Assembly (NCBI GenBank): GCA_903919125.1
Contig: CAIXGS010000045.1
Span: 57,149 to 121,148, forward strand
Source: an uncultured Spartobacteria bacterium
GTDB lineage: Bacteria > Verrucomicrobiota > Verrucomicrobiia > Chthoniobacterales > Chthoniobacteraceae
Direction of reading: 5' to 3'
Length of the DNA: 64,000 bases
The translations under genes were made by a program, and so were the position numbers. The notes beneath the pieces are model-generated. The model was given only the letters and a program-made list of their open reading frames with translations, ran no database searches and had not been told where the DNA came from. Below are positions 1-64,000 of this stretch, in pieces; position 1 is the stretch's first letter; the number at the start of each line of letters is the position of its first letter.

Positions 1-522
1 TATTTGGATCTGGAGACTGCGGCGGACTGGATTTCGACGCTCCCCTCCTTTGTGACCCGCGTTGCCCTTTGCGTGAACGCGCCGCTTGACCATGCCCAGC
101 GTCTCGCCGCGTTGCCCTACCTCGACGCCCTCCAGTTTCACGGTGACGAGTCCCACGAATACTGCCGCCTATTCGCAGGGTTGGGGAGGCCATTCCTGCG
201 GGCAGTCCGCCTCGGAGCCGCTTCGGAACTGAGCGGTCTCACCCAATGGAGTACACGGCAACTTCTTGTCGATGCGGCCGTTCCCGGCGCGTACGGTGGC
301 ACGGGTTGTAGCGCCGATCTCGCACTCGCAGCGGAGGCGGTTGCGGGATTCCCGCGTCTCTTTGTAACTCTGGCGGGCGGATTAGAGCCGGACAACGTCG
401 CCGCAGCCGTGCGCCGCGTTCGCCCCTACGCCGTCGATGTCGCAAGCGGAGTGGAAAGCGCTCCAGGCAAAAAGGATGTGGGCAAGATGAGGGCCTTCGT
501 TCAGGCCGTGCTAGGGGCGTGA
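1..522 (+). CDS. trpF: Phosphoribosylanthranilate isomerase, 3' part only
   Basis: TrpF catalyses the Amadori rearrangement of phosphoribosylanthranilate in tryptophan synthesis (cytosolic TIM barrel). The gene is cut by the window edge: the frame is open from base 1 and about 30-35 N-terminal residues are missing. Visible family motifs, in order, are VALCVN, the substrate-loop LQFHGDE, GGTG, LAGGLEPDNV and the C-terminal VDVASGVESAPGKKD with the phosphate-binding loop and the usual KxxF ending. No other trp gene is in the window. The gene is followed by a non-coding hairpin cluster. Confidence 0.93.
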   Translation, partial: YLDLETAADWISTLPSFVTRVALCVNAPLDHAQRLAALPYLDALQFHGDESHEYCRLFAGLGRPFLRAVRLGAASELSGLTQWSTRQLLVDAAVPGAYGGTGCSADLALAAEAVAGFPRLFVTLAGGLEPDNVAAAVRRVRPYAVDVASGVESAPGKKDVGKMRAFVQAVLGA

Positions 523-539
523 GCGGCAGTTCCTGACGC

Positions 540-960
540 ACTCCCAACACGCACAGCCCTCTTATATGAAATCTTGAAGTAAAGTGGTCCTTCTCTCCCG
601 GGACCGCGGAGACCCAGCTCCGCTTTGACGCTCCAAAAGCTCAGACAGTCATGGCGGAGCTGGGGCTCCGCGCTCCCAGGTACTGAGCTCTTTGAATCAT
701 CCATAAACCTGAAAAAGATGGTATCAATCCACAGCCCCATCTGGGCTCCCAACGCCAACGGCGTTGGATGATTTAGCCCGGGGTTGGACCCGACGCAGTC
801 GGGCCTACCCTCGGTCACCAAAAACACAGTTAACCCTGTAAGGGTTGCATCCAGAAAACCTTTCTCTCCCAGTCGCATTAGGAAGGAGACAGGCGCGCTA
901 AACAGCGGAATAAACGCGCCCGCCGCTCCGAGACTTTTCGCAACCAGCCACCAATCCAGC
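540..960. repeat. Non-coding region with a cluster of short hairpins (REP-like)
   Basis: About 420 bp between trpF and the convergent DUF1501 gene. It holds four perfect inverted repeats: 613-623 with 654-664 (11 bp arms), 749-756 with 760-767 (8 bp arms, 3-base loop), 789-794 with 798-803 (6 bp arms, 3-base loop), and 832-837 with 841-846 (6 bp arms, 3-base loop). Three evenly spaced triloop hairpins look like dispersed REP-like intergenic repeats of the kind seen in Verrucomicrobiota and Planctomycetota. Open frames cross it on both strands, but they run through the hairpins and show no family. The stretch 850-965 reads on the minus strand as a hydrophobic segment ([16 protein letters not shown]...). 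It could be a small gene or a remnant, but I cannot support it. Confidence 0.6.
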
Positions 961-2430
961 TTACGCAAATAGCTTGGTCACCGGCTTGGCTTTCACTAAT
1001 TCGCGCGGTTGATTGAGATGATTGTGCACTATTGTTTCAGGATCAATCCCGCAAGCATGGTACATCGTCGCAAGCAACTCCGTCGGGTGCACCGGATCCT
1101 CAGCCGGGCTGCTTCCCGTTTTGTCGCTCTGGCCGTGGACATAGCCGCGCTTAATCCCAGCCCCAGCCATGATCGCGGAATAACAGTACGGCCAATGATC
1201 GCGACCGTCAGCGCTATTGCCATTCCCAGAAGTACTCACTCCCTTAATTGGCGAGCGGCCAAATTCACCGATGGCCACCACTAACGTTTCGTCCAAAAGA
1301 CCGCGGGAATCCATGTCCGCCATAAATGCAGACAACCCTCGATCCAGCATGGGCGCAGAGCGATCTCGCATACGATCGGTCAATCCGACGTGATGATCCC
1401 AAGAATGCGTGTCGGAATTTGCGACTTTCGGCCAGATTACCTCCACCACACGGGTCCCAGCTTCCACCAATCGACGCGCGAGCAGGCAGCTCTGGCCGAA
1501 GGTGTTGCGCCCGTAATTATCCCGCATTTCTTCGGATTCCTGCGATAAATCAAACGCTTTTCTCGCCCGGCCCGACACGATGAGATTCAGCGCGCGCTGA
1601 TAGTAATCATCCAAATTGTAACGCTCCACGGCCTTTTCTACTTCAGGCATGGCGGATTCGATCACGGTGCGCAGTTCGGCGCGGCGCTGCAAACGCAGGG
1701 CGAAAACCTCCGGCGGGAGTTTGAGATCGTCCACGGTAAGACGCTCCAGTTTGTTCATGTCGAGGTCGTCTCCGGGCGGGTAGAGTGTGTAAGGGTCGAA
1801 CGCCTTGCCAAGGAAACCGGCGCCGCCCCCTTTGCCCACCACATTGCTTTCTTGGAGCGGACGCGGGAGCATCACGAAGGGGAGCATGGGCTCTGTGGAG
1901 GGCTTGAGTCGAACGATGTTGGAACCGAAGTTTGGGTAATCCTTGGGATCGGGAGGCTCCAACTGACCTGAAGGACTGACCTTATCGGTGGTGTAGCCCG
2001 TCATGATTTGATAGATCGCCGCGGTGTGGTTGAAGAGACCGTTAGGCGTGTAACTCATCGAGCGGATCTGCGTGAACTTGTCGTTCAGCTTCGCCAACTT
2101 CGGCAGCATCTCGGTGTAATTGATTCCGGGAATTTTCGTTGGAATGGAAGCAAACACGGAGCGGATGTTGTCCGGCACGTTTTCCTTGGGATCCCACAAG
2201 TCAATGTGACTGGGGCCGCCCTGAAGATAAATGAGCACAACGCTCTTGGCCTTTCCCCAGCCTGGACCGCCTTTGGCGCCGCCTTCCGCCGCCTTCGCCT
2301 GCAGGTTAAGCATTGTACCAAGTGACATCCCAAGTATGCCACTCCCGCCCAGTCGCAACAAATCGCGCCGGTTCATTTTCAACTCTGGATTGCAGAGGTC
2401 TGTGCAAGTGCCGCCTGGTAGATGAATCAT
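961..2430 (-). CDS. DUF1501 family protein, Tat-exported
   Basis: Member of the DUF1501 family (alkaline-phosphatase-like fold), abundant in Planctomycetota and Verrucomicrobiota and nearly always encoded beside a DUF1549/DUF1553 protein, as here. The exact reaction is unknown. The N-terminus carries a twin-arginine signal ([16 protein letters not shown]), so export folded to the periplasm is predicted. Other family-like segments are [44 protein letters not shown] and [11 protein letters not shown]. The frame opens at 2430, but the ATG at 2376, directly before the RR motif, is an equally good start; neither has a clear Shine-Dalgarno site. It lies 38 bp downstream of the 1,708-residue gene and is probably co-transcribed with it. 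Confidence 0.88.
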
Positions 2431-2468
2431 AGGAATTGAGGGGATACGGGTTGACTAAGGAACGAAGG

Positions 2469-5400
2469 TTAGCGGTTGAAAAGGAAAGCGGGGTTGTTAA
2501 TTAGCGCCCAAGTGAGATCTTGTACCACAGTAAGCCGCTTGTTAGCAACCTGCTGCTTACTAGCCTCGATATCCTTTCGCAGTTGTACAAGCTGCGGATC
2601 CAACACAATCGGTTGATTGGCTCGATCCAAATCCGTCTTCAATGCGGTGAGAGCGGGATCTGGAGCCAACTCAACCTTAGCGTCGCTAAGCTCTTTTTTC
2701 AGCCGCCAATGCTCGGGCATAATGTTGCGCACATAAGTTTCCAAAGCCGCTTTATCTTCGGGGGTGCGCTCCGCGAGAGGCTTTGCGCCTGCTGTAAGAA
2801 TGGGAGTTGGGAACCCTTCCTTAAGCGGACTGTCCGCCGTTACAAGATAAACTCGGAAGCGCCCGATGATGTCGCCGTCCTTGGTGCGTTGTACGAGTTT
2901 CAGCGTCACAGTCCGCTCACCTTCCTCGGCGAGCACAGTTTTGAACTGGAAAACCGCCGCCTGCCGCCGCCCCGCGCCGCCCGCAATCGCCCAACCATTT
3001 TGCACGTCATCGTCCTTGCCGTCTATCGCAGCCGCTACGGGGAATTTGTCCTGGGAAAATGACGCCCAAGCCCCACCAAATTCTTCCATTTTAGTTTCCG
3101 CTCCCTTTTGCGAACCAGCATGAGAGAAGGACACTTCGTTCAAAACAAAGTTGCCGTCCTTGGAGCGACCGGGACCAAAATTTCCCTCCGCAGGATTGGG
3201 AAGCACCTCCAAGACCACGCCCGTCACACCCTTGAGATCGGCCTTAAACGTCAGCGTATAATCGCCTTTAGTCACTGCGCCCGAGGAAGTCACAACCCCC
3301 GTTTTGTCCACCTCCAACTTAACCTGACCCGCAGCCACAGCCGTCTGCGCCACCACAGGCAACCACGGCGTAACGTCCGCCGCACGGGTCGCCCACCAAC
3401 CCGCAACGCGTTCCGGAAGCGTGTCGTCCCAAGCCTTAACTGCGCGAGCCGCCCGCGCCTCCCGTTCTTTGCGAACCGCCTCCCGCTCGTCCCGGTAAAA
3501 CTTGGTGGTGGCCTCGTACGCTTTTAGCGCCTTATCCGCCGCAGCAATCGCAGTCACACGATCTTTCTCTTTCTGAACAATGATCGGCGCCTGCTCCTTT
3601 TCTTTCGCCTGCCATTCGGCCAGGACATGGGCGTTGTCGGAGTCAATGGTCGACATGATTTTCGCCGTGGCCTCAATTTCTCTTGGAGAAGCTTCACGTG
3701 AAAGCACACGCTGAAAGAGTTCGTTGGTAAGGCGGGTATCGTCCTTCTCAGAAGCGACGAGTTTGGCCAAAGCATTTTTGGGATCCTGAATGGCGCCAGA
3801 AACCGTGGAACCACTAAGTAACGCCATCACCGAACCCAAACGCAATTCGCTGCTGCGCTCACATTCACAGGTGCTTTCACGCGCGGGTTTGCCCAAAGTC
3901 GCCAAGAACCCAGCCGCTCCTTCGCTGCTAGAATCCACCATCTGTGCGGCGCGCGCACCCGGAGCAACACCTGGCAAGCTTGGAGTGGAGCCGGTAATGG
4001 CAAACACGGCGTCAAAGAGCGTCTCAGCCGAAAGGCGCCGCGCTAAAGCGTGTGAGTAATTCACCGTGTCATCCTCGTTCCAGCGATTGGTCGAAATAGA
4101 AAGCTGGTAAGCTCGCGACTTGCAAATCTGGCGGAAGACTTCCCGTGTGTTGAACCCGTTCTTCAGGAATTCAGCGGTCAAGTATTCCAGCAACTCAGGG
4201 TTGGAAGGCGGGTTGCCCGCGCGAATGTCGTCCAACGGCTCAATAATCCCGCGCCCCAGCAGGTAACCCCACACTCGATTCACATAACTGGATGCAAAAT
4301 AACGGTTGTCCGGGGCGGTCATCCATTGCGCGAGTTGTTCGCGGCGCGAGGCTTTCTCGCCAGCCTTGGCCGTCGACGGATACGGGAACTGCGGCGCGGT
4401 GACTTTCCCCGTGCGGTCGTGCTTCACTTCGCCGGCCGGATTTTCCTTCACGACTTCGAACAAAGGTTTGGCGCCTTCCACCGCGGTACCGCCAAGTTTG
4501 CGCCCCTTACTCGCGGGATCCTCTGACAAACTGACTTGGGCAAAGTACGCCGTAGTTTGATAGTACTGATCTTGGGTCCAGCGCTCGAAGGGATGATCGT
4601 GGCACTTGTTACAATTAAAACGAGTCGCCAGAAACAGATGCGTCGTGTTTTCCATCGTTTCTGCAGGCTGACGGAGAATCTTCCAGTAACTCGCCGCGGG
4701 ATTATCCTTGTTGGAGCCGCTAGCGGTTAAAATCGCGCGCACAAACTGGTCGTAAGGGGTGTTTTTCTCCACCTCCTGCCGGATCCAAGCACGGAAGCCC
4801 TCGGCACCTTCTTTGCCTAAGAACTTGGCGTTGACCTGCAACAAATCGCTCCATTTGTTGGTCCAATGTTCAACGAAATCCACGCTGCCGATGAGCGCGT
4901 CGATGACTTCCTCACGTTTCACTCGACTCTCACGAGGATCGGCTAAAAAGGCGCGCAGCGTTTCTGGCTTTGGCGGTAATCCAGTGAGATCCAGCGTCAC
5001 GCGGCGCAGGAATTCGCCATCGGTGCACAGACCTGAGGGCTCGATTTGCATGCGCTGCCATTTCGAGGCGACCAATTTATCAATGGGCGTCCAACTCTCG
5101 GGTTCCTTCCACTGAAAGCCAGAGCGATCCCCCATCACCGTGACAGTCGTCGCCGCGTAATTGCCCTCGTAGCGGGCCAACATCGGCGCCTCTCCCCGGC
5201 GCAACGTCGTCACCAAGCCGGTGGCGTCCACAGTGGCGACATCCGTGTTGCCGCTTTCCACGAACGCTTCGTTCGTCACATCGCGCTGGGTACCGTCGGC
5301 GAATCGAGCCAAAACGCGGACCTGTTGGCGGCTTCCAATTTTCTGAACGACAGGATTTAAGGGAGAGAGCTCAATTTTTTCTACGCGAGCAGCCTCTCGG

Positions 5401-7595
5401 TTGAGCATCGAGCCTCCAGCGATCCACTGCCGCAGAATCTGATAGTATTTTTCATCCCGCTGGGTACGCCGACCTCCTTCATGCGGAACTTCGGCGACCG
5501 CCTTGAGCAGCATCAAACTGTCATCGGGCGAGGCGACCGTGACCCGACGCGAAGCCATATCATCGGTAAGCGAGCGAAGGTCGTATTCCGGATCGTAACC
5601 GCGCAGCGAGAGTTTGAACCCAGACTTGCCGTCCTTTGAACCGTGACACGTCCCCTGGTTGCATCCCAGTTTGGTCATCACTGGATTCACGTCCCGAATG
5701 AAGTCCGACTCAAAAGCCGCCCCAGTCGAGCTCACCGACACCGGTACCACGGCCGTCTGACCGCCGAAAGACACGCGCAACTCGGTCTTTCCATCCGCCT
5801 TCGGATGCAACTGGCCGCGAGGAGTCCACTCCGCCACGGGCGCCGCTAGAAAAGCGACTACGGACCGAGTGATGTCGGCGGTTTCGCCACCCTCATACTT
5901 TGCGAAAACGAGCAATTGCACGTAGTCATTCCGGCGACGGATTTCGACACTCGCGGGCTGAACCTCAATTCCCGTGAGCTTGCGTCCTTCAGGCAGCACC
6001 TCCGCCGGCGCTTCCGTGGACTGCTGCAAACGCAGCCCCTTCGCCTTAGGCGCATTCGAGGCTTTGGGCGCGGCGGCGGCCTGATTGCCCAAGGGCGCGG
6101 CGGCAAACTCAGAAAGAGGTTTGCCGTTGATAGCGTCAAAGAGGCGCACTATTCCGTCGCTTCCCGCGGCGGCAACGGCACCACCATCTGGCCGGAACGC
6201 CACGGCATAAACTGCTGATTTTTCGATTTTTGCAAGGAATACGGACGCCCCAGCCTTCGCATCAAACTGTTTCAGCGTTTCCTTTTCTGCCGCGCTCTGA
6301 CTGCCAACGGCCTTGGCGCGAATGGCCTGAATCGCGTCCGGCACACTCAGAGAACCTTCTGTGGAAAAGACACCCAGCTCACCCCGCCCGTCCAAAGCGC
6401 TCCCAGCCACAAAACGGTCTCCTTTTTGGGAAAAACGGGTGGCAAAAACGCGTCCTGTCATCTCAGGAAACTTCTTTAGCAGATTTGCGTTATCGCCAAT
6501 CTTACGCGCTGTGGTGCGGAAAATTTTGAACAATTGCGGCGCTCCATCCGCTCCGCCCACCACGATGGAATCCGAACCGGGATGGCGATCCACAGCGTTC
6601 ATTCCACCGCGCAATGCCCCAGGAGTAATAGACGTAATGTTGTCCACAAATCGTTCCCCCGCCAACTCGCTCAACTTGGCTGTCATGTCCCGGCCCACGG
6701 ACACAATATGGTCGCCCTTGTCAGAAAAAGCCGTGTCCAGCACCCAATCATTATGCGAGCCCATCGAGAAGACCTGCTTGCCCGTGGCGGCCTCGATCGC
6801 GCGCACCGTGTTGTCCGCACACCCGAACGCAACGAGTTTGCTATCAGGCGACCAACTCAACCCATAAAGCGTGTCGTACCCGATGGGCGTGGACGCCTTC
6901 AACTTGCCAGTGGCCACTTCCCAAATCTGAACCTCACCCATGCGGGCAGGATCGCCGCCAACCGCCCCCAGCCATTTGCCGTCTGGCGAAAAACGCACCG
7001 CCTGGATGCGCTCAGAGATCCCGATCAGCCGGTTTTTAAGGGCCATACCATCGGCCTGATGGAGAAGAATCTCATGGAAACCGGCCACGGCCAAAAGCGA
7101 CCCATCAGGCGAGAAATCCAGCGAACTGACGACCGGGAGACGCGCGTACTGGGGCGGATGCTCGGCGTCAAAGTGGGCCTTGGCGTCTGCAGGAGTGTCG
7201 TCAAGGGCGCCTTCTCCAATCCAGCGGCGGATCAGAGCGATCTCATGTTCGGGCAAGGGCGGTTTGTTCTTGGGCATCTCCGCGGTCCCATTGAGCGGGG
7301 TGATTTGCTCCAAAAGCGCCCCCTTGGTAACGTTCCCTGGGATGACCGCAACTCCGTCTTTCTCGCCCCCAGCTAGAAGCTTTTGAAAATCCGTCATCAC
7401 ATAGCCGCCTTTATTCTTGGCTGGCTGATGGCACCCCTGACAATTCGCCTGCAAAATGGGGCGAATGTCTTGATAATAACTCACAGCTTCGGAAGGCGCT
7501 TTGCTCGCGACAAAACCGAGTCCATTAGGGACAACACACGCAAAAAGGACCAGATAAGCGTACAAAAACGGACGTAGTAAAGTCTGGGGAAACAT
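2469..7595 (-). CDS. Giant PSCyt1-WD40-DUF1549-DUF1553 protein
   Basis: A 1,708-residue secreted protein of the planctomycete-cytochrome type. In order: signal peptide (about 1-29); PSCyt1 domain with haem motif CQGCH at 52-56; WD40-like repeats (about 155-490, with SPDG and VRFSPDGKWL motifs); a second cysteine motif CNQGTCHG; a bacterial Ig-like domain (VTNEAFVESGNTDVATVD); DUF1549 with a third haem-type motif CNKCH; and DUF1553 (SSYVNRVWGYLLGRG). The motif that usually closes DUF1553, WALINNPAFLFNR, is at the extreme C-terminus, separated from the rest by about 300 residues of coiled-coil and beta-sandwich sequence. The partner DUF1501 gene follows. Family members are thought to act in extracytoplasmic electron transfer or polymer breakdown; that role is inferred. 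It is divergent from the DedA gene across 269 bp. Confidence 0.9.
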   Translation of the reverse strand: MFPQTLLRPFLYAYLVLFACVVPNGLGFVASKAPSEAVSYYQDIRPILQANCQGCHQPAKNKGGYVMTDFQKLLAGGEKDGVAVIPGNVTKGALLEQITPLNGTAEMPKNKPPLPEHEIALIRRWIGEGALDDTPADAKAHFDAEHPPQYARLPVVSSLDFSPDGSLLAVAGFHEILLHQADGMALKNRLIGISERIQAVRFSPDGKWLGAVGGDPARMGEVQIWEVATGKLKASTPIGYDTLYGLSWSPDSKLVAFGCADNTVRAIEAATGKQVFSMGSHNDWVLDTAFSDKGDHIVSVGRDMTAKLSELAGERFVDNITSITPGALRGGMNAVDRHPGSDSIVVGGADGAPQLFKIFRTTARKIGDNANLLKKFPEMTGRVFATRFSQKGDRFVAGSALDGRGELGVFSTEGSLSVPDAIQAIRAKAVGSQSAAEKETLKQFDAKAGASVFLAKIEKSAVYAVAFRPDGGAVAAAGSDGIVRLFDAINGKPLSEFAAAPLGNQAAAAPKASNAPKAKGLRLQQSTEAPAEVLPEGRKLTGIEVQPASVEIRRRNDYVQLLVFAKYEGGETADITRSVVAFLAAPVAEWTPRGQLHPKADGKTELRVSFGGQTAVVPVSVSSTGAAFESDFIRDVNPVMTKLGCNQGTCHGSKDGKSGFKLSLRGYDPEYDLRSLTDDMASRRVTVASPDDSLMLLKAVAEVPHEGGRRTQRDEKYYQILRQWIAGGSMLNREAARVEKIELSPLNPVVQKIGSRQQVRVLARFADGTQRDVTNEAFVESGNTDVATVDATGLVTTLRRGEAPMLARYEGNYAATTVTVMGDRSGFQWKEPESWTPIDKLVASKWQRMQIEPSGLCTDGEFLRRVTLDLTGLPPKPETLRAFLADPRESRVKREEVIDALIGSVDFVEHWTNKWSDLLQVNAKFLGKEGAEGFRAWIRQEVEKNTPYDQFVRAILTASGSNKDNPAASYWKILRQPAETMENTTHLFLATRFNCNKCHDHPFERWTQDQYYQTTAYFAQVSLSEDPASKGRKLGGTAVEGAKPLFEVVKENPAGEVKHDRTGKVTAPQFPYPSTAKAGEKASRREQLAQWMTAPDNRYFASSYVNRVWGYLLGRGIIEPLDDIRAGNPPSNPELLEYLTAEFLKNGFNTREVFRQICKSRAYQLSISTNRWNEDDTVNYSHALARRLSAETLFDAVFAITGSTPSLPGVAPGARAAQMVDSSSEGAAGFLATLGKPARESTCECERSSELRLGSVMALLSGSTVSGAIQDPKNALAKLVASEKDDTRLTNELFQRVLSREASPREIEATAKIMSTIDSDNAHVLAEWQAKEKEQAPIIVQKEKDRVTAIAAADKALKAYEATTKFYRDEREAVRKEREARAARAVKAWDDTLPERVAGWWATRAADVTPWLPVVAQTAVAAGQVKLEVDKTGVVTSSGAVTKGDYTLTFKADLKGVTGVVLEVLPNPAEGNFGPGRSKDGNFVLNEVSFSHAGSQKGAETKMEEFGGAWASFSQDKFPVAAAIDGKDDDVQNGWAIAGGAGRRQAAVFQFKTVLAEEGERTVTLKLVQRTKDGDIIGRFRVYLVTADSPLKEGFPTPILTAGAKPLAERTPEDKAALETYVRNIMPEHWRLKKELSDAKVELAPDPALTALKTDLDRANQPIVLDPQLVQLRKDIEASKQQVANKRLTVVQDLTWALINNPAFLFNR

Positions 7596-7864
7596 AGTCT
7601 ATTGTTTAATGATCACGGGAGGTGCACATTCTTAGGCTTAACGTCAGCTTGTTGCCATCCAAAGAGCACCCCAGAGGTCACTCATATTGAGCGCGGCGCA
7701 CACCGTGCAAATTCATTCAAAATCAAGTTGCACTTTCAAATCAGTAAAAGAGCCCCGCAGCCTGCCTGTCTGTGCGGCTTGACCCTGATTTTTGCGTGAC
7801 TCTCGGGTACTTTTCGTGGCCATCCTCGCCGAGGTGGGCCATTGTATTTCCCCGACCTTCCCTC

Positions 7865-8542
7865 ATGGATCATTTCGATCAACTCCTAGAATTCTTAAAA
7901 GCTTATGGCGCGCCGATGGTGCTGCTTTGGTCGATTTTTGAGACTGACCTGATTTTCCTAGTCATAGGTGCCTTGTTGCATGGCGGTTATCTGAATCCAT
8001 TCACCTGCTTTCCGGCGGCCATTCTGGGAGCACTTCTGCATGACGTAGCGGTGTTTTGGCTCGCAAAAAACCGCGCTGCCTGGGTGCGGAGGCGCGCGGT
8101 GTACCAGAAGTTTTCACCAGCCATCGAAAAAGTTGCTAATAAGCTTGGGCCCATACAGTTAGCACTTTGTCGCCCCTTATACGGCACCCGCTATCCCACC
8201 ATTATTTTCTGGGGTCTCCAGAACCTGTCTTATCCGCGTTTTCTTGCGTCGATTTGTACGGGAATGTTTCCGTGGGCAACACTTTTGGGCGGTATAGGTT
8301 ACGCGCTCTGGAAACATATGAGGGAGTTTGATGACCGGCTCTATGAGGTCAAAAACTGGATCTTTGGTGGCGTTATCGTTGCGATCATCATGTATTTCGT
8401 CGCTAGAAAGTTTCGTAGAAAAACCGCTCCCCCAGCGCCTTCGGAATCGTCCCAAGACCTTCAGGCTCCCCTACCGCCCATCGAGCAGGCCCAGCAAAAG
8501 CAGACTGCCCAGCCAAGTTCTGCAGTTCACAAAGCCTCGTAA
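7865..8542 (+). CDS. DedA-like (SNARE-associated) membrane protein
   Basis: 225-residue polytopic inner-membrane protein resembling the DedA / SNARE-associated (VTT) family. Some members flip undecaprenyl phosphate or phosphatidylethanolamine. Visible: N-terminal LLEFLKAYGAPMVLLWSIFE, a hydrophobic LIFLVIGALLHGGYL, a GALLHDVAVFWLAKNRA stretch at the usual GxxxGD site, RPLYGTRYPTIIFWG (the conserved R/G re-entrant region), and two more hydrophobic segments before a basic, proline- and glutamine-rich tail. The frame opens at 7772, but the upstream 31 codons look non-coding, so I chose the ATG at 7865. recF starts 26 bp downstream. The substrate is not predictable. Confidence 0.75.
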   Translation: MDHFDQLLEFLKAYGAPMVLLWSIFETDLIFLVIGALLHGGYLNPFTCFPAAILGALLHDVAVFWLAKNRAAWVRRRAVYQKFSPAIEKVANKLGPIQLALCRPLYGTRYPTIIFWGLQNLSYPRFLASICTGMFPWATLLGGIGYALWKHMREFDDRLYEVKNWIFGGVIVAIIMYFVARKFRRKTAPPAPSESSQDLQAPLPPIEQAQQKQTAQPSSAVHKAS

Positions 8543-8568
8543 GCCGCCCCCCCGCGGCACCTCCCGCA

Positions 8569-9603
8569 ATGCTCACGAAGTTGCTCGTAGGCCATTTTCG
8601 TTGTTTCGAGCGGTTTGAAGCCGATTTTCAGCCCGGGTGCAACGTCCTTGTCGGAGCCAATGGTTTGGGAAAAACGTCTATGCTGGAGGCCGCCTGTCTT
8701 TTGCTCCGCTTGCAATCGCCGCGCACCACACGCCTCGCCGAAGTCGTGCGCCACGAACAACGAGGCCTTCTCGTAGACGGCTTTTTTAACGGCGCACACC
8801 TCCAGTTTTATTACAGTACGGAGCGCAAAAAGCTGGCGCTCGACTCTGTTGAACAGCGTACCGCCACCGAGTACTTGCGTTGCGGCCGCGTGATGTGGTT
8901 TTCCAATGCCGACGTAGACATCGTGCGCGAGGGCGGCGAGGTCAGGCGCCGCTTCATGGACTTCGTTGCGTCGCAAATGGAGCCGACGTACCGCAAGGCC
9001 CTGCGCGACTACGATCGGGCGCTACGCTCGCGCAACCTGCTCCTCAAGGCACCCATCCCCGCTTGGAAACAAATTCACGCCTTCGATGAACCGCTGCTTT
9101 CCGCCGGGCAAATCCTCATGCAAACGCGTCAGGAGCTCGTGACCGCCTTGCGTCCGCTTGCCCAGCTTTCGCACAACAACATCAGCGGCGCCCGCGAGCG
9201 CCTCGACTTCACCTACCAACCCAACGCCACCGCAGCCTTTCCCGCCGCGCTGCACGCAGCCCAAGCCGAGGACGCACGCCTGCGCCAAACCACCGTCGGC
9301 CCCCATCGGGACGAGCTGTCGCTCACCCTCGCCACGCGCCCCGCCACTCTGGGCTCCGAGGGCCAACAACGCACGCTCGTTCTCGCCCTGCGACTCGCAG
9401 CCGCAAATCTTCTGGAGGCTCATTTCGGAGCGCCTCCCCTGCTTCTTCTGGACGATATTTTTGGTGAACTCGACCTCGCACGCCGCACCGCACTTCTGGA
9501 GCAATTGCCTAAAAACTCCCAACAACTCATCGCTACCACCCAACGCGAATGGTTGCCGCCCGCCTTAAACGCGAATGTGCTAGAACTTCAACGCGCCGAT
9601 TAA
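8569..9603 (+). CDS. recF: DNA replication/repair protein RecF
   Basis: 344 residues, slightly short for RecF (usually about 360). It is an SMC-like ABC ATPase that helps load RecA with RecO and RecR at single-strand gaps. Motifs: N-terminal LLVGHFRCFERFE, Walker A GANGLGKTS (about 30-38), the RRRFMDFVASQMEP segment, ABC signature SEGQQRT and Walker B LLLLDDIFGELD. It is not beside dnaA/dnaN/gyrB as in many bacteria; it follows the DedA-like gene by 26 bp. Its stop is only 5 bp from the convergent stop of the next gene. Confidence 0.95.
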   Translation: MLTKLLVGHFRCFERFEADFQPGCNVLVGANGLGKTSMLEAACLLLRLQSPRTTRLAEVVRHEQRGLLVDGFFNGAHLQFYYSTERKKLALDSVEQRTATEYLRCGRVMWFSNADVDIVREGGEVRRRFMDFVASQMEPTYRKALRDYDRALRSRNLLLKAPIPAWKQIHAFDEPLLSAGQILMQTRQELVTALRPLAQLSHNNISGARERLDFTYQPNATAAFPAALHAAQAEDARLRQTTVGPHRDELSLTLATRPATLGSEGQQRTLVLALRLAAANLLEAHFGAPPLLLLDDIFGELDLARRTALLEQLPKNSQQLIATTQREWLPPALNANVLELQRAD

Positions 9604-9608
9604 ACTTC

Positions 9609-11849
9609 TTAACGAGACAGCTTTTCGAGCCATTGCTCCAGCATTTCACGCCGATCTTCTCTCACGCCCTCGGGCAAATGCCCCAAAAGCCACCCCACAT
9701 CGCCCCTCGCCCCCTCACGATCCCCTAAGCGCTCCCGCGCCATCGCCCGACTGAGCCGCTCCGATGCCGCCTCGGGATCCAACGCAAGCAACAGGTCCAA
9801 ATACGGCAGCGACTCCCGCGAGGCGTTTCGTGCCTCCAGTGTCGGCCCCAATAAATTGCGGATCATACGCAAAACCACTTCCCGAGCCGTGGCGGGCTGA
9901 GTCGCCTTTTTGGACACACGACCGTCCTCGCTCACGAGATCTACAGCCTCCGCCATCGTCAACTCTTTGCCGCCGTCGTACGCATCGATGATCGAAAACT
10001 GCGCCGCCCCCGCCTCACGATAACCCACCATGAAGCGCCCTGGCAGAGGAATCCCCGCCACCTCCCTCACGCCAAGACGACGAGCAAGTTCCACGAAAAC
10101 CACGGACAACGTAATCGGCAAGCCTTCGCGGTCGTCCAGCACCTCGTTTAGGTAACTGTTCGATCGACTCGCGTAGTCGCTACGACTTCCGTGAAATCCG
10201 TTTTCCTCAAAAAGATAACGCCGAATCCGACGCACCGCCGCCTCCGTGCCCTGCCCAATTTCGGCTTCCCCAACAAGATCCTGCACCATTTCGTTGAACT
10301 CGCGTTCGTAGCCGCCCACGTCCAACTCGGGATTGTCGTGCTTGGAAAGCAGTAAAGCGCACCGCAGCAAATTCACAGATTCCTCGGACTTCGAAAGCTC
10401 CGCACTCAACTCCTCGCGAACCGCGCGCCGATGCAACTCCCCAGCGAGTTGCTTCAATGATGCTGCGTCCCGCTCTAACGCTCGTTGCCGCTCCAAAATC
10501 AGACGCCGCCCCAGCTCCGCCTCTTTCGCCAAACGCCCCAGCGCCTCCTCTTTGGAGTCCGGCGAGGCAAGGAAGTCCTCTAATTCCCGGCCCAACTGCG
10601 CCTGCAATTCCGGCGCAACAGGTTTCACAGCGAGGTCCCAACCCGATTGCAAACGCTTAAAAGCCGCGACAGTGGTGCGGAACTTACACAACCCGACTCG
10701 ACCGCCGCGAAAGCCTTCATCCTCCATATCGAACACCTCTTTTTCATTCACAAAACATTGAATGCGGCGTCCCTCCACCCGCACGCGCAGCTGATTCCAA
10801 TCACCGGGCAAGTACGCCTCGGATTCGCGATCCCCGAGAATTTTCCACGTAAAGACGCTGGGACCGTCGAAACGGGTCAACCGAAGCTTACCGCCCGTCG
10901 GGTAGAAGCCGTAATGCCGGTCTCCGCCGTCGGCACAGAACGCTAGACCCGCTGCGCCAGCTTCGTCGTCCAGTTTGACGCTCACCGCCGCCTCGAAACG
11001 CTCATCCGCAGGAGGTTGGTTCCACAAACACAGAGAGCGCCCCCCGAACCCGCTCCCAGTTTGCGCCACCTCCACGACACCGGCACGCTGCGACCATTGC
11101 GCACCAAAAAGCGTGGTCCAAAGACGCGGATTGAGCACGCCGATGGTCAGCCAACGTTGCATGGGCACTGGATTGGGTTTTTCCCAAAGCCGTTTGAGGG
11201 CATTAACCGGCATGGCAAAACCGAGGTTTTCCGCGAGCGCAAACTTGAGAGTGAGCACGCCCAACACCCGCCCCTGCCGATCAAGCAACGGACCGCCGCT
11301 GTTGCCCGGTTCAATGGGAATGGCCACCTGAATCATAGGGCGCCCCTCAATTTCGCGCTTCGGCTCGGAAATGACGCCCTCCACCACGCTATAGCTCATT
11401 CCCTTCGGATTGCCCATGGCGACGATCGCCTCGCCTTGTTTTGCGCTGTCCGAATCCGCAAAATTCAGCGGCAAAAGATCCTTCGTCGCAACCCGCAGGA
11501 TCGCCAAATCCATTTGCGCATCGCTTGCGACAATCTCGGTCACATCGTGTTTGCGACCATCACTGGTCTCCACTCGGAGGCGCTGTCCCTGGCCGATGAC
11601 GTGCCGGTTTGTCGCGATTAACCCCTCGCCGCTAATCACAAAACCGCTCCCGCTCCCGTTGGGACCCTCGCGCCCCACCTGCGTCACGGTCACCAGCGAG
11701 GGGCGCACGGCAGCTGCGATCTCTGCCACACTCAAAGTCGCGTCCGCGCAAAGGCCGAAGGCCGTGAATATTCCCCCCAACAGGAGGATAACCACCGGCC
11801 GCACGAAGCTGGAACGTCTCGGATGCATGGGCACAACTTGCACCATCAT
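9609..11849 (-). CDS. Secreted trypsin-like protease fused to a SirB1/transglutaminase-like domain
   Basis: Multidomain exported protein. Numbered from the ATG at 11849: signal peptide (about 8-35); S1C (HtrA/DegP-type) protease domain with apparent triad H83 (TNRHVIG), D114 (QMDLAIL) and S184 (EPGNSGGPLL); a concanavalin/LamG-like beta domain (about 235-425); a helical, charged linker; a SirB1/transglut_core2-like domain (about 510-640: FHGSRSDYASRSNSYLNEVL, GLPITLSVVFVELARRLG); and a C-terminal TPR-like helical tail. No PDZ domain is seen, unlike classic DegP. The frame extends to a TTG at 11864, and an ATG at 11828 directly before the signal peptide is also possible. It follows the unknown secreted gene by about 30 bp. 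Confidence 0.85.
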   Translation of the reverse strand: MMVQVVPMHPRRSSFVRPVVILLLGGIFTAFGLCADATLSVAEIAAAVRPSLVTVTQVGREGPNGSGSGFVISGEGLIATNRHVIGQGQRLRVETSDGRKHDVTEIVASDAQMDLAILRVATKDLLPLNFADSDSAKQGEAIVAMGNPKGMSYSVVEGVISEPKREIEGRPMIQVAIPIEPGNSGGPLLDRQGRVLGVLTLKFALAENLGFAMPVNALKRLWEKPNPVPMQRWLTIGVLNPRLWTTLFGAQWSQRAGVVEVAQTGSGFGGRSLCLWNQPPADERFEAAVSVKLDDEAGAAGLAFCADGGDRHYGFYPTGGKLRLTRFDGPSVFTWKILGDRESEAYLPGDWNQLRVRVEGRRIQCFVNEKEVFDMEDEGFRGGRVGLCKFRTTVAAFKRLQSGWDLAVKPVAPELQAQLGRELEDFLASPDSKEEALGRLAKEAELGRRLILERQRALERDAASLKQLAGELHRRAVREELSAELSKSEESVNLLRCALLLSKHDNPELDVGGYEREFNEMVQDLVGEAEIGQGTEAAVRRIRRYLFEENGFHGSRSDYASRSNSYLNEVLDDREGLPITLSVVFVELARRLGVREVAGIPLPGRFMVGYREAGAAQFSIIDAYDGGKELTMAEAVDLVSEDGRVSKKATQPATAREVVLRMIRNLLGPTLEARNASRESLPYLDLLLALDPEAASERLSRAMARERLGDREGARGDVGWLLGHLPEGVREDRREMLEQWLEKLSR

Positions 11850-11877
11850 ACGAGGAAAGTCCAAGCCCGAGGAGGCA

Positions 11878-12612
11878 CTAAGGCTGGGGCGTCAAACACA
11901 CTGGGCCGCAACCACCGTGGGAACACTTAATTCCAAGACGGGTCATGATCCGCCTGATTTTAGGGTTGGTATCACCGTCCCCAAGGTCCGTGTAATCGAT
12001 GCTTTCGTATCCCCTGTCCCGGAGGCGCTCCCAAGGTTTGGCATTCAATTCATGCCGCTCCTGAAGCACAGTCTTGGACATCGTCTTGTCATTCTCCACT
12101 TCGATGGAGACCGCGAGCGTATCCTCATCGCTCCAAAGCACACTCCACTTTTCCGAACCTACCTGGCCATTAAACTCCCGCACAGGTCGGCCGAGAAAAC
12201 TTCCCTCCCCACGAAACGTCAAGGCGCTCTCCAAAAACTCGAGTGACACCAAGGAGCAACACTTGGACCAGTCCACTTTCTGCCCCAAAATACGCAATTG
12301 CATGGCGTCAAAACGGACTTCCGAGCGTTCAGGATGGAGAATACGCCCCAGAATCACACCACCGGCCCCATCCAACATCCAAGCTTCTCCGTCCTTCGAA
12401 CCCACTTGATACACTTCAACCTCCCGTTTTCCACGCCACATCCTCCAAACGTATTTCCCGCCCCGCTGAGTACCATCCTTTGCGCGAGAAGAAGTCTCAA
12501 ACTGGCAGGCCAACTCGGTGTGAGACTCGGAAAGTTTCGGCGCCTCCTTCGCCTTTACTGAGTGAAAGCTTACTAAACAGAAGGCGATAATGAGTCGGGC
12601 AATGAATTTCAT
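11878..12612 (-). CDS. Secreted protein of unknown function
   Basis: 244 residues. I chose the ATG at 12612 because it begins a good signal peptide (MKFIARLIIAFCLVSFHSV, cleavage near AKA); the longer frame to 12660 adds an implausible leader. No recognised family. The mature part is rich in beta-type sequence with many Trp and Glu, has CC in the middle (DWSKCCSLVSLEF) and ends in a cysteine cluster, CSHGGCGPVC, that could bind metal or form disulfides. It lies 78 bp downstream of the alkaline phosphatase and upstream of the protease fusion on the same strand, so it may belong to the same transcript. Function unknown. Confidence 0.75.
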   Translation of the reverse strand: MKFIARLIIAFCLVSFHSVKAKEAPKLSESHTELACQFETSSRAKDGTQRGGKYVWRMWRGKREVEVYQVGSKDGEAWMLDGAGGVILGRILHPERSEVRFDAMQLRILGQKVDWSKCCSLVSLEFLESALTFRGEGSFLGRPVREFNGQVGSEKWSVLWSDEDTLAVSIEVENDKTMSKTVLQERHELNAKPWERLRDRGYESIDYTDLGDGDTNPKIRRIMTRLGIKCSHGGCGPVCLTPQP

Positions 12613-12690
12613 GATGTTGTAAAAAAAGAATGCCCCCGGCGCACTACACGCCGGGGACACAGCTTGATTAAGACTGAATATGTGCTGGCA

Positions 12691-14589
12691 TTAAGGATTG
12701 AGACGTAGTGCGTCGGCCATGATCCAGTAGATCATCGACTGCTCTAGCGACCCACGGAAGAGATGCGCGTTCGGTCCCTTGGCGAAAATCGCCACGTCCT
12801 CACCTGCGTGTGTCTCGGAGGACGTAGGAATCGCAGATTCCTGCAAGTAATTTATGTCGGAAGTGATCGCTAAGGTCAAGGAAGGGCGGCCTTTGTCAGT
12901 CGCACTTGCTGTGATACCGGTGGTGGTCCCCGTCGTATAACCATTCACGCCGCCGGCGTCACCGGGAAGCAATGGTTGATTCACAATCACAAATTTCGGT
13001 CCTTGTGCGATGTTTGAGGTGGTCGTCGTTGACGCGCTACCAGAAACCACCTGAGTCCCACCAGACGTCGTCAACGTACCCGAAGTGACGCTGTAAAGGG
13101 CCTGTTGTGTGGCACCCGTATAACCAGGACCGTTCTGATAACCTAAGGTCGAGTATGGAAGCCCCAACCGATCGGTAACTTGAGTGGTCTTGAAGGTATT
13201 CAGCGATGCACCACCCGAAACGATGTTAAAACCAGGTTCCGTCACCAACCCCAGAATCGGGTTACCGCGCACAGGATAACCTGCAATCGTGAACACGTGA
13301 CTGTGGTCGGCGGTAACAACGATCAATGTGTCAGGACCTACCTTAGCTGCAGCAGCGCGAACAGCATCTGAAAGGGCTAGTGTATCGTTCAAAGCGCGAT
13401 ACGCATTGCCTTGGTGATGAGCGTGGTCAATGCGACCGCCTTCCACCATGAGGAAATAGCCGTTCCGATTTTTCGAGAGCAGATCAATTGCAGTGGTTGT
13501 CATATCTGCAAGAGAAGGCTCTCCCGAAGCGTCGTTTGCTCTGTCAGTCTCGTACTGCACATGGCTCGGCTCGAACAATCCAAGCACACGGTCATAGTTG
13601 GCTGGGTTGTTCTTCACGGCATCGAACATTGCCTTATTCCACACATACGCGGAACGAGGATTGTCCGCCGGAATTGTGCTGTTATAAGTACCAGTAGATA
13701 GGTTCCAAGCGCGATTAGGGAGCTTCGTCCATTCGCTAACCAAGTCGCGGCCAGCCGCAGCGCGCCTTCCTTTTAAATAAGTGTACTCGGGATCCGCCTG
13801 AGTGTTCTTCATGAAATAAGCGCGGCCGCCCCCAAGGACGACGTCTAAGCTCTTGCCACCGTTGCTGTCAAGCAACTGGGCAGCAATATCCTTTGTAGTA
13901 CGGTTAGTCCCATACGAGCCCGTGATATTGGTGTCTGCCTCCCAATCACGATCGGAAGAGTGAGCATAACAGGCGGCTGGGGTTGCGTGAGTAACGCGTG
14001 CGGTAGACACGACACCTGCCGACATGCCACGGGCCTTGGCCTGCTCCACGATGGTCGTCAGCTTCTGGGCGTCGGTTGCATCGTTGCCGCGAATCACGTC
14101 AGCAGTAACACTAAGCGCGCCATCATTATTTTTGACGCCAGTAACCATTGCCGTCATTGTCGGGGCGGAGTCGGAAACCTGCTGATTCACACTATAGGTC
14201 CGGGAGAGCGCCGCGTAAGGGAACTGTTCAAAGCTCAGCAAGTTCTGCTCGCCTGCGCTGTAGCTACCAGAACCCAAAGTACCATACATCCCATTCTTTT
14301 GGCCTTCGAAGATTCGAGCCGCAGTAATCGTCGAGACGCCCATGCCGTCCCCAACAAACAAAATCACGTTCTTAGCACGCGTGGGAGGCAACTGGTAAGA
14401 CTGGGTCTTGATCGCGTTGAGCTTTGTTTTGTTGGTGAGGATTTGGGCAGACTTGGATTCGTCCGTGACTGGTCCGGCAAACATTGCAGGAACAAAGAGC
14501 GTCTGGCTTAGGGCCAGCACTCCGGCGGTGAGCATTCCGGGAACGCCAGAGCGCTCGCGGAACGTATGGAGGATGGTGGTGTTTTTCAT
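12691..14589 (-). CDS. Secreted alkaline phosphatase, PhoA family
   Basis: 632-residue periplasmic or extracellular phosphomonoesterase of the PhoA superfamily (two zinc ions, one magnesium). Visible active-site parts: metal ligand D81 in VGDGMGVST; nucleophile S141 in VSDSAPTMTA; HATPAACYAH; EGGRIDHAHHQGN; TADHSHVFTIAGYP; and ETHAGEDVAIFAKGP with its zinc-binding His. An insertion of about 90 residues rich in Gly, Ser and Thr lies between the NGPGY and ETHAGEDV motifs. The N-terminus has a hydrophobic export segment (about 19-38). It starts 45 bp downstream of the autotransporter stop on the same strand and is probably in its operon, which ties both to phosphorus acquisition. Confidence 0.93.
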   Translation of the reverse strand: MKNTTILHTFRERSGVPGMLTAGVLALSQTLFVPAMFAGPVTDESKSAQILTNKTKLNAIKTQSYQLPPTRAKNVILFVGDGMGVSTITAARIFEGQKNGMYGTLGSGSYSAGEQNLLSFEQFPYAALSRTYSVNQQVSDSAPTMTAMVTGVKNNDGALSVTADVIRGNDATDAQKLTTIVEQAKARGMSAGVVSTARVTHATPAACYAHSSDRDWEADTNITGSYGTNRTTKDIAAQLLDSNGGKSLDVVLGGGRAYFMKNTQADPEYTYLKGRRAAAGRDLVSEWTKLPNRAWNLSTGTYNSTIPADNPRSAYVWNKAMFDAVKNNPANYDRVLGLFEPSHVQYETDRANDASGEPSLADMTTTAIDLLSKNRNGYFLMVEGGRIDHAHHQGNAYRALNDTLALSDAVRAAAAKVGPDTLIVVTADHSHVFTIAGYPVRGNPILGLVTEPGFNIVSGGASLNTFKTTQVTDRLGLPYSTLGYQNGPGYTGATQQALYSVTSGTLTTSGGTQVVSGSASTTTTSNIAQGPKFVIVNQPLLPGDAGGVNGYTTGTTTGITASATDKGRPSLTLAITSDINYLQESAIPTSSETHAGEDVAIFAKGPNAHLFRGSLEQSMIYWIMADALRLNP

Positions 14590-14634
14590 TTTGATGTGTG
14601 GTTGATGAACTTGGTTCGCTTCGGGAAATGTGGG

Positions 14635-17600
14635 TTAGAACTGTACTGTCAGGCCGAGGTTCACGCCGGGTTGGTTGCTGCCGTCGCGAATTTGCCAACT
14701 GCCGTTGAGACGGGCGCTGGTGCGGGGGGAAAGGGCAACGCTCGCGCCCAACCCGAGCTCGAAACCGTCGGCGCCGAAGGCATCGCCGCTAGTCGTGTAG
14801 CTGCCAGCCGCAGAGCTTGCTCCAGAGAAACGCGTGTTCACTGAGCGCGCTGCACGGTCGAAGTCGTGAATCCAGTACGCCGACGCCAGCAAGTTAGCGG
14901 GTTTCGTACCAGCCTTGAAGCTGCGGGAAATCGCACTGCCCAACCGAGACTGCCACGCGCTCTTACTCACGCGATCGGTTGTGAGAGCCGCGCCGTCTGC
15001 GGTCGCTTCCGAGACACCGTTTTGACTGTACCCATTGCACAGCAGGGCTACTGAAGGCGTCACCAAATACGAGCCCGCCACATTTGGAATATTCAACCCA
15101 CCGCGAAGATGAACGGCGTACTCACTGGACCGGAATTTTGCACTGGTCGAAGTGGCGTACGTTCCCACAGAGACAGAGCGCGCAGACGTTTGATCGATGC
15201 TACCCGCGAGCCAGGACACGTCGAAGAACGGCATCCCCGCTTCGATGTGCGCGTACATACCTCCGTGGAAACTGTCGCCCTTCACGCTCGAACTGGAGAA
15301 CGTCGCGCTCGAATAGCCCGTCGCACCGAACACCCCGAGGGAGAGTCCCTTGGTGGTATGTTGCACGCCGAGGACCTCGCCGGCATTCGTGCCATTCCAT
15401 GAAGCGCTACCCGCGGTGGAATCACGGTGAATGCCCCAAGCGTAGGATTCACTCCACGCCGTCCATCCGTCGTGCTCACCCTCAGGGAAAGCGGTAAGGT
15501 GTCCCTGCAAGGCTTCGCTGATAGCAGACGTCCGACGCAGTGAAAGGCGCTGGGCCTCTGCGTATACTTGACCGTTCAGTGATGCGAGGCTGGCTTCCAG
15601 CGCGGCAGCGTTGGCGGACACGTCAAGCGCTGACAGTACGGCAGTCAGTCCCGTGTTCGGAGAGAGCGCGGAGGCTGTGGAAAGGTAATTCCCGAGACCT
15701 TGCAGCCTCGCGTTGGTCACAGCACTTCCGTAAGCCGTCTTGGAAATGGTGAGCGCGAGTGCTGTGCTATTGCCGGTCAACGTTCCATTCAAGAGGAAGG
15801 AAGTGGTTTCGAGAGAAACGCTCGGGGTTCCAACGATGCTGGCGGCGGAGAACACACCACTAAAGGTCGTGCCTACCGTAACAAAGCTGCCGTAAGGACG
15901 GATCAACACGGTTGAACCGGGAACAAACGTCAAGGTGCCAGCCACGACGACTTGGTCGCTGATGACCGTCGTGCTCGGAGAAATAACGCCGTACTCTATG
16001 ACAACCGAGCCAGTGCTGCCGATTGTCAAATCCCCGCCCGTTGTCGTAGTGCCTGTGGTTTTCGAGGCGACGGTGAAGGTGCCGGGCGAGTTACCGGGAG
16101 AGAAGACGCCGCTAGTCACAACCGACCCCACCAGAGTTCCGCCACCGCTCAACGTCTGGGACGCCGTGAGGGTCAGGCTACCACCAGAGAGACTTGTGAC
16201 GTCGAGAGTAGGTTTTTCGCCCGAGGTCTTCCCGATCTGGAGTCCCGTCGTCGCGATGCTCGCGCTGCTGCCCATTGTGACTGTGCCGTTTCCAGAAAGC
16301 GACAAGGTGCCGATCCCTGAAACAGTACCTGGGAAGGAAATGGAGCCGCTGCCGGAGCTCACAGTCAACGGGATCGTGGAATCGTTCATCGTCACGGTGC
16401 CCGAGGGCAGATCCCCGGAGATCGTCGCTTCCACGCCCTTGGCGATCATGATCATCCCTGTAAAATCAGAGTTTCCTCCGGCAAAGTTGACCTTCCCAGC
16501 GCTGAGCGCGACGCTACCGCCACCCGTCAACGCCGGAACGCTCATCGTGGTGGCCACGTCCGCAGGATTGATCGTCATTTTCCCGCCGGACTCCAATGCG
16601 ATGGTTCCGCCTGTTCCGAAGCTGCCAGTCAACTCCGCCGCGGCGCCAGACGCCAGAGAGACGGTACCAGTGAAGCCGGTGCTCCGAACCAATTGGACGC
16701 TACCAGAGGAAATTGACAGCTTCCCTGTACCTTCCATGGAAGGAAGAGCCATCTTTGTGCCAGGAGCCGTCGGCGCAACATTGATATTCCCATTCGCTTG
16801 GAGCGCGCCTTTAAAATCTGGAGCAGCTTCCTTCATCAACGCAGTAACGCCTAAGGGAACGGCGACCGTGGTGCCTGACTCCCCGCTCAGGAACGAACCC
16901 TTCAATTCGGGCGTTCCACCATCAGTAGGGGCGAGGGTGAAGGTCGACCCTTTGCCCAATTTCACCTTGGTATCCAGCGAAGGCAGCGACAAGTTGGAGT
17001 TCTCTCCGATGGAGTTAGTCACGGACGCGCCAGTTCCACCTGTGATCGTAACAGTGCCGACTTTGATCAGCCCCTGACCCAGATTGAGCACTGTGACCTT
17101 GTCCAAAATATTGGAGGCGAGAGTCAAGGTGCCCGGACCACGGTAAATGATGTTGGTACTGGCTTTGTCTGTCGCGCTTAGCGACGAGGTATCAAGCTTT
17201 GTACTGAGATCAATGGAACCCGTGTTGATGACTAGCGAAGCGCCGCCTGACAGAAGCGAAACGGTCCCAGAAGCCAGCGAGGCGCCGGTATCAATGGTCA
17301 AAGTACCTTTGGCGATGGTGGTATTTCCCGAGAAGAGACTCGAGGCGCCAAGGGTCAGGTTTCCAGAGCCGACTTTTGAGAAGCTCGCCGAGCCAGAGAT
17401 CACTCCCGAATAGTAGGAGCTGGTGTTGTTGTTGCCCACCGATAAGGCAAACCCGCTCGGCAATGGAAGCCCGCCAGAACCTGCCAACCCGCCCAACGTC
17501 GCCGAAGAGCCCGTGAAGAGAACGTTTCCTCCGTTGATGACCGTAACCAGGGTCGCGCTGCGAACAGCGTCTTTGTTGCCGATCACAAGAGTGCCGGCTG

Positions 17601-20600
17601 CGGCTACCAAGTTGCCTGAAAACCCTGCGACCCCCGAGCCGGAGATAATGACCGAACCAGTTGTCAGGGCTCGTGTCACAAACAAAGATCCATTGGAGTC
17701 TAGGGTACTTTGAGACATCCGTCCAAGCTCCAGAGAACCGCCGCCTGTCACAAAGCTAGTGAGTGTCGTGTTTTGGGAACCTGTATCGAAGACTGCGCTG
17801 CCAAGGACTTGCAATGGGCGAGAAAGAGCAAGATCGCTCGTGCCTGCATAGACGAGCGCGCCATCGGAGAACTGCACGGAACCCGAGGCGTTCCCTAAGT
17901 TCGAATTGGAGGAGAAAGCCAACGTGACTCCACCTTCGAGGCTGGTTCCGCCTGGGTAGGTATTCACACCAGACAACTCCACTTGCGTCCCGCTGTTTCC
18001 AGTCACGGTTAGCTTTCCAGTCGTCGCGCCCACACCTCCAGCAATCACACCCGACCATTTAATACTGACATCCGTGGCATCAAGCGTGGCACCCAGCGCC
18101 CCGATCGTGATGTTCCGTGCTGTGACTGGAGTCGCGGACAATGTGGCATCCACCGCTAAGTTAGGCACAATCTGCAAACGAGCGTTGTTGAGCTCAATCG
18201 CCAGCAGCGAACCTGAAGCGAGCGTCCCAACACCAAGAACCGACGTATCGGCGGTGTGCAGCAGACGCAGTGTTGTTCCCTCGACTAATGTGATTCCGCT
18301 GTATGCGTTACTCGCACCCGACAGAAAGAGGGCACCGTCGCCATTTCCCTTCACATACAATCCACCCGTGCCAGCGCCTGAATCCGCCACAACACCGCTG
18401 AGTTCCGCTGTGTTGGAGCCCACATCGACGGTCAGTTCCGTATCGAGAAGAAGCGTATTGGGAATCTGCGCAGACGTAGTAAATCCAAGAGTTGCATTTG
18501 TGAAGGTAACGGCGCCCGTCCCAAACACACGACCCGAACCATAAACCCCGTCATTATTATCATCGGCGCTGTTCACCGCAACATCCACACGAGTCCCCTC
18601 AACGGTGGTCCCGCCGGTGTAACTGTTCACTCCTCCAAGACGTACCGTACCAAAGGGGTGTCCCGTGATTCTCAAACTTCCGTAACCGGAAATATCACCA
18701 TTGATCGCGAGCACGCTTTCACCGCCATCTAGGCGGGCCTCATCCTCGACCACAATCGATGAAGATACCGCTTGGTTCACCCCCGCTTGAATCCCCGCGC
18801 CCGAGCGAAGATTGATGGTGCCGGCACCTATGCTGAGGCCACCATTCAAGCGAATGAGCGAACTCTGAACCGACAAATCACCGCTCAACGATCCGGATCC
18901 AGACAAAGTTAGGACCGAGTTCGTGCTCCCAAGTACCGTGAGAGGTACCGCCGCAGAAACCGTACCAGCAAACTCAACGGCGTTGTCCCCAATGTCCACC
19001 GTTGTCAGCACGTCAGATACCGTCCCCGCATTGAACCGAATGTTGTTCGGGAGCAGAACACTCTCATCAAAACCGAGCGTTGCCCCAGCCTTCACAGAAA
19101 TCGGGCCTTTTCCCGCAGCAGAGGAAACCAGGACCCCGCCCACGGTGACCGATGGCGAACCAAGAACCAACTTACCCTCGTCCAAAACTAAACCACCCGA
19201 AAAGGTATTGGCGCCGGTCAAAGTCAACTGCTCCGCACCTGTTTTGCGAATGGAGCCGGATCCAGAGATATCAGCCCAAATGGTTTGGTCTACAGTCTGA
19301 TTGGCCGTGTTGATGGTAAGCGTCCCAGCGCCAACCGTTAAAAACGCAAGTTTCGAGTAGTCGTTGTCGCCCGAAAACTGGACATTCGCTGTACCAGCAG
19401 GGATGGTGAGGGTCTTGTTCTGACTCACCAAGTTCACCGCATCGTCTTTCCAGTCGATAGTGATGGAGCCGCCGGTGTTGACAGCAATCGAGGTGAAGTT
19501 TTGAAGAGCACCTGCAACGGTCATCCCGGTGCCTGTGTTGATGTTCAGGTTGCTCACTACGCCATCCACCGCCGACGCTAAAATGTTCCCCTGAATCGTG
19601 GCGTCATCCGTGAGGTAGAGATTGAAGGTGTCCCCCGTCGCGGCGAGCGGGGACTTCGGATTGCTGAGGCTGACTTTGGCCCAGTTCTGCGTATTAGAAG
19701 AGTAATTGGAACCCGTGTAATCTGTAAGCGAGCGCCCGAACTGGTCCACATAAAGCTCGGACTTCGCCAAAGCGATCCCGTTGGCTACCGCAGCAAAAAA
19801 GGCTACCGGAGCGTTGATTAGGTTAGGGCTAGTCACCGCAGCGCCGTCATTCCATAGGACCCGCCCGCGTAAAAAGTCGCCCCAATAGAACTCGACGAAA
19901 TTCACATCAGCCCCTGTCACGGGGTCCGACTTGTCGAATCCTGCCAGCTTCTTACCGCCCACGTTAGTGGCGGTCTTCACAATGCCGTCGGCCAGGCCCC
20001 AAGTCAGGCTGCGGTACAAGTCGTTGGTCATGCTTGCCGTGCCGGGCGTTGTGGGCATCGCGACACCTCCAGCGATTGGGAGAATCGGCTGCAGCCCGGA
20101 ATAAGTTGCCGTCCCTTGAGTTTCACCTGGCTGAATAAGTTGGTTGCCGTTGGTCCCGTAAAGGTAGGCGTTGTTTGAATTTGCAAAGTCGGTCCACATC
20201 TGGTCGTTCACCGAAGTCTGAGAAGACGGATTTGAGACAATCGTTCCCAAGACGATGTGATTTTTTCCAGCGATAATCGCCGTTCCTCCAGATGCCAAAT
20301 AGCCCGCGGTAGTATGATGACCATCCGTGATGTACCCCTTGCCATCAGGCCCAATGATTATGGGGAGGTTTTTCTTGGTCCAATAGCCGACCAGGTTGGA
20401 ACTCGTGCTTGGGCTCCCGTAGTTGTAAATCGTATTCCCGTCGGCGTCCGTCGAAGTTGTGGCGGAGGTAAAGCCGAGGGACTGAAAGAAGAGGTTCTTG
20501 TACGCGACCTCCCGATAGCCAAGGGAACGCTGGGTCGCGTTTAGCAAACTGCCTTCGGCATCCATGTACACCGGAGTACCAACCGCGAGACCTGCAGCAA

Positions 20601-23040
20601 ATGGCTGGTAGTAAAGACCATTCGCATAGATCAAGGTTTTGCTCGTAAGCCCCAGAGAGATGGAGCCGACATTGTTCGTGTTGTATATCTTAGGAATGGT
20701 CGTGTTTAGCTTGAGAACCGAACTGCTGTCGGTCCCAGTCCAGTAGATGGAGGAACTGGGCACCGCGGTGATCTTATTGGTCAAGTCGACCGTACCGCTC
20801 ATCAGAACATTGAGCCGCGCGCCGCTTGAGATAGAAAGGCTGCCCGAACCAGCACTCCATGTCGTGGTGCCGGAACCTACCGAAAGACTCCCAGCGGTGA
20901 TATTCACACCTCCGCTAAAGCCGGTGCTGCTCCCTTTAAGTTCCAAGGATCCCGCACCCGACTTCGTCAACGAACCCACGCCGGTCAACGAACCGTTCCA
21001 AACGACGCCCTTCCCCGAGGCAACTTCCATTGTCCCTCCGCCCACGTAGTACCCAGCGGCATTGCTGAACGAACCCGACTGCGTCAACGCCAGCGTCGCA
21101 CCTGCGTTTAAATTGATCTGACCAGTACCCAAGTTCGAGGCGGCAGAGACCTGAAGCTTCGTAGCGTTCACTTCGGTTCCGCCAGAATACGTGTTGGTGC
21201 CTGACAAAGTCAGAGCACTTGCCGAGCTCGTCCCAAACACCGTCAGAGCGCCTGACCCACTCACAGAGCCACTTAAGACGACCTTGTTACCCAGAAGATT
21301 CAAAGCTCCACCATCGATTCCCACATCGATAGGACGTGTAATTGTAAGCGAACCCGGAACCAACACAGAAGTAGCCGAAATGTCGTAGGTTGAACTTCCA
21401 GCGCTCAAAGCGGTGCCGCTATCCACAACGCCTACGGCAGCCTGAGTCGGAGTGCTGCTGAGGGATAGATTGCCAAGCGTGGTGTCCGAGGCTCCCAAAG
21501 GAAGTGTCACCCGATAAGCAAGAAACATGGTGTCATTCTCCACACTAAGCCCGAGCGAACCTGCCGTCGTGACGGTTGTCCCGTCTGTGGACTTCATCTT
21601 GAGCTTCGTCGTCAGGAAGTCGTTATCGTTGGCGACAAACAAAAAATAGTCGTTTGGTTTAGACGAATCCAAAGCGGACACTAAGGCCATACCTTCCCAC
21701 TTTTCACTGATGGTCGCGGAAGTGCGGGCTGCCAAGGAACCATCGTTCGTGTTCAGTCCAAATTTTGCCAACTGAGTCGCGTCAATAATGCTCACGAATT
21801 GAACCGGTGAGACGGCCGTGATGCCGTCTTTCAGTTTGGTCGTGAAATCCCCCGAGATCGAAGTCGACACCGTTCCGTTCTTCACGGTGAAGCTGCCCGT
21901 AGTATCCTGACTCAAAATGTTAGTCCCATCTTTGGTCAGGTCCGCGATCATAATCGATTTAAAAACTGCGGGCGCAGCTGTGGCGATTCCGTTGCCGTTG
22001 CTGTCACGTGAGAGGAGCATGATGCGATCACCGTCTAACGCTACCATCTCGCTCTGCGCTCCCGTCTTGTTCGGAGTGAGGCCAGTCTGAGTCGCACTGG
22101 TATCGTTGAAGCGTGGAAGCTCAACCACATATTCCGCTAACAAAGTAGGATTGGAGCGACTCGAAGACACATCGTACTTGTAGAGGCGGGCGTACTGGCG
22201 ATTCTGCGAGCCAGAAGTGGAGTCCTGCATGGTCGCGCTCTGCAACATGGTAAAGAGCGTTCGACCATCGGGGCTTATCGCGACTGCCTCCATTCCCTGA
22301 TTCCCGCGCCGACCCGTGGTTGGGTCGGCTGCTGAGGACCCTGACACTGTGTAAGTCAAAGAACCACTGGCCGCTGACGGCATCGCCGACGCTGGTGGGT
22401 TGATCACGCTGGTGATGTTGCCGTTCTGAATGTAGTAGATGTTAGGTCCGTACTCATCGGTAACGTATCCCGAGCCGTCGCTGAACAAAGCAAGCCCCTC
22501 CGCGTCAAAAGAAATTTTACCGCCGGCGGTCTTGGGGACAATTCCAGTGGTCAATGTTCCGATTTGTAGTGCCGCCGATGTCGTTGGCAGAGCGCCCGTA
22601 GTGTTGGCAGGACCGTCGTTGATGGTCAGCAGCGAGCCGCCCATGTACTTGAGCGATATCTGGTTCACTGAGGAAGAAAGCGCCGTCGTACCAGTGTACG
22701 GCGTGAACGAAAAATCTACCTGCTGCACCCTGGCCCGATAGTCGGAATAGACCGCGCCGCTGTTGTAGCCGCGGTCAGGCAAGGTGAGGAAAGATCCCGT
22801 GTAGGTGCCGCTGCTCACCTTCCAATTGGTGATTTGCAAACCGGATACCGATCCGAACGTCTCCCCGAACGCATCCAACTGACTGGCCGAAATTCGCCCT
22901 ACGCCCTGAAGCCCAAGATTGATGTAACCTGAAAAATCACCCGTCATCGTGACACTGCTCGTGCCAGTATTGAACACAGGGGCGGCTTGGCTTACGACAA
23001 GAAGAGGCCCAGCGAGGAGGAGAGCGAGAGTGCGTTTCAT
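14635..23040 (-). CDS. Giant autotransporter with phytase-like and ParB-like domains
   Basis: 2,801 residues from the ATG at 23040, chosen because it begins a clean signal peptide (MKRTLALLLAGPLLVVSQA). Order: esterase/phytase-like domain (about 25-500: GVGRISASQLDAFGETFG, FDAEGLALFSDGSGYV, GNQGMEAVAISPDGRTL, KWEGMALV); PATR beta-strand repeats (LTLSGTNTYSGGTEV type); a ParB-like type 2 domain (about 840-1105: IIIGPDGKGYITDGHH, DLYRSLTWGLADG, FVEFYWGDFLRGRVL); a long second block of PATR and other beta-helix repeats (about 1160-2440); and a C-terminal autotransporter barrel (about 2495-2801) ending in Phe. It is predicted to be surface displayed. The phytase-like part suggests attack on organic phosphate, supported by the adjacent phosphatases. 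The role of the ParB-like part outside the cell is unknown. Confidence 0.9.
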   Translation of the reverse strand: MKRTLALLLAGPLLVVSQAAPVFNTGTSSVTMTGDFSGYINLGLQGVGRISASQLDAFGETFGSVSGLQITNWKVSSGTYTGSFLTLPDRGYNSGAVYSDYRARVQQVDFSFTPYTGTTALSSSVNQISLKYMGGSLLTINDGPANTTGALPTTSAALQIGTLTTGIVPKTAGGKISFDAEGLALFSDGSGYVTDEYGPNIYYIQNGNITSVINPPASAMPSAASGSLTYTVSGSSAADPTTGRRGNQGMEAVAISPDGRTLFTMLQSATMQDSTSGSQNRQYARLYKYDVSSSRSNPTLLAEYVVELPRFNDTSATQTGLTPNKTGAQSEMVALDGDRIMLLSRDSNGNGIATAAPAVFKSIMIADLTKDGTNILSQDTTGSFTVKNGTVSTSISGDFTTKLKDGITAVSPVQFVSIIDATQLAKFGLNTNDGSLAARTSATISEKWEGMALVSALDSSKPNDYFLFVANDNDFLTTKLKMKSTDGTTVTTAGSLGLSVENDTMFLAYRVTLPLGASDTTLGNLSLSSTPTQAAVGVVDSGTALSAGSSTYDISATSVLVPGSLTITRPIDVGIDGGALNLLGNKVVLSGSVSGSGALTVFGTSSASALTLSGTNTYSGGTEVNATKLQVSAASNLGTGQINLNAGATLALTQSGSFSNAAGYYVGGGTMEVASGKGVVWNGSLTGVGSLTKSGAGSLELKGSSTGFSGGVNITAGSLSVGSGTTTWSAGSGSLSISSGARLNVLMSGTVDLTNKITAVPSSSIYWTGTDSSSVLKLNTTIPKIYNTNNVGSISLGLTSKTLIYANGLYYQPFAAGLAVGTPVYMDAEGSLLNATQRSLGYREVAYKNLFFQSLGFTSATTSTDADGNTIYNYGSPSTSSNLVGYWTKKNLPIIIGPDGKGYITDGHHTTAGYLASGGTAIIAGKNHIVLGTIVSNPSSQTSVNDQMWTDFANSNNAYLYGTNGNQLIQPGETQGTATYSGLQPILPIAGGVAMPTTPGTASMTNDLYRSLTWGLADGIVKTATNVGGKKLAGFDKSDPVTGADVNFVEFYWGDFLRGRVLWNDGAAVTSPNLINAPVAFFAAVANGIALAKSELYVDQFGRSLTDYTGSNYSSNTQNWAKVSLSNPKSPLAATGDTFNLYLTDDATIQGNILASAVDGVVSNLNINTGTGMTVAGALQNFTSIAVNTGGSITIDWKDDAVNLVSQNKTLTIPAGTANVQFSGDNDYSKLAFLTVGAGTLTINTANQTVDQTIWADISGSGSIRKTGAEQLTLTGANTFSGGLVLDEGKLVLGSPSVTVGGVLVSSAAGKGPISVKAGATLGFDESVLLPNNIRFNAGTVSDVLTTVDIGDNAVEFAGTVSAAVPLTVLGSTNSVLTLSGSGSLSGDLSVQSSLIRLNGGLSIGAGTINLRSGAGIQAGVNQAVSSSIVVEDEARLDGGESVLAINGDISGYGSLRITGHPFGTVRLGGVNSYTGGTTVEGTRVDVAVNSADDNNDGVYGSGRVFGTGAVTFTNATLGFTTSAQIPNTLLLDTELTVDVGSNTAELSGVVADSGAGTGGLYVKGNGDGALFLSGASNAYSGITLVEGTTLRLLHTADTSVLGVGTLASGSLLAIELNNARLQIVPNLAVDATLSATPVTARNITIGALGATLDATDVSIKWSGVIAGGVGATTGKLTVTGNSGTQVELSGVNTYPGGTSLEGGVTLAFSSNSNLGNASGSVQFSDGALVYAGTSDLALSRPLQVLGSAVFDTGSQNTTLTSFVTGGGSLELGRMSQSTLDSNGSLFVTRALTTGSVIISGSGVAGFSGNLVAAAGTLVIGNKDAVRSATLVTVINGGNVLFTGSSATLGGLAGSGGLPLPSGFALSVGNNNTSSYYSGVISGSASFSKVGSGNLTLGASSLFSGNTTIAKGTLTIDTGASLASGTVSLLSGGASLVINTGSIDLSTKLDTSSLSATDKASTNIIYRGPGTLTLASNILDKVTVLNLGQGLIKVGTVTITGGTGASVTNSIGENSNLSLPSLDTKVKLGKGSTFTLAPTDGGTPELKGSFLSGESGTTVAVPLGVTALMKEAAPDFKGALQANGNINVAPTAPGTKMALPSMEGTGKLSISSGSVQLVRSTGFTGTVSLASGAAAELTGSFGTGGTIALESGGKMTINPADVATTMSVPALTGGGSVALSAGKVNFAGGNSDFTGMIMIAKGVEATISGDLPSGTVTMNDSTIPLTVSSGSGSISFPGTVSGIGTLSLSGNGTVTMGSSASIATTGLQIGKTSGEKPTLDVTSLSGGSLTLTASQTLSGGGTLVGSVVTSGVFSPGNSPGTFTVASKTTGTTTTGGDLTIGSTGSVVIEYGVISPSTTVISDQVVVAGTLTFVPGSTVLIRPYGSFVTVGTTFSGVFSAASIVGTPSVSLETTSFLLNGTLTGNSTALALTISKTAYGSAVTNARLQGLGNYLSTASALSPNTGLTAVLSALDVSANAAALEASLASLNGQVYAEAQRLSLRRTSAISEALQGHLTAFPEGEHDGWTAWSESYAWGIHRDSTAGSASWNGTNAGEVLGVQHTTKGLSLGVFGATGYSSATFSSSSVKGDSFHGGMYAHIEAGMPFFDVSWLAGSIDQTSARSVSVGTYATSTSAKFRSSEYAVHLRGGLNIPNVAGSYLVTPSVALLCNGYSQNGVSEATADGAALTTDRVSKSAWQSRLGSAISRSFKAGTKPANLLASAYWIHDFDRAARSVNTRFSGASSAAGSYTTSGDAFGADGFELGLGASVALSPRTSARLNGSWQIRDGSNQPGVNLGLTVQF

Positions 23041-24054
23041 ATCAACGCGGTGTGTGTTAATTGGCCGCCCTGCCCTAGGCGAATGGTTTACCGTAACAAG
23101 TTCGCGCCAGATATGTGTCAGGAGTGTTTCAGACAACTCAAGCCACTTTAGTCCAGCCACTTAAATCGCACAAAAACGCACCGAATTACTCCGCTTGTGG
23201 AATCTTTTAAAGACGAAAAACCCGAAAATGCCCCCATGAGGCAACTGCCGAGACCAGACGCCATGAGGCTTAGAATTCGCAAACAGCTGATTAAAAATTA
23301 CCTAGCTCTTCGAATTCCACTAAATACAAGCCCGCTAACTATTTAAGATTATTTATAACCCAAGCAACCGCTACCTTAGAATGACCGCGAGACGGATCTC
23401 GCAGAGAGATCATCTAAATTACCACAAAAGCCACAGAGAAAGATATTTGTGCAGCAAAACGGTTGACGCAAATAGTTTGAACTGCCGCCGGATCCGAACT
23501 GGCTCTGTGTATGAGTCGCTTAAAGACTTCCCGAAAAAGCCTATCCCCGAAAGGGTTGTAGAGAAACGCGGCGTCCGCTCCCGCTGGAATTTATAACTTA
23601 CCCGCATCACGCTAAAAATTTTCCACCTCACCTTCTTATAGCAAACCATTGATCTTCAGAATTTTTTGCATCGGCACCCCAACGAAAACTCAGAATCAAA
23701 CTCGACACACATGATTTTCGAGCGAGCAGTTCAAAGCGCTCCCGAACCAACCGCGAGTCGCCACCCTAATATTGAACCGAACGATCAATCGTTCCGGGAG
23801 CGGCGATAATCCCTCGTGATGGAACGCACCTGCCGAGAGGATTTTTCCAAACAAGTCACCTTCATCCAATGAAATGAGCACGAAAGGAACCCCGTGCGAC
23901 TCGCCAACCAAATCCCGAACAATCACATGGGAGGAATCGCCAAAAGATCCTCAACACGTCCCGCCCCATTGGCACGCGGATCAAAGCCCGACTCCCTCGT
24001 CCAGAAACGGTCAACGCAATTCACTCCCAAAATTGGAGAGCATCGCTCCAAACT
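23041..24054. other. 1 kb non-coding region between autotransporter and phoD
   Basis: No intact gene. 23041-23375 is AT-richer upstream DNA of the autotransporter gene and likely holds its promoter; 23116-23131 on the plus strand loosely resembles a Pho box (TGTCA and TTTCA at 11 bp spacing). 23378-23807 is a decayed methyltransferase copy (separate entry). 23820-23930 is open on the minus strand as IVRDLVGESHGVPFVLISLDE..., which could be another coding remnant, but I cannot assign it. 23930-24054 shows nothing I recognise. Confidence 0.6.
23378..23807 (-). pseudogene. Decayed copy of the SAM methyltransferase gene at 28111-28830
   Basis: Direct comparison shows that this stretch matches the intact minus-strand methyltransferase. 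23460-23637 aligns with 28231-28407 at roughly three-quarters identity by eye, and 23702-23807 aligns with 28551-28653 at similar or better identity. Weaker similarity extends to about 23378. Several indels break the frame. About 80 bp matching 28471-28551 are missing; in the intact gene they encode the glycine-rich SAM-binding motif FGCGKGR and the following strand. The first 60 or so codons of the intact gene have no counterpart. The remnant lies just downstream of phoD and the intact gene just upstream, in the same orientation. Confidence 0.85.
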
Positions 24055-27000
24055 TTACTTTGAAAGCTGGAGCATTGCAGAACCAAAAAGCCCAGCACGG
24101 GTCTCAAGGGGTGTCCGCAGGAGTCCGCCGCCGACAAGTCCGTCTAACTGGGCCTGCGCGTCTTGAAGAAGGACTCCGTACGCATTGGCGCGAATCCCCA
24201 CAGACGAACGTGCCGCAGAAGGGAACACAAGCGCGCCTGAAAAACTCCCGTCCAACGGATTCACTACTCCACTCCATTGGACGTTGGTGGCATTGTTGAG
24301 GGGTGCGAGGCGGAGACCGGAATCAAGACGGAACTTAGTCGGAAGACCCCTCAAATTAGGCGTCGCGTTGGAGAGACCGGCACCGTCTGTTTCGAGTGTA
24401 AAAAGCCTATCAGTAAGGCCTAAGGCAGTTGCGAGGCCGGTATACGAAGAATTCGGAACAAATCGGCTGACCCATGCGCTGATTTGTAGAGGCGCGGCAA
24501 AACTGCTCGGGGCGTAGCTGTCCGCCGTGTCTGCCTGCCGGTGCCAAGTGAGCCCTGACGACAAACGAGCCGTTGAACCTAGCGTTTGCGTGATGTTCTT
24601 AACGTCAATCACACCCCCAACATAGGAAGCCCGCGACCGATAAGGTTGCACCCACACAACGGTTTGACCGCTCGCACTCGCGCGCAGAGACGCTGAGACG
24701 GGTTTGGAGTCTCCAAGCATCCCCGTGAGGATGACTCCACCTTGACGCGTGGCGAATCCCTTCACCCAGCCAAACCCAGCCGGATACGTCACTCCATCCT
24801 GATCTCCGCTGTCAAACAACCCAGTGATTTTGCACTCCTCCGTCGGTAGTTCGCCTGCACTCGCAAGACGCACACCGCGAATGACTCCTGTTTCCGTTCC
24901 CGCTGTATAGGTGCCAGAAATCAAGGGTAATTCTCCCCCCAAATTAATCGTTGTCGAAACGGCCGCACAGTTCCCCTGCGCTGGGAAATTAATGTTAATC
25001 GAGGCGGTGGTCGTTCCCGGAGCTGCACCGAAGGTGCCGGTTACGCTGCGCTGAAAGGCGCCGGCGAAGTCAAGGGATGCCGTCCAACGTCCAAGGCGAG
25101 TCAGAGAAACACGCAGGACACCCGAGGGGGTTAACAATTTTCCTGTTTCCAACACGGACTCGAAGCTGCCAGAAAGAGCCTCTGGCAGGGCTTCCACGGT
25201 GATCCGGATGGTGCTGGTTTTTACAGTGGTGGAACCGCTTTTCTCCAGAACATCAAAACTATACGTGCCGACTGAGGCTGACACCTTGCCGGAGAGAATC
25301 CCAGTCGTAGCATTGAACTGGAGACCACTTGGAAGCAGAGTACCGCTCTTGAGCGCGAGCTGAGTCGCACTGCTTTTGAGGTTGCCGAAGTTCAAACTCA
25401 CCGTCTCGCCCACACGCACCAGTGGCTCGCTCACGGTTACTAGGAGCGTCTTTGAGGCCGCCCCCGTGGTGTTGGTCGCTGTCAGCGTCACGGAATAAGT
25501 ACCAGCAGCCGTCGCCGTGCCGCTGATCAAACCCGTGCTCGAATTGAGACTAAGACCACTCGGCAATCCGGTTGCAGCATAGGTCGTGGGCGAGTTGCTT
25601 GCAATGATCTGGTAAGACACCGAGGTAAACTGAGTGCTCGTCGCAAGTGTCCCGCTGGTGAATTGGGGCACAGGAACCGAATGTAGAAGACCGGAGGCGG
25701 TGTCCTTCGCAATACTGAAGCTCTTGCGATTGAACTTTTTGTCCAATTGACTAGGGGTCAGGCTGTAAAGATTGTTATACACCTCTGTCGTGTCGATGGT
25801 TCGAGTCTCGGCCACAAGAGCCGTTGAGCCTGCACTGAACACCGTGTAGCCGTGAGCCTTGGTATTGATGTCCACCATTTCGGGTGTGACATCTTTGATG
25901 AAGGAGTCAGAAGCATCAACGAGAGCCTGCTTTTGCGTCGCGTTCATTGCGAACACGCCAGCTGTAGAGCCGGTCGCTTTACGCAGCGAAGAGGTGATCA
26001 AACCTTCCACCGTGGCAATGGCGCCGTCAAACGCGGCACGGAATTCGCCCGAAGTCGCCGACGGCACCGTGACGTCAAAAACATTCTTCCCTGTTACGTC
26101 GGTGGTGGTGCCGCTCAGCGTTCCTGAACCCGCGAGCTTGCCGAACATTGATGCATGAATGTCCCCCGAAACAATCACGGCATTATATGCTGCAAGCAGG
26201 TTGACGATACCTTGTTTGAACTGGGGAAAACCTGAAACCTCATCCGCATTGAGGAGATACTTCACTTTGAGTACGTCCGGAATGAAACTCGTCATCCCAA
26301 GCGCGCCCGGGGTGATCGGCGCGCCGCCAAATGTCCCCTGCGTCGGGAGCAACGAAGAAAGCGCTGAAGTCGTCGTGCCGTAGTTCACCCGGATCGGAGT
26401 GAACGGAGCAGAACTCACCACCATCCGCCAGTTGTTCTGCGCCGCGGCACTCGTTCCCAAAGCCGTCGCCAAGGCATTCACTTGGGCGTTTGTGTAAAAC
26501 GCCTGATCCCGCCCCAAGGCTCCAGAGGAGGCGATCCAAAGCTGGTAAGTGTATGCTGCGTAAATGGAGAACGTGTCGTTCACCAACTGGTAGCGGGAAC
26601 CGTACTCAGAAAAGAAGGACTGTTTCCCCATGAGGTAATAGGAAATCCCTCTCGGTAATGACGCGGCGGCAGTGTCGGAAATTTTAAGACTGGTAGCGCC
26701 TGCGGCATCCAGCATCGCGTTGATGTACAGGACTCCAAGCTTCCCTGACACCTTGCTCGTGGCGTAGGCGGTGCCAGTCGAACCGCCAATTCCTGCACTA
26801 GCAATTCCCTTAAGTGTCGCTTTTAAAACAGCGTTTTCCGAAGCATCAATATCAAGATAGGCATCAAAACTCGCCTTTGCCGATGGCCATGCATATAATT
26901 GAAACACACTTGCACTCAGTCCGTTGGCGGCGGCAAGAACAGCAATCACCCCGTCCTGATCCACTGCAATCGAGGCAGGAAACGCGTCCTCGGGAATGAT

Positions 27001-28014
27001 GTGGTCGGGGCGGTCGCTCCGGTTGTCGGTGAGAATGAGATCCAGATTTTTCCCAAAGTTCATCGCGCCTGTGAGCGTGGCGTTGGGAAAAAGGTTGGAA
27101 GTTCCAGTCTGAACCGCGGTTGAGGAAGCATTCAGCCCAAGCTTGTTTGGAATAAACTCCAGCCAGACTTGCTCGGAGTTTTTCTTGCGCTGGGTTTCTT
27201 GTTCGGAGGTGTATCCGTTCAAATACGTGGCATTGTCCTTCCAACTGTCATCGGAGAACTCGTGGTCATCCCAAACACTCACCATCGGGAAGAGCTCATG
27301 GAGCCGCTGCAACTGGGGATCCTGACGGATGGTTTTGTAGATATCGCGGTAATTCCCCACGGACTGCGCTGCGTAATAAGTCGCACCGCTGGCACTGGTG
27401 AGAGGAATCGCCTCTGATGGATTCGTCAAAGTCATCGACCGCGCCGCAGACGTCGTCTGGAAACTAGGATTACCAGTCGTTTCGTAGATGTAGTCCCCAA
27501 GGTTCAAAACAAAATCGATCTGATCTGCCTCCTGCTCGCACAAATGCTTTAATACATTGAAATAACGGCCCACGTAATCATTGCAAACAATGGATGCGTA
27601 CTTCACCTGACGCGTCGAACTCGCAGACGGGGCCGTCTTAGTGCGCCCGATCGGAGAACGCGTCCCATTGTACGTAAACTGGTAGTAGTAATAAGTGTCT
27701 GCTTGCAGACCTGAAGCCACCATCTTTACCACCCCATCATGTGAGGTTTGCGCCGTAAGTTTGCCTCCACTCCACAGGTTGGTCCCGGACAACTCCTCAT
27801 GACTGCCTACGAGAGCCAACGTGCCCGAACTCGAGATTTTCAAACTCACCAACCCATCCGCACCCAGCCCAGCGACCCTCGTCCAGAGCACCACAGAACC
27901 ACTGCTAGGGTCGCCAGAAGCAACAGACTGTGGAAACCTTGGGTTGCCGGTGGCAAGGGACGCCACGGTGGTAAGCAGAAGGCAACTGAGCAGAGCGAGG
28001 ACGGTTCTCATCAC
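24055..28014 (-). CDS. phoD: Secreted PhoD-type phosphatase with Ig-like and beta-rich C-terminus
   Basis: 1,319 residues. Signal peptide about 1-22. PhoD N-terminal domain: PQSVASGDPSSGSVVLWTR (28-46) and the DTYYYYQF strand. Metallophosphatase core: SIVCNDYVG, NLGDYIYE (D174), VWDDHEFSDDSW (248-258) and IVSGDIHASMFG. PhoD enzymes are calcium/iron-dependent phosphodiesterases or phosphomonoesterases that release phosphate from organic sources under phosphate limitation. After the core come a putative Ig (He_PIG-like) domain with LPSGLSLNSSTGLISGT, a second such segment, and about 370 residues of Gly- and Ser-rich beta sequence of unknown role, perhaps for surface attachment. The family core is usually 450-600 residues, so the C-terminal extension is large. 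The gene begins 96 bp downstream of the methyltransferase. Confidence 0.92.
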   Translation of the reverse strand: MMRTVLALLSCLLLTTVASLATGNPRFPQSVASGDPSSGSVVLWTRVAGLGADGLVSLKISSSGTLALVGSHEELSGTNLWSGGKLTAQTSHDGVVKMVASGLQADTYYYYQFTYNGTRSPIGRTKTAPSASSTRQVKYASIVCNDYVGRYFNVLKHLCEQEADQIDFVLNLGDYIYETTGNPSFQTTSAARSMTLTNPSEAIPLTSASGATYYAAQSVGNYRDIYKTIRQDPQLQRLHELFPMVSVWDDHEFSDDSWKDNATYLNGYTSEQETQRKKNSEQVWLEFIPNKLGLNASSTAVQTGTSNLFPNATLTGAMNFGKNLDLILTDNRSDRPDHIIPEDAFPASIAVDQDGVIAVLAAANGLSASVFQLYAWPSAKASFDAYLDIDASENAVLKATLKGIASAGIGGSTGTAYATSKVSGKLGVLYINAMLDAAGATSLKISDTAAASLPRGISYYLMGKQSFFSEYGSRYQLVNDTFSIYAAYTYQLWIASSGALGRDQAFYTNAQVNALATALGTSAAAQNNWRMVVSSAPFTPIRVNYGTTTSALSSLLPTQGTFGGAPITPGALGMTSFIPDVLKVKYLLNADEVSGFPQFKQGIVNLLAAYNAVIVSGDIHASMFGKLAGSGTLSGTTTDVTGKNVFDVTVPSATSGEFRAAFDGAIATVEGLITSSLRKATGSTAGVFAMNATQKQALVDASDSFIKDVTPEMVDINTKAHGYTVFSAGSTALVAETRTIDTTEVYNNLYSLTPSQLDKKFNRKSFSIAKDTASGLLHSVPVPQFTSGTLATSTQFTSVSYQIIASNSPTTYAATGLPSGLSLNSSTGLISGTATAAGTYSVTLTATNTTGAASKTLLVTVSEPLVRVGETVSLNFGNLKSSATQLALKSGTLLPSGLQFNATTGILSGKVSASVGTYSFDVLEKSGSTTVKTSTIRITVEALPEALSGSFESVLETGKLLTPSGVLRVSLTRLGRWTASLDFAGAFQRSVTGTFGAAPGTTTASININFPAQGNCAAVSTTINLGGELPLISGTYTAGTETGVIRGVRLASAGELPTEECKITGLFDSGDQDGVTYPAGFGWVKGFATRQGGVILTGMLGDSKPVSASLRASASGQTVVWVQPYRSRASYVGGVIDVKNITQTLGSTARLSSGLTWHRQADTADSYAPSSFAAPLQISAWVSRFVPNSSYTGLATALGLTDRLFTLETDGAGLSNATPNLRGLPTKFRLDSGLRLAPLNNATNVQWSGVVNPLDGSFSGALVFPSAARSSVGIRANAYGVLLQDAQAQLDGLVGGGLLRTPLETRAGLFGSAMLQLSK

Positions 28015-28031
28015 ACCACTCTCAACCCTTG

Positions 28032-28053
28032 AGATGGCATTGCGGTGCCATCT
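28032..28053 (-). promoter_or_regulatory. Hairpin in the phoD leader
   Basis: Perfect 8 bp inverted repeat (28032-28039 with 28046-28053, 6-base loop), 18 bp upstream of the phoD start. A second, overlapping 5 bp hairpin is at 28021-28033. No T-run follows on the minus strand, so this is not a typical terminator of the upstream methyltransferase; a leader structure affecting translation or stability is possible. Confidence 0.35.
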
Positions 28054-28110
28054 AGGTTACTAAGCTGTGATTTAAGAGCCCGATCTCTTATCCTGTTACC
28101 GCGCATCGCT

Positions 28111-28830
28111 TCAAACCAAGTCTGAAGCAAGCGACGGCATCCTTAAAATCACCGCCAAAGACTGACCTCCTAAGGAAATTTTTTGATCCACCAAAAAACC
28201 CGCATCCAGAAACACTTGGAGAGCAACAGGGTTCACATAAATAATTTGAACTGCCTCTGGCTTGCCATGGGCTCTTTGTTTGAGTCGCTCAACGACTTCG
28301 CGAAGAGGATTGCCCACGAAAGGATTGTATAGAAACGCCGTGATCGCTCCCGCTGGAAGTTCAAACTCAGCCGCATCGCCCTCAAAAATTTCCACCCGAC
28401 CGTCTTGGAACAACGCACTCGTCTTGCCTAGATTACGCCTGCACGCCGACGCAAGCTCAGAAGCAAACTCAACACCCCAAACTTTTTCGAACCCGTGCAG
28501 TGCCGCGAGAATCAGCACTCGCCCTTTTCCACAACCAAAGTCGACAAACGTCGACGCGCATGATTTTGGGGCGAGCAGTTCAAAAAGCTCCCGCACCAAC
28601 CGAGGATCGGCGCCCTGATATTGAACCGAACTGTCAATCGTGCCGGAGGCGATGGAAAGCGACTCCAACTTACAAGGCGACATCGTGTCGACCCGATACC
28701 TCAGGTCAAACAGCAATTCCCGCCACAAGAGTCCGACGCTGTAACGCATCCCGTGGCGGCGCATAAAGTTCCAAGCGATATTGGCATACTTAAAAACCGG
28801 AGGTGCATCGGATAAGGAGAACGTTCGCAT
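28111..28830 (-). CDS. Class I SAM-dependent methyltransferase, substrate unknown
   Basis: 239 residues from the ATG at 28830; the open frame continues to 29037, but that part overlaps the divergent btaA start and looks non-coding. Motif I is FVDFGCGKGRVLILAA, followed by the acidic strand-2 end GVEFASELA, EGDAAEF, and motif IV AFLYNPFVG (an NPPY-like YNPF). This resembles a widespread bacterial methyltransferase family of unknown substrate. It does not obviously look like BtaB, the N-methyltransferase of betaine-lipid synthesis, though its place next to btaA makes a lipid role worth testing. It is divergent from btaA, precedes phoD by 96 bp on the same strand, and has a decayed paralogue downstream of phoD. 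Confidence 0.85.
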   Translation of the reverse strand: MRTFSLSDAPPVFKYANIAWNFMRRHGMRYSVGLLWRELLFDLRYRVDTMSPCKLESLSIASGTIDSSVQYQGADPRLVRELFELLAPKSCASTFVDFGCGKGRVLILAALHGFEKVWGVEFASELASACRRNLGKTSALFQDGRVEIFEGDAAEFELPAGAITAFLYNPFVGNPLREVVERLKQRAHGKPEAVQIIYVNPVALQVFLDAGFLVDQKISLGGQSLAVILRMPSLASDLV

Positions 28831-28971
28831 TATTTTTTCGTTAAAGTCAGGTGACAAACCGGTTCCAATCTTGCTGTGGTGCCAATTTCCGTTGCCGGTT
28901 AGCAGTGGCGTGCCGAAAGTAAGCGCCCGCCGCGCGTCGACTTGACGCACACGGCTTAAAACGAAAAAATA
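28831..28971. promoter_or_regulatory. Divergent methyltransferase/btaA promoter region with 12-bp inverted repeats
   Basis: The 147 bp between the two divergent starts is bounded by the same 12-mer, AACGAAAAAATA, once on each strand: 28831-28842 (minus strand, touching the methyltransferase ATG) and 28960-28971 (plus strand, 6 bp before the btaA GTG). A TTGACG at 28942-28947 could be a -35 element for btaA; with the A/T-rich 12-mer as -10 the transcript would be nearly leaderless. Neither start has a Shine-Dalgarno site. The repeat is seen; its function is inferred. Confidence 0.4.
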
Positions 28972-28977
28972 TCTCGT

Positions 28978-30174
28978 GTGAAAGCGCTCTCCAATTGGAC
29001 CACCAACCGCATCTTTTCTTACGTCCACGGAAACCACCTTGTCTACAATACTTGCTGGGAAGATCCCCGGTTGGATCGCGAGGTGATGAAATTAACCACT
29101 TCCGACGAGGTGGTTATGATTACTTCCGCAGGCTGTAATGCCCTAGATTATGCCTTGGACGCCCCACGCAGCGTCCACGCCGTTGACATGAATTTCCGCC
29201 AAAACGCTTTGCTGGAGCTCAAGATCGCGGGAATACGCAAGCTGGAGTTTGAGGATTTTTTCAGCCTTTTTGGCGACGGCGGAAATCCCCTCTTCCCCGA
29301 GTGGTACCGCAAAGCGCTTCGGGACGAACTCTCGCCGCAGTCTCAAAGTTATTGGGATCGGCGCACTCATTTTTTCAGTAGGAAAAAACCCAGTGATTCT
29401 TTTTATCACCGGGGAACCACCGGAGCGTTCGGGAGACTTTTAGCGACCTACTGTAAACTCAACGGTATTTACGAAGATGCTCTCAGGCTGTTTACCTTCG
29501 ACACATTGGAAGAGCAACGGGAGTTGTACTTCGGAAAAATTCGAGACCGCTTTTGGGGAGAGGGCATTCGGCGGGCGCTGCGTACCGACATCGCGCTGAG
29601 TATGATTGGGGTTCCTCGAGCTCAGAGAGATCATCTGGAAGCCACTTGTGCCCAGAGTGTTTCTAGCTTTATGGAAGACTCCATGGAAGCTGTTTTCACG
29701 CGCCTTCCCACCGCGGACAATTATTTCTGGAGACTCTATCTTGCCGGCCGTTATACCGAGTCCTGTTGCCCAGAATACCTGAAGCGAGAGAACTTTGAGA
29801 AACTCAAGGGCGGGTTGGTCAACTTGGTTCACACCCACACTAATAACTTAACCAGCTTCCTTCGTTCTCATCCCGGACGTTTTTCGCGCTTTGTTCTTTT
29901 GGATCATATGGACTGGCTAAGCACCCAGGACAGCACGTTGCTCCAGTCAGAATGGCAGGCAATTTTTGATAAAGCGCAACCCGATGCAATGGCACTTTGG
30001 CGCTCAGGAGGGTTCGAAGTCGACTTCGTGGATCCGCTCCAGATCGACCACGCAGGGCAGACGCGCCGAGTTGGTGACATGCTAACGTACGACACCGCAA
30101 CGGCCGCCGACTGCCATCAGCGAGATCGCGTCCACACCTACGGAAGCTTTTACATCGCCCGTTTAAATCCTTGA
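28978..30174 (+). CDS. btaA: BtaA: diacylglycerol 3-amino-3-carboxypropyltransferase (DUF3419)
   Basis: 398 residues, GTG start at 28978 (the next in-frame ATG would remove conserved motifs). BtaA moves the 3-amino-3-carboxypropyl group of S-adenosylmethionine to diacylglycerol, giving diacylglyceryl-homoserine, the precursor of betaine lipid DGTS. In known bacteria this is induced by phosphate starvation. Family-defining sequence is clear: IFSYVHGNHLVYNTCWEDPR, MITSAGCNALDYAL (49-60), SVHAVDMNFRQNALLELK (65-82), the C-terminal VLLDHMDWL, and DRVHTYGSFYIARL. It stands divergent to the methyltransferase and is followed at once by a GNAT-like gene (11 bp). A plcP-like gene converges from the other side. 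No btaB homologue is recognisable in the window. Confidence 0.93.
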   Translation: MKALSNWTTNRIFSYVHGNHLVYNTCWEDPRLDREVMKLTTSDEVVMITSAGCNALDYALDAPRSVHAVDMNFRQNALLELKIAGIRKLEFEDFFSLFGDGGNPLFPEWYRKALRDELSPQSQSYWDRRTHFFSRKKPSDSFYHRGTTGAFGRLLATYCKLNGIYEDALRLFTFDTLEEQRELYFGKIRDRFWGEGIRRALRTDIALSMIGVPRAQRDHLEATCAQSVSSFMEDSMEAVFTRLPTADNYFWRLYLAGRYTESCCPEYLKRENFEKLKGGLVNLVHTHTNNLTSFLRSHPGRFSRFVLLDHMDWLSTQDSTLLQSEWQAIFDKAQPDAMALWRSGGFEVDFVDPLQIDHAGQTRRVGDMLTYDTATAADCHQRDRVHTYGSFYIARLNP

Positions 30175-30185
30175 ACCAAACCGCA

Positions 30186-31361
30186 ATGGTAAAGGTCTCC
30201 CCTGCGCCCGCAAACGAGCCAACCGGAGAGCTTAGATTTTACGCTGCCCAGGACGCCCTCCGCGCGCTGGAAAAAACGAAGGATCCGAACGCCGACTACT
30301 GGCGCCTTTTCCTCACGCACGAGGCCCACACGCTCGCGCCTAATTTCAAAACGCAAACCGCCGTCATCAGCGACGGGGAGTACTTTTCACCCGTCACCGT
30401 ACACAACAACGAACCGGACAATTCCTACCCGTGTTCGCTGCAAACCCAGTACGTGCAGTATCCACTTTCAGAACTGGGATTGGTACCGTCCAAGGCAATG
30501 CGGTTAGCTGGAGCGCTCGGTCTGAGAGCATTGGGTAGCATTTTAAAATACGGCTTGGTGGATCGCACCGTGCAGTGGAACTCGTGGCTCCTTTCTACAA
30601 ATCTACAAGCACCGGATAATCTTATAGATGCTCAAGACGCGACTCACGTCCTTCTTCAAAAATTTCCGAACCACGCTGTTCTCGTAAAGAACATCCACGG
30701 ATTTGAAACCACAGCCGAATTAGAAAAGTTCGCCCGTCTCGGCTACCAACTCGTAACAAGTCGCCAGATTTATTTTTTTGACGGCAGAAATCCGACGTAC
30801 CTCGCCCGCAGTGACGTGAAGCGGGACTTAAAATCGCTGCGCGCCCTCAAGGATTATCAGCAGATTGAACACCATGAATTCGTCGCGGATGACGCCCCAA
30901 GAATCGCTGACCTTTATCGTATGCTTTATCTCGAAAAGCATTCTGAACTGAATCCGAGATACACAACTTTGTTCGTACAAAAAGCTCTCGAACAAAAGCT
31001 TCTCGAGTTTCGCGGCCTGCGACACAGCTCTGGTAGAATCGACGCCGTTTTCGCCTGCTTCCGGAGAGGTGAGGTGACCTCCACTCCTTTTATCGGCTAT
31101 GATACGGCAATCCCCAATCAGCACGGATTTTACCGGTTACTCGTCGCGATGTTATTGGAGCGCGTCGCGGAGCAAAAACTACTCCTGAATTACAGTTCGG
31201 GAGCCGGTGAATTCAAACGGAGACGCGGGGCAGAGTCTGCCATTGAGTACAACGCGATTTACACAAGGCACCTTCCACTCAGGCGCCAATTACCCCACTT
31301 ACTTTTGGAGCAGGCCGCAAACCGGCTTGGAAAGCGGGTCTTGGTGGAAAACCAAATCTAA
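30186..31361 (+). CDS. GNAT-like acyltransferase-type protein linked to btaA
   Basis: 391 residues from the ATG at 30186; a TTG at 30171 overlapping the btaA stop is also possible. I see no Shine-Dalgarno site, so translational coupling to btaA is likely. The C-terminal half resembles the GNAT/FemAB-like fold: RIDAVFACFRRGEVTSTPFIG, GFYRLLVAMLLERVAEQK and SSGAGEFKRRRGAESAIEY, a pattern of acyl-transfer proteins that use acyl-CoA, acyl-ACP or aminoacyl donors. The N-terminal half has no recognised domain and no clear membrane span. Placement directly behind btaA suggests it acts on the homoserine lipid or its precursor; this is inference. Its stop overlaps the convergent plcP stop by 4 bp. Confidence 0.7.
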   Translation: MVKVSPAPANEPTGELRFYAAQDALRALEKTKDPNADYWRLFLTHEAHTLAPNFKTQTAVISDGEYFSPVTVHNNEPDNSYPCSLQTQYVQYPLSELGLVPSKAMRLAGALGLRALGSILKYGLVDRTVQWNSWLLSTNLQAPDNLIDAQDATHVLLQKFPNHAVLVKNIHGFETTAELEKFARLGYQLVTSRQIYFFDGRNPTYLARSDVKRDLKSLRALKDYQQIEHHEFVADDAPRIADLYRMLYLEKHSELNPRYTTLFVQKALEQKLLEFRGLRHSSGRIDAVFACFRRGEVTSTPFIGYDTAIPNQHGFYRLLVAMLLERVAEQKLLLNYSSGAGEFKRRRGAESAIEYNAIYTRHLPLRRQLPHLLLEQAANRLGKRVLVENQI

Positions 31362-32167
31362 GATAAGGCATTTGGCCCAAGAGGTGCCACTGCTGGTTCA
31401 GGCGTCTCTGGGGCAACGTTTCGCAATGGCTCGGAGTGCCCTGTGTGCACAACCAGTTCGATGACGCCTGATTGATCCTCAATAAGCGCGGTCAGGCTTT
31501 CCACCCAGTCCCCTGAATTGAAATACTCCAAATCCCCGATGTTTCGAATGGCTGGAGTGTGAATGTGGCCACACACGACTCCCTGGACGTCTTTTTCCAT
31601 TTTAACAAGACGAGCCACCGCAGATTCAAAGGCCCCGATATAATTGACCGCGCTTTTGACCTGCCGTTTCGCCGCCGCGCTGAGGGACCAAAAACTCAGC
31701 CCGAAAAGCTTACGGAACCAATTGATCGGAGTATTCAAGCGCAGCAGCAGCGCGTAGCCGAGGTCGCCAACATGGGCAAGCCACTTGATATTCTGCACGA
31801 CGGCATCCAATTCGTGGCCGTGGATCACCAGTAAACGCCGACCATCAGCCGTTGTATGAATCGCACGTGGCATCACCGTAACCGCGCCGTACTCGCCGTG
31901 AAAGCCGGACACGAATTCGTCGTGATTCCCCGGGATGTAAATGACTTGCGTCCCCTTTCGTCCAGCTCGCAGCAACTTCTGGATCACGTCGCTATGCGCT
32001 TGCGGCCAGTAGATTCCACGCTTGAGTGCCCACACATCTATTAGGTCACCCACGACATAGAGAGTTTCAAATTCATAGCATTTCAGAAAGTGCAGAAGAG
32101 CTTCGGCCTGACACCCTCGGGTGCCCAAATGAACGTCTGAAATCCAACCTGTTCGACAGTGGCGCAT
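31358..32167 (-). CDS. plcP: PlcP-like phospholipase C (LpxH-like metallophosphoesterase)
   Basis: 269 residues from the ATG at 32167, chosen because it directly precedes the first metal motif. Calcineurin-like metallophosphoesterase: ISDVHLG (D11, H13), VVGDLIDVW (D41), PGNHDEF (N81, H82), VIHGHELD and VCGHIHTP. The stretch ALKRGIYWPQAHSDVIQKLL plus RAGRKGTQVIYIPGN is very like the PlcP group known from rhizobia, where the enzyme cuts phosphatidylethanolamine and phosphatidylcholine to diacylglycerol under phosphate starvation. An LpxH (UDP-diacylglucosamine hydrolase) role is the alternative, but the btaA neighbour favours PlcP because it supplies the substrate of BtaA. The C-terminal tail is Pro- and Ala-rich. 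It ends in a 4 bp convergent overlap with the GNAT-like gene. Confidence 0.85.
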   Translation of the reverse strand: MRHCRTGWISDVHLGTRGCQAEALLHFLKCYEFETLYVVGDLIDVWALKRGIYWPQAHSDVIQKLLRAGRKGTQVIYIPGNHDEFVSGFHGEYGAVTVMPRAIHTTADGRRLLVIHGHELDAVVQNIKWLAHVGDLGYALLLRLNTPINWFRKLFGLSFWSLSAAAKRQVKSAVNYIGAFESAVARLVKMEKDVQGVVCGHIHTPAIRNIGDLEYFNSGDWVESLTALIEDQSGVIELVVHTGHSEPLRNVAPETPEPAVAPLGPNALS

Positions 32168-32458
32168 CACGGAAAGCAGTGTCCTCTGGGAGGGCGGGAC
32201 TTGGAAACGCAAACAGCTTCGATCGGTCAAATTTCACACAGCTGTGACATGCCAACGCCCCCATTTCACCCGACCGCGCGGCAACACATGCGGCGCTATG
32301 AAAGGACTCTCCAAAGCGGAATCCCTTCGTTCCAAAAGTGCGGGTCCGAATTAGAGCAAGGAGTTTAGCCCATCCCGAAAACGAAACGGGTTGGCTCGTT
32401 CTAAAGCAACCTTTTCAGAACCGATTTTGTAACTCAGAATTAGCCCCACTTAGAAGCC
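32168..32458. promoter_or_regulatory. Divergent region plcP / lipase maturation factor with palindrome
   Basis: 291 bp between divergent starts. A perfect 10 bp palindrome, CACAGCTGTG, lies at 32237-32246, about 70 bp upstream of plcP. On the minus strand it sits in TGTCACAGCTGTGTGA, which partly matches a Pho box (TGTCA with an 11 bp-spaced second half) and shares TCACAGCT with the phoD leader near 28070. Nothing else recognised. Confidence 0.35.
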
Positions 32459-34060
32459 ATGAACGCCGGCGACCAACCAATGCCCGAGATAGAAGCTGTT
32501 CCGGCTCCCGCCCTCCCCGCGCCACCTCCCACGTATTGGCTCACCCGCTTTGTGCTGCTGCGCTTACTAGGATTGGTTTACCTGATTGCATTTCTCGTCG
32601 CCGCAAATCAAATCGTGCCGCTCATTGGGCACAATGGATTGCTGCCAGCAGACGTGTTCCTGCAGCGCGTTTCGCAACATTTTGGATCTGCCCAGGCGGG
32701 CTTTCGCCAGTTGCCGAGTCTCTTCTGGTGGAACGTCTCCGACGCCTTTCTGGTAAACATCGCGTGGACGGGCGTCGTTTTGTCGGCAATCGTTTTGTGC
32801 GGTTACGCAAACTCACTGATGATGCTGGTGCTGTGGGCGCTCTACCTCTCGTTCGTCCATGTGGGTCAGCTTTGGTATTCCTACGGCTGGGAGACTCAAT
32901 TGTTGGAGACTGGTTTCATCGCGATCTTTCTCTGCCCGCTACTGGATCCTCGCCCATTCGCGAGAATGCCACCGCCGCTTGCAACCCTCTGGATTTATCG
33001 GTGGCTAATTTTTCGCATCATGCTGGGCGCAGGATTGATAAAGATTCGCGGCGACGAGTGCTGGCGAGATCTCACCGCGCTTTTTTATCACTACGAAACC
33101 CAACCTGTACCCAACCCGCTCAGCCGGTTGCTCCATTTCGCGCCACTCTGGTTTCAAAAGTTTGGGGTGCTGTGGAATCATTTTACGGAACTAATCGTCC
33201 CGTGGTTCGCATTCGGGCCGCGGACGGCGCGCAACGTGTCGGGTTTACTAATGGCAGGCTTCATGGTTGCGCTGATTTTTTCCGGCAACCTCTCGTTCTT
33301 AAACTGGCTCACAATAGTCCCGTGCCTGGCGTGTATTGACGACTCGATTTGGCGCAGGATTCTACCGCACTTTATCGTACTGCAGGCTCAGACCGCAGAG
33401 GCCAACAAAAGACATTCCCGGCTGCCGATGGTTGCGAGCGGACTCTTTGCCGTGGTCGTGGCGTGGCTGAGCATCGATCCCGTGCGAAATCTTTTCTCGC
33501 CCCACCAGGCGATGAACGCGTCTTTTGACATGCTGCATTTAGTCAACACCTATGGCGCATTCGGTACAGTCGGACGCGAGCGCTACGAAATCATTTTTGA
33601 GGGAACAGACGAGCGCACCGGAGCCGACTCCGCCACTTGGCGTGAATTCGAATTCAAAGCAAAACCCGGCGATCCCAACCGACGTCCACCCATCATCACT
33701 CCGTACCATCACCGGCTCGACTGGCAGATCTGGTTTGCAGCGATCCCAGGAGTTCATTACGACCTCAAGTCCATGCCCACCCCGCAGCACTATCCTTGGG
33801 TGGTCCATTTCGTGTGGAAACTTTTACACAACGACTCCGGCACGCTCAGTCTGCTTGCGAACAATCCCTTCCCCGACGCCCCTCCCAAATACGTGCGTGC
33901 GCTTTTGTACCGATACAAGTTTGCCCCGCCCACAAGCACGCAAGGAGCATGGTGGACCCGTGAACGAATCGGTTTTTGGCTCCCCGCTGTCTCGCTATAC
34001 ACCCCTGAATTCAGACGGTTTCTTGAGTCTGCAGGAATGATCCAAAAGGACGCTGAATGA
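32459..34060 (+). CDS. Lipase maturation factor family membrane protein (LMF1-like)
   Basis: 533 residues. Clear member of the lipase maturation factor family, known from animals (LMF1 helps fold lipoprotein lipase in the ER) and found in many bacteria with unknown role. Family pattern: LLRLLGLVYLIAFLVAANQI, PLIGHNGLLPA, YGWETQLLETGFIAIFL, GAGLIKIRGDECWRDLTALF, YHYETQPVPNPLS, NHFTELIVPWFAFGPR, FSGNLSFLNWLTI, and the C-terminal soluble part with GTVGRERYEIIFEGT. About seven to eight membrane spans are predicted. The start is the ATG at 32459. It lies divergent to plcP, so a role in folding an exported lipid-active enzyme is possible but unproven. Confidence 0.9.
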   Translation: MNAGDQPMPEIEAVPAPALPAPPPTYWLTRFVLLRLLGLVYLIAFLVAANQIVPLIGHNGLLPADVFLQRVSQHFGSAQAGFRQLPSLFWWNVSDAFLVNIAWTGVVLSAIVLCGYANSLMMLVLWALYLSFVHVGQLWYSYGWETQLLETGFIAIFLCPLLDPRPFARMPPPLATLWIYRWLIFRIMLGAGLIKIRGDECWRDLTALFYHYETQPVPNPLSRLLHFAPLWFQKFGVLWNHFTELIVPWFAFGPRTARNVSGLLMAGFMVALIFSGNLSFLNWLTIVPCLACIDDSIWRRILPHFIVLQAQTAEANKRHSRLPMVASGLFAVVVAWLSIDPVRNLFSPHQAMNASFDMLHLVNTYGAFGTVGRERYEIIFEGTDERTGADSATWREFEFKAKPGDPNRRPPIITPYHHRLDWQIWFAAIPGVHYDLKSMPTPQHYPWVVHFVWKLLHNDSGTLSLLANNPFPDAPPKYVRALLYRYKFAPPTSTQGAWWTRERIGFWLPAVSLYTPEFRRFLESAGMIQKDAE

Positions 34061-34155
34061 GCGCTCTGCGAGCGCCATTCCAAGCCAAACACAACACGCA
34101 ATGAAATGAACGTGGTTGAAGCACTTCAATCAGTGCGCCCGCAAAAATTCACAAC

Positions 34156-34905
34156 ATGTTCAACATCCCAAACCTTCTCGCTCCCGTAGCCCCCGACGCT
34201 CACAAGTACTCGCGCGGCGTCGTCGGCATCCTCGCCGGCAGTGCCGCATACCCCGGCGCTGCCGTTCTGTGCGTGGGCGGGGCACGGCGGGGCGGCGCGG
34301 GCTACGTGAAGTATGTTGCTCAAAACAAGTTTGCTACCGCAGCGGTCCTCGCCCAATATCCTGACGTAGTGCCTGTCTCAAAATTGAAGGACGCGAAGGC
34401 CGACGCGTGGGTGATGGGTCCTGGGGCGCCGCGCGTCACTTTTATTCCGGAGGACACAGCCTTGGTTTTAGACGGGGCTGCGATACGGTACGCAACTCGC
34501 AAACGTGCTGGCATCACGATAATAACGCCCCACACCGGCGAACTTAAACATCTGGGATACGAGCTTGCCCAACGCGAGGAAACCGCGAGACGGATTGCGA
34601 ATGAATTCAATGTGATCGTCGTTTTGAAAGGACGTCACACCGTGATCGCTGCCCCCAATCAAGCGGTTCTAGTGGATGAAATCGGAGGACCGGAATTGGC
34701 GTGCGCTGGATCTGGCGATATTCTCGCGGGCCTGCTCGGTTCCATGCTCGCGAGCTGGAGGCCCGCGACTCTGACGGACGCCGCTGCCGTGGTTTACAAG
34801 ACTGTTATCTACCACTCCAGCGCCGCCAAGATTGCCAGAGAGGCCCATAATCCCGTGGTCGCGACGGACATTTTGAGCGCCTTGTCGAAAGTGAACCTCC
34901 AATAG
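34156..34905 (+). CDS. nnrD: ADP/ATP-dependent NAD(P)H-hydrate dehydratase
   Basis: 249-residue YjeF C-terminal / ribokinase-like protein. It repairs hydrated NAD(P)H by nucleotide-dependent dehydration. Motifs: KYSRGVVGILAGSAAYPGAAVL near the N-terminus, the VMGPGAP nucleotide turn, ITPHTGELKHLG, VVLKGRHTVIAAP, and the catalytic CAGSGDILAGLLGSML. Length fits a stand-alone NnrD without the fused epimerase half. It follows the lipase maturation factor gene by 95 bp; the spermidine-synthase-like gene follows by 65 bp. Confidence 0.92.
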   Translation: MFNIPNLLAPVAPDAHKYSRGVVGILAGSAAYPGAAVLCVGGARRGGAGYVKYVAQNKFATAAVLAQYPDVVPVSKLKDAKADAWVMGPGAPRVTFIPEDTALVLDGAAIRYATRKRAGITIITPHTGELKHLGYELAQREETARRIANEFNVIVVLKGRHTVIAAPNQAVLVDEIGGPELACAGSGDILAGLLGSMLASWRPATLTDAAAVVYKTVIYHSSAAKIAREAHNPVVATDILSALSKVNLQ

Positions 34906-34970
34906 GGAGGTGCTCAACTTTGCCTCAACCTGCCGATTGTGCGCGCCCTGAATGCCGCTATGCTCCGGCG

Positions 34971-35687
34971 ATGAGCAAAGCTTTCGAGGAACTCGATTTC
35001 CAAAAAACTCCGCTAGGTGATCTAATTTTACGGCGCCGCCAAGTCCCCTCCTTGGGCAATCTTGAGGTCTACGAAGTCAAGCTTGGCGAGGCGTTTCTGA
35101 TGTCGAGTCTGTTCCATGAGGTAGAAGTTGCGCTCGCAAACCTTGGACTCGGTGAACTGCAGCCCGGTCTCTGGGATGTCGTGGTCGGAGGACTCGGACT
35201 CGGGTACACAGCAGCAGCGGCACTCCAGCATGAGACGGTCTCCTCGCTGCTGGTGGTCGACGCGCTAGAGCCGGTGATTAGCTGGCATCAGCAAGGCCTC
35301 GTTCCCTTGGGCCTCACATTATCGGAGGATCCGCGTTGCCGATTCGTGCTCGGTGACTTTTTTGAGCTTGCCCAATCGGCGGCCGGTTTTGATCCAAAAA
35401 CTGAAGGACGTCGGTTCCATGCGATCCTTCTAGACATCGATCATTCTCCAAAAAATCTGCTCCATCCGCGGCACGGTCGCTTTTACAGCCTCGAAGGTTT
35501 GCGCTGGCTTGCCAGTCACTTGTTGCCTAGCGGAGTCTTCGCGCTCTGGTCCGATGATCCGCCTGACGACGAGTTTTTAGCACTACTCTCGGGCGTCTTT
35601 ACAAAGGTCAAAGTGGAAGTGGTGACGTTTGAGAACCCGCTTCTGGAACGCGACTCTGCAAGCACGGTTTACGTGGCTTCGTTGTAG
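34971..35687 (+). CDS. Spermidine synthase-like protein (SAM/dcSAM-binding fold)
   Basis: 238 residues from the ATG at 34971; a longer frame to 34920 lacks support. Rossmann-fold protein like polyamine aminopropyltransferases: N-terminal beta part (LGDLILRRRQV, LEVYEVKLGEAFLMSS), the VVVGGLGLGYTAAAAL nucleotide loop, LLVVDALEPVISW (acidic strand end), RCRFVLGDFFELA, and AILLDIDHSP. The gate-keeping and catalytic Asp pattern of true SpeE (about GGGDGG and DSTDP) is not present, so the substrate may differ. It ends 24 bp from the convergent rsgA. Confidence 0.75.
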   Translation: MSKAFEELDFQKTPLGDLILRRRQVPSLGNLEVYEVKLGEAFLMSSLFHEVEVALANLGLGELQPGLWDVVVGGLGLGYTAAAALQHETVSSLLVVDALEPVISWHQQGLVPLGLTLSEDPRCRFVLGDFFELAQSAAGFDPKTEGRRFHAILLDIDHSPKNLLHPRHGRFYSLEGLRWLASHLLPSGVFALWSDDPPDDEFLALLSGVFTKVKVEVVTFENPLLERDSASTVYVASL

Positions 35688-35711
35688 TGCGCGCCACTCA
35701 TTCACACTCAT

Positions 35712-36815
35712 TTACACCCACGGACTGAGCTCCTGCTCTAGCTCACGCCGATCCGAAGGGTTGCGGACTTTTTGGCGCCCCTCGCGCTTGTAGCGGCGTT
35801 CCACAGTCATCTGGCGCTTTTTACACCGACTGCGCAGCTTCTCGATTTCTGCGTCAAGCTTTAGGTATCCCGCGTAACGCGATGCCTCCAGCTTTCCGGA
35901 ATCGACGGCAGCCCGAATGGCGCACCCAGCGTCTGCACCGTGTTTACAATCGAGAAATTTGCACTGCCCCGCGAGGGTTTCAATGTCGGCAAACCACTCA
36001 CGTAATGTGGTTTCGTCCGTCCACATCTGCACCTCCTTGATGCCCGGATTATCGATCACAATCCCGCCCTTGCGTAAGACCATTAACTCCCGCGCAGAAG
36101 TGGTGTGCCGTCCTTTGCCAGTCGTCTCGTTCACTTCCCCAGTCCATTGGTATTCGTCCCCCAGCAGGCGATTGACCAAGGCCGATTTTCCCACACCGCT
36201 GGATCCGATAAAAGCGACTGACACTCCCCGCTGAAAATACGAACGAACAGCTGCAAGCCCGCGCCCGGTCTCCGCACTGGTCAGGTGCACATCTGCCGAA
36301 GGATTAAGCGCCTGAATCGCCTCAACGACCGCTCGGTTTTCCGCTGCGGGAAACAAATCAGCTTTGTTCACTAACACCACCGGCTTCGCTCCGCTTCGAC
36401 CAATGATTGCGAAATACCGTTCCAAACGCCTTGGATTGTAATCCGCGCCTGCCTCCGTGACCACCAGCACCACGTCGACGTTCGCCACAATCACCTGCTC
36501 TTCGGCGCTATGCCCCGGAGCCCTACGCGAAAAACACGTCCGGCGGGGGAGCCTTGCACGGATGACCGTCTCCTCCCCCACTCCGCCCAATTCCAGTGCG
36601 ACCCAATCCCCGACTGCGGGCAACTCCGCGTCAGAGGTGGCATCATGATACACTTTCCCACCCATCACGACTTCGCGCTCCTCTCCGTCGCCCAACAGCG
36701 CGCCGTAAGTGATGCGGTTGTCCCGAATTAATCGGGCGGGTTTCCATCCCTGCTTTTGAAGCGGGACAAACGCTTCCTCGAACCATTCGCACCAACCCAG
36801 ATCAGCAAGCGTCAT
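35712..36815 (-). CDS. rsgA: Small ribosomal subunit biogenesis GTPase RsgA (YjeQ)
   Basis: 367 residues. RsgA binds the late 30S subunit, checks the decoding centre and leaves on GTP hydrolysis. It is circularly permuted: G4 NKAD comes before G1 GSSGVGKSALVNRL and G3 DNPGIKE, as the family requires. An N-terminal OB-fold part (VGDWVALELG, RRTCFSRRAPG) and the C-terminal zinc site CKFLDCKHGADAGCA are both present. The start codon overlaps the engB stop by 4 bases (ATGA), so the two GTPases are translationally coupled. Confidence 0.96.
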   Translation of the reverse strand: MTLADLGWCEWFEEAFVPLQKQGWKPARLIRDNRITYGALLGDGEEREVVMGGKVYHDATSDAELPAVGDWVALELGGVGEETVIRARLPRRTCFSRRAPGHSAEEQVIVANVDVVLVVTEAGADYNPRRLERYFAIIGRSGAKPVVLVNKADLFPAAENRAVVEAIQALNPSADVHLTSAETGRGLAAVRSYFQRGVSVAFIGSSGVGKSALVNRLLGDEYQWTGEVNETTGKGRHTTSARELMVLRKGGIVIDNPGIKEVQMWTDETTLREWFADIETLAGQCKFLDCKHGADAGCAIRAAVDSGKLEASRYAGYLKLDAEIEKLRSRCKKRQMTVERRYKREGRQKVRNPSDRRELEQELSPWV

Positions 36816-37432
36816 CGGGAGCGTCCGTTAGAGGCCTCGGCCTGAGTGGTCGCGTCCTCGATAAGTTGCTGCAATTCGCGAACGCCTTGCTGGGATTTTG
36901 CGGATGTGGTGAAAATCTGGGGCAGGTCCTCAAACCATTCGGAGAGTGCAGCCATGAACTGCTCCACATGCGTCACCGCCTTGTTTCCCTTCGCCTTGTC
37001 TGCCTTGGTGAAAACTATGGCGAACGGCCTCGAAGCACGCCCTATCCACTGCACAAAATCCAGATCCACCGCCTGCGGAGGGATGGAAGAGTCCACCAAA
37101 ACAAACACGCATTCCATAGCCTGCCGCTTGAGCAAATAGTCTTCGATCATTTCCGCGTATCGCGTGCGCTCCTCCTGAGAAGCCTTTGCAAAGCCGTATC
37201 CCGGTAAATCCACGAGACGAAATCGGCGGTTCAGCGTGAAAAAGTTGATGGTTTTCGTAAACCCCGGCGTATCCGAAACCCGCGCTAAATCGCGCTTTTC
37301 CGCAATCCTATTAAGCAGCGTGGATTTCCCCACGTTCGAACGTCCGATGAAAGCAAACTCCGGCAGGGAAGCCTGTGGGCAGTGAGTGAGGTCCACGGCA
37401 CTGGAGTCAAAAACGGCAGAAGTGATTTTCAT
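36812..37432 (-). CDS. engB: Ribosome biogenesis GTPase EngB (YsxC/YihA)
   Basis: 206 residues, normal for EngB, an essential TrmE-Era-type GTPase in 50S assembly. G motifs: FIGRSNVGKSTLLNRI (G1), SDTPGFTKTINFF (G2), VDLPGYGFAKAS (G3), FTKADKAKGN (G4), FTTSAKSQQG (G5). It overlaps rsgA by 4 bases and lies 75 bp downstream of an unknown secreted protein on the same strand. Confidence 0.96.
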   Translation of the reverse strand: MKITSAVFDSSAVDLTHCPQASLPEFAFIGRSNVGKSTLLNRIAEKRDLARVSDTPGFTKTINFFTLNRRFRLVDLPGYGFAKASQEERTRYAEMIEDYLLKRQAMECVFVLVDSSIPPQAVDLDFVQWIGRASRPFAIVFTKADKAKGNKAVTHVEQFMAALSEWFEDLPQIFTTSAKSQQGVRELQQLIEDATTQAEASNGRSR

Positions 37433-37507
37433 TTAAAACGCACGCGATCAAACAGCGGGAACCCTCTTATCATGCCCCGCCACCCGACATTCCGCGATCT
37501 TAATCCT

Positions 37508-38083
37508 TCACTCTCTGCGCTGCGCCAAGTCCACGCGCAACACCACCCCGCCCGCGCCCGAGCTCAACTCCCCCGCCCGCTCACCTGCCAAATTCAGCGT
37601 ACACACCTCAAACTCGCGTATCGCCTCCGCCTGTCGGATACGCACTCGCTTCAGCTCCCAAATCTCTCCCTTAGGCAGCGCCTCCCCTGCCACAAGCCGC
37701 GGCGCAGTCTCATCGCCCACGAAAATCTGAACACCGCGGAGCTCCTGTGCCTCCCACTTAACCATCGAGCGCAAAGTCTCCTGCACCTCCTTGAGCGCCG
37801 CAATTTCCGGACGTAAAAACCGAATCTCCACCCCCTTCGCAAGTGCGGCAGGCAGTAGCGAAATGCGCAAAAAACCGCGCTTCTGTGCTCCTTGCACCAA
37901 CTCGGTGATCGTGACTTTTGCCGCCGGATGATCAATCGGTTCCCCGAGGGTAAAATGAAGGCCATTAATCTTTAAGTCCCCCGCCATCGCATTCAATCCA
38001 CCAGAGCAACAGCAAAAAAAGCAAGCAAGCCCGAGTCGAAAGAAGCGGACGAAACAGAACTGCAATGAGTTAAAGTTGCGCAT
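37508..38083 (-). CDS. Exported protein of unknown function
   Basis: 191 residues from the ATG at 38083; the frame begins 7 codons earlier. The N-terminus is basic and then hydrophobic, with a cysteine run (FFRLGLACFFCCCSGGLNA), consistent with a signal peptide or a lipoprotein-like sorting signal. The mature part is predicted alpha/beta with KGVEIRFLRPEIAALKEVQ, GVQIFVGDETAPRLVAGE and a C-terminal GGVVLRVDLAQRRE. No family recognised. It precedes engB-rsgA on the same strand and is divergent from the heptose adenylyltransferase. Confidence 0.65.
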   Translation of the reverse strand: MRNFNSLQFCFVRFFRLGLACFFCCCSGGLNAMAGDLKINGLHFTLGEPIDHPAAKVTITELVQGAQKRGFLRISLLPAALAKGVEIRFLRPEIAALKEVQETLRSMVKWEAQELRGVQIFVGDETAPRLVAGEALPKGEIWELKRVRIRQAEAIREFEVCTLNLAGERAGELSSGAGGVVLRVDLAQRRE

Positions 38084-38248
38084 CAAAAAGGCGATTACTC
38101 CCAACTGTTCGACGCATCCTTGGAAGAAGTCGACTGTAAAAAAGCTCAGCCAAAAACGTTACTGCTGAGCAAATTTAGAAATACTCCCATCATCCAAGCA
38201 GCCGACCCACAGGTTGCGCGACTCCGGCGATCCCGCTAAGGTCACCTG

Positions 38249-38737
38249 ATGGCAGTCTCTAAAATCGTTTCAGTCGAACAACTCGCGGCGGTGTCGGCCC
38301 AATGCAAGGCAAGCGGGCGCGTTCTGGTTTTTACCAACGGCTGTTTCGATCTGCTTCACGTAGGCCATGTGCGCTACCTTCAGGCGGCCCGTGCTCGAGG
38401 CGATCTGCTGGCCATCGCTCTCAACGGAGATGACTCAATCCGTGCGCTCAAAGGTCCGACTCGTCCGCTCAACTCGGAGCTCGAGCGGGCGGAGGTTCTC
38501 GCGGCGCTCGCCTGCATTGATTTCGTGACGCTTTTCCACTCTCCACGCGTGACGGAGGTTATCCAAGAGGTTCGGCCGCAGCTTTACGTGAAAGGAGGCG
38601 ATTACACGGTGGACGCGCTGGATCCAGGCGAGCGAGCGGCTCTTGAGGCGGTCGGCGCTGCCATCGAAATTCTAGAGCTTGTGCCGGGTAAGAGCACGAC
38701 AGCCATCATTCATAAAATGGCCAACTCTCATGCTTAA
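38249..38737 (+). CDS. rfaE2: D-glycero-beta-D-manno-heptose 1-phosphate adenylyltransferase
   Basis: 162 residues, matching the C-terminal (cytidylyltransferase-like) half of HldE as a stand-alone protein. It makes ADP-heptose precursor for lipopolysaccharide core, which implies an outer membrane with heptose. Motifs: FTNGCFDLLHVGHVRYL with the HxGH signature, ALNGDDSIRALKG, RPLNSELERAEVLAAL, YVKGGDYTVD and GKSTTAIIHKM. The kinase half (HldA part) is not in the window. The stop overlaps the purN start by 8 bp. Confidence 0.94.
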   Translation: MAVSKIVSVEQLAAVSAQCKASGRVLVFTNGCFDLLHVGHVRYLQAARARGDLLAIALNGDDSIRALKGPTRPLNSELERAEVLAALACIDFVTLFHSPRVTEVIQEVRPQLYVKGGDYTVDALDPGERAALEAVGAAIEILELVPGKSTTAIIHKMANSHA

Positions 38738-39326
38738 GCCACTCCCAAAAATCGGTATCCTCGGGTCCGGAAGCGGCTCCAATTTTGCCTCCATCGCCCG
38801 CGCCATCGCAGAAACACGGCTCCACGCTGAGATCGCGCTGGTGCTCTCTGACAATCCCGAGGCAGGCATTCTTAAAAAGGCGAGCGCGCTAAACATCCCA
38901 GCAGAGGCGTTGCCCCAGTCAAAATTCCGCACCAAGCTGGAGCCCGAGATCGAAGCGCTCGCAGCGGAAAAACTGATAATGGCCGGCGTGGAATGGGTCG
39001 TCCTAGCAGGTTATATGCGTCTCATTAAAGCTCCACTGCTGGAACGCTTTCCAAATAGAGTGATTAATATCCACCCCTCCTTGCTGCCGGCCTTTCCTGG
39101 ACTGGAAGCATGGACGCAGGCGCTCGAAGCCAAGGCTACCGTTACAGGCTGCACAGTGCACTGGGTTGACGCTGGAATGGACACAGGTGAAATCATCGCA
39201 CAAGCGAAAGTCCATGTGCTGGAGTCGGACACCCCGGCTTCTTTACACGCGCGCATTCAAGTGGCGGAACACACTCTGTATCCCGCAACCCTCGAGCGAC
39301 TGCTCCACCCTGAAGTTCACCGTTAA
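38730..39326 (+). CDS. purN: Phosphoribosylglycinamide formyltransferase PurN
   Basis: 198 residues from the ATG at 38730; the longer frame to 38679 lies inside the previous gene. PurN uses 10-formyltetrahydrofolate to formylate GAR in purine synthesis. Motifs: IGILGSGSGSNF at the N-terminus, LAGYMRLIKAPLLERF, the catalytic NIHPSLLPAFPGLEAW (Asn and His), GCTVHWVDAGMDTGEII (catalytic Asp), and the final LYPATLERLL. It overlaps the upstream gene by 8 bp and converges with ftsZ, 31 bp away. Confidence 0.95.
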   Translation: MLKPLPKIGILGSGSGSNFASIARAIAETRLHAEIALVLSDNPEAGILKKASALNIPAEALPQSKFRTKLEPEIEALAAEKLIMAGVEWVVLAGYMRLIKAPLLERFPNRVINIHPSLLPAFPGLEAWTQALEAKATVTGCTVHWVDAGMDTGEIIAQAKVHVLESDTPASLHARIQVAEHTLYPATLERLLHPEVHR

Positions 39327-39347
39327 AAAGAAAGCCCGCCCACGAAC

Positions 39348-39373
39348 TTTACCGCTTTTACTCCAGCGGTAAA
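39348..39373 (-). terminator. Candidate hairpin at the end of ftsZ (dcw cluster)
   Basis: An 8 bp perfect inverted repeat (39348-39355 with 39366-39373, 10-base loop) spans the ftsZ stop codon. On the minus strand a T-rich stretch follows about 15 bases later rather than at once, so as an intrinsic terminator it is weak. It could serve both convergent genes, purN and ftsZ. Confidence 0.3.
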
Positions 39374-41025
39374 TGTTGGCGCAGGAACGTCGGGACATCC
39401 AAATCTTCGCCGTCCACAATGGTGGGATCCGTCTTCTCAAAACGTCCTCCGCGATTCGGAGATTCAAATCGCATCTGCTCTTGCACCGTATCCTTGGCGC
39501 GCTTTGCGGCGGCTGAAAGTGGAGTGGCTTCGGGCGGCGTATGCGACTCAGCTTCAGCATGAATGCTCGTAGATACCTCGCGGTCAACTCCCTTTTCCGC
39601 AGCAACTTTTGGCGCGAGGTCTGTCTCGTTTTTATCTACGACGGGCTCAAGGAAAACTGGCTTCTCCGTCGGCTCCGCGCGCTGAACAGTTTGCGCCGCA
39701 GATTCCCGCCGCTCTTTTGCCGCTTCGTAGGGAGGAATGGGCAGCGAACGCTGCGGTGCTGAAACTTGCTGCTCCAAGGGAAGATGATCCATCTCCCGAA
39801 ATTCAGCGCCCACCGAGGCTAATGGCTCGGGAACATGCTCGCTAGGATTTACGGGAACCTCGAGCACTGGATCCTCGACATGCTCCTCATGCTCCTCGTG
39901 CGTACCGAGTGGATCTGCTGGGTGTTCCCGATCGTGCAAAACCTGTCGTGAAGACGCGCCCCCGCCAGCTTCTGAGATCGCAAACGGCTCCGTTGAACTC
40001 GGATAAACTATCGCCGCCGCCCTAGAACCAAGGGCAGCGGAGCGCACACCAACATCTGCGCTATCGGGGATACCCGCCAGCAAAGTCACCGACACGGAGC
40101 CCGCTAGCGCTGGGTCTACTGCCGCTCCAAAAAATACGCGGACCTCAGACGAAATACGCTCGGTGAGTTCCTGCATGAGAAGCTGCACTTCAGACCAACG
40201 CAAATCCGGACCACCCGAGACAAACACCCAAAGCCGCGTTATAGAAGCAAGTGCCCCTTCCGAATCAAACAAGGGGTTCGAAAAAGCACGGGCAAGAGCC
40301 GCACGGGCGCGCTCCTCTCCAGCGGCAACACCATAGCCAAAAAGGGCTGTGGCGCGATACTCGGCAACCGTGGCGGCTATTTCATCCAAACCGCTGTGCA
40401 TGACATTTTTTTGGGCTGTCATTGTCGTAACTGCACGAACGGCTTGTGCGAGCAAACAATCCACGGATTCAAACGCATCCTCAATGCCTGAAGCGGGATC
40501 CGCCACTGCTGCCATGCGGTCATTTTCAAAACAGACCACAAGATTGGCGTGCCGGCGTAATGCGTCCAATCCTTCCTGCGCCTGTTCGCTACGGCGACGA
40601 CCCTCAAACGAAAAAGGCAGCGTCGCAAAAACCGCCACATGCGCCCCCATCTGCCGCGCAGCCTCCGCAATGCATGGCGCTGCGCCCGAGCCCGTGCCCC
40701 CACCAAGTCCAACCAAAAGGATGACCAGCGATGCCCCCTGAAGACGAGCCGTTACCTGCCCCATACTTTCAAGGGCAGCCGAACGCCCCAGATCCGGATC
40801 ACCGCCAGTTCCCAACCCTCGCGTGAGTCGCTGCCCAAGCACAATACGCTCCTGAGTGATAGAAGCTGAAAGCGCTCTAAAATCCGTATTTGCAACGAGG
40901 ATCTCGGCGCCCGCAACAGCGTCTTTTGTGAGACGGTCAGCGGCGTGACTTCCTGCGCCGCCTACGCCCAGGACTTTGACATTCCACGCGGAATTGACGT
41001 CGTGTGTTCGCGTTAGCTCAATCAT
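39358..41025 (-). CDS. ftsZ: Cell division protein FtsZ, divergent
   Basis: 555 residues, long for FtsZ (usually 350-400). Tubulin-like GTPase that forms the Z-ring. The GTP site is intact: GVGGAGSHAADRL (T1), NTDFRAL (T2-T3), GLGGGTGSGAAP (106-117, T4 signature) and FEGRRRSEQA. The T7 synergy loop is unusual: the region 209-216 (MHSGLDEI) replaces the usual NxDxxD pattern, so two catalytic acidic positions seem changed or shifted. The rest of the loop region (GYGVAAGEERA) is normal. A long acidic linker (about 340-540, with HEEHEEHVEDP) leads to a normal C-terminal peptide, LDVPTFLRQ, for FtsA binding. Last gene of the cluster; ftsA is 58 bp upstream. Confidence 0.95.
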   Translation of the reverse strand: MIELTRTHDVNSAWNVKVLGVGGAGSHAADRLTKDAVAGAEILVANTDFRALSASITQERIVLGQRLTRGLGTGGDPDLGRSAALESMGQVTARLQGASLVILLVGLGGGTGSGAAPCIAEAARQMGAHVAVFATLPFSFEGRRRSEQAQEGLDALRRHANLVVCFENDRMAAVADPASGIEDAFESVDCLLAQAVRAVTTMTAQKNVMHSGLDEIAATVAEYRATALFGYGVAAGEERARAALARAFSNPLFDSEGALASITRLWVFVSGGPDLRWSEVQLLMQELTERISSEVRVFFGAAVDPALAGSVSVTLLAGIPDSADVGVRSAALGSRAAAIVYPSSTEPFAISEAGGGASSRQVLHDREHPADPLGTHEEHEEHVEDPVLEVPVNPSEHVPEPLASVGAEFREMDHLPLEQQVSAPQRSLPIPPYEAAKERRESAAQTVQRAEPTEKPVFLEPVVDKNETDLAPKVAAEKGVDREVSTSIHAEAESHTPPEATPLSAAAKRAKDTVQEQMRFESPNRGGRFEKTDPTIVDGEDLDVPTFLRQHLPLE

Positions 41026-41083
41026 TGATAATAGGGTTACGGGCTAAATGGCTGTGAAAATGGAGGATCATTCGAGAAACATC

Positions 41084-42286
41084 CTAGCGGCCAAACAGCC
41101 GACCAAAAAATTTGCCAATCTGTTTTTTGGAACTCTCTGGCTGCGTGGCCTGCGCGTATTTGATGAGCCCAATGGCGGCCGAAAGCTGCGGATTTTCAAA
41201 CGCCGAAGCAGGCCCAGAAACCGCGTGCGCATGGGTTAACCGCACCGGCACACCAAACACCTCACCTGCCAATTCGTCGATCCCTTCGAGCAGGCTACAC
41301 CCTCCCGTCAGCAACACTCCTCCGCCCAAATACCGCAAAGCTTTCTCCGCCTCGAGTTCCCGCTTAATTAGCTCCAAAGTCTCACGTACCCGACAGGAAA
41401 TGATGGTGTTTAACAACTTGCGCTCCACCGCACATCCCGCAAAACCCGCTTCAGGCTTGAGCACCACACGTCCCGCAGCGGGTTCGCCCACGGTAAGTAC
41501 GCCGCCTTCCTGCACTTTCAACCATTCCGCCCGCGCCATCGGCAAACGCAACCCAATAGAAATGTCGTTCGTGATGTGATCTCCGCCAATGGCGACGCTT
41601 CCACACGCTTTCACCGCGCCGTTATTGTAAGCGATATAGTCGGAGGTTCCTCCCCCCATGTCGATCATCACCGCTCCAGCGTTTTTCTGATCAGCATTCA
41701 ATACCACCTGTGCAGCAGCGACCGCGTTAAAAACGGGCTGAGTCACTTGCACCCCCAACTCCTGCACGCAGCGGATCGAGTTGTTGATGCGCTTTTGAGA
41801 GCCGTGAACAATCTGAAAATCCGCTTCCAGCTTGCTTCCTTGAAACCCTAATGGGTTGAGCACCTCGTCCTGTCCGTCCACATAATACTGCTGCAAAACG
41901 GAGTGTATAAAACAATGATCAGGAGGTAATTGCACTTTTCGGGCATCTTCCTGAACCTGCTGTATATCTTCGTAAGTCACCTCGCCGCGATCCTCGGGAA
42001 TCAACACTGAACCACGGCTCGGAAAGGAGCCTATGTGTCCTCCAGCGATCCCGAGATACACCGTGCGTATGTCCACGTCGCTCGCCACCTCGGCGTCAGC
42101 TAAGGCATCGCGAACACAACGCGCTGCAGTTTCCAAATCAACGATCTCGCCTTTGCGCACCCCACGAGACGGGGTGAGGCCGACGCCCAAAATATGAATC
42201 GGTTGATCTGGGCGGACGTCGCCGACCACGGCGGCCACCTTCGATGTCCCAATCTCTAGTCCAACTACAATCTGCTCTTTAGCCAT
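41084..42286 (-). CDS. ftsA: Cell division protein FtsA
   Basis: 400 residues. Actin-like ATPase that anchors FtsZ to the membrane. Motifs: VVGLEIGTSKVAAVVGDV (phosphate 1), the 1C domain with ILGVGLTPSRGVRKGEIVD, MIDMGGGTSDYIAY (phosphate 2), SVAIGGDHITNDIS and GGVLLTGGCSLLEG (adenosine motif). The C-terminus KQIGKFFGRLFGR is the amphipathic membrane-targeting helix. The start overlaps the end of ftsQ by 8 bp. Confidence 0.96.
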   Translation of the reverse strand: MAKEQIVVGLEIGTSKVAAVVGDVRPDQPIHILGVGLTPSRGVRKGEIVDLETAARCVRDALADAEVASDVDIRTVYLGIAGGHIGSFPSRGSVLIPEDRGEVTYEDIQQVQEDARKVQLPPDHCFIHSVLQQYYVDGQDEVLNPLGFQGSKLEADFQIVHGSQKRINNSIRCVQELGVQVTQPVFNAVAAAQVVLNADQKNAGAVMIDMGGGTSDYIAYNNGAVKACGSVAIGGDHITNDISIGLRLPMARAEWLKVQEGGVLTVGEPAAGRVVLKPEAGFAGCAVERKLLNTIISCRVRETLELIKRELEAEKALRYLGGGVLLTGGCSLLEGIDELAGEVFGVPVRLTHAHAVSGPASAFENPQLSAAIGLIKYAQATQPESSKKQIGKFFGRLFGR

Positions 42287-43781
42287 GGGGATTGAAAAGT
42301 TTCCGAAGTGCCTCGCTCGGCGGAACGCTGACGGGTTCCGCCGTACCGGAACGCTCTTTAGTTTTCACTGGGATGTTTACCGGCACAATCTTTGGCTTCG
42401 TGCTGCTTTCAACAGCGCGGTCGCCTGCTGGTTCAACACGCTCGGCCTTTGGGACACGCTCAACTTTGGGCGGTCGTGGCGAGTCCTCGTCGTCATTTTT
42501 CTTTTCAGCGACAACCTTACGAACCTTAGGTTTCACTTTTTGAATCGCGGGCTCATCGGTCGAAGGCTCAGCAGCGATTCGCCGAACTGCCTGAGGCGCT
42601 GCGGGCTTCACTACCGCAGCAGCGTCGGTACGTCCTCCGCCAGCAGGAGCAGAAGTCGCAAAGCTCGACGTAGAGCCGATTGGCGCCGGCATGAAAGTTG
42701 AAACTGGAGCGCCGCCTCCGACCACTCCGCCCGAGGTGTTGGCTGCAGAAGCTGGCTGTGCTGGGGACTGCGAAGCGGAGGTCATCGAAGAACTCGTAGG
42801 TGAAGAGACGCCACTGGGAGCCCCGAGAGTCGCGGGCGTTTTAGATGCGCCTGACTTGGACTTGCTCTTAGGATCCACGGGAGACGGTGGCGGCGCCTGC
42901 GCCATAAAAGTTACCGGCACATTGCGCTCCAACATCAAATTCACAGACTGAAACTCCCTCTGCGTGGGCTCCACAAAATCAATCAATTGCCTCAAACGGG
43001 AAAGCTGCCCTTCGATATTCTCGAAGCCAAACGTGATCTTCGCCTTGCGCTGGTCTGTCACAACCAAACAGTAGCCCTTACTCACATCCACCACGCGCGG
43101 CTGCCAACGAACATCGTCCACACTCGCGCGAAGAAGTTCCAGCGCAGCGAGGGCCTCAGAGGTGGGCAGCTTTTGCCCAGGAGCCACGTCTTCCATCACC
43201 ACCCCGGTGATAATCGGGAGCGCGAAGTGCTCGGGCATCACCTTGCGCATGCGCATCACATAACCCCGTGTATCCACTAAATACGCGCCGCTATTCAGCC
43301 CCAACTCCGCATCCGCAGCCTTCGCAACCCAGGCCACCGGCTGACGCTCTGAGATACGGATATCAATGCGGTCTGGTAGGATGCGACGCACCTCGAGGCG
43401 CTCCACCTGAGGAAGGACGTCCAACGCGGCACGGGCTTTGGCAAGATCGATGCTAAAGATGTTGCGCCCTTCCTCGATCTCCATGATCTCGAGGACTTGG
43501 AGGCGCGTTAGCAACCCGTCAGTGCTCACGCGAATATCCGAAAGTTGGTACATCGGATTTTCCCAAACCAACTTATTCAACGCGATCCGCCCGCCGAACA
43601 TTCCAACCGCCAGCAGACTCATCCCGAGCAGGACCTTTAGCGCGCTGCTCCAGCCGCCACGGGTGGTGGTTCTACGCTCCGGACCAGGGCGCGCCGTGGA
43701 GACCTCCAATAGGCTCTGCCCACGACGATTCCCTCCACTTTTGATTCGTCTATTGCCGTTGGAATTTGAAAAGAAGCTCAT
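42279..43781 (-). CDS. ftsQ: FtsQ/DivIB-like protein with long disordered tail
   Basis: 500 residues; usual FtsQ is about 250-290. Bitopic divisome protein: basic cytoplasmic N-terminus, one membrane span (about 46-67), POTRA domain (about 76-145: YQLSDIRVSTDGLLTRLQVL, GRNIFSIDLAKARAAL, VRRILPDRIDIRISERQPVA), then the beta domain to about 285. From about 290 to 500 the sequence is Pro-, Ser-, Thr-, Lys- and Glu-rich low complexity, probably disordered and periplasmic. It overlaps the ddl stop by 4 bases and ftsA by 8. Confidence 0.88.
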   Translation of the reverse strand: MSFFSNSNGNRRIKSGGNRRGQSLLEVSTARPGPERRTTTRGGWSSALKVLLGMSLLAVGMFGGRIALNKLVWENPMYQLSDIRVSTDGLLTRLQVLEIMEIEEGRNIFSIDLAKARAALDVLPQVERLEVRRILPDRIDIRISERQPVAWVAKAADAELGLNSGAYLVDTRGYVMRMRKVMPEHFALPIITGVVMEDVAPGQKLPTSEALAALELLRASVDDVRWQPRVVDVSKGYCLVVTDQRKAKITFGFENIEGQLSRLRQLIDFVEPTQREFQSVNLMLERNVPVTFMAQAPPPSPVDPKSKSKSGASKTPATLGAPSGVSSPTSSSMTSASQSPAQPASAANTSGGVVGGGAPVSTFMPAPIGSTSSFATSAPAGGGRTDAAAVVKPAAPQAVRRIAAEPSTDEPAIQKVKPKVRKVVAEKKNDDEDSPRPPKVERVPKAERVEPAGDRAVESSTKPKIVPVNIPVKTKERSGTAEPVSVPPSEALRKLFNPHG

Positions 43782-44728
43782 TTGAGTTTAAATCTTCGCA
43801 TCGAGAGGTTTATAATCCTGGCACAAAGGGCTGTGTACGAAATTCCAACGGCGGCCGCAGCCTCAGGTAAAAGACTAACCTGCGTCATACCCGGAATGGT
43901 ATTTATCTCAAGCACAACAGGCCCACTGTTTACATCCAGAAGTACGTCCACGCGCGAATAAACCTCTAGGCCAAGAGCCCTATGGGCAGCTAAAGCGAGC
44001 GACTGAACCTCTAGGGCCACCGCTGGATCCAATGGCGCCGGACACCAATGGTCTGCCCCAGCGGCTTTAGGGTTCAAAAACGGGTATTTATTTTGGAAGT
44101 CATAGAACCCTTCCTTCGGGCAAATCTCCACCACGGGGAGCGCAATATCCCCCAAAATCCCTACAGTGAGTTCGCGTCCATTCACGAACGCTTCGACAAG
44201 AATTTCTTTCGCGTACTGCTTCACACCGGCGAGGGCCGCTTCAACCTCCCGCTCGGCACGCACAATGTACACCCCAACGCTAGAACCCTCGCAGGGTGCC
44301 TTTAACACGTAAGGTAACGCCAGTCCTGGTTTCGCATCGCCGCAAAGAACCTCGAATTCAGGGGTCGCCACACCGTGCTCAAGAAGACGGCGCTTAGTGG
44401 CTATTTTATCAATGGCAAGCTCGCTCCCCTTAGCACCCTCCCCTGTATACGGCACCCCTCTGGCATCTAAAATACGTTGCAACTGGCCGTCTTCTCCAAA
44501 CGTCCCGTGAATCACATTAAACGCCAATTCAACGTCGCCGCGCAGTTCAAAGTCCGCTCCGTGTACGTCTACTTCGCTCACCTCAGCCCCCAAACTTCGA
44601 AGCGCAGATGCCACGCCCGCACCGGAAGCTAGCGATACCGGGCGTTCCGAGCCGGGCCCGCCCATGAGCACCGCGATGCGCATCCCCTTCACCCGTTGTT
44701 CCAGTTCGGTTTGTTCAAGCTTATCCAT
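43778..44728 (-). CDS. ddl: D-alanine--D-alanine ligase
   Basis: 316 residues from the ATG at 44728, which overlaps the murCB stop by 8 bp; the longer frame to 44797 lies inside murB. ATP-grasp enzyme making D-Ala-D-Ala for peptidoglycan. Motifs: RIAVLMGGPGSERPVSLASG, FNVIHGTFGEDGQLQ, YVLKAPCEGSSVGVYIV, RELTVGILGD and VLEINTIPGMTQVSLLP (magnesium-binding Glu/Asn). It overlaps ftsQ by 4 bases. Confidence 0.95.
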   Translation of the reverse strand: MDKLEQTELEQRVKGMRIAVLMGGPGSERPVSLASGAGVASALRSLGAEVSEVDVHGADFELRGDVELAFNVIHGTFGEDGQLQRILDARGVPYTGEGAKGSELAIDKIATKRRLLEHGVATPEFEVLCGDAKPGLALPYVLKAPCEGSSVGVYIVRAEREVEAALAGVKQYAKEILVEAFVNGRELTVGILGDIALPVVEICPKEGFYDFQNKYPFLNPKAAGADHWCPAPLDPAVALEVQSLALAAHRALGLEVYSRVDVLLDVNSGPVVLEINTIPGMTQVSLLPEAAAAVGISYTALCARIINLSMRRFKLK

Positions 44729-47042
44729 AAATAGACCGTTCCTCTCCAATAATTTGAACTTCAGTTTCCAGATGGATCCCGCGCTCCTGCAACGCACGGC
44801 GCTTCACCTGTGCTATGAGTTCGAGCATGTCTGCCCCAGTCGCATTGTGCTCGTTCACAAGAAAATTACCGTGAACCTCTGACACTTTGGCGCCGCCAAC
44901 ACGAGTCCCTTTCAAACCCAACTCCTCAATCAAACGGCCTGCCGGGAGAAGCGTTGGATTTTTAAAAATGCAGCCCGCACTGGACTCTCTCGGCTGAGTC
45001 GTGCGCCGCTTCTGTAAGGACGCCTCCATGCGAGTCTCAATCTCCGCTGCCGTCGCACTGGATCCCACAAACGTCGCGGAGACTGCGTAGTGCTCCGCTA
45101 AAAATGGGACATCCCGGTACCCAATTTCAAGATCCGCAGGTGTGCAGGAATGAAACTCCCCCTCTCGATCTACGTAACGCAGACTCACCACTTGGGAAAA
45201 AGTTTCGGCTCCCATGGCTCCGGCGTTCATGCGCAACGCACCGCCGACGTTTCCAGGGATCCCCTCAAACCATTCAAAGCCCCCAATCCCGGCATCTCGT
45301 GCCGCAAGTGCCAGCTCCTTTTGGCGCACCCCCACGCCCGCCGTGATGTGGTGCTCACGCACTTCTAAACGACGAAATTCTCCGCGCCCCAAATACGCGA
45401 CCACTCCACGCAACCCGCCGTCACGCACCAGCAAATTCGAGCCTCTTCCGATCACAAACAAAGGTAATCCCTTCTCAAAACACAGCTGCACAACCCTTGC
45501 AAAACCCTCTTCTGTATCAGGTTCTAGCCAGTATTGCGCCGGACCTCCGATCCGTAAAGTCGTGTGCTTCGAGAGCGGTTCATACAAACGCGCCTCCCCA
45601 GTCCCCATTGCAGCCTGTAACAATTCCAGCACACCCAAGTCATTCGACAACGTGGTGGCAACCTCGTGAATATTTCCCGCTCCCAATGTGATAACGCAAT
45701 CTCCAGGGCGCAAACTACGTCCCACTTCCAAAAGCATCAACCCGCGATCCGGTTGGAAATGAGCCGCCGGATGCCCTTCACGCTCCATCTCTTCCACCAA
45801 CAACGCACCAGTAACTCCCTCAATCGGAAGTTCACTTGCCGCATAAATTGCGCTTACCCAGACTTCATCGGAATCCGAAAACGCACGACCAAACTCTTCT
45901 TTGAGCGCCAACGTCCGGCTAAAACGATGCGGCTGAAACAACACCAGAACCCGTCCGGAACCCGTATTGCGTAGCGCGGCGAGGGTTGCGCGAACCTCAG
46001 TGGGATGGTGACCATAGTCATCCACAACCATATAACGGCTCGAGCGATATCTGATTTCAAAGCGCCGCCGCGCCCCCCTAAAGCTCTCCAGCGCCTTTAC
46101 GATTAGCGCAAATGGAACTCCAATTTCCATCGCAATAGCCACAACCCCAACGGCGTTACTGGCGTTGTGCCGGCCCGGAATATTCAACGTGATTGCACCT
46201 AGCGAAACCCCATCGCACAACACGCGAAAGTGCGATTGAAAGGGCTTCAAATGCAGATCGTCGAAGCGATATTTTGCGCTGGAACGTTCTCCGTAGGAAA
46301 TGGCCTGAGGATGCGCTGCGCACAGCCGAGTGGCATTCAGATCATCCGCGCAGAAAAAAACAGAACCCTTAGTTTGGTCTATGAGTTGTTGAAAAACAGC
46401 TTCGATCGCGGCGAGATCTGCGTAATGGTCGAGATGCTCTTCCTCGACGTTTAAAATGAGCGAATGCTGCGGGCGATACAGAACCAAGCTCCCGTCGCTC
46501 TCATCACCCTCCGCGACAAACCACTCGCCTTGCCTATCCCAATGCGCATTGACACCGAGTAGGGGAATCTCCGCGCCCACATAGTGCGATGGGCAAAGCC
46601 CTCCCTCGCGCAAGACGTGCGCCGCCATGGCGGACGTCGTAGTTTTACCATGCATTCCAGCAATCAAAATTCCCATGCGTGACGCGAGCAGCGCCGCCAA
46701 AACCTCGGCCCTGCGTACAGTTGGCTTTTGCGTCTTTACCGCTTCCACATAATCAGGATGCGCCGATTTTATCGCGGACGAGTAGACGATAATATCTGCG
46801 CCACTGACTCTCTCCGGATACACCGGCGTACAAAAGTCCAACCCCTCCGAACGCAAACGATCCACTTCCACAGTGGTCACCTTATCCGAACCACTGACCC
46901 TATGGCCGAGGTTCAACAGAAGCGCCGCAATACCACTCATCCCAGAGCCCGCCACGCCAATAAGGTGCACGTGCAATCCGCCTGCCTCGAGAAGGCGCGT
47001 GAGCTGCGACTGATTTTCAACCTTTAACGTGTTTCCGCTCAT
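44721..47042 (-). CDS. murC-murB: MurC-MurB fusion (UDP-MurNAc--L-Ala ligase / UDP-GlcNAc-enolpyruvate reductase)
   Basis: 773 residues joining two steps of peptidoglycan precursor synthesis. The MurC part (about 1-475) has HLIGVAGSGMSGIAALL, the P-loop GMHGKTTTSAMAAHV, EGDESDGSLVLYRP, YGHHPTEVRATL and LGAGNIH. The MurB part (about 480-773) has LSKHTTLRIGGPAQYWL, FVIGRGSNLLVRDGGL (FAD site), FEWFEGIPGNVGGALRMN, RESSAGCIFKNP (catalytic Ser and substrate loop) and KVSEVHGNFLVN. MurB acts before MurC, so the protein could pass UDP-MurNAc from its C-terminal to its N-terminal half. Such MurC-MurB fusions are known in Verrucomicrobiota; chlamydiae have MurC-Ddl instead. It overlaps murG by 4 bases and ddl by 8. 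Confidence 0.96.
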   Translation of the reverse strand: MSGNTLKVENQSQLTRLLEAGGLHVHLIGVAGSGMSGIAALLLNLGHRVSGSDKVTTVEVDRLRSEGLDFCTPVYPERVSGADIIVYSSAIKSAHPDYVEAVKTQKPTVRRAEVLAALLASRMGILIAGMHGKTTTSAMAAHVLREGGLCPSHYVGAEIPLLGVNAHWDRQGEWFVAEGDESDGSLVLYRPQHSLILNVEEEHLDHYADLAAIEAVFQQLIDQTKGSVFFCADDLNATRLCAAHPQAISYGERSSAKYRFDDLHLKPFQSHFRVLCDGVSLGAITLNIPGRHNASNAVGVVAIAMEIGVPFALIVKALESFRGARRRFEIRYRSSRYMVVDDYGHHPTEVRATLAALRNTGSGRVLVLFQPHRFSRTLALKEEFGRAFSDSDEVWVSAIYAASELPIEGVTGALLVEEMEREGHPAAHFQPDRGLMLLEVGRSLRPGDCVITLGAGNIHEVATTLSNDLGVLELLQAAMGTGEARLYEPLSKHTTLRIGGPAQYWLEPDTEEGFARVVQLCFEKGLPLFVIGRGSNLLVRDGGLRGVVAYLGRGEFRRLEVREHHITAGVGVRQKELALAARDAGIGGFEWFEGIPGNVGGALRMNAGAMGAETFSQVVSLRYVDREGEFHSCTPADLEIGYRDVPFLAEHYAVSATFVGSSATAAEIETRMEASLQKRRTTQPRESSAGCIFKNPTLLPAGRLIEELGLKGTRVGGAKVSEVHGNFLVNEHNATGADMLELIAQVKRRALQERGIHLETEVQIIGEERSIYG

Positions 47043-48142
47043 AACAATCCTCCGACCTCCACGGCGTCGAGTAAGACTTGAGCGACCCGCTGCGCGGCGT
47101 CTTCCACCGACAATCCCGCGTTAGCTTCGCGCATTTCCTTCCAACGCGTGGGTTCATCGAGAATCCCACGGATTTCTCCCGCCAACCGCTTCGGGTTCGC
47201 ATCGCGTTCTGGCAATAAAACCGCCGCTCCAGCCTCGCTGAAAATCGTGGCATTGAAGGTCTGATGATCTTCCGCTGCGTGAGGGTACGGAATTAAAATG
47301 GAAGGCAATTCAAAGTGTGCCAACTCAGTGAGACTAGCCGCACCAGAACGCGCCACAGCTAGGTCCGCCGCGCCGTAAGCTTCCTGCATCGCGTGATGAA
47401 ATGCGCCGACCCACGCCGGAATATTCGCCCGCAAATAAAAGGCACGAACAGCTGCCTCATCCGCGGCTCCAGTGAGATGGATGAACTGAAAACCTGCGCC
47501 CAGCGAGAGCGCGGCCTCCATCATTGCAACGTTTACTCCGGCCGCGCCCTGGCTGCCTCCCATCACCAAAACGGTCTTATTATCCGACCCAAGACCAAAA
47601 CGCTGCAAGGCTTCAATTTTAGGTATCTTGTTTTTTTGCAGCGCATTGCGCACTGGTGTCCCAGTGTAAGTACAAGTCAGCTTGGGCAGACGTCTCGCGC
47701 AGTCTTGAAATCCAACAAGCAAGCCACCTGCAAGTTTTGCATTGAGTCTGTTGGCTTTGCCGGGGATGGCGTTGGATTCGTGAACGAAAACAGGTAGCCC
47801 TCGCAGGCGTCCCGCAAGTATCGGTGCAGTGGAAGTAAACCCACCCATTCCCAGCACAGCTGCAGGACGGAAGTCGGCAAGAAGGCGGTTGCAATGGAGA
47901 ATTCCTGAGGCAAACCGCAAAAAGAAACGAGCCGTGCCGAGCGAGATACCCCGTGGCAAACCGATGCCCGGAAGCCTTTCAATTCGGAACTCCGTTCGCC
48001 CCTCGGTAGCCACGGCGTCAATGTGCTTTTCAGAAGTCAACACCATCACCTCGTGCCCGAGCCCGTGCAGCACCTCTGCGACAGCCAAACCAGGAAAGAG
48101 GTGTCCACCCGTTCCACCCGCAGCTATGGCAAAACGTTTCAT
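47039..48142 (-). CDS. murG: Lipid II synthase MurG
   Basis: 367 residues. GT-B glycosyltransferase that adds GlcNAc to lipid I on the inner face of the membrane. Motifs: AAGGTGGHLFPGLAVAEVL, GMGGFTSTAPILAGRL, VHESNAIPGKANRL, TGTPVRNAL, VMGGSQGAAGVNVAM, and the donor site RSGAASLTELAHFELPSILIPYP with AEDHQTFNA. It starts 1 bp after ftsW and overlaps murCB by 4 bases. Confidence 0.96.
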   Translation of the reverse strand: MKRFAIAAGGTGGHLFPGLAVAEVLHGLGHEVMVLTSEKHIDAVATEGRTEFRIERLPGIGLPRGISLGTARFFLRFASGILHCNRLLADFRPAAVLGMGGFTSTAPILAGRLRGLPVFVHESNAIPGKANRLNAKLAGGLLVGFQDCARRLPKLTCTYTGTPVRNALQKNKIPKIEALQRFGLGSDNKTVLVMGGSQGAAGVNVAMMEAALSLGAGFQFIHLTGAADEAAVRAFYLRANIPAWVGAFHHAMQEAYGAADLAVARSGAASLTELAHFELPSILIPYPHAAEDHQTFNATIFSEAGAAVLLPERDANPKRLAGEIRGILDEPTRWKEMREANAGLSVEDAAQRVAQVLLDAVEVGGLL

Positions 48143-48143
48143 A

Positions 48144-49298
48144 TTAGAGCCTCACCACCCTCTTTTCAGCCTGTAGTGCCATTTCAAGCTGCTCCATCTG
48201 CTCTTCCTCCTGCTCGCTCACGCCCTGCCTGTAAATGTTCAACAAAACACCCACCGCGCACATACAAAACATCAAATTCGATCCGCCATAAGAAATAAAC
48301 GGGAGTGGAAGACCCTTGTTCGGAAGTAATTCCGTAGTCACCCCAAGATTAACAGCCGCCTGCAAAGCCAAAATAAGCACCAGGCCCATGCCCAGCAAAA
48401 GACCTGCCCGATCCCGTGCCTTCACCGCGATGGATACGCCCCCGAGTATGAAAATAATATAGGCGAGGACCAGCCCCAAGGTACCCACCAACCCCAGTTC
48501 CTCGCCAATAACGGGGAAGATAAAATCCGTGTGGGCAAAGGGAAGGTAGAGAAGCTTTTGGCGGCCATTGCCCAAACCTAATCCAGTGATGCCACCGCTC
48601 CCCAAGGCAATGAGCCCCTGCTGGGTTTGATACGCATCGGCTACGTGCAGTTCGGGATGAAGGAACGCCATAAAACGTCCCATGCGTTCCGGCATAGAAA
48701 TGATGGCACCCGCGATTACTCCCACGCCGATCATTATCAAGGTAATGATGTAGCGCCACTGCGAACCCGCTACGAACATCATCGCGATAGTGGTGGCACC
48801 AATGAGCGCAGTGGATCCGACGTCTACCTCGATGACGATCATTCCCATCAAGAGCCCGATTCCGGCCAAGGGCACGAGAAAGCCCCGGAGAAACTCACGC
48901 TCCACGCGATCCTCCTGCGAGTACCACCAAGACAGGGCGCAAATTGCCGCGAATTTCGCCAACTCCGACGGCTGGAAAGTACCCACGCCTGCGCGAATCC
49001 ATCGCGATGAACCATTAATTCTCGCTCCCACATGCGGCACGAAACACAGGACAAGCAGCACCAGCGCAATACAATACAGCCACACCCATTTCTTGACCCA
49101 AAAATGGTAATCCACCCGAGCCGTAATCACGCATCCAATCACTGACACCCCCAACCATGCCAGTTGGTGATACAGGAAAAAATGAGGCCGCCCGTGCGCA
49201 TCCTGCGCGAATTCACCGGTGCTCGCCAGCATGACCACACCTAGCGCCAATAACGCGCCAACGGCTACCAACAGCAAAAATACACTGCGGCGGTGCAT
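48144..49298 (-). CDS. ftsW: SEDS peptidoglycan polymerase FtsW
   Basis: 384 residues, about ten membrane spans. FtsW polymerises lipid II at the septum with FtsI. SEDS motifs: FVPHVGARINGSSRWI (the GARRW region), FQPSELAKFA, IVIEVDVGSTALIG (catalytic Asp region), YQTQQGLIALGSGGITGLGL, KLLYLPFAHTDFIFPVIGEE and GLPLPFISYGGSNLM. It is adjacent to murG (1 bp gap) and 58 bp downstream of the LysM protein gene. Confidence 0.95.
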   Translation of the reverse strand: MHRRSVFLLLVAVGALLALGVVMLASTGEFAQDAHGRPHFFLYHQLAWLGVSVIGCVITARVDYHFWVKKWVWLYCIALVLLVLCFVPHVGARINGSSRWIRAGVGTFQPSELAKFAAICALSWWYSQEDRVEREFLRGFLVPLAGIGLLMGMIVIEVDVGSTALIGATTIAMMFVAGSQWRYIITLIMIGVGVIAGAIISMPERMGRFMAFLHPELHVADAYQTQQGLIALGSGGITGLGLGNGRQKLLYLPFAHTDFIFPVIGEELGLVGTLGLVLAYIIFILGGVSIAVKARDRAGLLLGMGLVLILALQAAVNLGVTTELLPNKGLPLPFISYGGSNLMFCMCAVGVLLNIYRQGVSEQEEEQMEQLEMALQAEKRVVRL

Positions 49299-49356
49299 AC
49301 AAAGACAGTGAAGAAGCGGAGGACTATGAAATTAAAGAATCAATCGCCCTAATCAC

Positions 49357-50115
49357 TTAGTGCGCTGCGGGCTCAGTGCTCTTTTTGGCAGGCAATTTTA
49401 GCACCTGGCCGATTTGGAGTTTTTTGGGGTCCTCCACGCCGTTGAGCTTCAATAGTTCCTCGTAATTAACCCCGCACTTTTTTGCAATGGCGACAGGATT
49501 ATCCCCCTTTTGCACGGTGTACACCTTTGCGGAACCCTCTGCCGCTGGCGGTGGCGTAGTTGCCAAAGGAACGACCACGGGAGGCTTTGTTCCGGTGGAA
49601 TTTGAGGCGACCACTTGCGCGACTGGAATTACTTTAGGCGCAACACTCGGAGGCTGTTGGGCGGTTGGTGTGGTGGCGTGAGGCGTTGCTTTTTCATTGG
49701 TTCCAGAAGCGACAGGCACTTTGGCCGGGCTCTGGGCAGTCTGCGGCACGACTTGCGGCGCTGGGACGTTCCCCAGCGGGGCGGCAGCAGGACGCGGAGC
49801 AGGAGCTGGCATCGTCGACACAGCAACCGTGGTGGGCGCTTTTTCCTTTGCGGGGGCCACCATCGCTGCGGTGCCATCCGCTTCTCGACGCTTGGCCTTG
49901 ATGCCGTGGAATGCCCAGATACCGCCCACCGCAACCAAATGCAAAGCTAACACCACGACGAAGGCGGTAGATAGCTTGGTGGTGGGTTCCTCGTCATAAT
50001 CTTCATACGCAGGTGGCGTCAAGCGCCTCGCGTGAGCAGCCAGTCTAGTGGGTGCTTTACGTTCCTTAGGTTGGGGTGCCAGGGAACTCAGCCTTGGCAG
50101 TCTCGGGATTTTCAT
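49357..50115 (-). CDS. Membrane-anchored LysM protein within the dcw cluster
   Basis: 252 residues. Basic cytoplasmic N-terminus, one membrane span (about 49-69, TAFVVVLALHLVAVGGIWAF), a long Ala/Pro/Thr/Val-rich periplasmic linker, and a C-terminal LysM domain (about 198-243: YTVQKGDNPVAIAKKCGV, LNGVEDPKKLQIGQVLKLP) that binds peptidoglycan glycan chains. This is not a standard dcw member. Its place between murD and ftsW suggests a part in septal wall binding or divisome assembly (inferred). It is 61 bp downstream of murD. Confidence 0.88.
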   Translation of the reverse strand: MKIPRLPRLSSLAPQPKERKAPTRLAAHARRLTPPAYEDYDEEPTTKLSTAFVVVLALHLVAVGGIWAFHGIKAKRREADGTAAMVAPAKEKAPTTVAVSTMPAPAPRPAAAPLGNVPAPQVVPQTAQSPAKVPVASGTNEKATPHATTPTAQQPPSVAPKVIPVAQVVASNSTGTKPPVVVPLATTPPPAAEGSAKVYTVQKGDNPVAIAKKCGVNYEELLKLNGVEDPKKLQIGQVLKLPAKKSTEPAAH

Positions 50116-50176
50116 GGGATGGCTTGGTGGACTTTAATGTGGTGAGATGCGGGTGGAATGCGGGTGTGGCGTTGTC

Positions 50177-51508
50177 CTACGGGGAAAGCTGCTTTACCAA
50201 GGCGCGGAATTGGTTGCCTCGGTCGGCGTAGTTTTGAAACATATCGAAGGAGGAGGTGCCCGGACTGAATAGAACGACGTCCCCAGGCTGGGCCGCTGCC
50301 CGAGCCAACGCGACGGCTTCCCCCAAACTGCCAGCACGCTGACAAGGCAGCGCCCCAGACCAATTCTCCGAGATACGCCCCGCCATTTCGCCAATGAGCA
50401 CAGTGCTCCGGCAGCGCTGCGCCACGAGTTCGGTAAGCGAATCAAATTCAAAGCCCTTGTCCTTGCCCCCAGCGATGAGGACGACTTTTCGCGTCTCGGA
50501 GGCAAGCGCCTTTTCGACTGCATCAAGATTAGTCGCTTTGGAGTCGTTCACGTACTCCACTCCAAAACTGCTTCCCACGACTTCACACCGGTGCGGCAAA
50601 GCGCGGTAAGCGCACAAAGCTGGACGCATCGCCGACCAGTCCAGTCCCCAAGCGAAACCCGTCGCTAGGGCGGCCATCAGGTTCTCCGCATTGTGCAAGC
50701 CGTAGAGCTGGGTATCGGCCATTCGCAGGACTGGCTCACCCAAAAAACAGATCATTCCATTTATCAGACTGAAGTCCGCTCCGGGAGCCTGAGCGTTAAA
50801 GCGAAGCGTTCTCGCATTCAATTTCGGAAGCTCATCACGTGCGTTCACCACCGCCCAATCGTCATGTGTCTGCCTCTCAAAGATACGTAACTTCGCCGCG
50901 TAATACTCGCTCATCGAGGGGTATCGATCAAGATGATCAGGCGCGAAGTTGAGCCAGATCGCAACGCGCGGGTGAAAGCTGGCAATGGTCTCTAGCTGAA
51001 ATGAGGAAACTTCCACCGTCATCACCGAGAGTTCCTCGCTCTGACCTACCTTGGCGGAAAATGCCGGTCCAATATTTCCGCATGCCTGTGTGGGAACGTT
51101 CGCGCCGTTGAACATCGCCTCAATGAGCTGAGTGGTCGTCGTCTTCCCGTTGGTCCCAGTCACAGCGACGACCGGACATTTACAGCGATTAAACGCCAAC
51201 TCCAATTCGCCCACAAGCGGCACCGATGCGCTTTGAAATGCCGTAACCAAAGGCGTTCCTAGCTCGATGCCCGGACTCAAGACGGCAAACTCAGTTGCAT
51301 CGGGAACCTGAAGCGCTTCCTCCTCAGCCTGCAGAACAATCCCAGCTGCGCTCAACTTTAAAGAGCGCTCAGCTAGACGTTGCGCAGGCGCTGTGTCATG
51401 GACTGTGACCTTGCACCCTTCCGTCGCGAGCAGCAGTGCGGCAGAGATGCCGCTTTCACCCGCACCCAGAACACTTACCCGTTTAAGATGTTGAGGAAGT
51501 GCGCTCAT
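50177..51508 (-). CDS. murD: UDP-N-acetylmuramoylalanine--D-glutamate ligase
   Basis: 443 residues from the ATG at 51508, which overlaps mraY by 4 bases; the longer frame is inside mraY. MurD adds D-Glu to the stem peptide. Motifs: VSVLGAGESGISAALLLA, VAVTGTNGKTTTTQLIEAM (P-loop), IWLNFAPDHLDRYPSM, HNAENLMAALA, VNDSKATNLDAVEKAL and ILIAGGKDKGFEF-type VVLIAGGKDKGF. Confidence 0.96.
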   Translation of the reverse strand: MSALPQHLKRVSVLGAGESGISAALLLATEGCKVTVHDTAPAQRLAERSLKLSAAGIVLQAEEEALQVPDATEFAVLSPGIELGTPLVTAFQSASVPLVGELELAFNRCKCPVVAVTGTNGKTTTTQLIEAMFNGANVPTQACGNIGPAFSAKVGQSEELSVMTVEVSSFQLETIASFHPRVAIWLNFAPDHLDRYPSMSEYYAAKLRIFERQTHDDWAVVNARDELPKLNARTLRFNAQAPGADFSLINGMICFLGEPVLRMADTQLYGLHNAENLMAALATGFAWGLDWSAMRPALCAYRALPHRCEVVGSSFGVEYVNDSKATNLDAVEKALASETRKVVLIAGGKDKGFEFDSLTELVAQRCRSTVLIGEMAGRISENWSGALPCQRAGSLGEAVALARAAAQPGDVVLFSPGTSSFDMFQNYADRGNQFRALVKQLSP

Positions 51509-52635
51509 CTGAGTTTTAACGTTGCTAGCCCCAACAGAGCAAAGAGGACGCTCAAGATCCAGAAGCGGACAATGACCACGTTTTCGGGCCAACCCTTCAG
51601 TTCGAAATGATGGTGAATTGGCGCCATTTTGAATACCCGTCGCCCCTCTCCGTAAAGCCGCTTGGTCACTTTGAATACTATTCGCTGAATGAGCACCGAC
51701 GTTGCCTCAATCACGAACACCCCACCCACCAGCACCAACAATAGTTCCTGTTTGCAACATATCGCGACCACACCCAACAGCCCGCCAATCGCAAGCGAAC
51801 CGGTGTCTCCCATAAACATTTGCGCGGGATGCGCGTTAAACCACAGGAAACCGATAGACGCTCCCGCCAAAGCGAGACACACAATCGAGAGCTCTCCAGC
51901 AAACGGATAGTACGGAATTTGAAGGTATTGCGCGATTTTGACGTTCCCTGAGGCATAAGAAAGCACTCCAAATGCAAGCGCACTCGTCGCAGTACATCCC
52001 GCCGCCAAACCGTCCAAACCATCAGTGAGATTCACCGCATTGGATGTCCCCACAATCACCAACCCGAAAAAGACAACGCTCCACCAACCGAGATTTTCAA
52101 TCACCGGCGCTTTGTAAAACGGCACGTATAGCGCCCTCGCCTGAATTTCAGTTGCTGGGTTTAACAAGAAAAATGCCGCCACCACTCCCGCCACAGCAAT
52201 TTGTCCGAACAATTTCGTGCGCTCACTGATGCCGCCGGAATTCTTTTTGGAGACCTTCAGCCAATCGTCCCAAAAGCCGAGAGCCCCGCAGGCGACAATC
52301 GTAAAGACCAAAAGCCACACCGCCATGTTATCGGGCCGAGCCCACAAAAGCGTGGAGACAATCACCGCGCCGTGGATGAGAACTCCCCCCATGGTCGGTG
52401 TGCCCGCCTTTTTGCCGTGGAGTTCGAACAGCTTGTGAACTTCGTCCGCAGTGCGGATGGGTTGTCCGAGCTTGAGGGAAATAAGACGGCGTATCACCCA
52501 ATGCCCCAGTAGGATGCAGAGCAGAAATGAAGTCATCGCCGCAGCCATAGCGCGGAAAGTGATGTACTGGAAAACGTTAAATCCGTGCAGCCACTCAGTG
52601 CCGCTCTCCGACAATTTGTAGAGGTAATACATCAT
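51505..52635 (-). CDS. mraY: Phospho-N-acetylmuramoyl-pentapeptide transferase MraY
   Basis: 376 residues, about ten membrane spans. It transfers phospho-MurNAc-pentapeptide to undecaprenyl phosphate (lipid I). Motifs: KKAGTPTMGGVLI, FWDDWLKVSKKNSGG (Asp-rich), SNAVNLTDGLDGLAAG (catalytic Asp), GFLWFNAHPAQMFMGDTGSLAIGG and MAPIHHHFELKGWPE. It overlaps murF by 4 bases upstream and murD by 4 bases downstream. Confidence 0.97.
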   Translation of the reverse strand: MMYYLYKLSESGTEWLHGFNVFQYITFRAMAAAMTSFLLCILLGHWVIRRLISLKLGQPIRTADEVHKLFELHGKKAGTPTMGGVLIHGAVIVSTLLWARPDNMAVWLLVFTIVACGALGFWDDWLKVSKKNSGGISERTKLFGQIAVAGVVAAFFLLNPATEIQARALYVPFYKAPVIENLGWWSVVFFGLVIVGTSNAVNLTDGLDGLAAGCTATSALAFGVLSYASGNVKIAQYLQIPYYPFAGELSIVCLALAGASIGFLWFNAHPAQMFMGDTGSLAIGGLLGVVAICCKQELLLVLVGGVFVIEATSVLIQRIVFKVTKRLYGEGRRVFKMAPIHHHFELKGWPENVVIVRFWILSVLFALLGLATLKLR

Positions 52636-53993
52636 GGCCGAGTCACCTCCTCAATGATGCGTTCCATGCGCGCCGAGCGACTTCCTTTGACCAACACAAC
52701 GTCTCCTTCTCGCAGAACACTACGCAGCGAATCTGCGGCAGTCGCTGTATCGGGAAAATGCGTTACCTCGGCAAAGCCATTTCTACGCGCTTCATCGGAA
52801 ATCCAATCCGCTTCGCTGCCAACCGTAAAAAGAGCATCGATACCGGCGGCCGCTGCCTCTCCCACTGCACGATGCCCCGCCTCGGCGTGACTTCCTAACT
52901 CGCCCATGCGGCCAAGAATCGCGATGCGACGACCGGTTGCGGGCCACTGTGCAAGCGTCGAGAGGGCCGCTTTCATAGAGTCGGGATTTGCGTTGTAGGT
53001 GTCGTCGAAAAACTGAATGCCGCCCAGCAAACGGCTTTCCATGCGCCCTTTGCTCAACTGAATGCCGCTTAATCCCTCAGCCGCAGCTGACAACGTCATC
53101 CCCACAGCGACTCCCGCCGCCACTGCCAAAGCCGCGTTGCGCACCATGTGATGCCCCGGCACACCGAGCATCACTTCAACCCGCTCGCCCTCGTGAACCA
53201 GTCCAAAGCGGCTTCCCCCTTCAAGCGGCAACACATCGACCGCCTGAATCTCACCACAAGCAATTCCCGCTGTCATGATCCGAGCTTTTGTCAGTGACGC
53301 AATCAGCGGGGTGAACTCGTCTTCAGCGCTCAACACAACCGTTCCCTGCTCTCCCACCCGCGCGGCCAAGCTGCCCTTTTCCCGCGCGATCGCCTCGCGA
53401 CTTCCGAGAAATTCAATGTGCGCCACGCCCACGTTCGTTATAATCGCGACCTCCGGTGACGCTAAATCCGCCAATGGCGCAATTTCGCCCGCGTGATTCA
53501 TCCCCATCTCCACCACGGCAAAAGCATGCTCGCGCCCGCCGCTCAATAGCGTCAGAGGCACACCGATATGGTTGTTAAGATTCCCCTGCGTGCACCAACC
53601 GCTCCATTGCGCGGAGAGAACCGCAAACGTGAAATCCTTCGTCGTCGTCTTTCCACTAGAACCCGTGACACCGACCACGCGAACCGGCAAGCTCTGACGA
53701 TAGGCCCCAGCGAGGCGCTGTAGTCCCGTCAAAACATCCACGACTTCCACCACGTTCAGAGCATTTGGACGCTCCCCGCTTCCTCCCTGCACCAGCGCCC
53801 CAGACACGCCTTGCGCGGCGACCTGTGCGAGAAAATCGTGCCCGTCAAAACGCTCGCCCTTCAACGCCACGAATAGGTCGCCCTCCATCGCCTTCCGAGA
53901 ATCCGTCACGACACGACGCACCTCACAGGAGCCGCCTCCGATGAGCATGCCGCCGCTCCACTGCGCGATTTGAGTGAGGGAAGTCGCGTCCAT
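52632..53993 (-). CDS. murF: UDP-MurNAc-tripeptide--D-Ala-D-Ala ligase MurF
   Basis: 453 residues from the ATG at 53993, 1 bp after the murE stop; the longer frame lies inside murE. Motifs: GDLFVALKGERFDGHDFL (uridine domain), VVGVTGSSGKTTTKDF (P-loop), VVEMGMNHAGEIAPLADL, IITNVGVAHIEFLGS, DTYNANPDSMKAAL and LGRMGELGSHAEAGHR. It overlaps mraY by 4 bases. Confidence 0.96.
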   Translation of the reverse strand: MDATSLTQIAQWSGGMLIGGGSCEVRRVVTDSRKAMEGDLFVALKGERFDGHDFLAQVAAQGVSGALVQGGSGERPNALNVVEVVDVLTGLQRLAGAYRQSLPVRVVGVTGSSGKTTTKDFTFAVLSAQWSGWCTQGNLNNHIGVPLTLLSGGREHAFAVVEMGMNHAGEIAPLADLASPEVAIITNVGVAHIEFLGSREAIAREKGSLAARVGEQGTVVLSAEDEFTPLIASLTKARIMTAGIACGEIQAVDVLPLEGGSRFGLVHEGERVEVMLGVPGHHMVRNAALAVAAGVAVGMTLSAAAEGLSGIQLSKGRMESRLLGGIQFFDDTYNANPDSMKAALSTLAQWPATGRRIAILGRMGELGSHAEAGHRAVGEAAAAGIDALFTVGSEADWISDEARRNGFAEVTHFPDTATAADSLRSVLREGDVVLVKGSRSARMERIIEEVTRP

Positions 53994-53994
53994 A

Positions 53995-55479
53995 TTATCT
54001 TCCAAAGTCCGATGGACGATCCTCCACAGCAGACGCCGCAACTGCGATGTCATCGAAGGGTTCAATTTTTCCAGCGCTCTCCTGCGTGGTCTCGTGTCCC
54101 TTCCCCGCAATGAGCACGATATCCCGTGGGCCAGCCGAGGCAATCGCCCTAACAATCGCCGTCTTGCGGTCCAAAATGACTTCGTGATTCAGCATCCGCA
54201 TCCCTCGGGTGATGTCAGCCGCGATGGCCTCGGGGCTCTCGCTGCGCGGGTTGTCGGAAGTCACAATGACCCAGTCCGACATTTCCTCAGCCGCCTGCCC
54301 CATGAGCGGTCGCTTGCCAGTGTCGCGATCGCCGCCGCAGCCGAAAACCGTGACGATGTGACTGGGATCAAGGTCGCGCAAAGTCCGCAGCACGTTGCGG
54401 AGCGCGTCGTCGGTGTGAGCGTAATCGACGAACACACGGAAAGAACGTTTGCCGGGTACAGGCTGGAGGCGTCCGGGGACGGGAGGGGCCGTGGAAAGCG
54501 CTTGGACAGCGGTGCGCACGTCTACGCCCATGGCATGTGCGGCGGCGAGGGCACCGAGGGCGTTAAGGATGTTGAACGTTCCGATCAGAGGCAAACGCAC
54601 AAGCCACGAGCGGCCCACGGCATCGAGCTGGAAATTACTTCCATTGAGATCACTCCGGCAATTACTCGCACGAAAATCCGCGCGCGTGCCCAATCCGAAT
54701 CCGATCGTTGGAATGTCCAGTTTCTGGGCACGCCCTTGAAGTAGAGCACCGTAGCGGTCGTCCACATTAAGCACGGCGACGCCCTGCTTGAAACGCTGAG
54801 ATCCCAGCCCAGTGATCAGGCCTGCTTTGGCTTCAAAATACGCGTCCATGCTCCCGTGATAATCCAGATGATCTTGGGTTAGATTCGTGAACACAACCGC
54901 GTCAAAATCCACTCCCTCGACACGGCGCTGGGAAACAGCATGCGAACTCACCTCTAGCGCGACGCTTTTGCAACCCGCGTCCCGCATCTGCGCCAGCAAC
55001 TCCTGCATCTCCAGCGAATCCGGCGTGGTGCGAGATGCTGGTAGCGTTCGCTCCCCAATTTGGTAGCGCACCGTTCCCACCAAACCACAGCGCAACTGAG
55101 CGACGTCACAAATGTGCTGGAGCAAAAATGAGGTGGTCGTTTTGCCATTCGTCCCGGTCACTCCGGCGACCTTCATTCCAGCAGAAGGACGATCAAAGAA
55201 CGCGCAGGCCAGTTCAGCCAAGGCCCGCCGCGCGTCCTTCACCAAAATACTCGTATACGGGCCGCCCTTAACTTCCTCCTCGGCGACCACCGCCACCGCT
55301 CCCCGCATCACAGCGTCCGTCACAAAATCAGTCCCCTTGGCTCGGGTCCCAGTGACCGCAACAAAAACACACCCCAGTTTAGCCTTGCGAGAATCCACAC
55401 AAAGCCCAGAGACATCCATCTCCACGCCACCATAAACCCCTACCGAACTGATTTTTGCTAAAAGCTGTCCTAATTTCAT
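53995..55479 (-). CDS. murE: UDP-MurNAc-L-Ala-D-Glu--meso-DAP ligase MurE
   Basis: 494 residues. MurE adds the third stem residue. Motifs: CVDSRKAKLGCVFVAVTGT, AGVTGTNGKTTTSFLLQHI (P-loop), TNLTQDHLDYHGSM, FVDYAHTDDALRNVL and VTSDNPRSESPEAIA. The DNPR sequence is the marker of meso-diaminopimelate-adding MurE, so DAP-type peptidoglycan is predicted. It overlaps ftsI by 4 bases. Confidence 0.96.
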   Translation of the reverse strand: MKLGQLLAKISSVGVYGGVEMDVSGLCVDSRKAKLGCVFVAVTGTRAKGTDFVTDAVMRGAVAVVAEEEVKGGPYTSILVKDARRALAELACAFFDRPSAGMKVAGVTGTNGKTTTSFLLQHICDVAQLRCGLVGTVRYQIGERTLPASRTTPDSLEMQELLAQMRDAGCKSVALEVSSHAVSQRRVEGVDFDAVVFTNLTQDHLDYHGSMDAYFEAKAGLITGLGSQRFKQGVAVLNVDDRYGALLQGRAQKLDIPTIGFGLGTRADFRASNCRSDLNGSNFQLDAVGRSWLVRLPLIGTFNILNALGALAAAHAMGVDVRTAVQALSTAPPVPGRLQPVPGKRSFRVFVDYAHTDDALRNVLRTLRDLDPSHIVTVFGCGGDRDTGKRPLMGQAAEEMSDWVIVTSDNPRSESPEAIAADITRGMRMLNHEVILDRKTAIVRAIASAGPRDIVLIAGKGHETTQESAGKIEPFDDIAVAASAVEDRPSDFGR

Positions 55480-57269
55480 TGCCCACTCCCCCTTTTGTTC
55501 TCCACCAACGAACCACCCACCTTTAAAAATTCGGTCTTCGGCACCAAATTAAGGTGTCGCGCCGCTCGTTGCGCAATTTTTGAAAAAATCGGCCCAGCAA
55601 TGTATCCTCCATAGTAGGGGATATTCCCCGGAATGGGCTCGTCCAAGATGACCAGTGCGCACAACTCTGGCTTATCCGCCGGTAGAAAGCCCGCAAACGA
55701 AACCAAATACTTGCCGCGCTCATAACCGCCTCCAGGCGAGGTTTTTTGCGCGGTGCCTGTCTTTCCGGCGACCTCAAATCCCGGCACATGAGCCAATGGA
55801 GCAGTGCCCTTTTTACTGACAACTTCCTTCAACGCACTCACAAGTGGCTCAGCAACTTCAGGCGGCACTACCTGACGGACCTCAACCGGAGGATAACTTG
55901 CAAGCACCGCTCCAGAAGAATCACTAATGGATGAAATGATTTGCGGGGTCATCATTCTACCACGATTAGCAATAGTGCTCATGGCACTGATGACCTGCAT
56001 CGGCGTCGCTCCCACTTCGTGACCCATAGGAATATGGGTGATAGAGATTTTACTCCAACTCCTCGGCGAATGGACAATTCCGCCGATCTCACCAGGCAAT
56101 TGGATCCCAGTGCGATCCCCAAAACCAAAGCGCTTAATGTACTCGTACAACCTTTGATCCCCCAACATGATACCCAGCTTTGCCACGCCAATATTGCTGG
56201 ACTTCACCACGATGTCATTCACCGTCAGATCGCCATAACCATGGTGGCTGTCGTGTAACGTGGTGCCCCCGTACATGAAGCGGCCATGTTCACAATAAAT
56301 ACTCGTCTCCGGACGCACCAGTTTGCAGTCCAGTGCAGCGGCCGAGGTTACCACCTTGAAAGTCGAACCGGGCTCGATCATGTCCATGATCGCCCGATTT
56401 TTGCGCGACTCGTCCGCCACGCCTTCTCTTTGGTTGAGGTCGTAATGCGGGCGATTGGCCATTGCGAGTACCTCGCCAGTCCCGGGGCGCATCACAATGC
56501 ATGTGATCATTTTTGGCCTGAACTGTTTTACCGCAGCGTCCAACTCCGACTCCACAATGTCCTGCAAAACCATGTCCACAGTCAGCCTAACGTTCGCCCC
56601 ATCACGCGCGGGGCGCTCCATCCGGCGAAACGCGACCATTTCTTTCCCTGTACGATCGTGTTCGCTATAACGAAAACCGTCATGACCTTTAAGCCATTCC
56701 TCCATAGAGCGTTCCACGCCCTCCACCCCCTTGTTTTCCCGATTCACAAACCCCACCACGTGACAAAGCATGTCCCCGTTTGGATAAACCCGAACTGAGT
56801 CCTGCTCAAAAACCAGTCCCCTCACATTTTTGCTCGCAGCCTCGGTGCGTAACGCTTCAGCGACCTGCTCAGGAACCTCCCGTTTGATTACAATGTACGG
56901 AGCGGGCCGCATCTTGTTTTCAGTCGCATCCCATTTCTGACGGGTTAGCTTCTCCTGAAGTTGCCCCAAGGGGATCTGTAAATGCTTGGAAAGTAGCTCC
57001 AAGAGTATCTCTGGCCGCTTCACCACACTCGCGTCCACCACCACTGTTTTCACAGGTTCATTCGACGCCAGAGGAACCCCGTTAACGTCCATCACAGCGC
57101 CGCGCCGCGAGTAAATCGTCTGCCTCGCGCAGTGCTTCTCTGTCGCAATCGCCTTATAGTAATCAGCACGATTGACTTGCAGGTCCAAGAGCCTCCATGA
57201 AAACACGGTAAACCCCAGGGCCATCAAGCCCCCGAGCCACAACGCGCGTTTTCTGGATGAAACTCCCAT
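55476..57269 (-). CDS. ftsI: Septal transpeptidase FtsI (PBP3, class B)
   Basis: 597 residues. One N-terminal membrane span (about 9-26), a class B dimerisation domain (RRGAVMDVNGVPLASN, GFVNRENKGVEGVERSMEEW) and a transpeptidase domain with EPGSTFKVV (SxxK nucleophile), KSSNIGVAKLG (SxN) and VAGKTGTAQK (KTG). It crosslinks septal peptidoglycan together with FtsW. No PASTA domain. It directly abuts the ftsL stop (stop and start adjoin) and overlaps murE by 4 bases. Confidence 0.96.
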   Translation of the reverse strand: MGVSSRKRALWLGGLMALGFTVFSWRLLDLQVNRADYYKAIATEKHCARQTIYSRRGAVMDVNGVPLASNEPVKTVVVDASVVKRPEILLELLSKHLQIPLGQLQEKLTRQKWDATENKMRPAPYIVIKREVPEQVAEALRTEAASKNVRGLVFEQDSVRVYPNGDMLCHVVGFVNRENKGVEGVERSMEEWLKGHDGFRYSEHDRTGKEMVAFRRMERPARDGANVRLTVDMVLQDIVESELDAAVKQFRPKMITCIVMRPGTGEVLAMANRPHYDLNQREGVADESRKNRAIMDMIEPGSTFKVVTSAAALDCKLVRPETSIYCEHGRFMYGGTTLHDSHHGYGDLTVNDIVVKSSNIGVAKLGIMLGDQRLYEYIKRFGFGDRTGIQLPGEIGGIVHSPRSWSKISITHIPMGHEVGATPMQVISAMSTIANRGRMMTPQIISSISDSSGAVLASYPPVEVRQVVPPEVAEPLVSALKEVVSKKGTAPLAHVPGFEVAGKTGTAQKTSPGGGYERGKYLVSFAGFLPADKPELCALVILDEPIPGNIPYYGGYIAGPIFSKIAQRAARHLNLVPKTEFLKVGGSLVENKRGSGQ

Positions 57270-57650
57270 TTAGCGATTTGGTTGCAAGTTGGATACCGTC
57301 CGAACCTGAGTCTCCCTGGGCGCGGCGGCTGGCTCTGGCATGCGAACCACTAGGGTGTCCGCCACCGGTGTTAAGCGTGCAAACGCCTCTTTATCAACAA
57401 TCTGACGCTTCCGCAGGGAATCAAAAGACGACATCTTCGCAATTCGCGAAGTCACCACCTCATCCCGGGTGCTGATCGCCAGCAATTCCCGCTCGAGTTC
57501 CTTTTTTCGCTGCCCGCAGCGGTGCAGTTCGTTTTTGGCGTCCACATAGTAGAGGGAGCCGCCCCCGATAGTCACCAGCACGACAATGGCCGTGAAGATT
57601 TTAGCGACGGGCAGTAGATTTGCGTTTTTGCGCCGATTGGGAGACATCAT
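57270..57650 (-). CDS. ftsL: FtsL-like small divisome protein
   Basis: 126 residues from the ATG at 57650 (a second ATG follows at once); the frame to 57746 runs into rsmH. Basic N-terminus, one membrane span (about 13-36: LLPVAKIFTAIVVLVTIGGG), then a heptad-like charged helix (KNELHRCGQRKKELERELLA) and a Pro-rich tail. Sequence identity to FtsL is low, as always, but topology, size and position between rsmH and ftsI fit FtsL, which bridges FtsQ and FtsWI. Confidence 0.8.
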   Translation of the reverse strand: MMSPNRRKNANLLPVAKIFTAIVVLVTIGGGSLYYVDAKNELHRCGQRKKELERELLAISTRDEVVTSRIAKMSSFDSLRKRQIVDKEAFARLTPVADTLVVRMPEPAAAPRETQVRTVSNLQPNR

Positions 57651-57687
57651 GGGGTGGGTGGAGTAACAAATTGGGGCGCATCGCCTC

Positions 57688-58677
57688 TCAACAACGCGCC
57701 AGTCTGTGGGGCAGTCCGAGTCGCTCCACCACTCGCAGCTTTGCACTGCGGGAGCGGGGATTAACTCGCTGCTCTAACTCTTTAGCAACTAGGGGTTTCG
57801 TGGTAATTTTTCTGAAAATACACTCTGGATTTTCGCGCGGCCCAGTCCACTCGGGGCGATCCAATGTCGGAGTAGAGCGTCTCAAAAAGGCCTGCTTCAC
57901 GATGCGATCTTCCAGCGAATGAAAGGTGATCACCGCCAAACGTCCCCCTGGGTTCAACAGTCCGCCCAGATGCTCCAAAACCTGCTCTAACACCTCAAGC
58001 TCTCGGTTCACTGCAATACGCAGCCCCTGAAACACTTTGGTGGCCGGATGAGTCCGCCCCCGTCGCGGCGAAACTGCCTCAACAGCCGCCGCAAGTTCCA
58101 ATGTGGTGCGAAACGGACGCACCAAGCGATCCTTCACCAAGCGGGCCGCGATCCGCCGCGCTTGGGGTTCCTCCCCGTATTCCTTGAAAATCCGCTCCAA
58201 CTGACTAGCGCCCGCAGTGTTCACCAAATCTGCGGCCGTCACCGGTCCCTGCGGATTCATGCGCATGTCCAGCGGCCCGTCGGCTTGAAATGAAAACCCA
58301 CGCGCCGCCGTATCCAGTTGATGCGAAGAGACTCCCAAGTCCAACAGAAAGCCGTCTACCGCCTCAATTCCAAGACCAGCCAAAACCGAGCGAACCTCCC
58401 CAAAATTCGAACGGACCGCACGGAATTGCCGAGCAAATACACTCAATCTGGCCGAGGCATACTCCACAGCGTTAGGATCTTGATCCAGTCCAACCACAGA
58501 CGCGCCGGCATTTAAGAGCAACTCCGAATGGCCGCCTCCGCCCAATGTGCAATCCACAAACAGCTTACCCTCCGCAGGCAAAAGCGCCTCCAGCACCTCC
58601 TGTGGAAGCACAGGCGCATGATACTCATAAGCATGGGATTGCGTCGTGGAGTGAGGGGGTTCCATAGTCGCGATCAT
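57688..58677 (-). CDS. rsmH: 16S rRNA (cytosine-1402-N4)-methyltransferase RsmH
   Basis: 329 residues (MraW). It methylates C1402 in the ribosomal P site. Motifs: YHAPVLPQEVLEAL, FVDCTLGGGGHSELLL (SAM motif I), VGLDQDPNAVEYA, GFLLDLGVSSHQLDTAARGFSF, LDMRMNPQ, FQGLRIAVNRELEVLE and VITFHSLEDRIVKQAF. It overlaps mraZ by 4 bases. Confidence 0.97.
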   Translation of the reverse strand: MIATMEPPHSTTQSHAYEYHAPVLPQEVLEALLPAEGKLFVDCTLGGGGHSELLLNAGASVVGLDQDPNAVEYASARLSVFARQFRAVRSNFGEVRSVLAGLGIEAVDGFLLDLGVSSHQLDTAARGFSFQADGPLDMRMNPQGPVTAADLVNTAGASQLERIFKEYGEEPQARRIAARLVKDRLVRPFRTTLELAAAVEAVSPRRGRTHPATKVFQGLRIAVNRELEVLEQVLEHLGGLLNPGGRLAVITFHSLEDRIVKQAFLRRSTPTLDRPEWTGPRENPECIFRKITTKPLVAKELEQRVNPRSRSAKLRVVERLGLPHRLARC

Positions 58678-59141
58678 AATCCGATCAGATCAGCCACTCG
58701 CTCGAAGGTGGACAGCTCCGCCTCCCGAGTGGCACTCCAGAGTGCCGGCGTCCACAGCTCAAAAGTGTCGTACGCCCCAACCAACATCACATCCCCCTGC
58801 AAACGAGCGTTTTTCGCCAACTCTTTAATCAATTCCTCCGGCACCACCATCCGCCCTTGCTTGTCTAAAACCACGTGCATCGCCTTCGAGAAAAAAAGAT
58901 GCACAAACATTTTACGATCCTTGGGCGTAATCGCTGGGTTGCTCGCCAGTTTGTCTCCCACCGCCCTAAACTGCTCCGGTGGCATGACTTTTACGAATTG
59001 CCCTGATCGGTCGGCGATGAGGTGAAACTCATCTGCTTCTGAAACGCGCCACCTTGCAGGAATGGTCAATCGGTTCTTTACGTCTAACGCATGACAGAAT
59101 TCTCCCGAGAAAACGGGGGTGGAATTCTGTGCAGGTATCAT
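58674..59141 (-). CDS. mraZ: Transcriptional regulator MraZ
   Basis: 155 residues. Doubled AbrB-like (SpoVT) DNA-binding protein that represses its own dcw promoter in several bacteria. Both half-domains are seen: ALDVKNRLTIPARWR and VVLDKQGRMVVPEELI. It is the first gene of the cluster. Upstream lies an array of 10 bp-spaced TGGNN boxes, so autoregulation is likely. A purine-poor leader precedes the start and shows no strong Shine-Dalgarno site. Confidence 0.95.
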   Translation of the reverse strand: MIPAQNSTPVFSGEFCHALDVKNRLTIPARWRVSEADEFHLIADRSGQFVKVMPPEQFRAVGDKLASNPAITPKDRKMFVHLFFSKAMHVVLDKQGRMVVPEELIKELAKNARLQGDVMLVGAYDTFELWTPALWSATREAELSTFERVADLIGL

Positions 59142-59228
59142 AAAGGAAGGAGTTTAAGAGGCGTTAAAAAATAATTTTACAAAGGAGTGAAGCGGGCAGA
59201 GGTTTGCGGACCTTTTCTAGGATTTTTG

Positions 59229-59273
59229 CACCACCACGCCCCACTTCTCCCCACTTTTTGCCACTCTTTCCCA
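59229..59273 (-). promoter_or_regulatory. Predicted MraZ operator: five 10-bp-spaced TGGNN boxes
   Basis: On the minus strand five boxes follow at an exact 10 bp period: TGGGA (59269-59273), TGGCA (59259-59263), TGGGG (59249-59253), TGGGG (59239-59243) and TGGTG (59229-59233). Known MraZ operators are direct TGGGN repeats with 5-base spacers, so the match is strong for at least the three TGGG boxes. The array lies about 90-130 bp upstream of mraZ. A TTGACC at 59278-59283 just upstream could be a -35 element, but no good -10 fits. Confidence 0.75.
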
Positions 59274-59402
59274 TTTGGGTCAATCTTCGCCCCAAGAGAA
59301 GTGCGTCTTTTTTTTTGAAAATGCGTCCGCCCAGCGCACCCCCAACGATTCCGCCTTTTGGCCGAGACACAAAAAGGCCGTCCCCTCGCTTTTTCACCCG
59401 TT

Positions 59403-59432
59403 CGCCAACCTCCGCCAACCTCCGCCAGCCCC
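59403..59432 (-). repeat. Second 10-bp tandem repeat upstream of mraZ
   Basis: Three copies of a 10 bp unit, read on the minus strand as TGGCG boxes at 59423-59427, 59413-59417 and 59403-59407. Period and TGG core match the nearby MraZ array, about 130 bp further downstream. It may be an auxiliary operator or a degenerate copy. 59280-59402, between the arrays, includes an A/T run at 59308-59320 and nothing else I recognise. Confidence 0.5.
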
Positions 59433-59472
59433 CTAAACTGCCACCACACCCTGTCAGGCCTGTCGCCTTAAA

Positions 59473-60144
59473 CTACCCCCCGTGCCGCCGACGCCATTCC
59501 ACCCGCACCTCGCCCATCATCCCCACAATCCCACCACGCACCGCAAAAAGCCGCTCACGCAACTGCCGGTCACGTATCCGGCCGAAAGCCTTTTCCCGAT
59601 GTAACTCGGCGTATGCGTTGAGCGCCAAAGTCGCAGCTCTCAGCGCCCGCTTCAAATACGCCAGCGTCATTCCCAGCTCGGCCCCCTCCAAATCGCTCAA
59701 CGCAGCCGCTAACTTTCCGCCCAGGATGCAAATCTGCTTAGAGAGCTCCACCGCGGCAGGGTGGGTGGCCACAGCTGGCCCTCTCGCCGAAAGCGCCTCA
59801 TCCAGCCACAAAGTCAGCTCAAAAGACGCCTGATACAGCGGATGAACCTCTAAATCATCATGGCCTCCGGCGTCTTCCATCACCTGCGCCAATGCCTCTT
59901 CGTCCCATTCCTCTTCCCCAACCACTTCCATCTCCAAACCGCTTTGCTCACACAAAGCCTCTTCCTCAGTCTCAAAATCCGTCCAACCCATCGCTCTGGC
60001 AATCAAGCTCTCCCGATCAGGATGATCCCCGTACCGATCCAACAGCTCTAAGTACAACTCCGTGCGCTTGTCTTGTTTACGAAGAAAACGCTCCCAATCG
60101 TACTCATCCCACACCCGCTCCGGCTGCTTTGGATCATCGGACAT
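59473..60144 (-). CDS. Acidic cytoplasmic protein of unknown function upstream of mraZ
   Basis: 223 residues, no signal or membrane segment. The first half is strongly acidic (EYDWERFLRKQDKRTELYLE, then EVVGEEEWDEEALAQVMED); the second half is helical (GGKLAAALSDLEGAELGM, AATLALNAYAELHREKAFG) and ends basic (VRVEWRRRHGG). No family recognised. Codon use matches the neighbours, so it is a real gene. It lies on the same strand as mraZ, 331 bp upstream, with the MraZ boxes in between. Confidence 0.75.
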   Translation of the reverse strand: MSDDPKQPERVWDEYDWERFLRKQDKRTELYLELLDRYGDHPDRESLIARAMGWTDFETEEEALCEQSGLEMEVVGEEEWDEEALAQVMEDAGGHDDLEVHPLYQASFELTLWLDEALSARGPAVATHPAAVELSKQICILGGKLAAALSDLEGAELGMTLAYLKRALRAATLALNAYAELHREKAFGRIRDRQLRERLFAVRGGIVGMMGEVRVEWRRRHGG

Positions 60145-60209
60145 GACCCCCTTTCTCCCTAGACCCCGCCCCTGTGTAAACCGCTTTTTTCAACAAGCAC
60201 CAAAGAATT

Positions 60210-61307
60210 TCACGTTCCAAGCACCTCCACAGAGGCGGGCGCCGGCGCAAGGGTCTGGCGCCGCAGCTGGCCGCAAGCCGCCGCGATGTCGTGCCCCTTC
60301 TCCCGGCGGATCGTCGCCGTCACGCCACCGCGCCGAAGCACCGCCATAAAGGCATCCTGACGAGCCTCCTCAGGACGCCTCCATTCTAGCCCATCCACGA
60401 CATTGTACGGAATACAATTCACCTTAGCATCAACCCGCCGAGCTACTTGCACCAAAGCTTCGGCGTCTTCCTCCCGGTCGTTCACCTCTCGGATTAAGAT
60501 GTACTCAAACGTAATCCTCTGCTTTCTACGCTCTGCAAAGTACTCGCACGCTTCAAGTAACACCTCCAGGGGATACTTGCGATTCACAGGCATGATTTGC
60601 TCACGCACCTCGTTTCGGGCTCCATGCAACGATACCGCAAGGCGCACCTGCATAGGTAATTCCGCCAACAACTTGATCTGTGGTGGCAACCCGCTGGTTG
60701 ATATCGTGATATGCCGGGCTCCAATTCCCACTCCCCATGGCGCGTTCAGAATCTCCAATGCCGTCTGCAAATTCTTGAAGTTCGCCAACGGTTCCCCCAT
60801 TCCCATAAAAACCAAATTGCTAACACGCTCACCACAAAGCTTCTCCACACAGACAATTTGTTCCACAATCTCTCCCGCTGACAAATTACGCGCCCATCCG
60901 TCCAATCCGCTTGCACAAAACTTACACCCGTAAGCGCACCCGACCTGGGTCGAGACGCACAGTGTGCGGCGGTCTGATGCATCTCCATAAAGTGCTGGAG
61001 ATGCGGGAATAAGCACTGATTCTATCAGCGCACTGTCCCCCAACTTAAACAGATATTTGCGAGTCGTATCCTCCGATCCCAACGTTCGTACGGGCTCCAA
61101 GGCGTGCATTATAAAATCCTGCGACAGAGTCGTCCTCAGCCCCGCGGGCAGATTGGTCATAGACTCAAAACTCTGCGCCCGCTTGACATACACCCACTCG
61201 AGAACCTGCTCCGCGCGGTAACTGGGGTGTCCACCCTCTTTCAACCGCTCTCCAAGCGCTTGCAGCGTCACCCCAAAAATCGATTCGTGTTTCTCAACTC
61301 CACTCAT
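60210..61307 (-). CDS. rlmN: 23S rRNA A2503 / tRNA A37 C2-methyltransferase RlmN
   Basis: 365 residues from the ATG at 61307, fitting the family; the frame to 61472 would overlap the divergent gene. Radical SAM enzyme with the cluster motif CAYGCKFCASGLDG (CxxxCxxC), LVFMGMGEPLANF, ISTSGLPPQI, AVSLHGARNEVREQIMPVN, and the C-terminal catalytic cysteine region IRREKGHDIAAACGQL. It methylates A2503 of 23S rRNA. Confidence 0.95.
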   Translation of the reverse strand: MSGVEKHESIFGVTLQALGERLKEGGHPSYRAEQVLEWVYVKRAQSFESMTNLPAGLRTTLSQDFIMHALEPVRTLGSEDTTRKYLFKLGDSALIESVLIPASPALYGDASDRRTLCVSTQVGCAYGCKFCASGLDGWARNLSAGEIVEQIVCVEKLCGERVSNLVFMGMGEPLANFKNLQTALEILNAPWGVGIGARHITISTSGLPPQIKLLAELPMQVRLAVSLHGARNEVREQIMPVNRKYPLEVLLEACEYFAERRKQRITFEYILIREVNDREEDAEALVQVARRVDAKVNCIPYNVVDGLEWRRPEEARQDAFMAVLRRGGVTATIRREKGHDIAAACGQLRRQTLAPAPASVEVLGT

Positions 61308-61416
61308 CAAAACACTCTCCCCGAAACGACGCGCTCCGTCAAAAGGCCTTCGCAAAACACGCCCCTCCAATTTCAGCTTCCGGTTTTGAATCCGCCCCAT
61401 AACCTCCCTTCTCCTT

Positions 61417-61917
61417 ATGTTGAAGCCCTTCGAGATCTTCGCCAAAATCCCCAATGACATCGCCTCAGGCATCTTCGGGTTCCTCCACGAACACCAGAAG
61501 CCGCTCTACAAGTCCGCTTTAGAGACCCTGACAAAATCCAGAAACCTGCGCCCTGTGTTTCTCGAAAAAAAGCCCCGGACCGAACAATTCGCCTGGCTTA
61601 CTGAGCAAGTTCGCCGCCGCCAGAATGACTCGATGGCCGCCCACGTCCTCCAAATATGGCTCGTCGGTGCCCATAAGAACCTTCTCTGCGACTTCCTTGA
61701 CGGGTTCAATATTCCCCACGACGAAAATGGCACCGTAGAATCCCTCCCCGAATCCCCGGCTCGCGAGAAGTTGATGGAAGTAATTAACGGGCTCAGAACG
61801 AAATACGACAGCACGTTGCTCGCCATTTACATGAATACGTTCCAATCTCTGGACCCCTCTGCTTGGCCCACGCTCTCAGCTCTCATTGAAGAAGATCCCA
61901 CTCTTCAACTGCACTAA
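61417..61917 (+). CDS. Small cytoplasmic protein of unknown function
   Basis: 166 residues, start ATG at 61417, divergent to rlmN. Predicted helical, no signal peptide. Features: MLKPFEIFAKIPNDIASGIF, FLEKKPRTEQFAWLTEQVRR, HVLQIWLVGAHKNLLCDFLD and a C-terminal AIYMNTFQSLDPSAWPTL. Codon use fits the genome. I do not recognise a family; similar small proteins may be lineage-specific. It converges with the next gene, 21 bp apart. Confidence 0.75.
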   Translation: MLKPFEIFAKIPNDIASGIFGFLHEHQKPLYKSALETLTKSRNLRPVFLEKKPRTEQFAWLTEQVRRRQNDSMAAHVLQIWLVGAHKNLLCDFLDGFNIPHDENGTVESLPESPAREKLMEVINGLRTKYDSTLLAIYMNTFQSLDPSAWPTLSALIEEDPTLQLH

Positions 61918-61938
61918 CTAAAAAACCGGCCAGCCAAT

Positions 61939-63333
61939 TCAAGGCTCCAAGCGCACCGACTCTACCTCCACCGATTCGCCCGCCTTCAAAGCCTCGAAAC
62001 GCAGCGAAAGCCGCTGCAGCCCGCCCTTATACCCCGGCAATCCCTTCAGGCTGAAGCTTGACTCTCGGATCACCCCGCCCACAGGCATTTCGAAAACCGT
62101 ACTCCCCTCGGGCTCCTCCGAGCTGATACTCTTCCACGCGACCCGCAAGCGCCCCTGTTGCGCCTTCACTAACGCACTGATTTTTAAGGTCAAAGCCCCT
62201 TCCGCGCGCCAAAAAGTGAAAGGCCCATCCAGGACAATCACAGGCGATTGAGCCTGCACACGCCACGCCCCTTGCAACGGAAGTCCTCCGTCTACTCCCC
62301 CCCGCAAAGTCCACCCCAGACGTGTCCCCTCAAACTTATACTGAGGCAATCCACGCCCCTTCTCCCAGAACTGCACGAGCGAGCGGATTTCCTTCACCGT
62401 CCCTGGCACAAGCCGGAACTCATACTCATACTGAATGTTGTGATCGATATGCTCTAGGGCAATCGGCGCAAGGTAGCCTGTTGAGTTGTCCCGCGTGCCC
62501 TGTTTGGCCGGCTCTCCCGGCACTCCACCCTGTTTCCAAATTGTAGAGGCGGGCTGCCAAACCCCGAGTCCCCAGCCTTTTGCATCAATCATTGCAGCCC
62601 AGTGCTCCGTGGCTGAAAACGTTTTCCATGGCGGCCCCGGATCCACCCACTCGCTCAGCGCCCCTCCTGTGAAGGGCTTATCCCCAGCGTAAGTCACCGC
62701 CCTTGCAAATTCCCCATTCACATAAACCGCTGGAAGCTCCTGATGTCGTGCTTGATAAAACGCCTTATCTTCTCTGCGATTGGTCAGCTTGCACCGTACA
62801 TGGACGGACTTAGCCTCCAGTTGAATCCAGCTTTCTAACTCACAATCCCCCTCCACACCATCGAGAGGCCACTGCATCGGAACTAGTCGCGTGTACATTT
62901 CCGCCCCACTGTTGCGATGCTCCAAGACCCGAGCAGCGTTGCCGGCCCAATCCCCGGATTGCACCGGGTTCCAGCCCAGCCCCTTCCACGCTGGATGCGG
63001 CTGTTTCCCGTTGAAAACAAAGGGAATAGGCCCACTGTAAAACGACATTTGCACTTGCCGACCATGATCAAAATTATTGATCAATTCACGTCCGTCCGGC
63101 TTTCCCACCAAGGAGGTTATCGAGCCACCCATTCGTAAATCTACCCCCACCTTGATCTTATCGTTTTCCAAAAAGCTCATCTCCGGTTCGAGCCTTGGTG
63201 GCGCGCCGCAACTTCTCCCTACCGACAAATCGGCCGAAATCATCCCCAGTGCCGCCCAAATCCAAAGCGCTAAGCCTCGAAAACCTCGGGACACGAAAAC
63301 TTCAGACTCAAAAAGGGGATAGAGGGAATTCAC
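61939..63333 (-). CDS. Secreted protein, probable galactose-mutarotase-like beta-sandwich
   Basis: 464 residues. Possible N-terminal signal (about 18-43: RGFRGLALWIWAALGMISAD). The first half (ENDKIKVGVDLRMGGSITSL, QVQMSFYSGPIPF, WNPVQSGDWAGN) has the look of aldose-epimerase-like carbohydrate-binding folds common in Verrucomicrobiota hypothetical proteins. The second half looks like a beta-sandwich (WRVQAQSPVIVLDGPFTFW, LSLRFEALKAGESVEVESV). No catalytic residues can be assigned. A role with extracellular sugars is inferred. Confidence 0.7.
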   Translation of the reverse strand: MNSLYPLFESEVFVSRGFRGLALWIWAALGMISADLSVGRSCGAPPRLEPEMSFLENDKIKVGVDLRMGGSITSLVGKPDGRELINNFDHGRQVQMSFYSGPIPFVFNGKQPHPAWKGLGWNPVQSGDWAGNAARVLEHRNSGAEMYTRLVPMQWPLDGVEGDCELESWIQLEAKSVHVRCKLTNRREDKAFYQARHQELPAVYVNGEFARAVTYAGDKPFTGGALSEWVDPGPPWKTFSATEHWAAMIDAKGWGLGVWQPASTIWKQGGVPGEPAKQGTRDNSTGYLAPIALEHIDHNIQYEYEFRLVPGTVKEIRSLVQFWEKGRGLPQYKFEGTRLGWTLRGGVDGGLPLQGAWRVQAQSPVIVLDGPFTFWRAEGALTLKISALVKAQQGRLRVAWKSISSEEPEGSTVFEMPVGGVIRESSFSLKGLPGYKGGLQRLSLRFEALKAGESVEVESVRLEP

Positions 63334-63557
63334 AAGTTGGCAGTCTACGATGGAACCCTAGCGACTGACAAATCCGAGCGCATCGTTGAAAAAAAGAAAA
63401 CGTGTCTGGCGACCAAAAAACCGGCTGCGCGCGCCGATTATCCAAACATTTTGCCCCCCCAACTCCGTAGCCAATCTTGCGTGGTGGCCCTGACGTAGCC
63501 CTCCCCGTTCACCACCTTCAGCGAGGTTCATATTCAGCAAGAACCCGCCACAGCGCA
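63334..63557. other. Upstream region of the secreted sugar-fold gene, no intact gene
   Basis: No intact coding region. On the minus strand a short frame reads KVVNGEGYVRATTQDW and ends in a stop near 63440. It looks like the C-terminal end of a protein, but stops close it just upstream, so it may be a remnant. The overlapping minus frame 63597-63358 is driven by the heptamer repeat and is not supported. Confidence 0.4.
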
Positions 63558-63592
63558 CCAACAACCAACAACCAACAACCAACAACCAATAA
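63558..63592. repeat. Heptamer simple repeat (CCAACAA)n
   Basis: Four perfect CCAACAA units (63558-63585) and a fifth with one change (63586-63592). Short heptamer repeats of this type occur between genes in several bacterial groups. Base composition changes right after it. Confidence 0.9.
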
Positions 63593-63858
63593 AACAATCA
63601 GGACAACCTCAGGGCAGTCCAGGATCTTTACAAGGATCTCCAGCAGAAGGTACATTTTTGCCAATTTCAAATACTTCACCAGGTAGTACTAGTACTTCGC
63701 CAACTGCTGCGCCAGGTAATACTCTGTCAGCTCCTCCACCTAGCGCACAACAATCACAACAATCACAACAATCACAACCACGAGGATTTAGATCTACACG
63801 CGGTAGTAGAGGTCAAGGACTCTTCCAAGTTCAAGGACTTTCTCCAGTTCCTGAATAA
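63593..63858 (+). other. Gln/Ser/Pro-rich open frame of atypical composition
   Basis: The plus frame is open from 63499 to the TAA at 63858, through the heptamer repeat, without a convincing start. It translates to low-complexity Q/S/P/G-rich sequence (QGSPGSLQGSPAEGTF, SPGSTSTSPTAAPGN) with three copies of the 9-mer CAACAATCA (63748-63774; QQS repeats) and an RGFRSTRGSRGQG patch. Codon choice (act, agt, gga, cca, aga) differs sharply from the GC-rich genes of the window. It may be foreign DNA, a disordered-protein gene fragment, or a contig misjoin at the repeat. Confidence 0.35.
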
Positions 63859-63939
63859 AGCCAAGCAACCACCTGAGCCTTATGATCTAAATCTGTAGTT
63901 GCATACACTGATCCTCACGATACTCGTTAAGATCACAAT
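63859..63939. other. Short AT-richer spacer at window end
   Basis: 81 bp of lower GC than the rest of the window, between the Q/S/P-rich frame and the last ATG. No feature recognised. Confidence 0.4.
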
Positions 63940-64000
63940 ATGCTAGAAGATAAATCAGTTTTTACTACGGCTGCTGTCGCTTCTGCGGCGGCGGCTGCGC
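63940..64000 (+). CDS. Possible 5' start of a gene cut by the window end
   Basis: An ATG at 63940 opens a frame that stays open to the edge (20 codons): MLEDKSVFTTAAVASAAAAA. The Ala-rich run is uninformative and there is no clear Shine-Dalgarno site. It belongs to the stretch of unusual composition. Confidence 0.25.
   Translation, partial: MLEDKSVFTTAAVASAAAAA

Follow-up and report, generated by a model that had tools for sequence, protein, structure and literature searches.

A tandem-GNAT gene stands in the place of btaB behind btaA in a clade of Verrucomicrobiota

Introduction

The closest described system is the DGTS operon btaAB with plcP. This plcP-btaA-btaB arrangement (type 1), as well as PlcP in Verrucomicrobia, has already been published by Sebastian et al. 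(PMC4796936), and in the available text of that paper plcP is followed downstream by btaA and btaB. btaA serves as a betaine-lipid marker gene in surveys, for example in PMC13086504, whose accessible part lists it together with btaB. A further system is the ornithine-lipid pathway of planctomycetes (OlsH/OlsG/OlsI); according to the accessible text of PMC12493201, its product is, like the lipid proposed below, an amino-acid membrane lipid that arises through N-acylation, and an N-methyltransferase gene accompanies the pathway genes; unlike that lipid, the product has no diacylglycerol backbone and depends on other enzymes (GH3-like, alpha/beta hydrolase).

Here we describe a btaA locus in a window of 64,000 nucleotides (the whole stretch of DNA that was analysed) from an uncultured Spartobacteria bacterium. 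Compared with the type 1 operon as presented in the available text of PMC4796936, it has in common a BtaA family protein with an intact core, plcP near btaA and a partner gene directly 3′ of btaA. It differs in that the partner encodes a tandem GNAT instead of BtaB, which was not found in the genome, and in that plcP is convergent.

Results

btaA (28978..30174, + strand) encodes a DUF3419 protein, a predicted diacylglycerol 3-amino-3-carboxypropyltransferase (homoserine lipid synthase), and a Pfam search revealed a full-length match to PF11899 (residues 13-395, E = 1.8e-112). Its start is supported by relatives that can be aligned from residue 1 and have a GTG/ATG start in common. Alignment of 24 GNAT-linked and 16 BtaB-linked BtaA proteins, that of R. 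leguminosarum included, gave 41 invariant residues, showing that the core is unchanged. plcP (31358..32167, - strand, PF12850/PF00149), encoding a phospholipase C-type metallophosphoesterase, is convergent with the GNAT gene. Its product displays 45% identity to the S. meliloti homologue, which we take to be the assayed PlcP, retains the D-x-H, GD, GNHDE and GHIH metal motifs, and scores 53 bits against NCBIfam LpxH, where the cut-off is 134.

The tandem-GNAT transferase gene (30171..31361, + strand) overlaps the end of btaA by 4 bases when read from its TTG start, and an ATG is available 15 bases inward. Its product matched PF13480 (E = 4e-6) and no other Pfam family at E up to 10. The AF2 model (pLDDT 93) has a tandem-GNAT fold whose nearest folds by Z are FemX, Sbb17 and MprF. 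In a Foldseek search with the same model, MprF and Sbb17 stood at the top and FemX ranked 44th, after several acetyltransferases and a glycine N-acyltransferase, the query TM-scores of the three being only about 0.37-0.50; families missing from these fold listings were given no evidential weight. Comparison with PDB sequences gave no match to an aminoacyl-tRNA-dependent transferase, the only hit being a chance match to a carbohydrate esterase. MprF acts on lipid, its product being aminoacyl-phosphatidylglycerol. The window protein has the tandem-GNAT fold in common with MprF and FemX, and the CoA-loop pattern is missing from its family; unlike them, it consists of the GNAT part alone, has no similarity to them detected at the sequence level, and has as its predicted acceptor the amine on a homoserine lipid. 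Its SGAGxFKRxRG motif may resemble FemX, MprF and bacterial ceramide synthases, and a literature search on the last of these yielded nothing useful. Conserved residues of the protein include K349 and R352. A fold in common with MprF/FemX is not enough to tell the donor.

Among Verrucomicrobiota, long btaA loci are of two mutually exclusive types: btaB adjoins in 17, the GNAT gene in 12 and both in none, and all 12 GNAT-type loci belong to the clade of the window. Directly 3′ of btaA, the GNAT gene was found in the window, in 22/22 related loci with that side visible and in two more genomes; plcP adjoins the btaA-GNAT pair in 4 relatives. Genome-wide searches for BtaB in the 12 GNAT-type genomes gave no match above 38.9 bits, as against 60-168 bits beside btaA in 10/10 BtaB-type control genomes. 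In the genome of the window (95% complete) the best match reached 29.7 bits on a different contig from btaA, and BtaB was not found; the S. meliloti BtaB as query (E <= 0.001) matched two other places in this genome and not the divergent methyltransferase gene described below. These data show that the GNAT gene was swapped in for btaB in a single clade. The swap was probably one event, so that the 12-to-17 split does not amount to 29 independent observations. DGTS as end product, named beside DGHS in the first-pass annotation, is not supported, since no BtaB was found genome-wide and the GNAT gene stands at the btaB operon position.

Divergent from btaA lies a gene for a class I SAM methyltransferase (28111..28830, - strand) with DFGCGKGR and NPF motifs and a Pfam match to PF13649 (E = 1.8e-6). 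Its start was set at 28830, the Met at which the 239-aa homologue P0127 begins; a longer ORF reaches 29037, inside btaA, and a database entry of identical sequence (P0125) was called longer, at 305 aa. Homologues formed an alignment of 31 rows, and a Foldseek search with the AF2 model (pLDDT 87) returned N-methyltransferases (lysine, N-terminal and other) among the top matches. The gene is beside btaA in 19 of 24 judgeable GNAT-type loci (the window's own and 18 related); the five loci without it (from genomes G108, G128, G168, G278 and G450) were judged by genome profile search, and two cut loci (L069 and L073) were left out of the count. At the genome level, the methyltransferase profile was present in 7/12 GNAT-type genomes and 0/13 others; the remaining 5, two of them 99% complete, gave no match genome-wide and no BtaB either. 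This weakens the gene as an obligate BtaB substitute, and we read it as an optional tailoring step. A broken second copy piece with four stops (23396..23662, - strand; profile E = 4.6e-10 at G000:C45:80544-80810) lies between the giant gene and the phoD-like gene described below, suggesting local rearrangement. Both this methyltransferase gene and the GNAT gene between btaA and plcP had been missed in the first pass.

The divergent promoter region (28831..28977) contains a candidate operator, GTTAA-N17-GTT (28840-28864), which recurs at -138 to -147 in 4/22 btaA upstreams (the window, L053, L054 and L062); the pattern was chosen by eye from those same upstreams, and its single occurrence in the window compares with 1.07 expected by chance. 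It was not found at the pst genes of the genome, and one match lies elsewhere in L125. Scanning for canonical Pho boxes gave 1 match vs 3.3 expected, outside the locus. When the upstream regions of btaA, plcP, phoA and phoD were scored with an E. coli-like consensus, none stood out, nor did the genome's own pst genes show a box. The genome carries pstC twice and PhoB-like regulators, the best at 259 bits vs a cut-off of 296. Any link of the locus to phosphate starvation is an inference.

The first-pass annotation had described a 20-kb module coupling outside phosphatases with lipid genes. Pfam matches and the PlcP motifs confirm that a PhoA-type alkaline phosphatase (12691..14589, - strand, PF00245, E = 4.8e-119), a phytase-like giant gene (14635..23040, - strand, its ORF reaching 23160), btaA and a plcP-like gene lie within 20 kb. 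In the giant protein the phytase-like domain is borne out by PF13449 (E = 9.6e-28), accompanied by PF08857 (ParBc_2) and PF12951 (PATR), whereas the autotransporter barrel is a reading of the C-terminus by eye with no Pfam barrel match; only one relative (L032 = L074) has a 39% piece of this gene close to the cassette. The neighbouring phosphatase with Ig-like repeats (24055..28014, - strand, PF05345) is PhoD-like by PF16655 (E = 3.3e-17) and PF09423 (E = 3e-36), yet at 106 bits it is far under the NCBIfam PhoD cut-off of 1000. The proposed btaA-plcP-phoD synteny in Verrucomicrobiota was kept for btaA and the GNAT gene and sometimes for plcP, but neither phoA nor phoD flanks btaA in any of 23 related loci. 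Among 11 btaA-bearing relatives, phoA gave no match in 6 and was on a different contig from btaA in 5, one of these matches (G124) having only 36% identity. We rejected the whole 20-kb module on this synteny; its BtaA/PlcP lipid-renovation part stands, and the coupling with outside phosphatases was seen in this one genome. The conserved unit is btaA with the overlapping GNAT gene, joined more loosely by the divergent methyltransferase gene and the convergent plcP.

Homologues of the GNAT protein (31-39% identity) are encoded on plasmids of Rhizobium, Shinella, Paraburkholderia, Roseateles and Paenibacillus, and in 6/8 annotated plasmid regions opened they are found with KAS III and a protein whose annotation reads CoF/F390 synthetase. 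Such KAS III/oxidoreductase/MBL/CoF-synthetase-like/GNAT clusters share the homologous GNAT with the window, and four rhizobial records also have the pairing with DUF3419, which suggests that this chemistry is wider than one phylum. Unlike the window, the clusters have a short form of DUF3419 and chain-building genes. A literature search for the KAS III/CoF-synthetase-like/GNAT cluster gave no match. The company of KAS III and the CoF/F390 synthetase-like enzyme is as compatible with a fatty-acyl or some other amide chemistry as with an aminoacyl one. An ATP-grasp partner in Deinococcus is a weak candidate (E = 0.0029, below cut-off, in one record, with no such match in the other).

Discussion

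We propose, at a tentative probability of about 0.45, that the products of btaA and the tandem-GNAT gene make a homoserine membrane lipid free of phosphorus, in which the amine carries an amide-linked cap in place of three methyl groups. By homology, PlcP would cut phospholipid to diacylglycerol, and BtaA, judging from its unchanged core residues, would transfer to it the 3-amino-3-carboxypropyl group from SAM, yielding diacylglyceryl homoserine. Where BtaB would trimethylate the free amine, the GNAT protein would next attach to it an acyl group from a donor, forming an amide bond. The favoured donor is aminoacyl-tRNA; the resulting aminoacyl-homoserine lipid would be the equivalent of the MprF product without phosphate. 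A fatty acyl donor comes a close second. In genomes that encode it, the methyltransferase might nonetheless methylate this amine nitrogen.

That last enzyme invites another account, in which it displaced BtaB non-orthologously, the GNAT protein does something else and the pathway still ends in DGTS or in a homoserine lipid with incomplete methylation. Its frequent place beside btaA, its restriction to GNAT-type genomes among those searched and the N-methyltransferases among its fold matches all speak for this; but the five GNAT-type genomes lacking both its profile and BtaB, and the fact that btaB's place after btaA is held by the GNAT gene, make it unlikely. Diacylglyceryl homoserine might itself be the end product, with the GNAT protein acting on another substrate and merely co-inherited. 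The unchanged BtaA core agrees with this, yet it is rendered improbable by the pairing in all loci with a visible neighbour, by the 4 bases that the two genes share in the window and by the second DUF3419-GNAT pairing in rhizobia. Least probable, in our estimate, is one phosphate-starvation module of outside phosphatases and inside lipid renovation that makes DGTS/DGHS: the named genes do lie within 20 kb of a genome with two pstC and PhoB-like regulators, but phoA and phoD accompany btaA in none of the 23 related loci (phoA is on another contig in 5/5 relatives with a match), BtaB was not found, no Pho box signal was seen (the pst promoters show none either) and the methyltransferase relic suggests local rearrangement.

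Under the amide-capped lipid reading, this Verrucomicrobiota clade may, somewhat less probably than not, have given up DGTS and, by means of BtaA and a tandem-GNAT lipid transferase, adopted in its stead a new class of membrane lipid free of phosphorus, N-aminoacyl (or N-acyl) diacylglyceryl homoserine. If so, surveys based on btaA would predict the wrong lipid in a clade that has btaA and the GNAT gene instead of btaB, and the genes named here would open a candidate class of amino-lipids to testing.

Gene content of the locus and the proposed phosphate module

Pfam and NCBIfam scans of the window (G000:C45:57149-121148; the genome comprises 87 contigs totalling 4.34 Mb) confirmed all the genes named in the first-pass annotation, i.e. 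PhoA (12691-14589), a giant phytase-like protein (14635-23040, in a reading frame extending to 23160), a PhoD-like protein (24055-28014), the predicted diacylglyceryl homoserine synthase BtaA (28978-30174) and a PlcP-like phosphoesterase (31358-32167). Two genes had been overlooked, a GNAT gene at 30171-31361 and a class I SAM methyltransferase gene on the minus strand at 28111-28830. The giant autotransporter-like protein carries phytase-like and ParBc_2 (ParB-like nuclease) domains and PATR repeats in one chain, and trypsin-like (HtrA-like) and transglutaminase-like domains (PF13365, PF13369) are fused in the product of 9609-11864 (minus strand). Beside plcP, 32459-34060 (plus strand) encodes a lipase maturation factor (LMF1 with its C-terminal domain), a family best known from animals; this gene had no match at the related cassette loci.

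The earlier observation was partly right, and its reading of these 20 kb as a single phosphate module was mostly wrong. Neither phoA nor phoD was matched at any of the 23 GNAT loci listed (7-19 kb long), and a 39% piece of the phytase-like protein lay near one of them (L074). Among the 12 genomes in which the GNAT gene follows a long-form btaA (GNAT-type), phoA was matched (E <= 1e-20) in our genome and five others, with only 36% identity in G124, and in each of those five it lay on a contig other than that of btaA; in G112, G160 and G054 the btaA contig, although extending at least 40 kb on the phoA side, gave no phoA match. Scattering of the genes in relatives, named beforehand as evidence against the module, was therefore found for phoA, while phoD was examined at the flanks only. 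A broken second piece of the methyltransferase gene lies between the phytase-like gene and phoD (23396-23662, minus strand), and this relic hints that phoD came to lie beside the lipid genes through a duplication or an insertion.

A tandem-GNAT gene follows btaA

The GNAT reading frame (PF13480, E 4e-6) overlaps the last 4 bases of btaA at its start and abuts plcP at its end. BtaA was matched (E <= 1e-10) in 19 of 197 genomes of the order; ten of these, ours included, carry the window-type BtaA (65-75% identity in the nine relatives), and the GNAT gene directly follows btaA in all ten. No btaA match was obtained in three genomes of the same genus (G096, G116 and G144, 82-93% complete). At least 23 GNAT loci were found, 9 of the 23 from those same nine relatives, and btaA lies directly upstream in 22/22 listed loci with that side visible; this count leaves out L073, whose sequence begins within the GNAT gene, and includes L067, with btaA visible only as two pieces, and L069, with btaA cut by the contig start. 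plcP adjoins the GNAT gene in our locus and in 4 of the 23 listed (L053, L054, L055 and L062). The cassette-bearing records, which are metagenome-assembled genomes, go under the names Verrucomicrobia, Verrucomicrobiota, Verrucomicrobiales, Spartobacteria or Chthoniobacteraceae, and three are labelled Akkermansia muciniphila (L054, L061 and L068); on L054 and L061 this name looks like a mislabel, because both correspond to contigs of same-genus relatives (G108:C185 and G128:C63).

Exchange of btaB for the GNAT gene

btaA and btaB, the latter encoding the usual N-methyltransferase partner, are counted among membrane-remodelling genes in the available text of PMC13086504, and that of PMC12493201 describes a different amino-lipid route in planctomycetes. 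Across 387 genomes of the phylum, 30 contained a BtaA match (E <= 1e-8): three were GNAT-type (ours, G278 and G450), 13 had a long-form btaA directly adjoining btaB (btaB-type), and 14 had short-form or distant DUF3419 genes with neither partner within 1.5 kb, the second, short copies of G324 and G465 being left out. With a further 9 GNAT-type, 4 btaB-type and 5 partnerless loci from the order sample, the totals were 12 GNAT-type and 17 btaB-type loci and none with both; they include L092 (btaB only as a 40-bit fragment where the contig ends), L013 (btaA in two pieces) and L015 (btaA a partial match). The labels, being assigned by the neighbouring gene, are not independent of it; the neighbour types never mix and track the BtaA tree.

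When S. meliloti BtaB was used as a genome-wide query against 22 genomes, no BtaB was found in the 12 GNAT-type genomes (62-99% complete, two of them 99%), which gave generic methyltransferase scores of 27.6-38.9 bits, none at btaA; the ten controls chosen from the 17 btaB-type genomes all gave 60-168 bits directly adjoining btaA. The GNAT query retrieved two distant relatives in the phylum sample (27-29% identity, in G206 and G372). In a FastTree phylogeny of 55 DUF3419 proteins, all 24 GNAT-linked verrucomicrobial BtaA formed one clade (support 1.0), so the swap probably happened once. The sister group of this clade comprised 14 verrucomicrobial BtaB-linked BtaA (0.948), the two being joined at 0.996, with the exception of the BtaB-linked BtaA of L014, which grouped with R. 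leguminosarum. Alignment revealed 41 residues invariant in both kinds and 3 discriminating positions, and by this measure BtaA itself changed little across the swap. It is the overlooked gene that is the interesting one: the tandem-GNAT gene is a fixed replacement of btaB.

The short-form DUF3419 genes of Verrucomicrobiota (L017, L094, L099 and similar loci) precede a membrane-protein-like gene, which in L094 and L099 has at best a below-cut-off CTP_transf_1 match; in L017 a gene encoding a PEP-utilising mobile domain lies ahead of the DUF3419 gene. These loci perhaps form a different three-gene unit.

The divergent methyltransferase

The methyltransferase gene diverges from btaA, and its reading frame extends to 29037, within btaA. 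We placed its start at 28830, at the Met corresponding to the first residue of P0127, a close homologue of 239 aa; the database entry P0125, of identical sequence, is called longer (305 aa). Foldseek neighbours were class I methyltransferases, with several N-methyltransferases among them. The S. meliloti BtaB query gave no match to this gene. A profile search matched the gene in 7/12 GNAT-type genomes and 0/13 others, and it adjoins btaA in 19 of 24 judgeable GNAT-type loci (ours and 18 of 23 listed; L069 and L073, both cut, are left out). The search found none in G108, G128, G168, G278 and G450, and since these five genomes show neither this enzyme nor BtaB, a role as general BtaB substitute is unlikely; from its distribution we read the methyltransferase as putative optional tailoring.

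PlcP and phosphate control

PlcP has been reported in Verrucomicrobia by Sebastian et al., whose available text also gives a plcP-btaA-btaB arrangement for some strains, Phaeobacter sp. MED193 among them (PMC4796936). The PlcP of the window shares 45% identity with the S. meliloti homologue, retains all metal motifs and scores under the NCBIfam LpxH cut-off. Because PlcP is widespread (22/25 genomes searched), even where a btaA match is absent (same-genus G096 and G144), it is not tied to the lipid predicted for btaA-GNAT.

Our genome contains pstC twice above cut-off, with pstS-, pstA-, pstB- and phoU-like reading frames, read by eye, around one copy, and a PhoB-like regulator scoring 259 bits against a cut-off of 296. 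No E. coli-type Pho box stood out at btaA, plcP, phoA, phoD or the pst genes; since our own pst genes show none either, this result says nothing about phosphate control and does not count against it. A GTTAA-N17-GTT repeat (28840-28864) lies at -138 to -147 of btaA in 4/22 upstream regions, namely ours and three of the four plcP-adjacent relatives (L053, L054 and L062); it was not found at our pst genes and is a candidate operator.

GNAT clusters on plasmids

The GNAT family also occurs in 12 plasmid records, four of which (Rhizobium, Shinella) have it immediately downstream of a short-form DUF3419 gene. These four account for every short-form match, H9-H12 (query coverage 19-337 or 33-359). 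Nine of the 12 regions were inspected, eight annotated and one without a gene table, and 6/8 annotated regions have KAS III, an oxidoreductase, an MBL protein and a CoF/F390-synthetase-like enzyme (assigned by annotation, in one region by placement) beside GNAT. The order in the one of these six that bears DUF3419 is KAS III, oxidoreductase, MBL, CoF synthetase, DUF3419, GNAT. An ATP-grasp gene directly precedes GNAT in Paraburkholderia and lies elsewhere in the cluster in Paenibacillus, and a Rieske gene directly follows GNAT in three regions. Two Deinococcus records hold a two-gene unit only, GNAT last, the first gene being at best weakly ATP-grasp-like. The clusters (L044-L051) span Rhizobium, Shinella, Paraburkholderia, Roseateles and Paenibacillus, besides the Deinococcus unit. 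The one rhizobial short-form DUF3419 placed in the tree sits far from the BtaA of the window, so the rhizobial association probably arose independently. We infer that the substrate of the GNAT enzyme is the product of the DUF3419 step.

Predicted function of the GNAT enzyme

Titles and abstract openings, with most subscription journals outside the coverage, yielded no report of a btaA-GNAT unit or of an acylated or aminoacylated diacylglyceryl homoserine. The AlphaFold2 model is a tandem GNAT (mean pLDDT 93) whose best structural matches by Z score were FemX (16.5; 280 residues, 3.9 A), the aminoacyl-tRNA-dependent peptide synthase Sbb17 (16.5; 260 residues, 3.5 A) and MprF/aminoacyl-PG synthase domains (14.5-16.0); mycothiol synthase and N-myristoyltransferases scored 12.4-13.2. 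Foldseek placed MprF, L-PGS and Sbb17 at the top and FemX only at rank 44, where a glycine N-acyltransferase and several acetyltransferases preceded it; the rows for MprF, Sbb17 and FemX had query TM-scores of about 0.37-0.50. The modelled fold thus leans towards the aminoacyl branch but, given the FemX rank and these TM-scores, does not decide the matter.

The pyrophosphate-loop pattern of CoA-binding GNATs, [QR]xxGx[GA], was present at the matching place in none of 56 homologues, in which NYSSGAG-x-FKR-x-RG is nearly invariant, and a PDB sequence search gave no relevant match. Our preferred reading is therefore that the enzyme would form an amide on the free amine group of diacylglyceryl homoserine, aminoacyl-tRNA being the most likely donor and a fatty acyl donor coming second. 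On chemical grounds, a trimethylated nitrogen is not open to acylation, and this is in keeping with the mutual exclusion of BtaB and GNAT.
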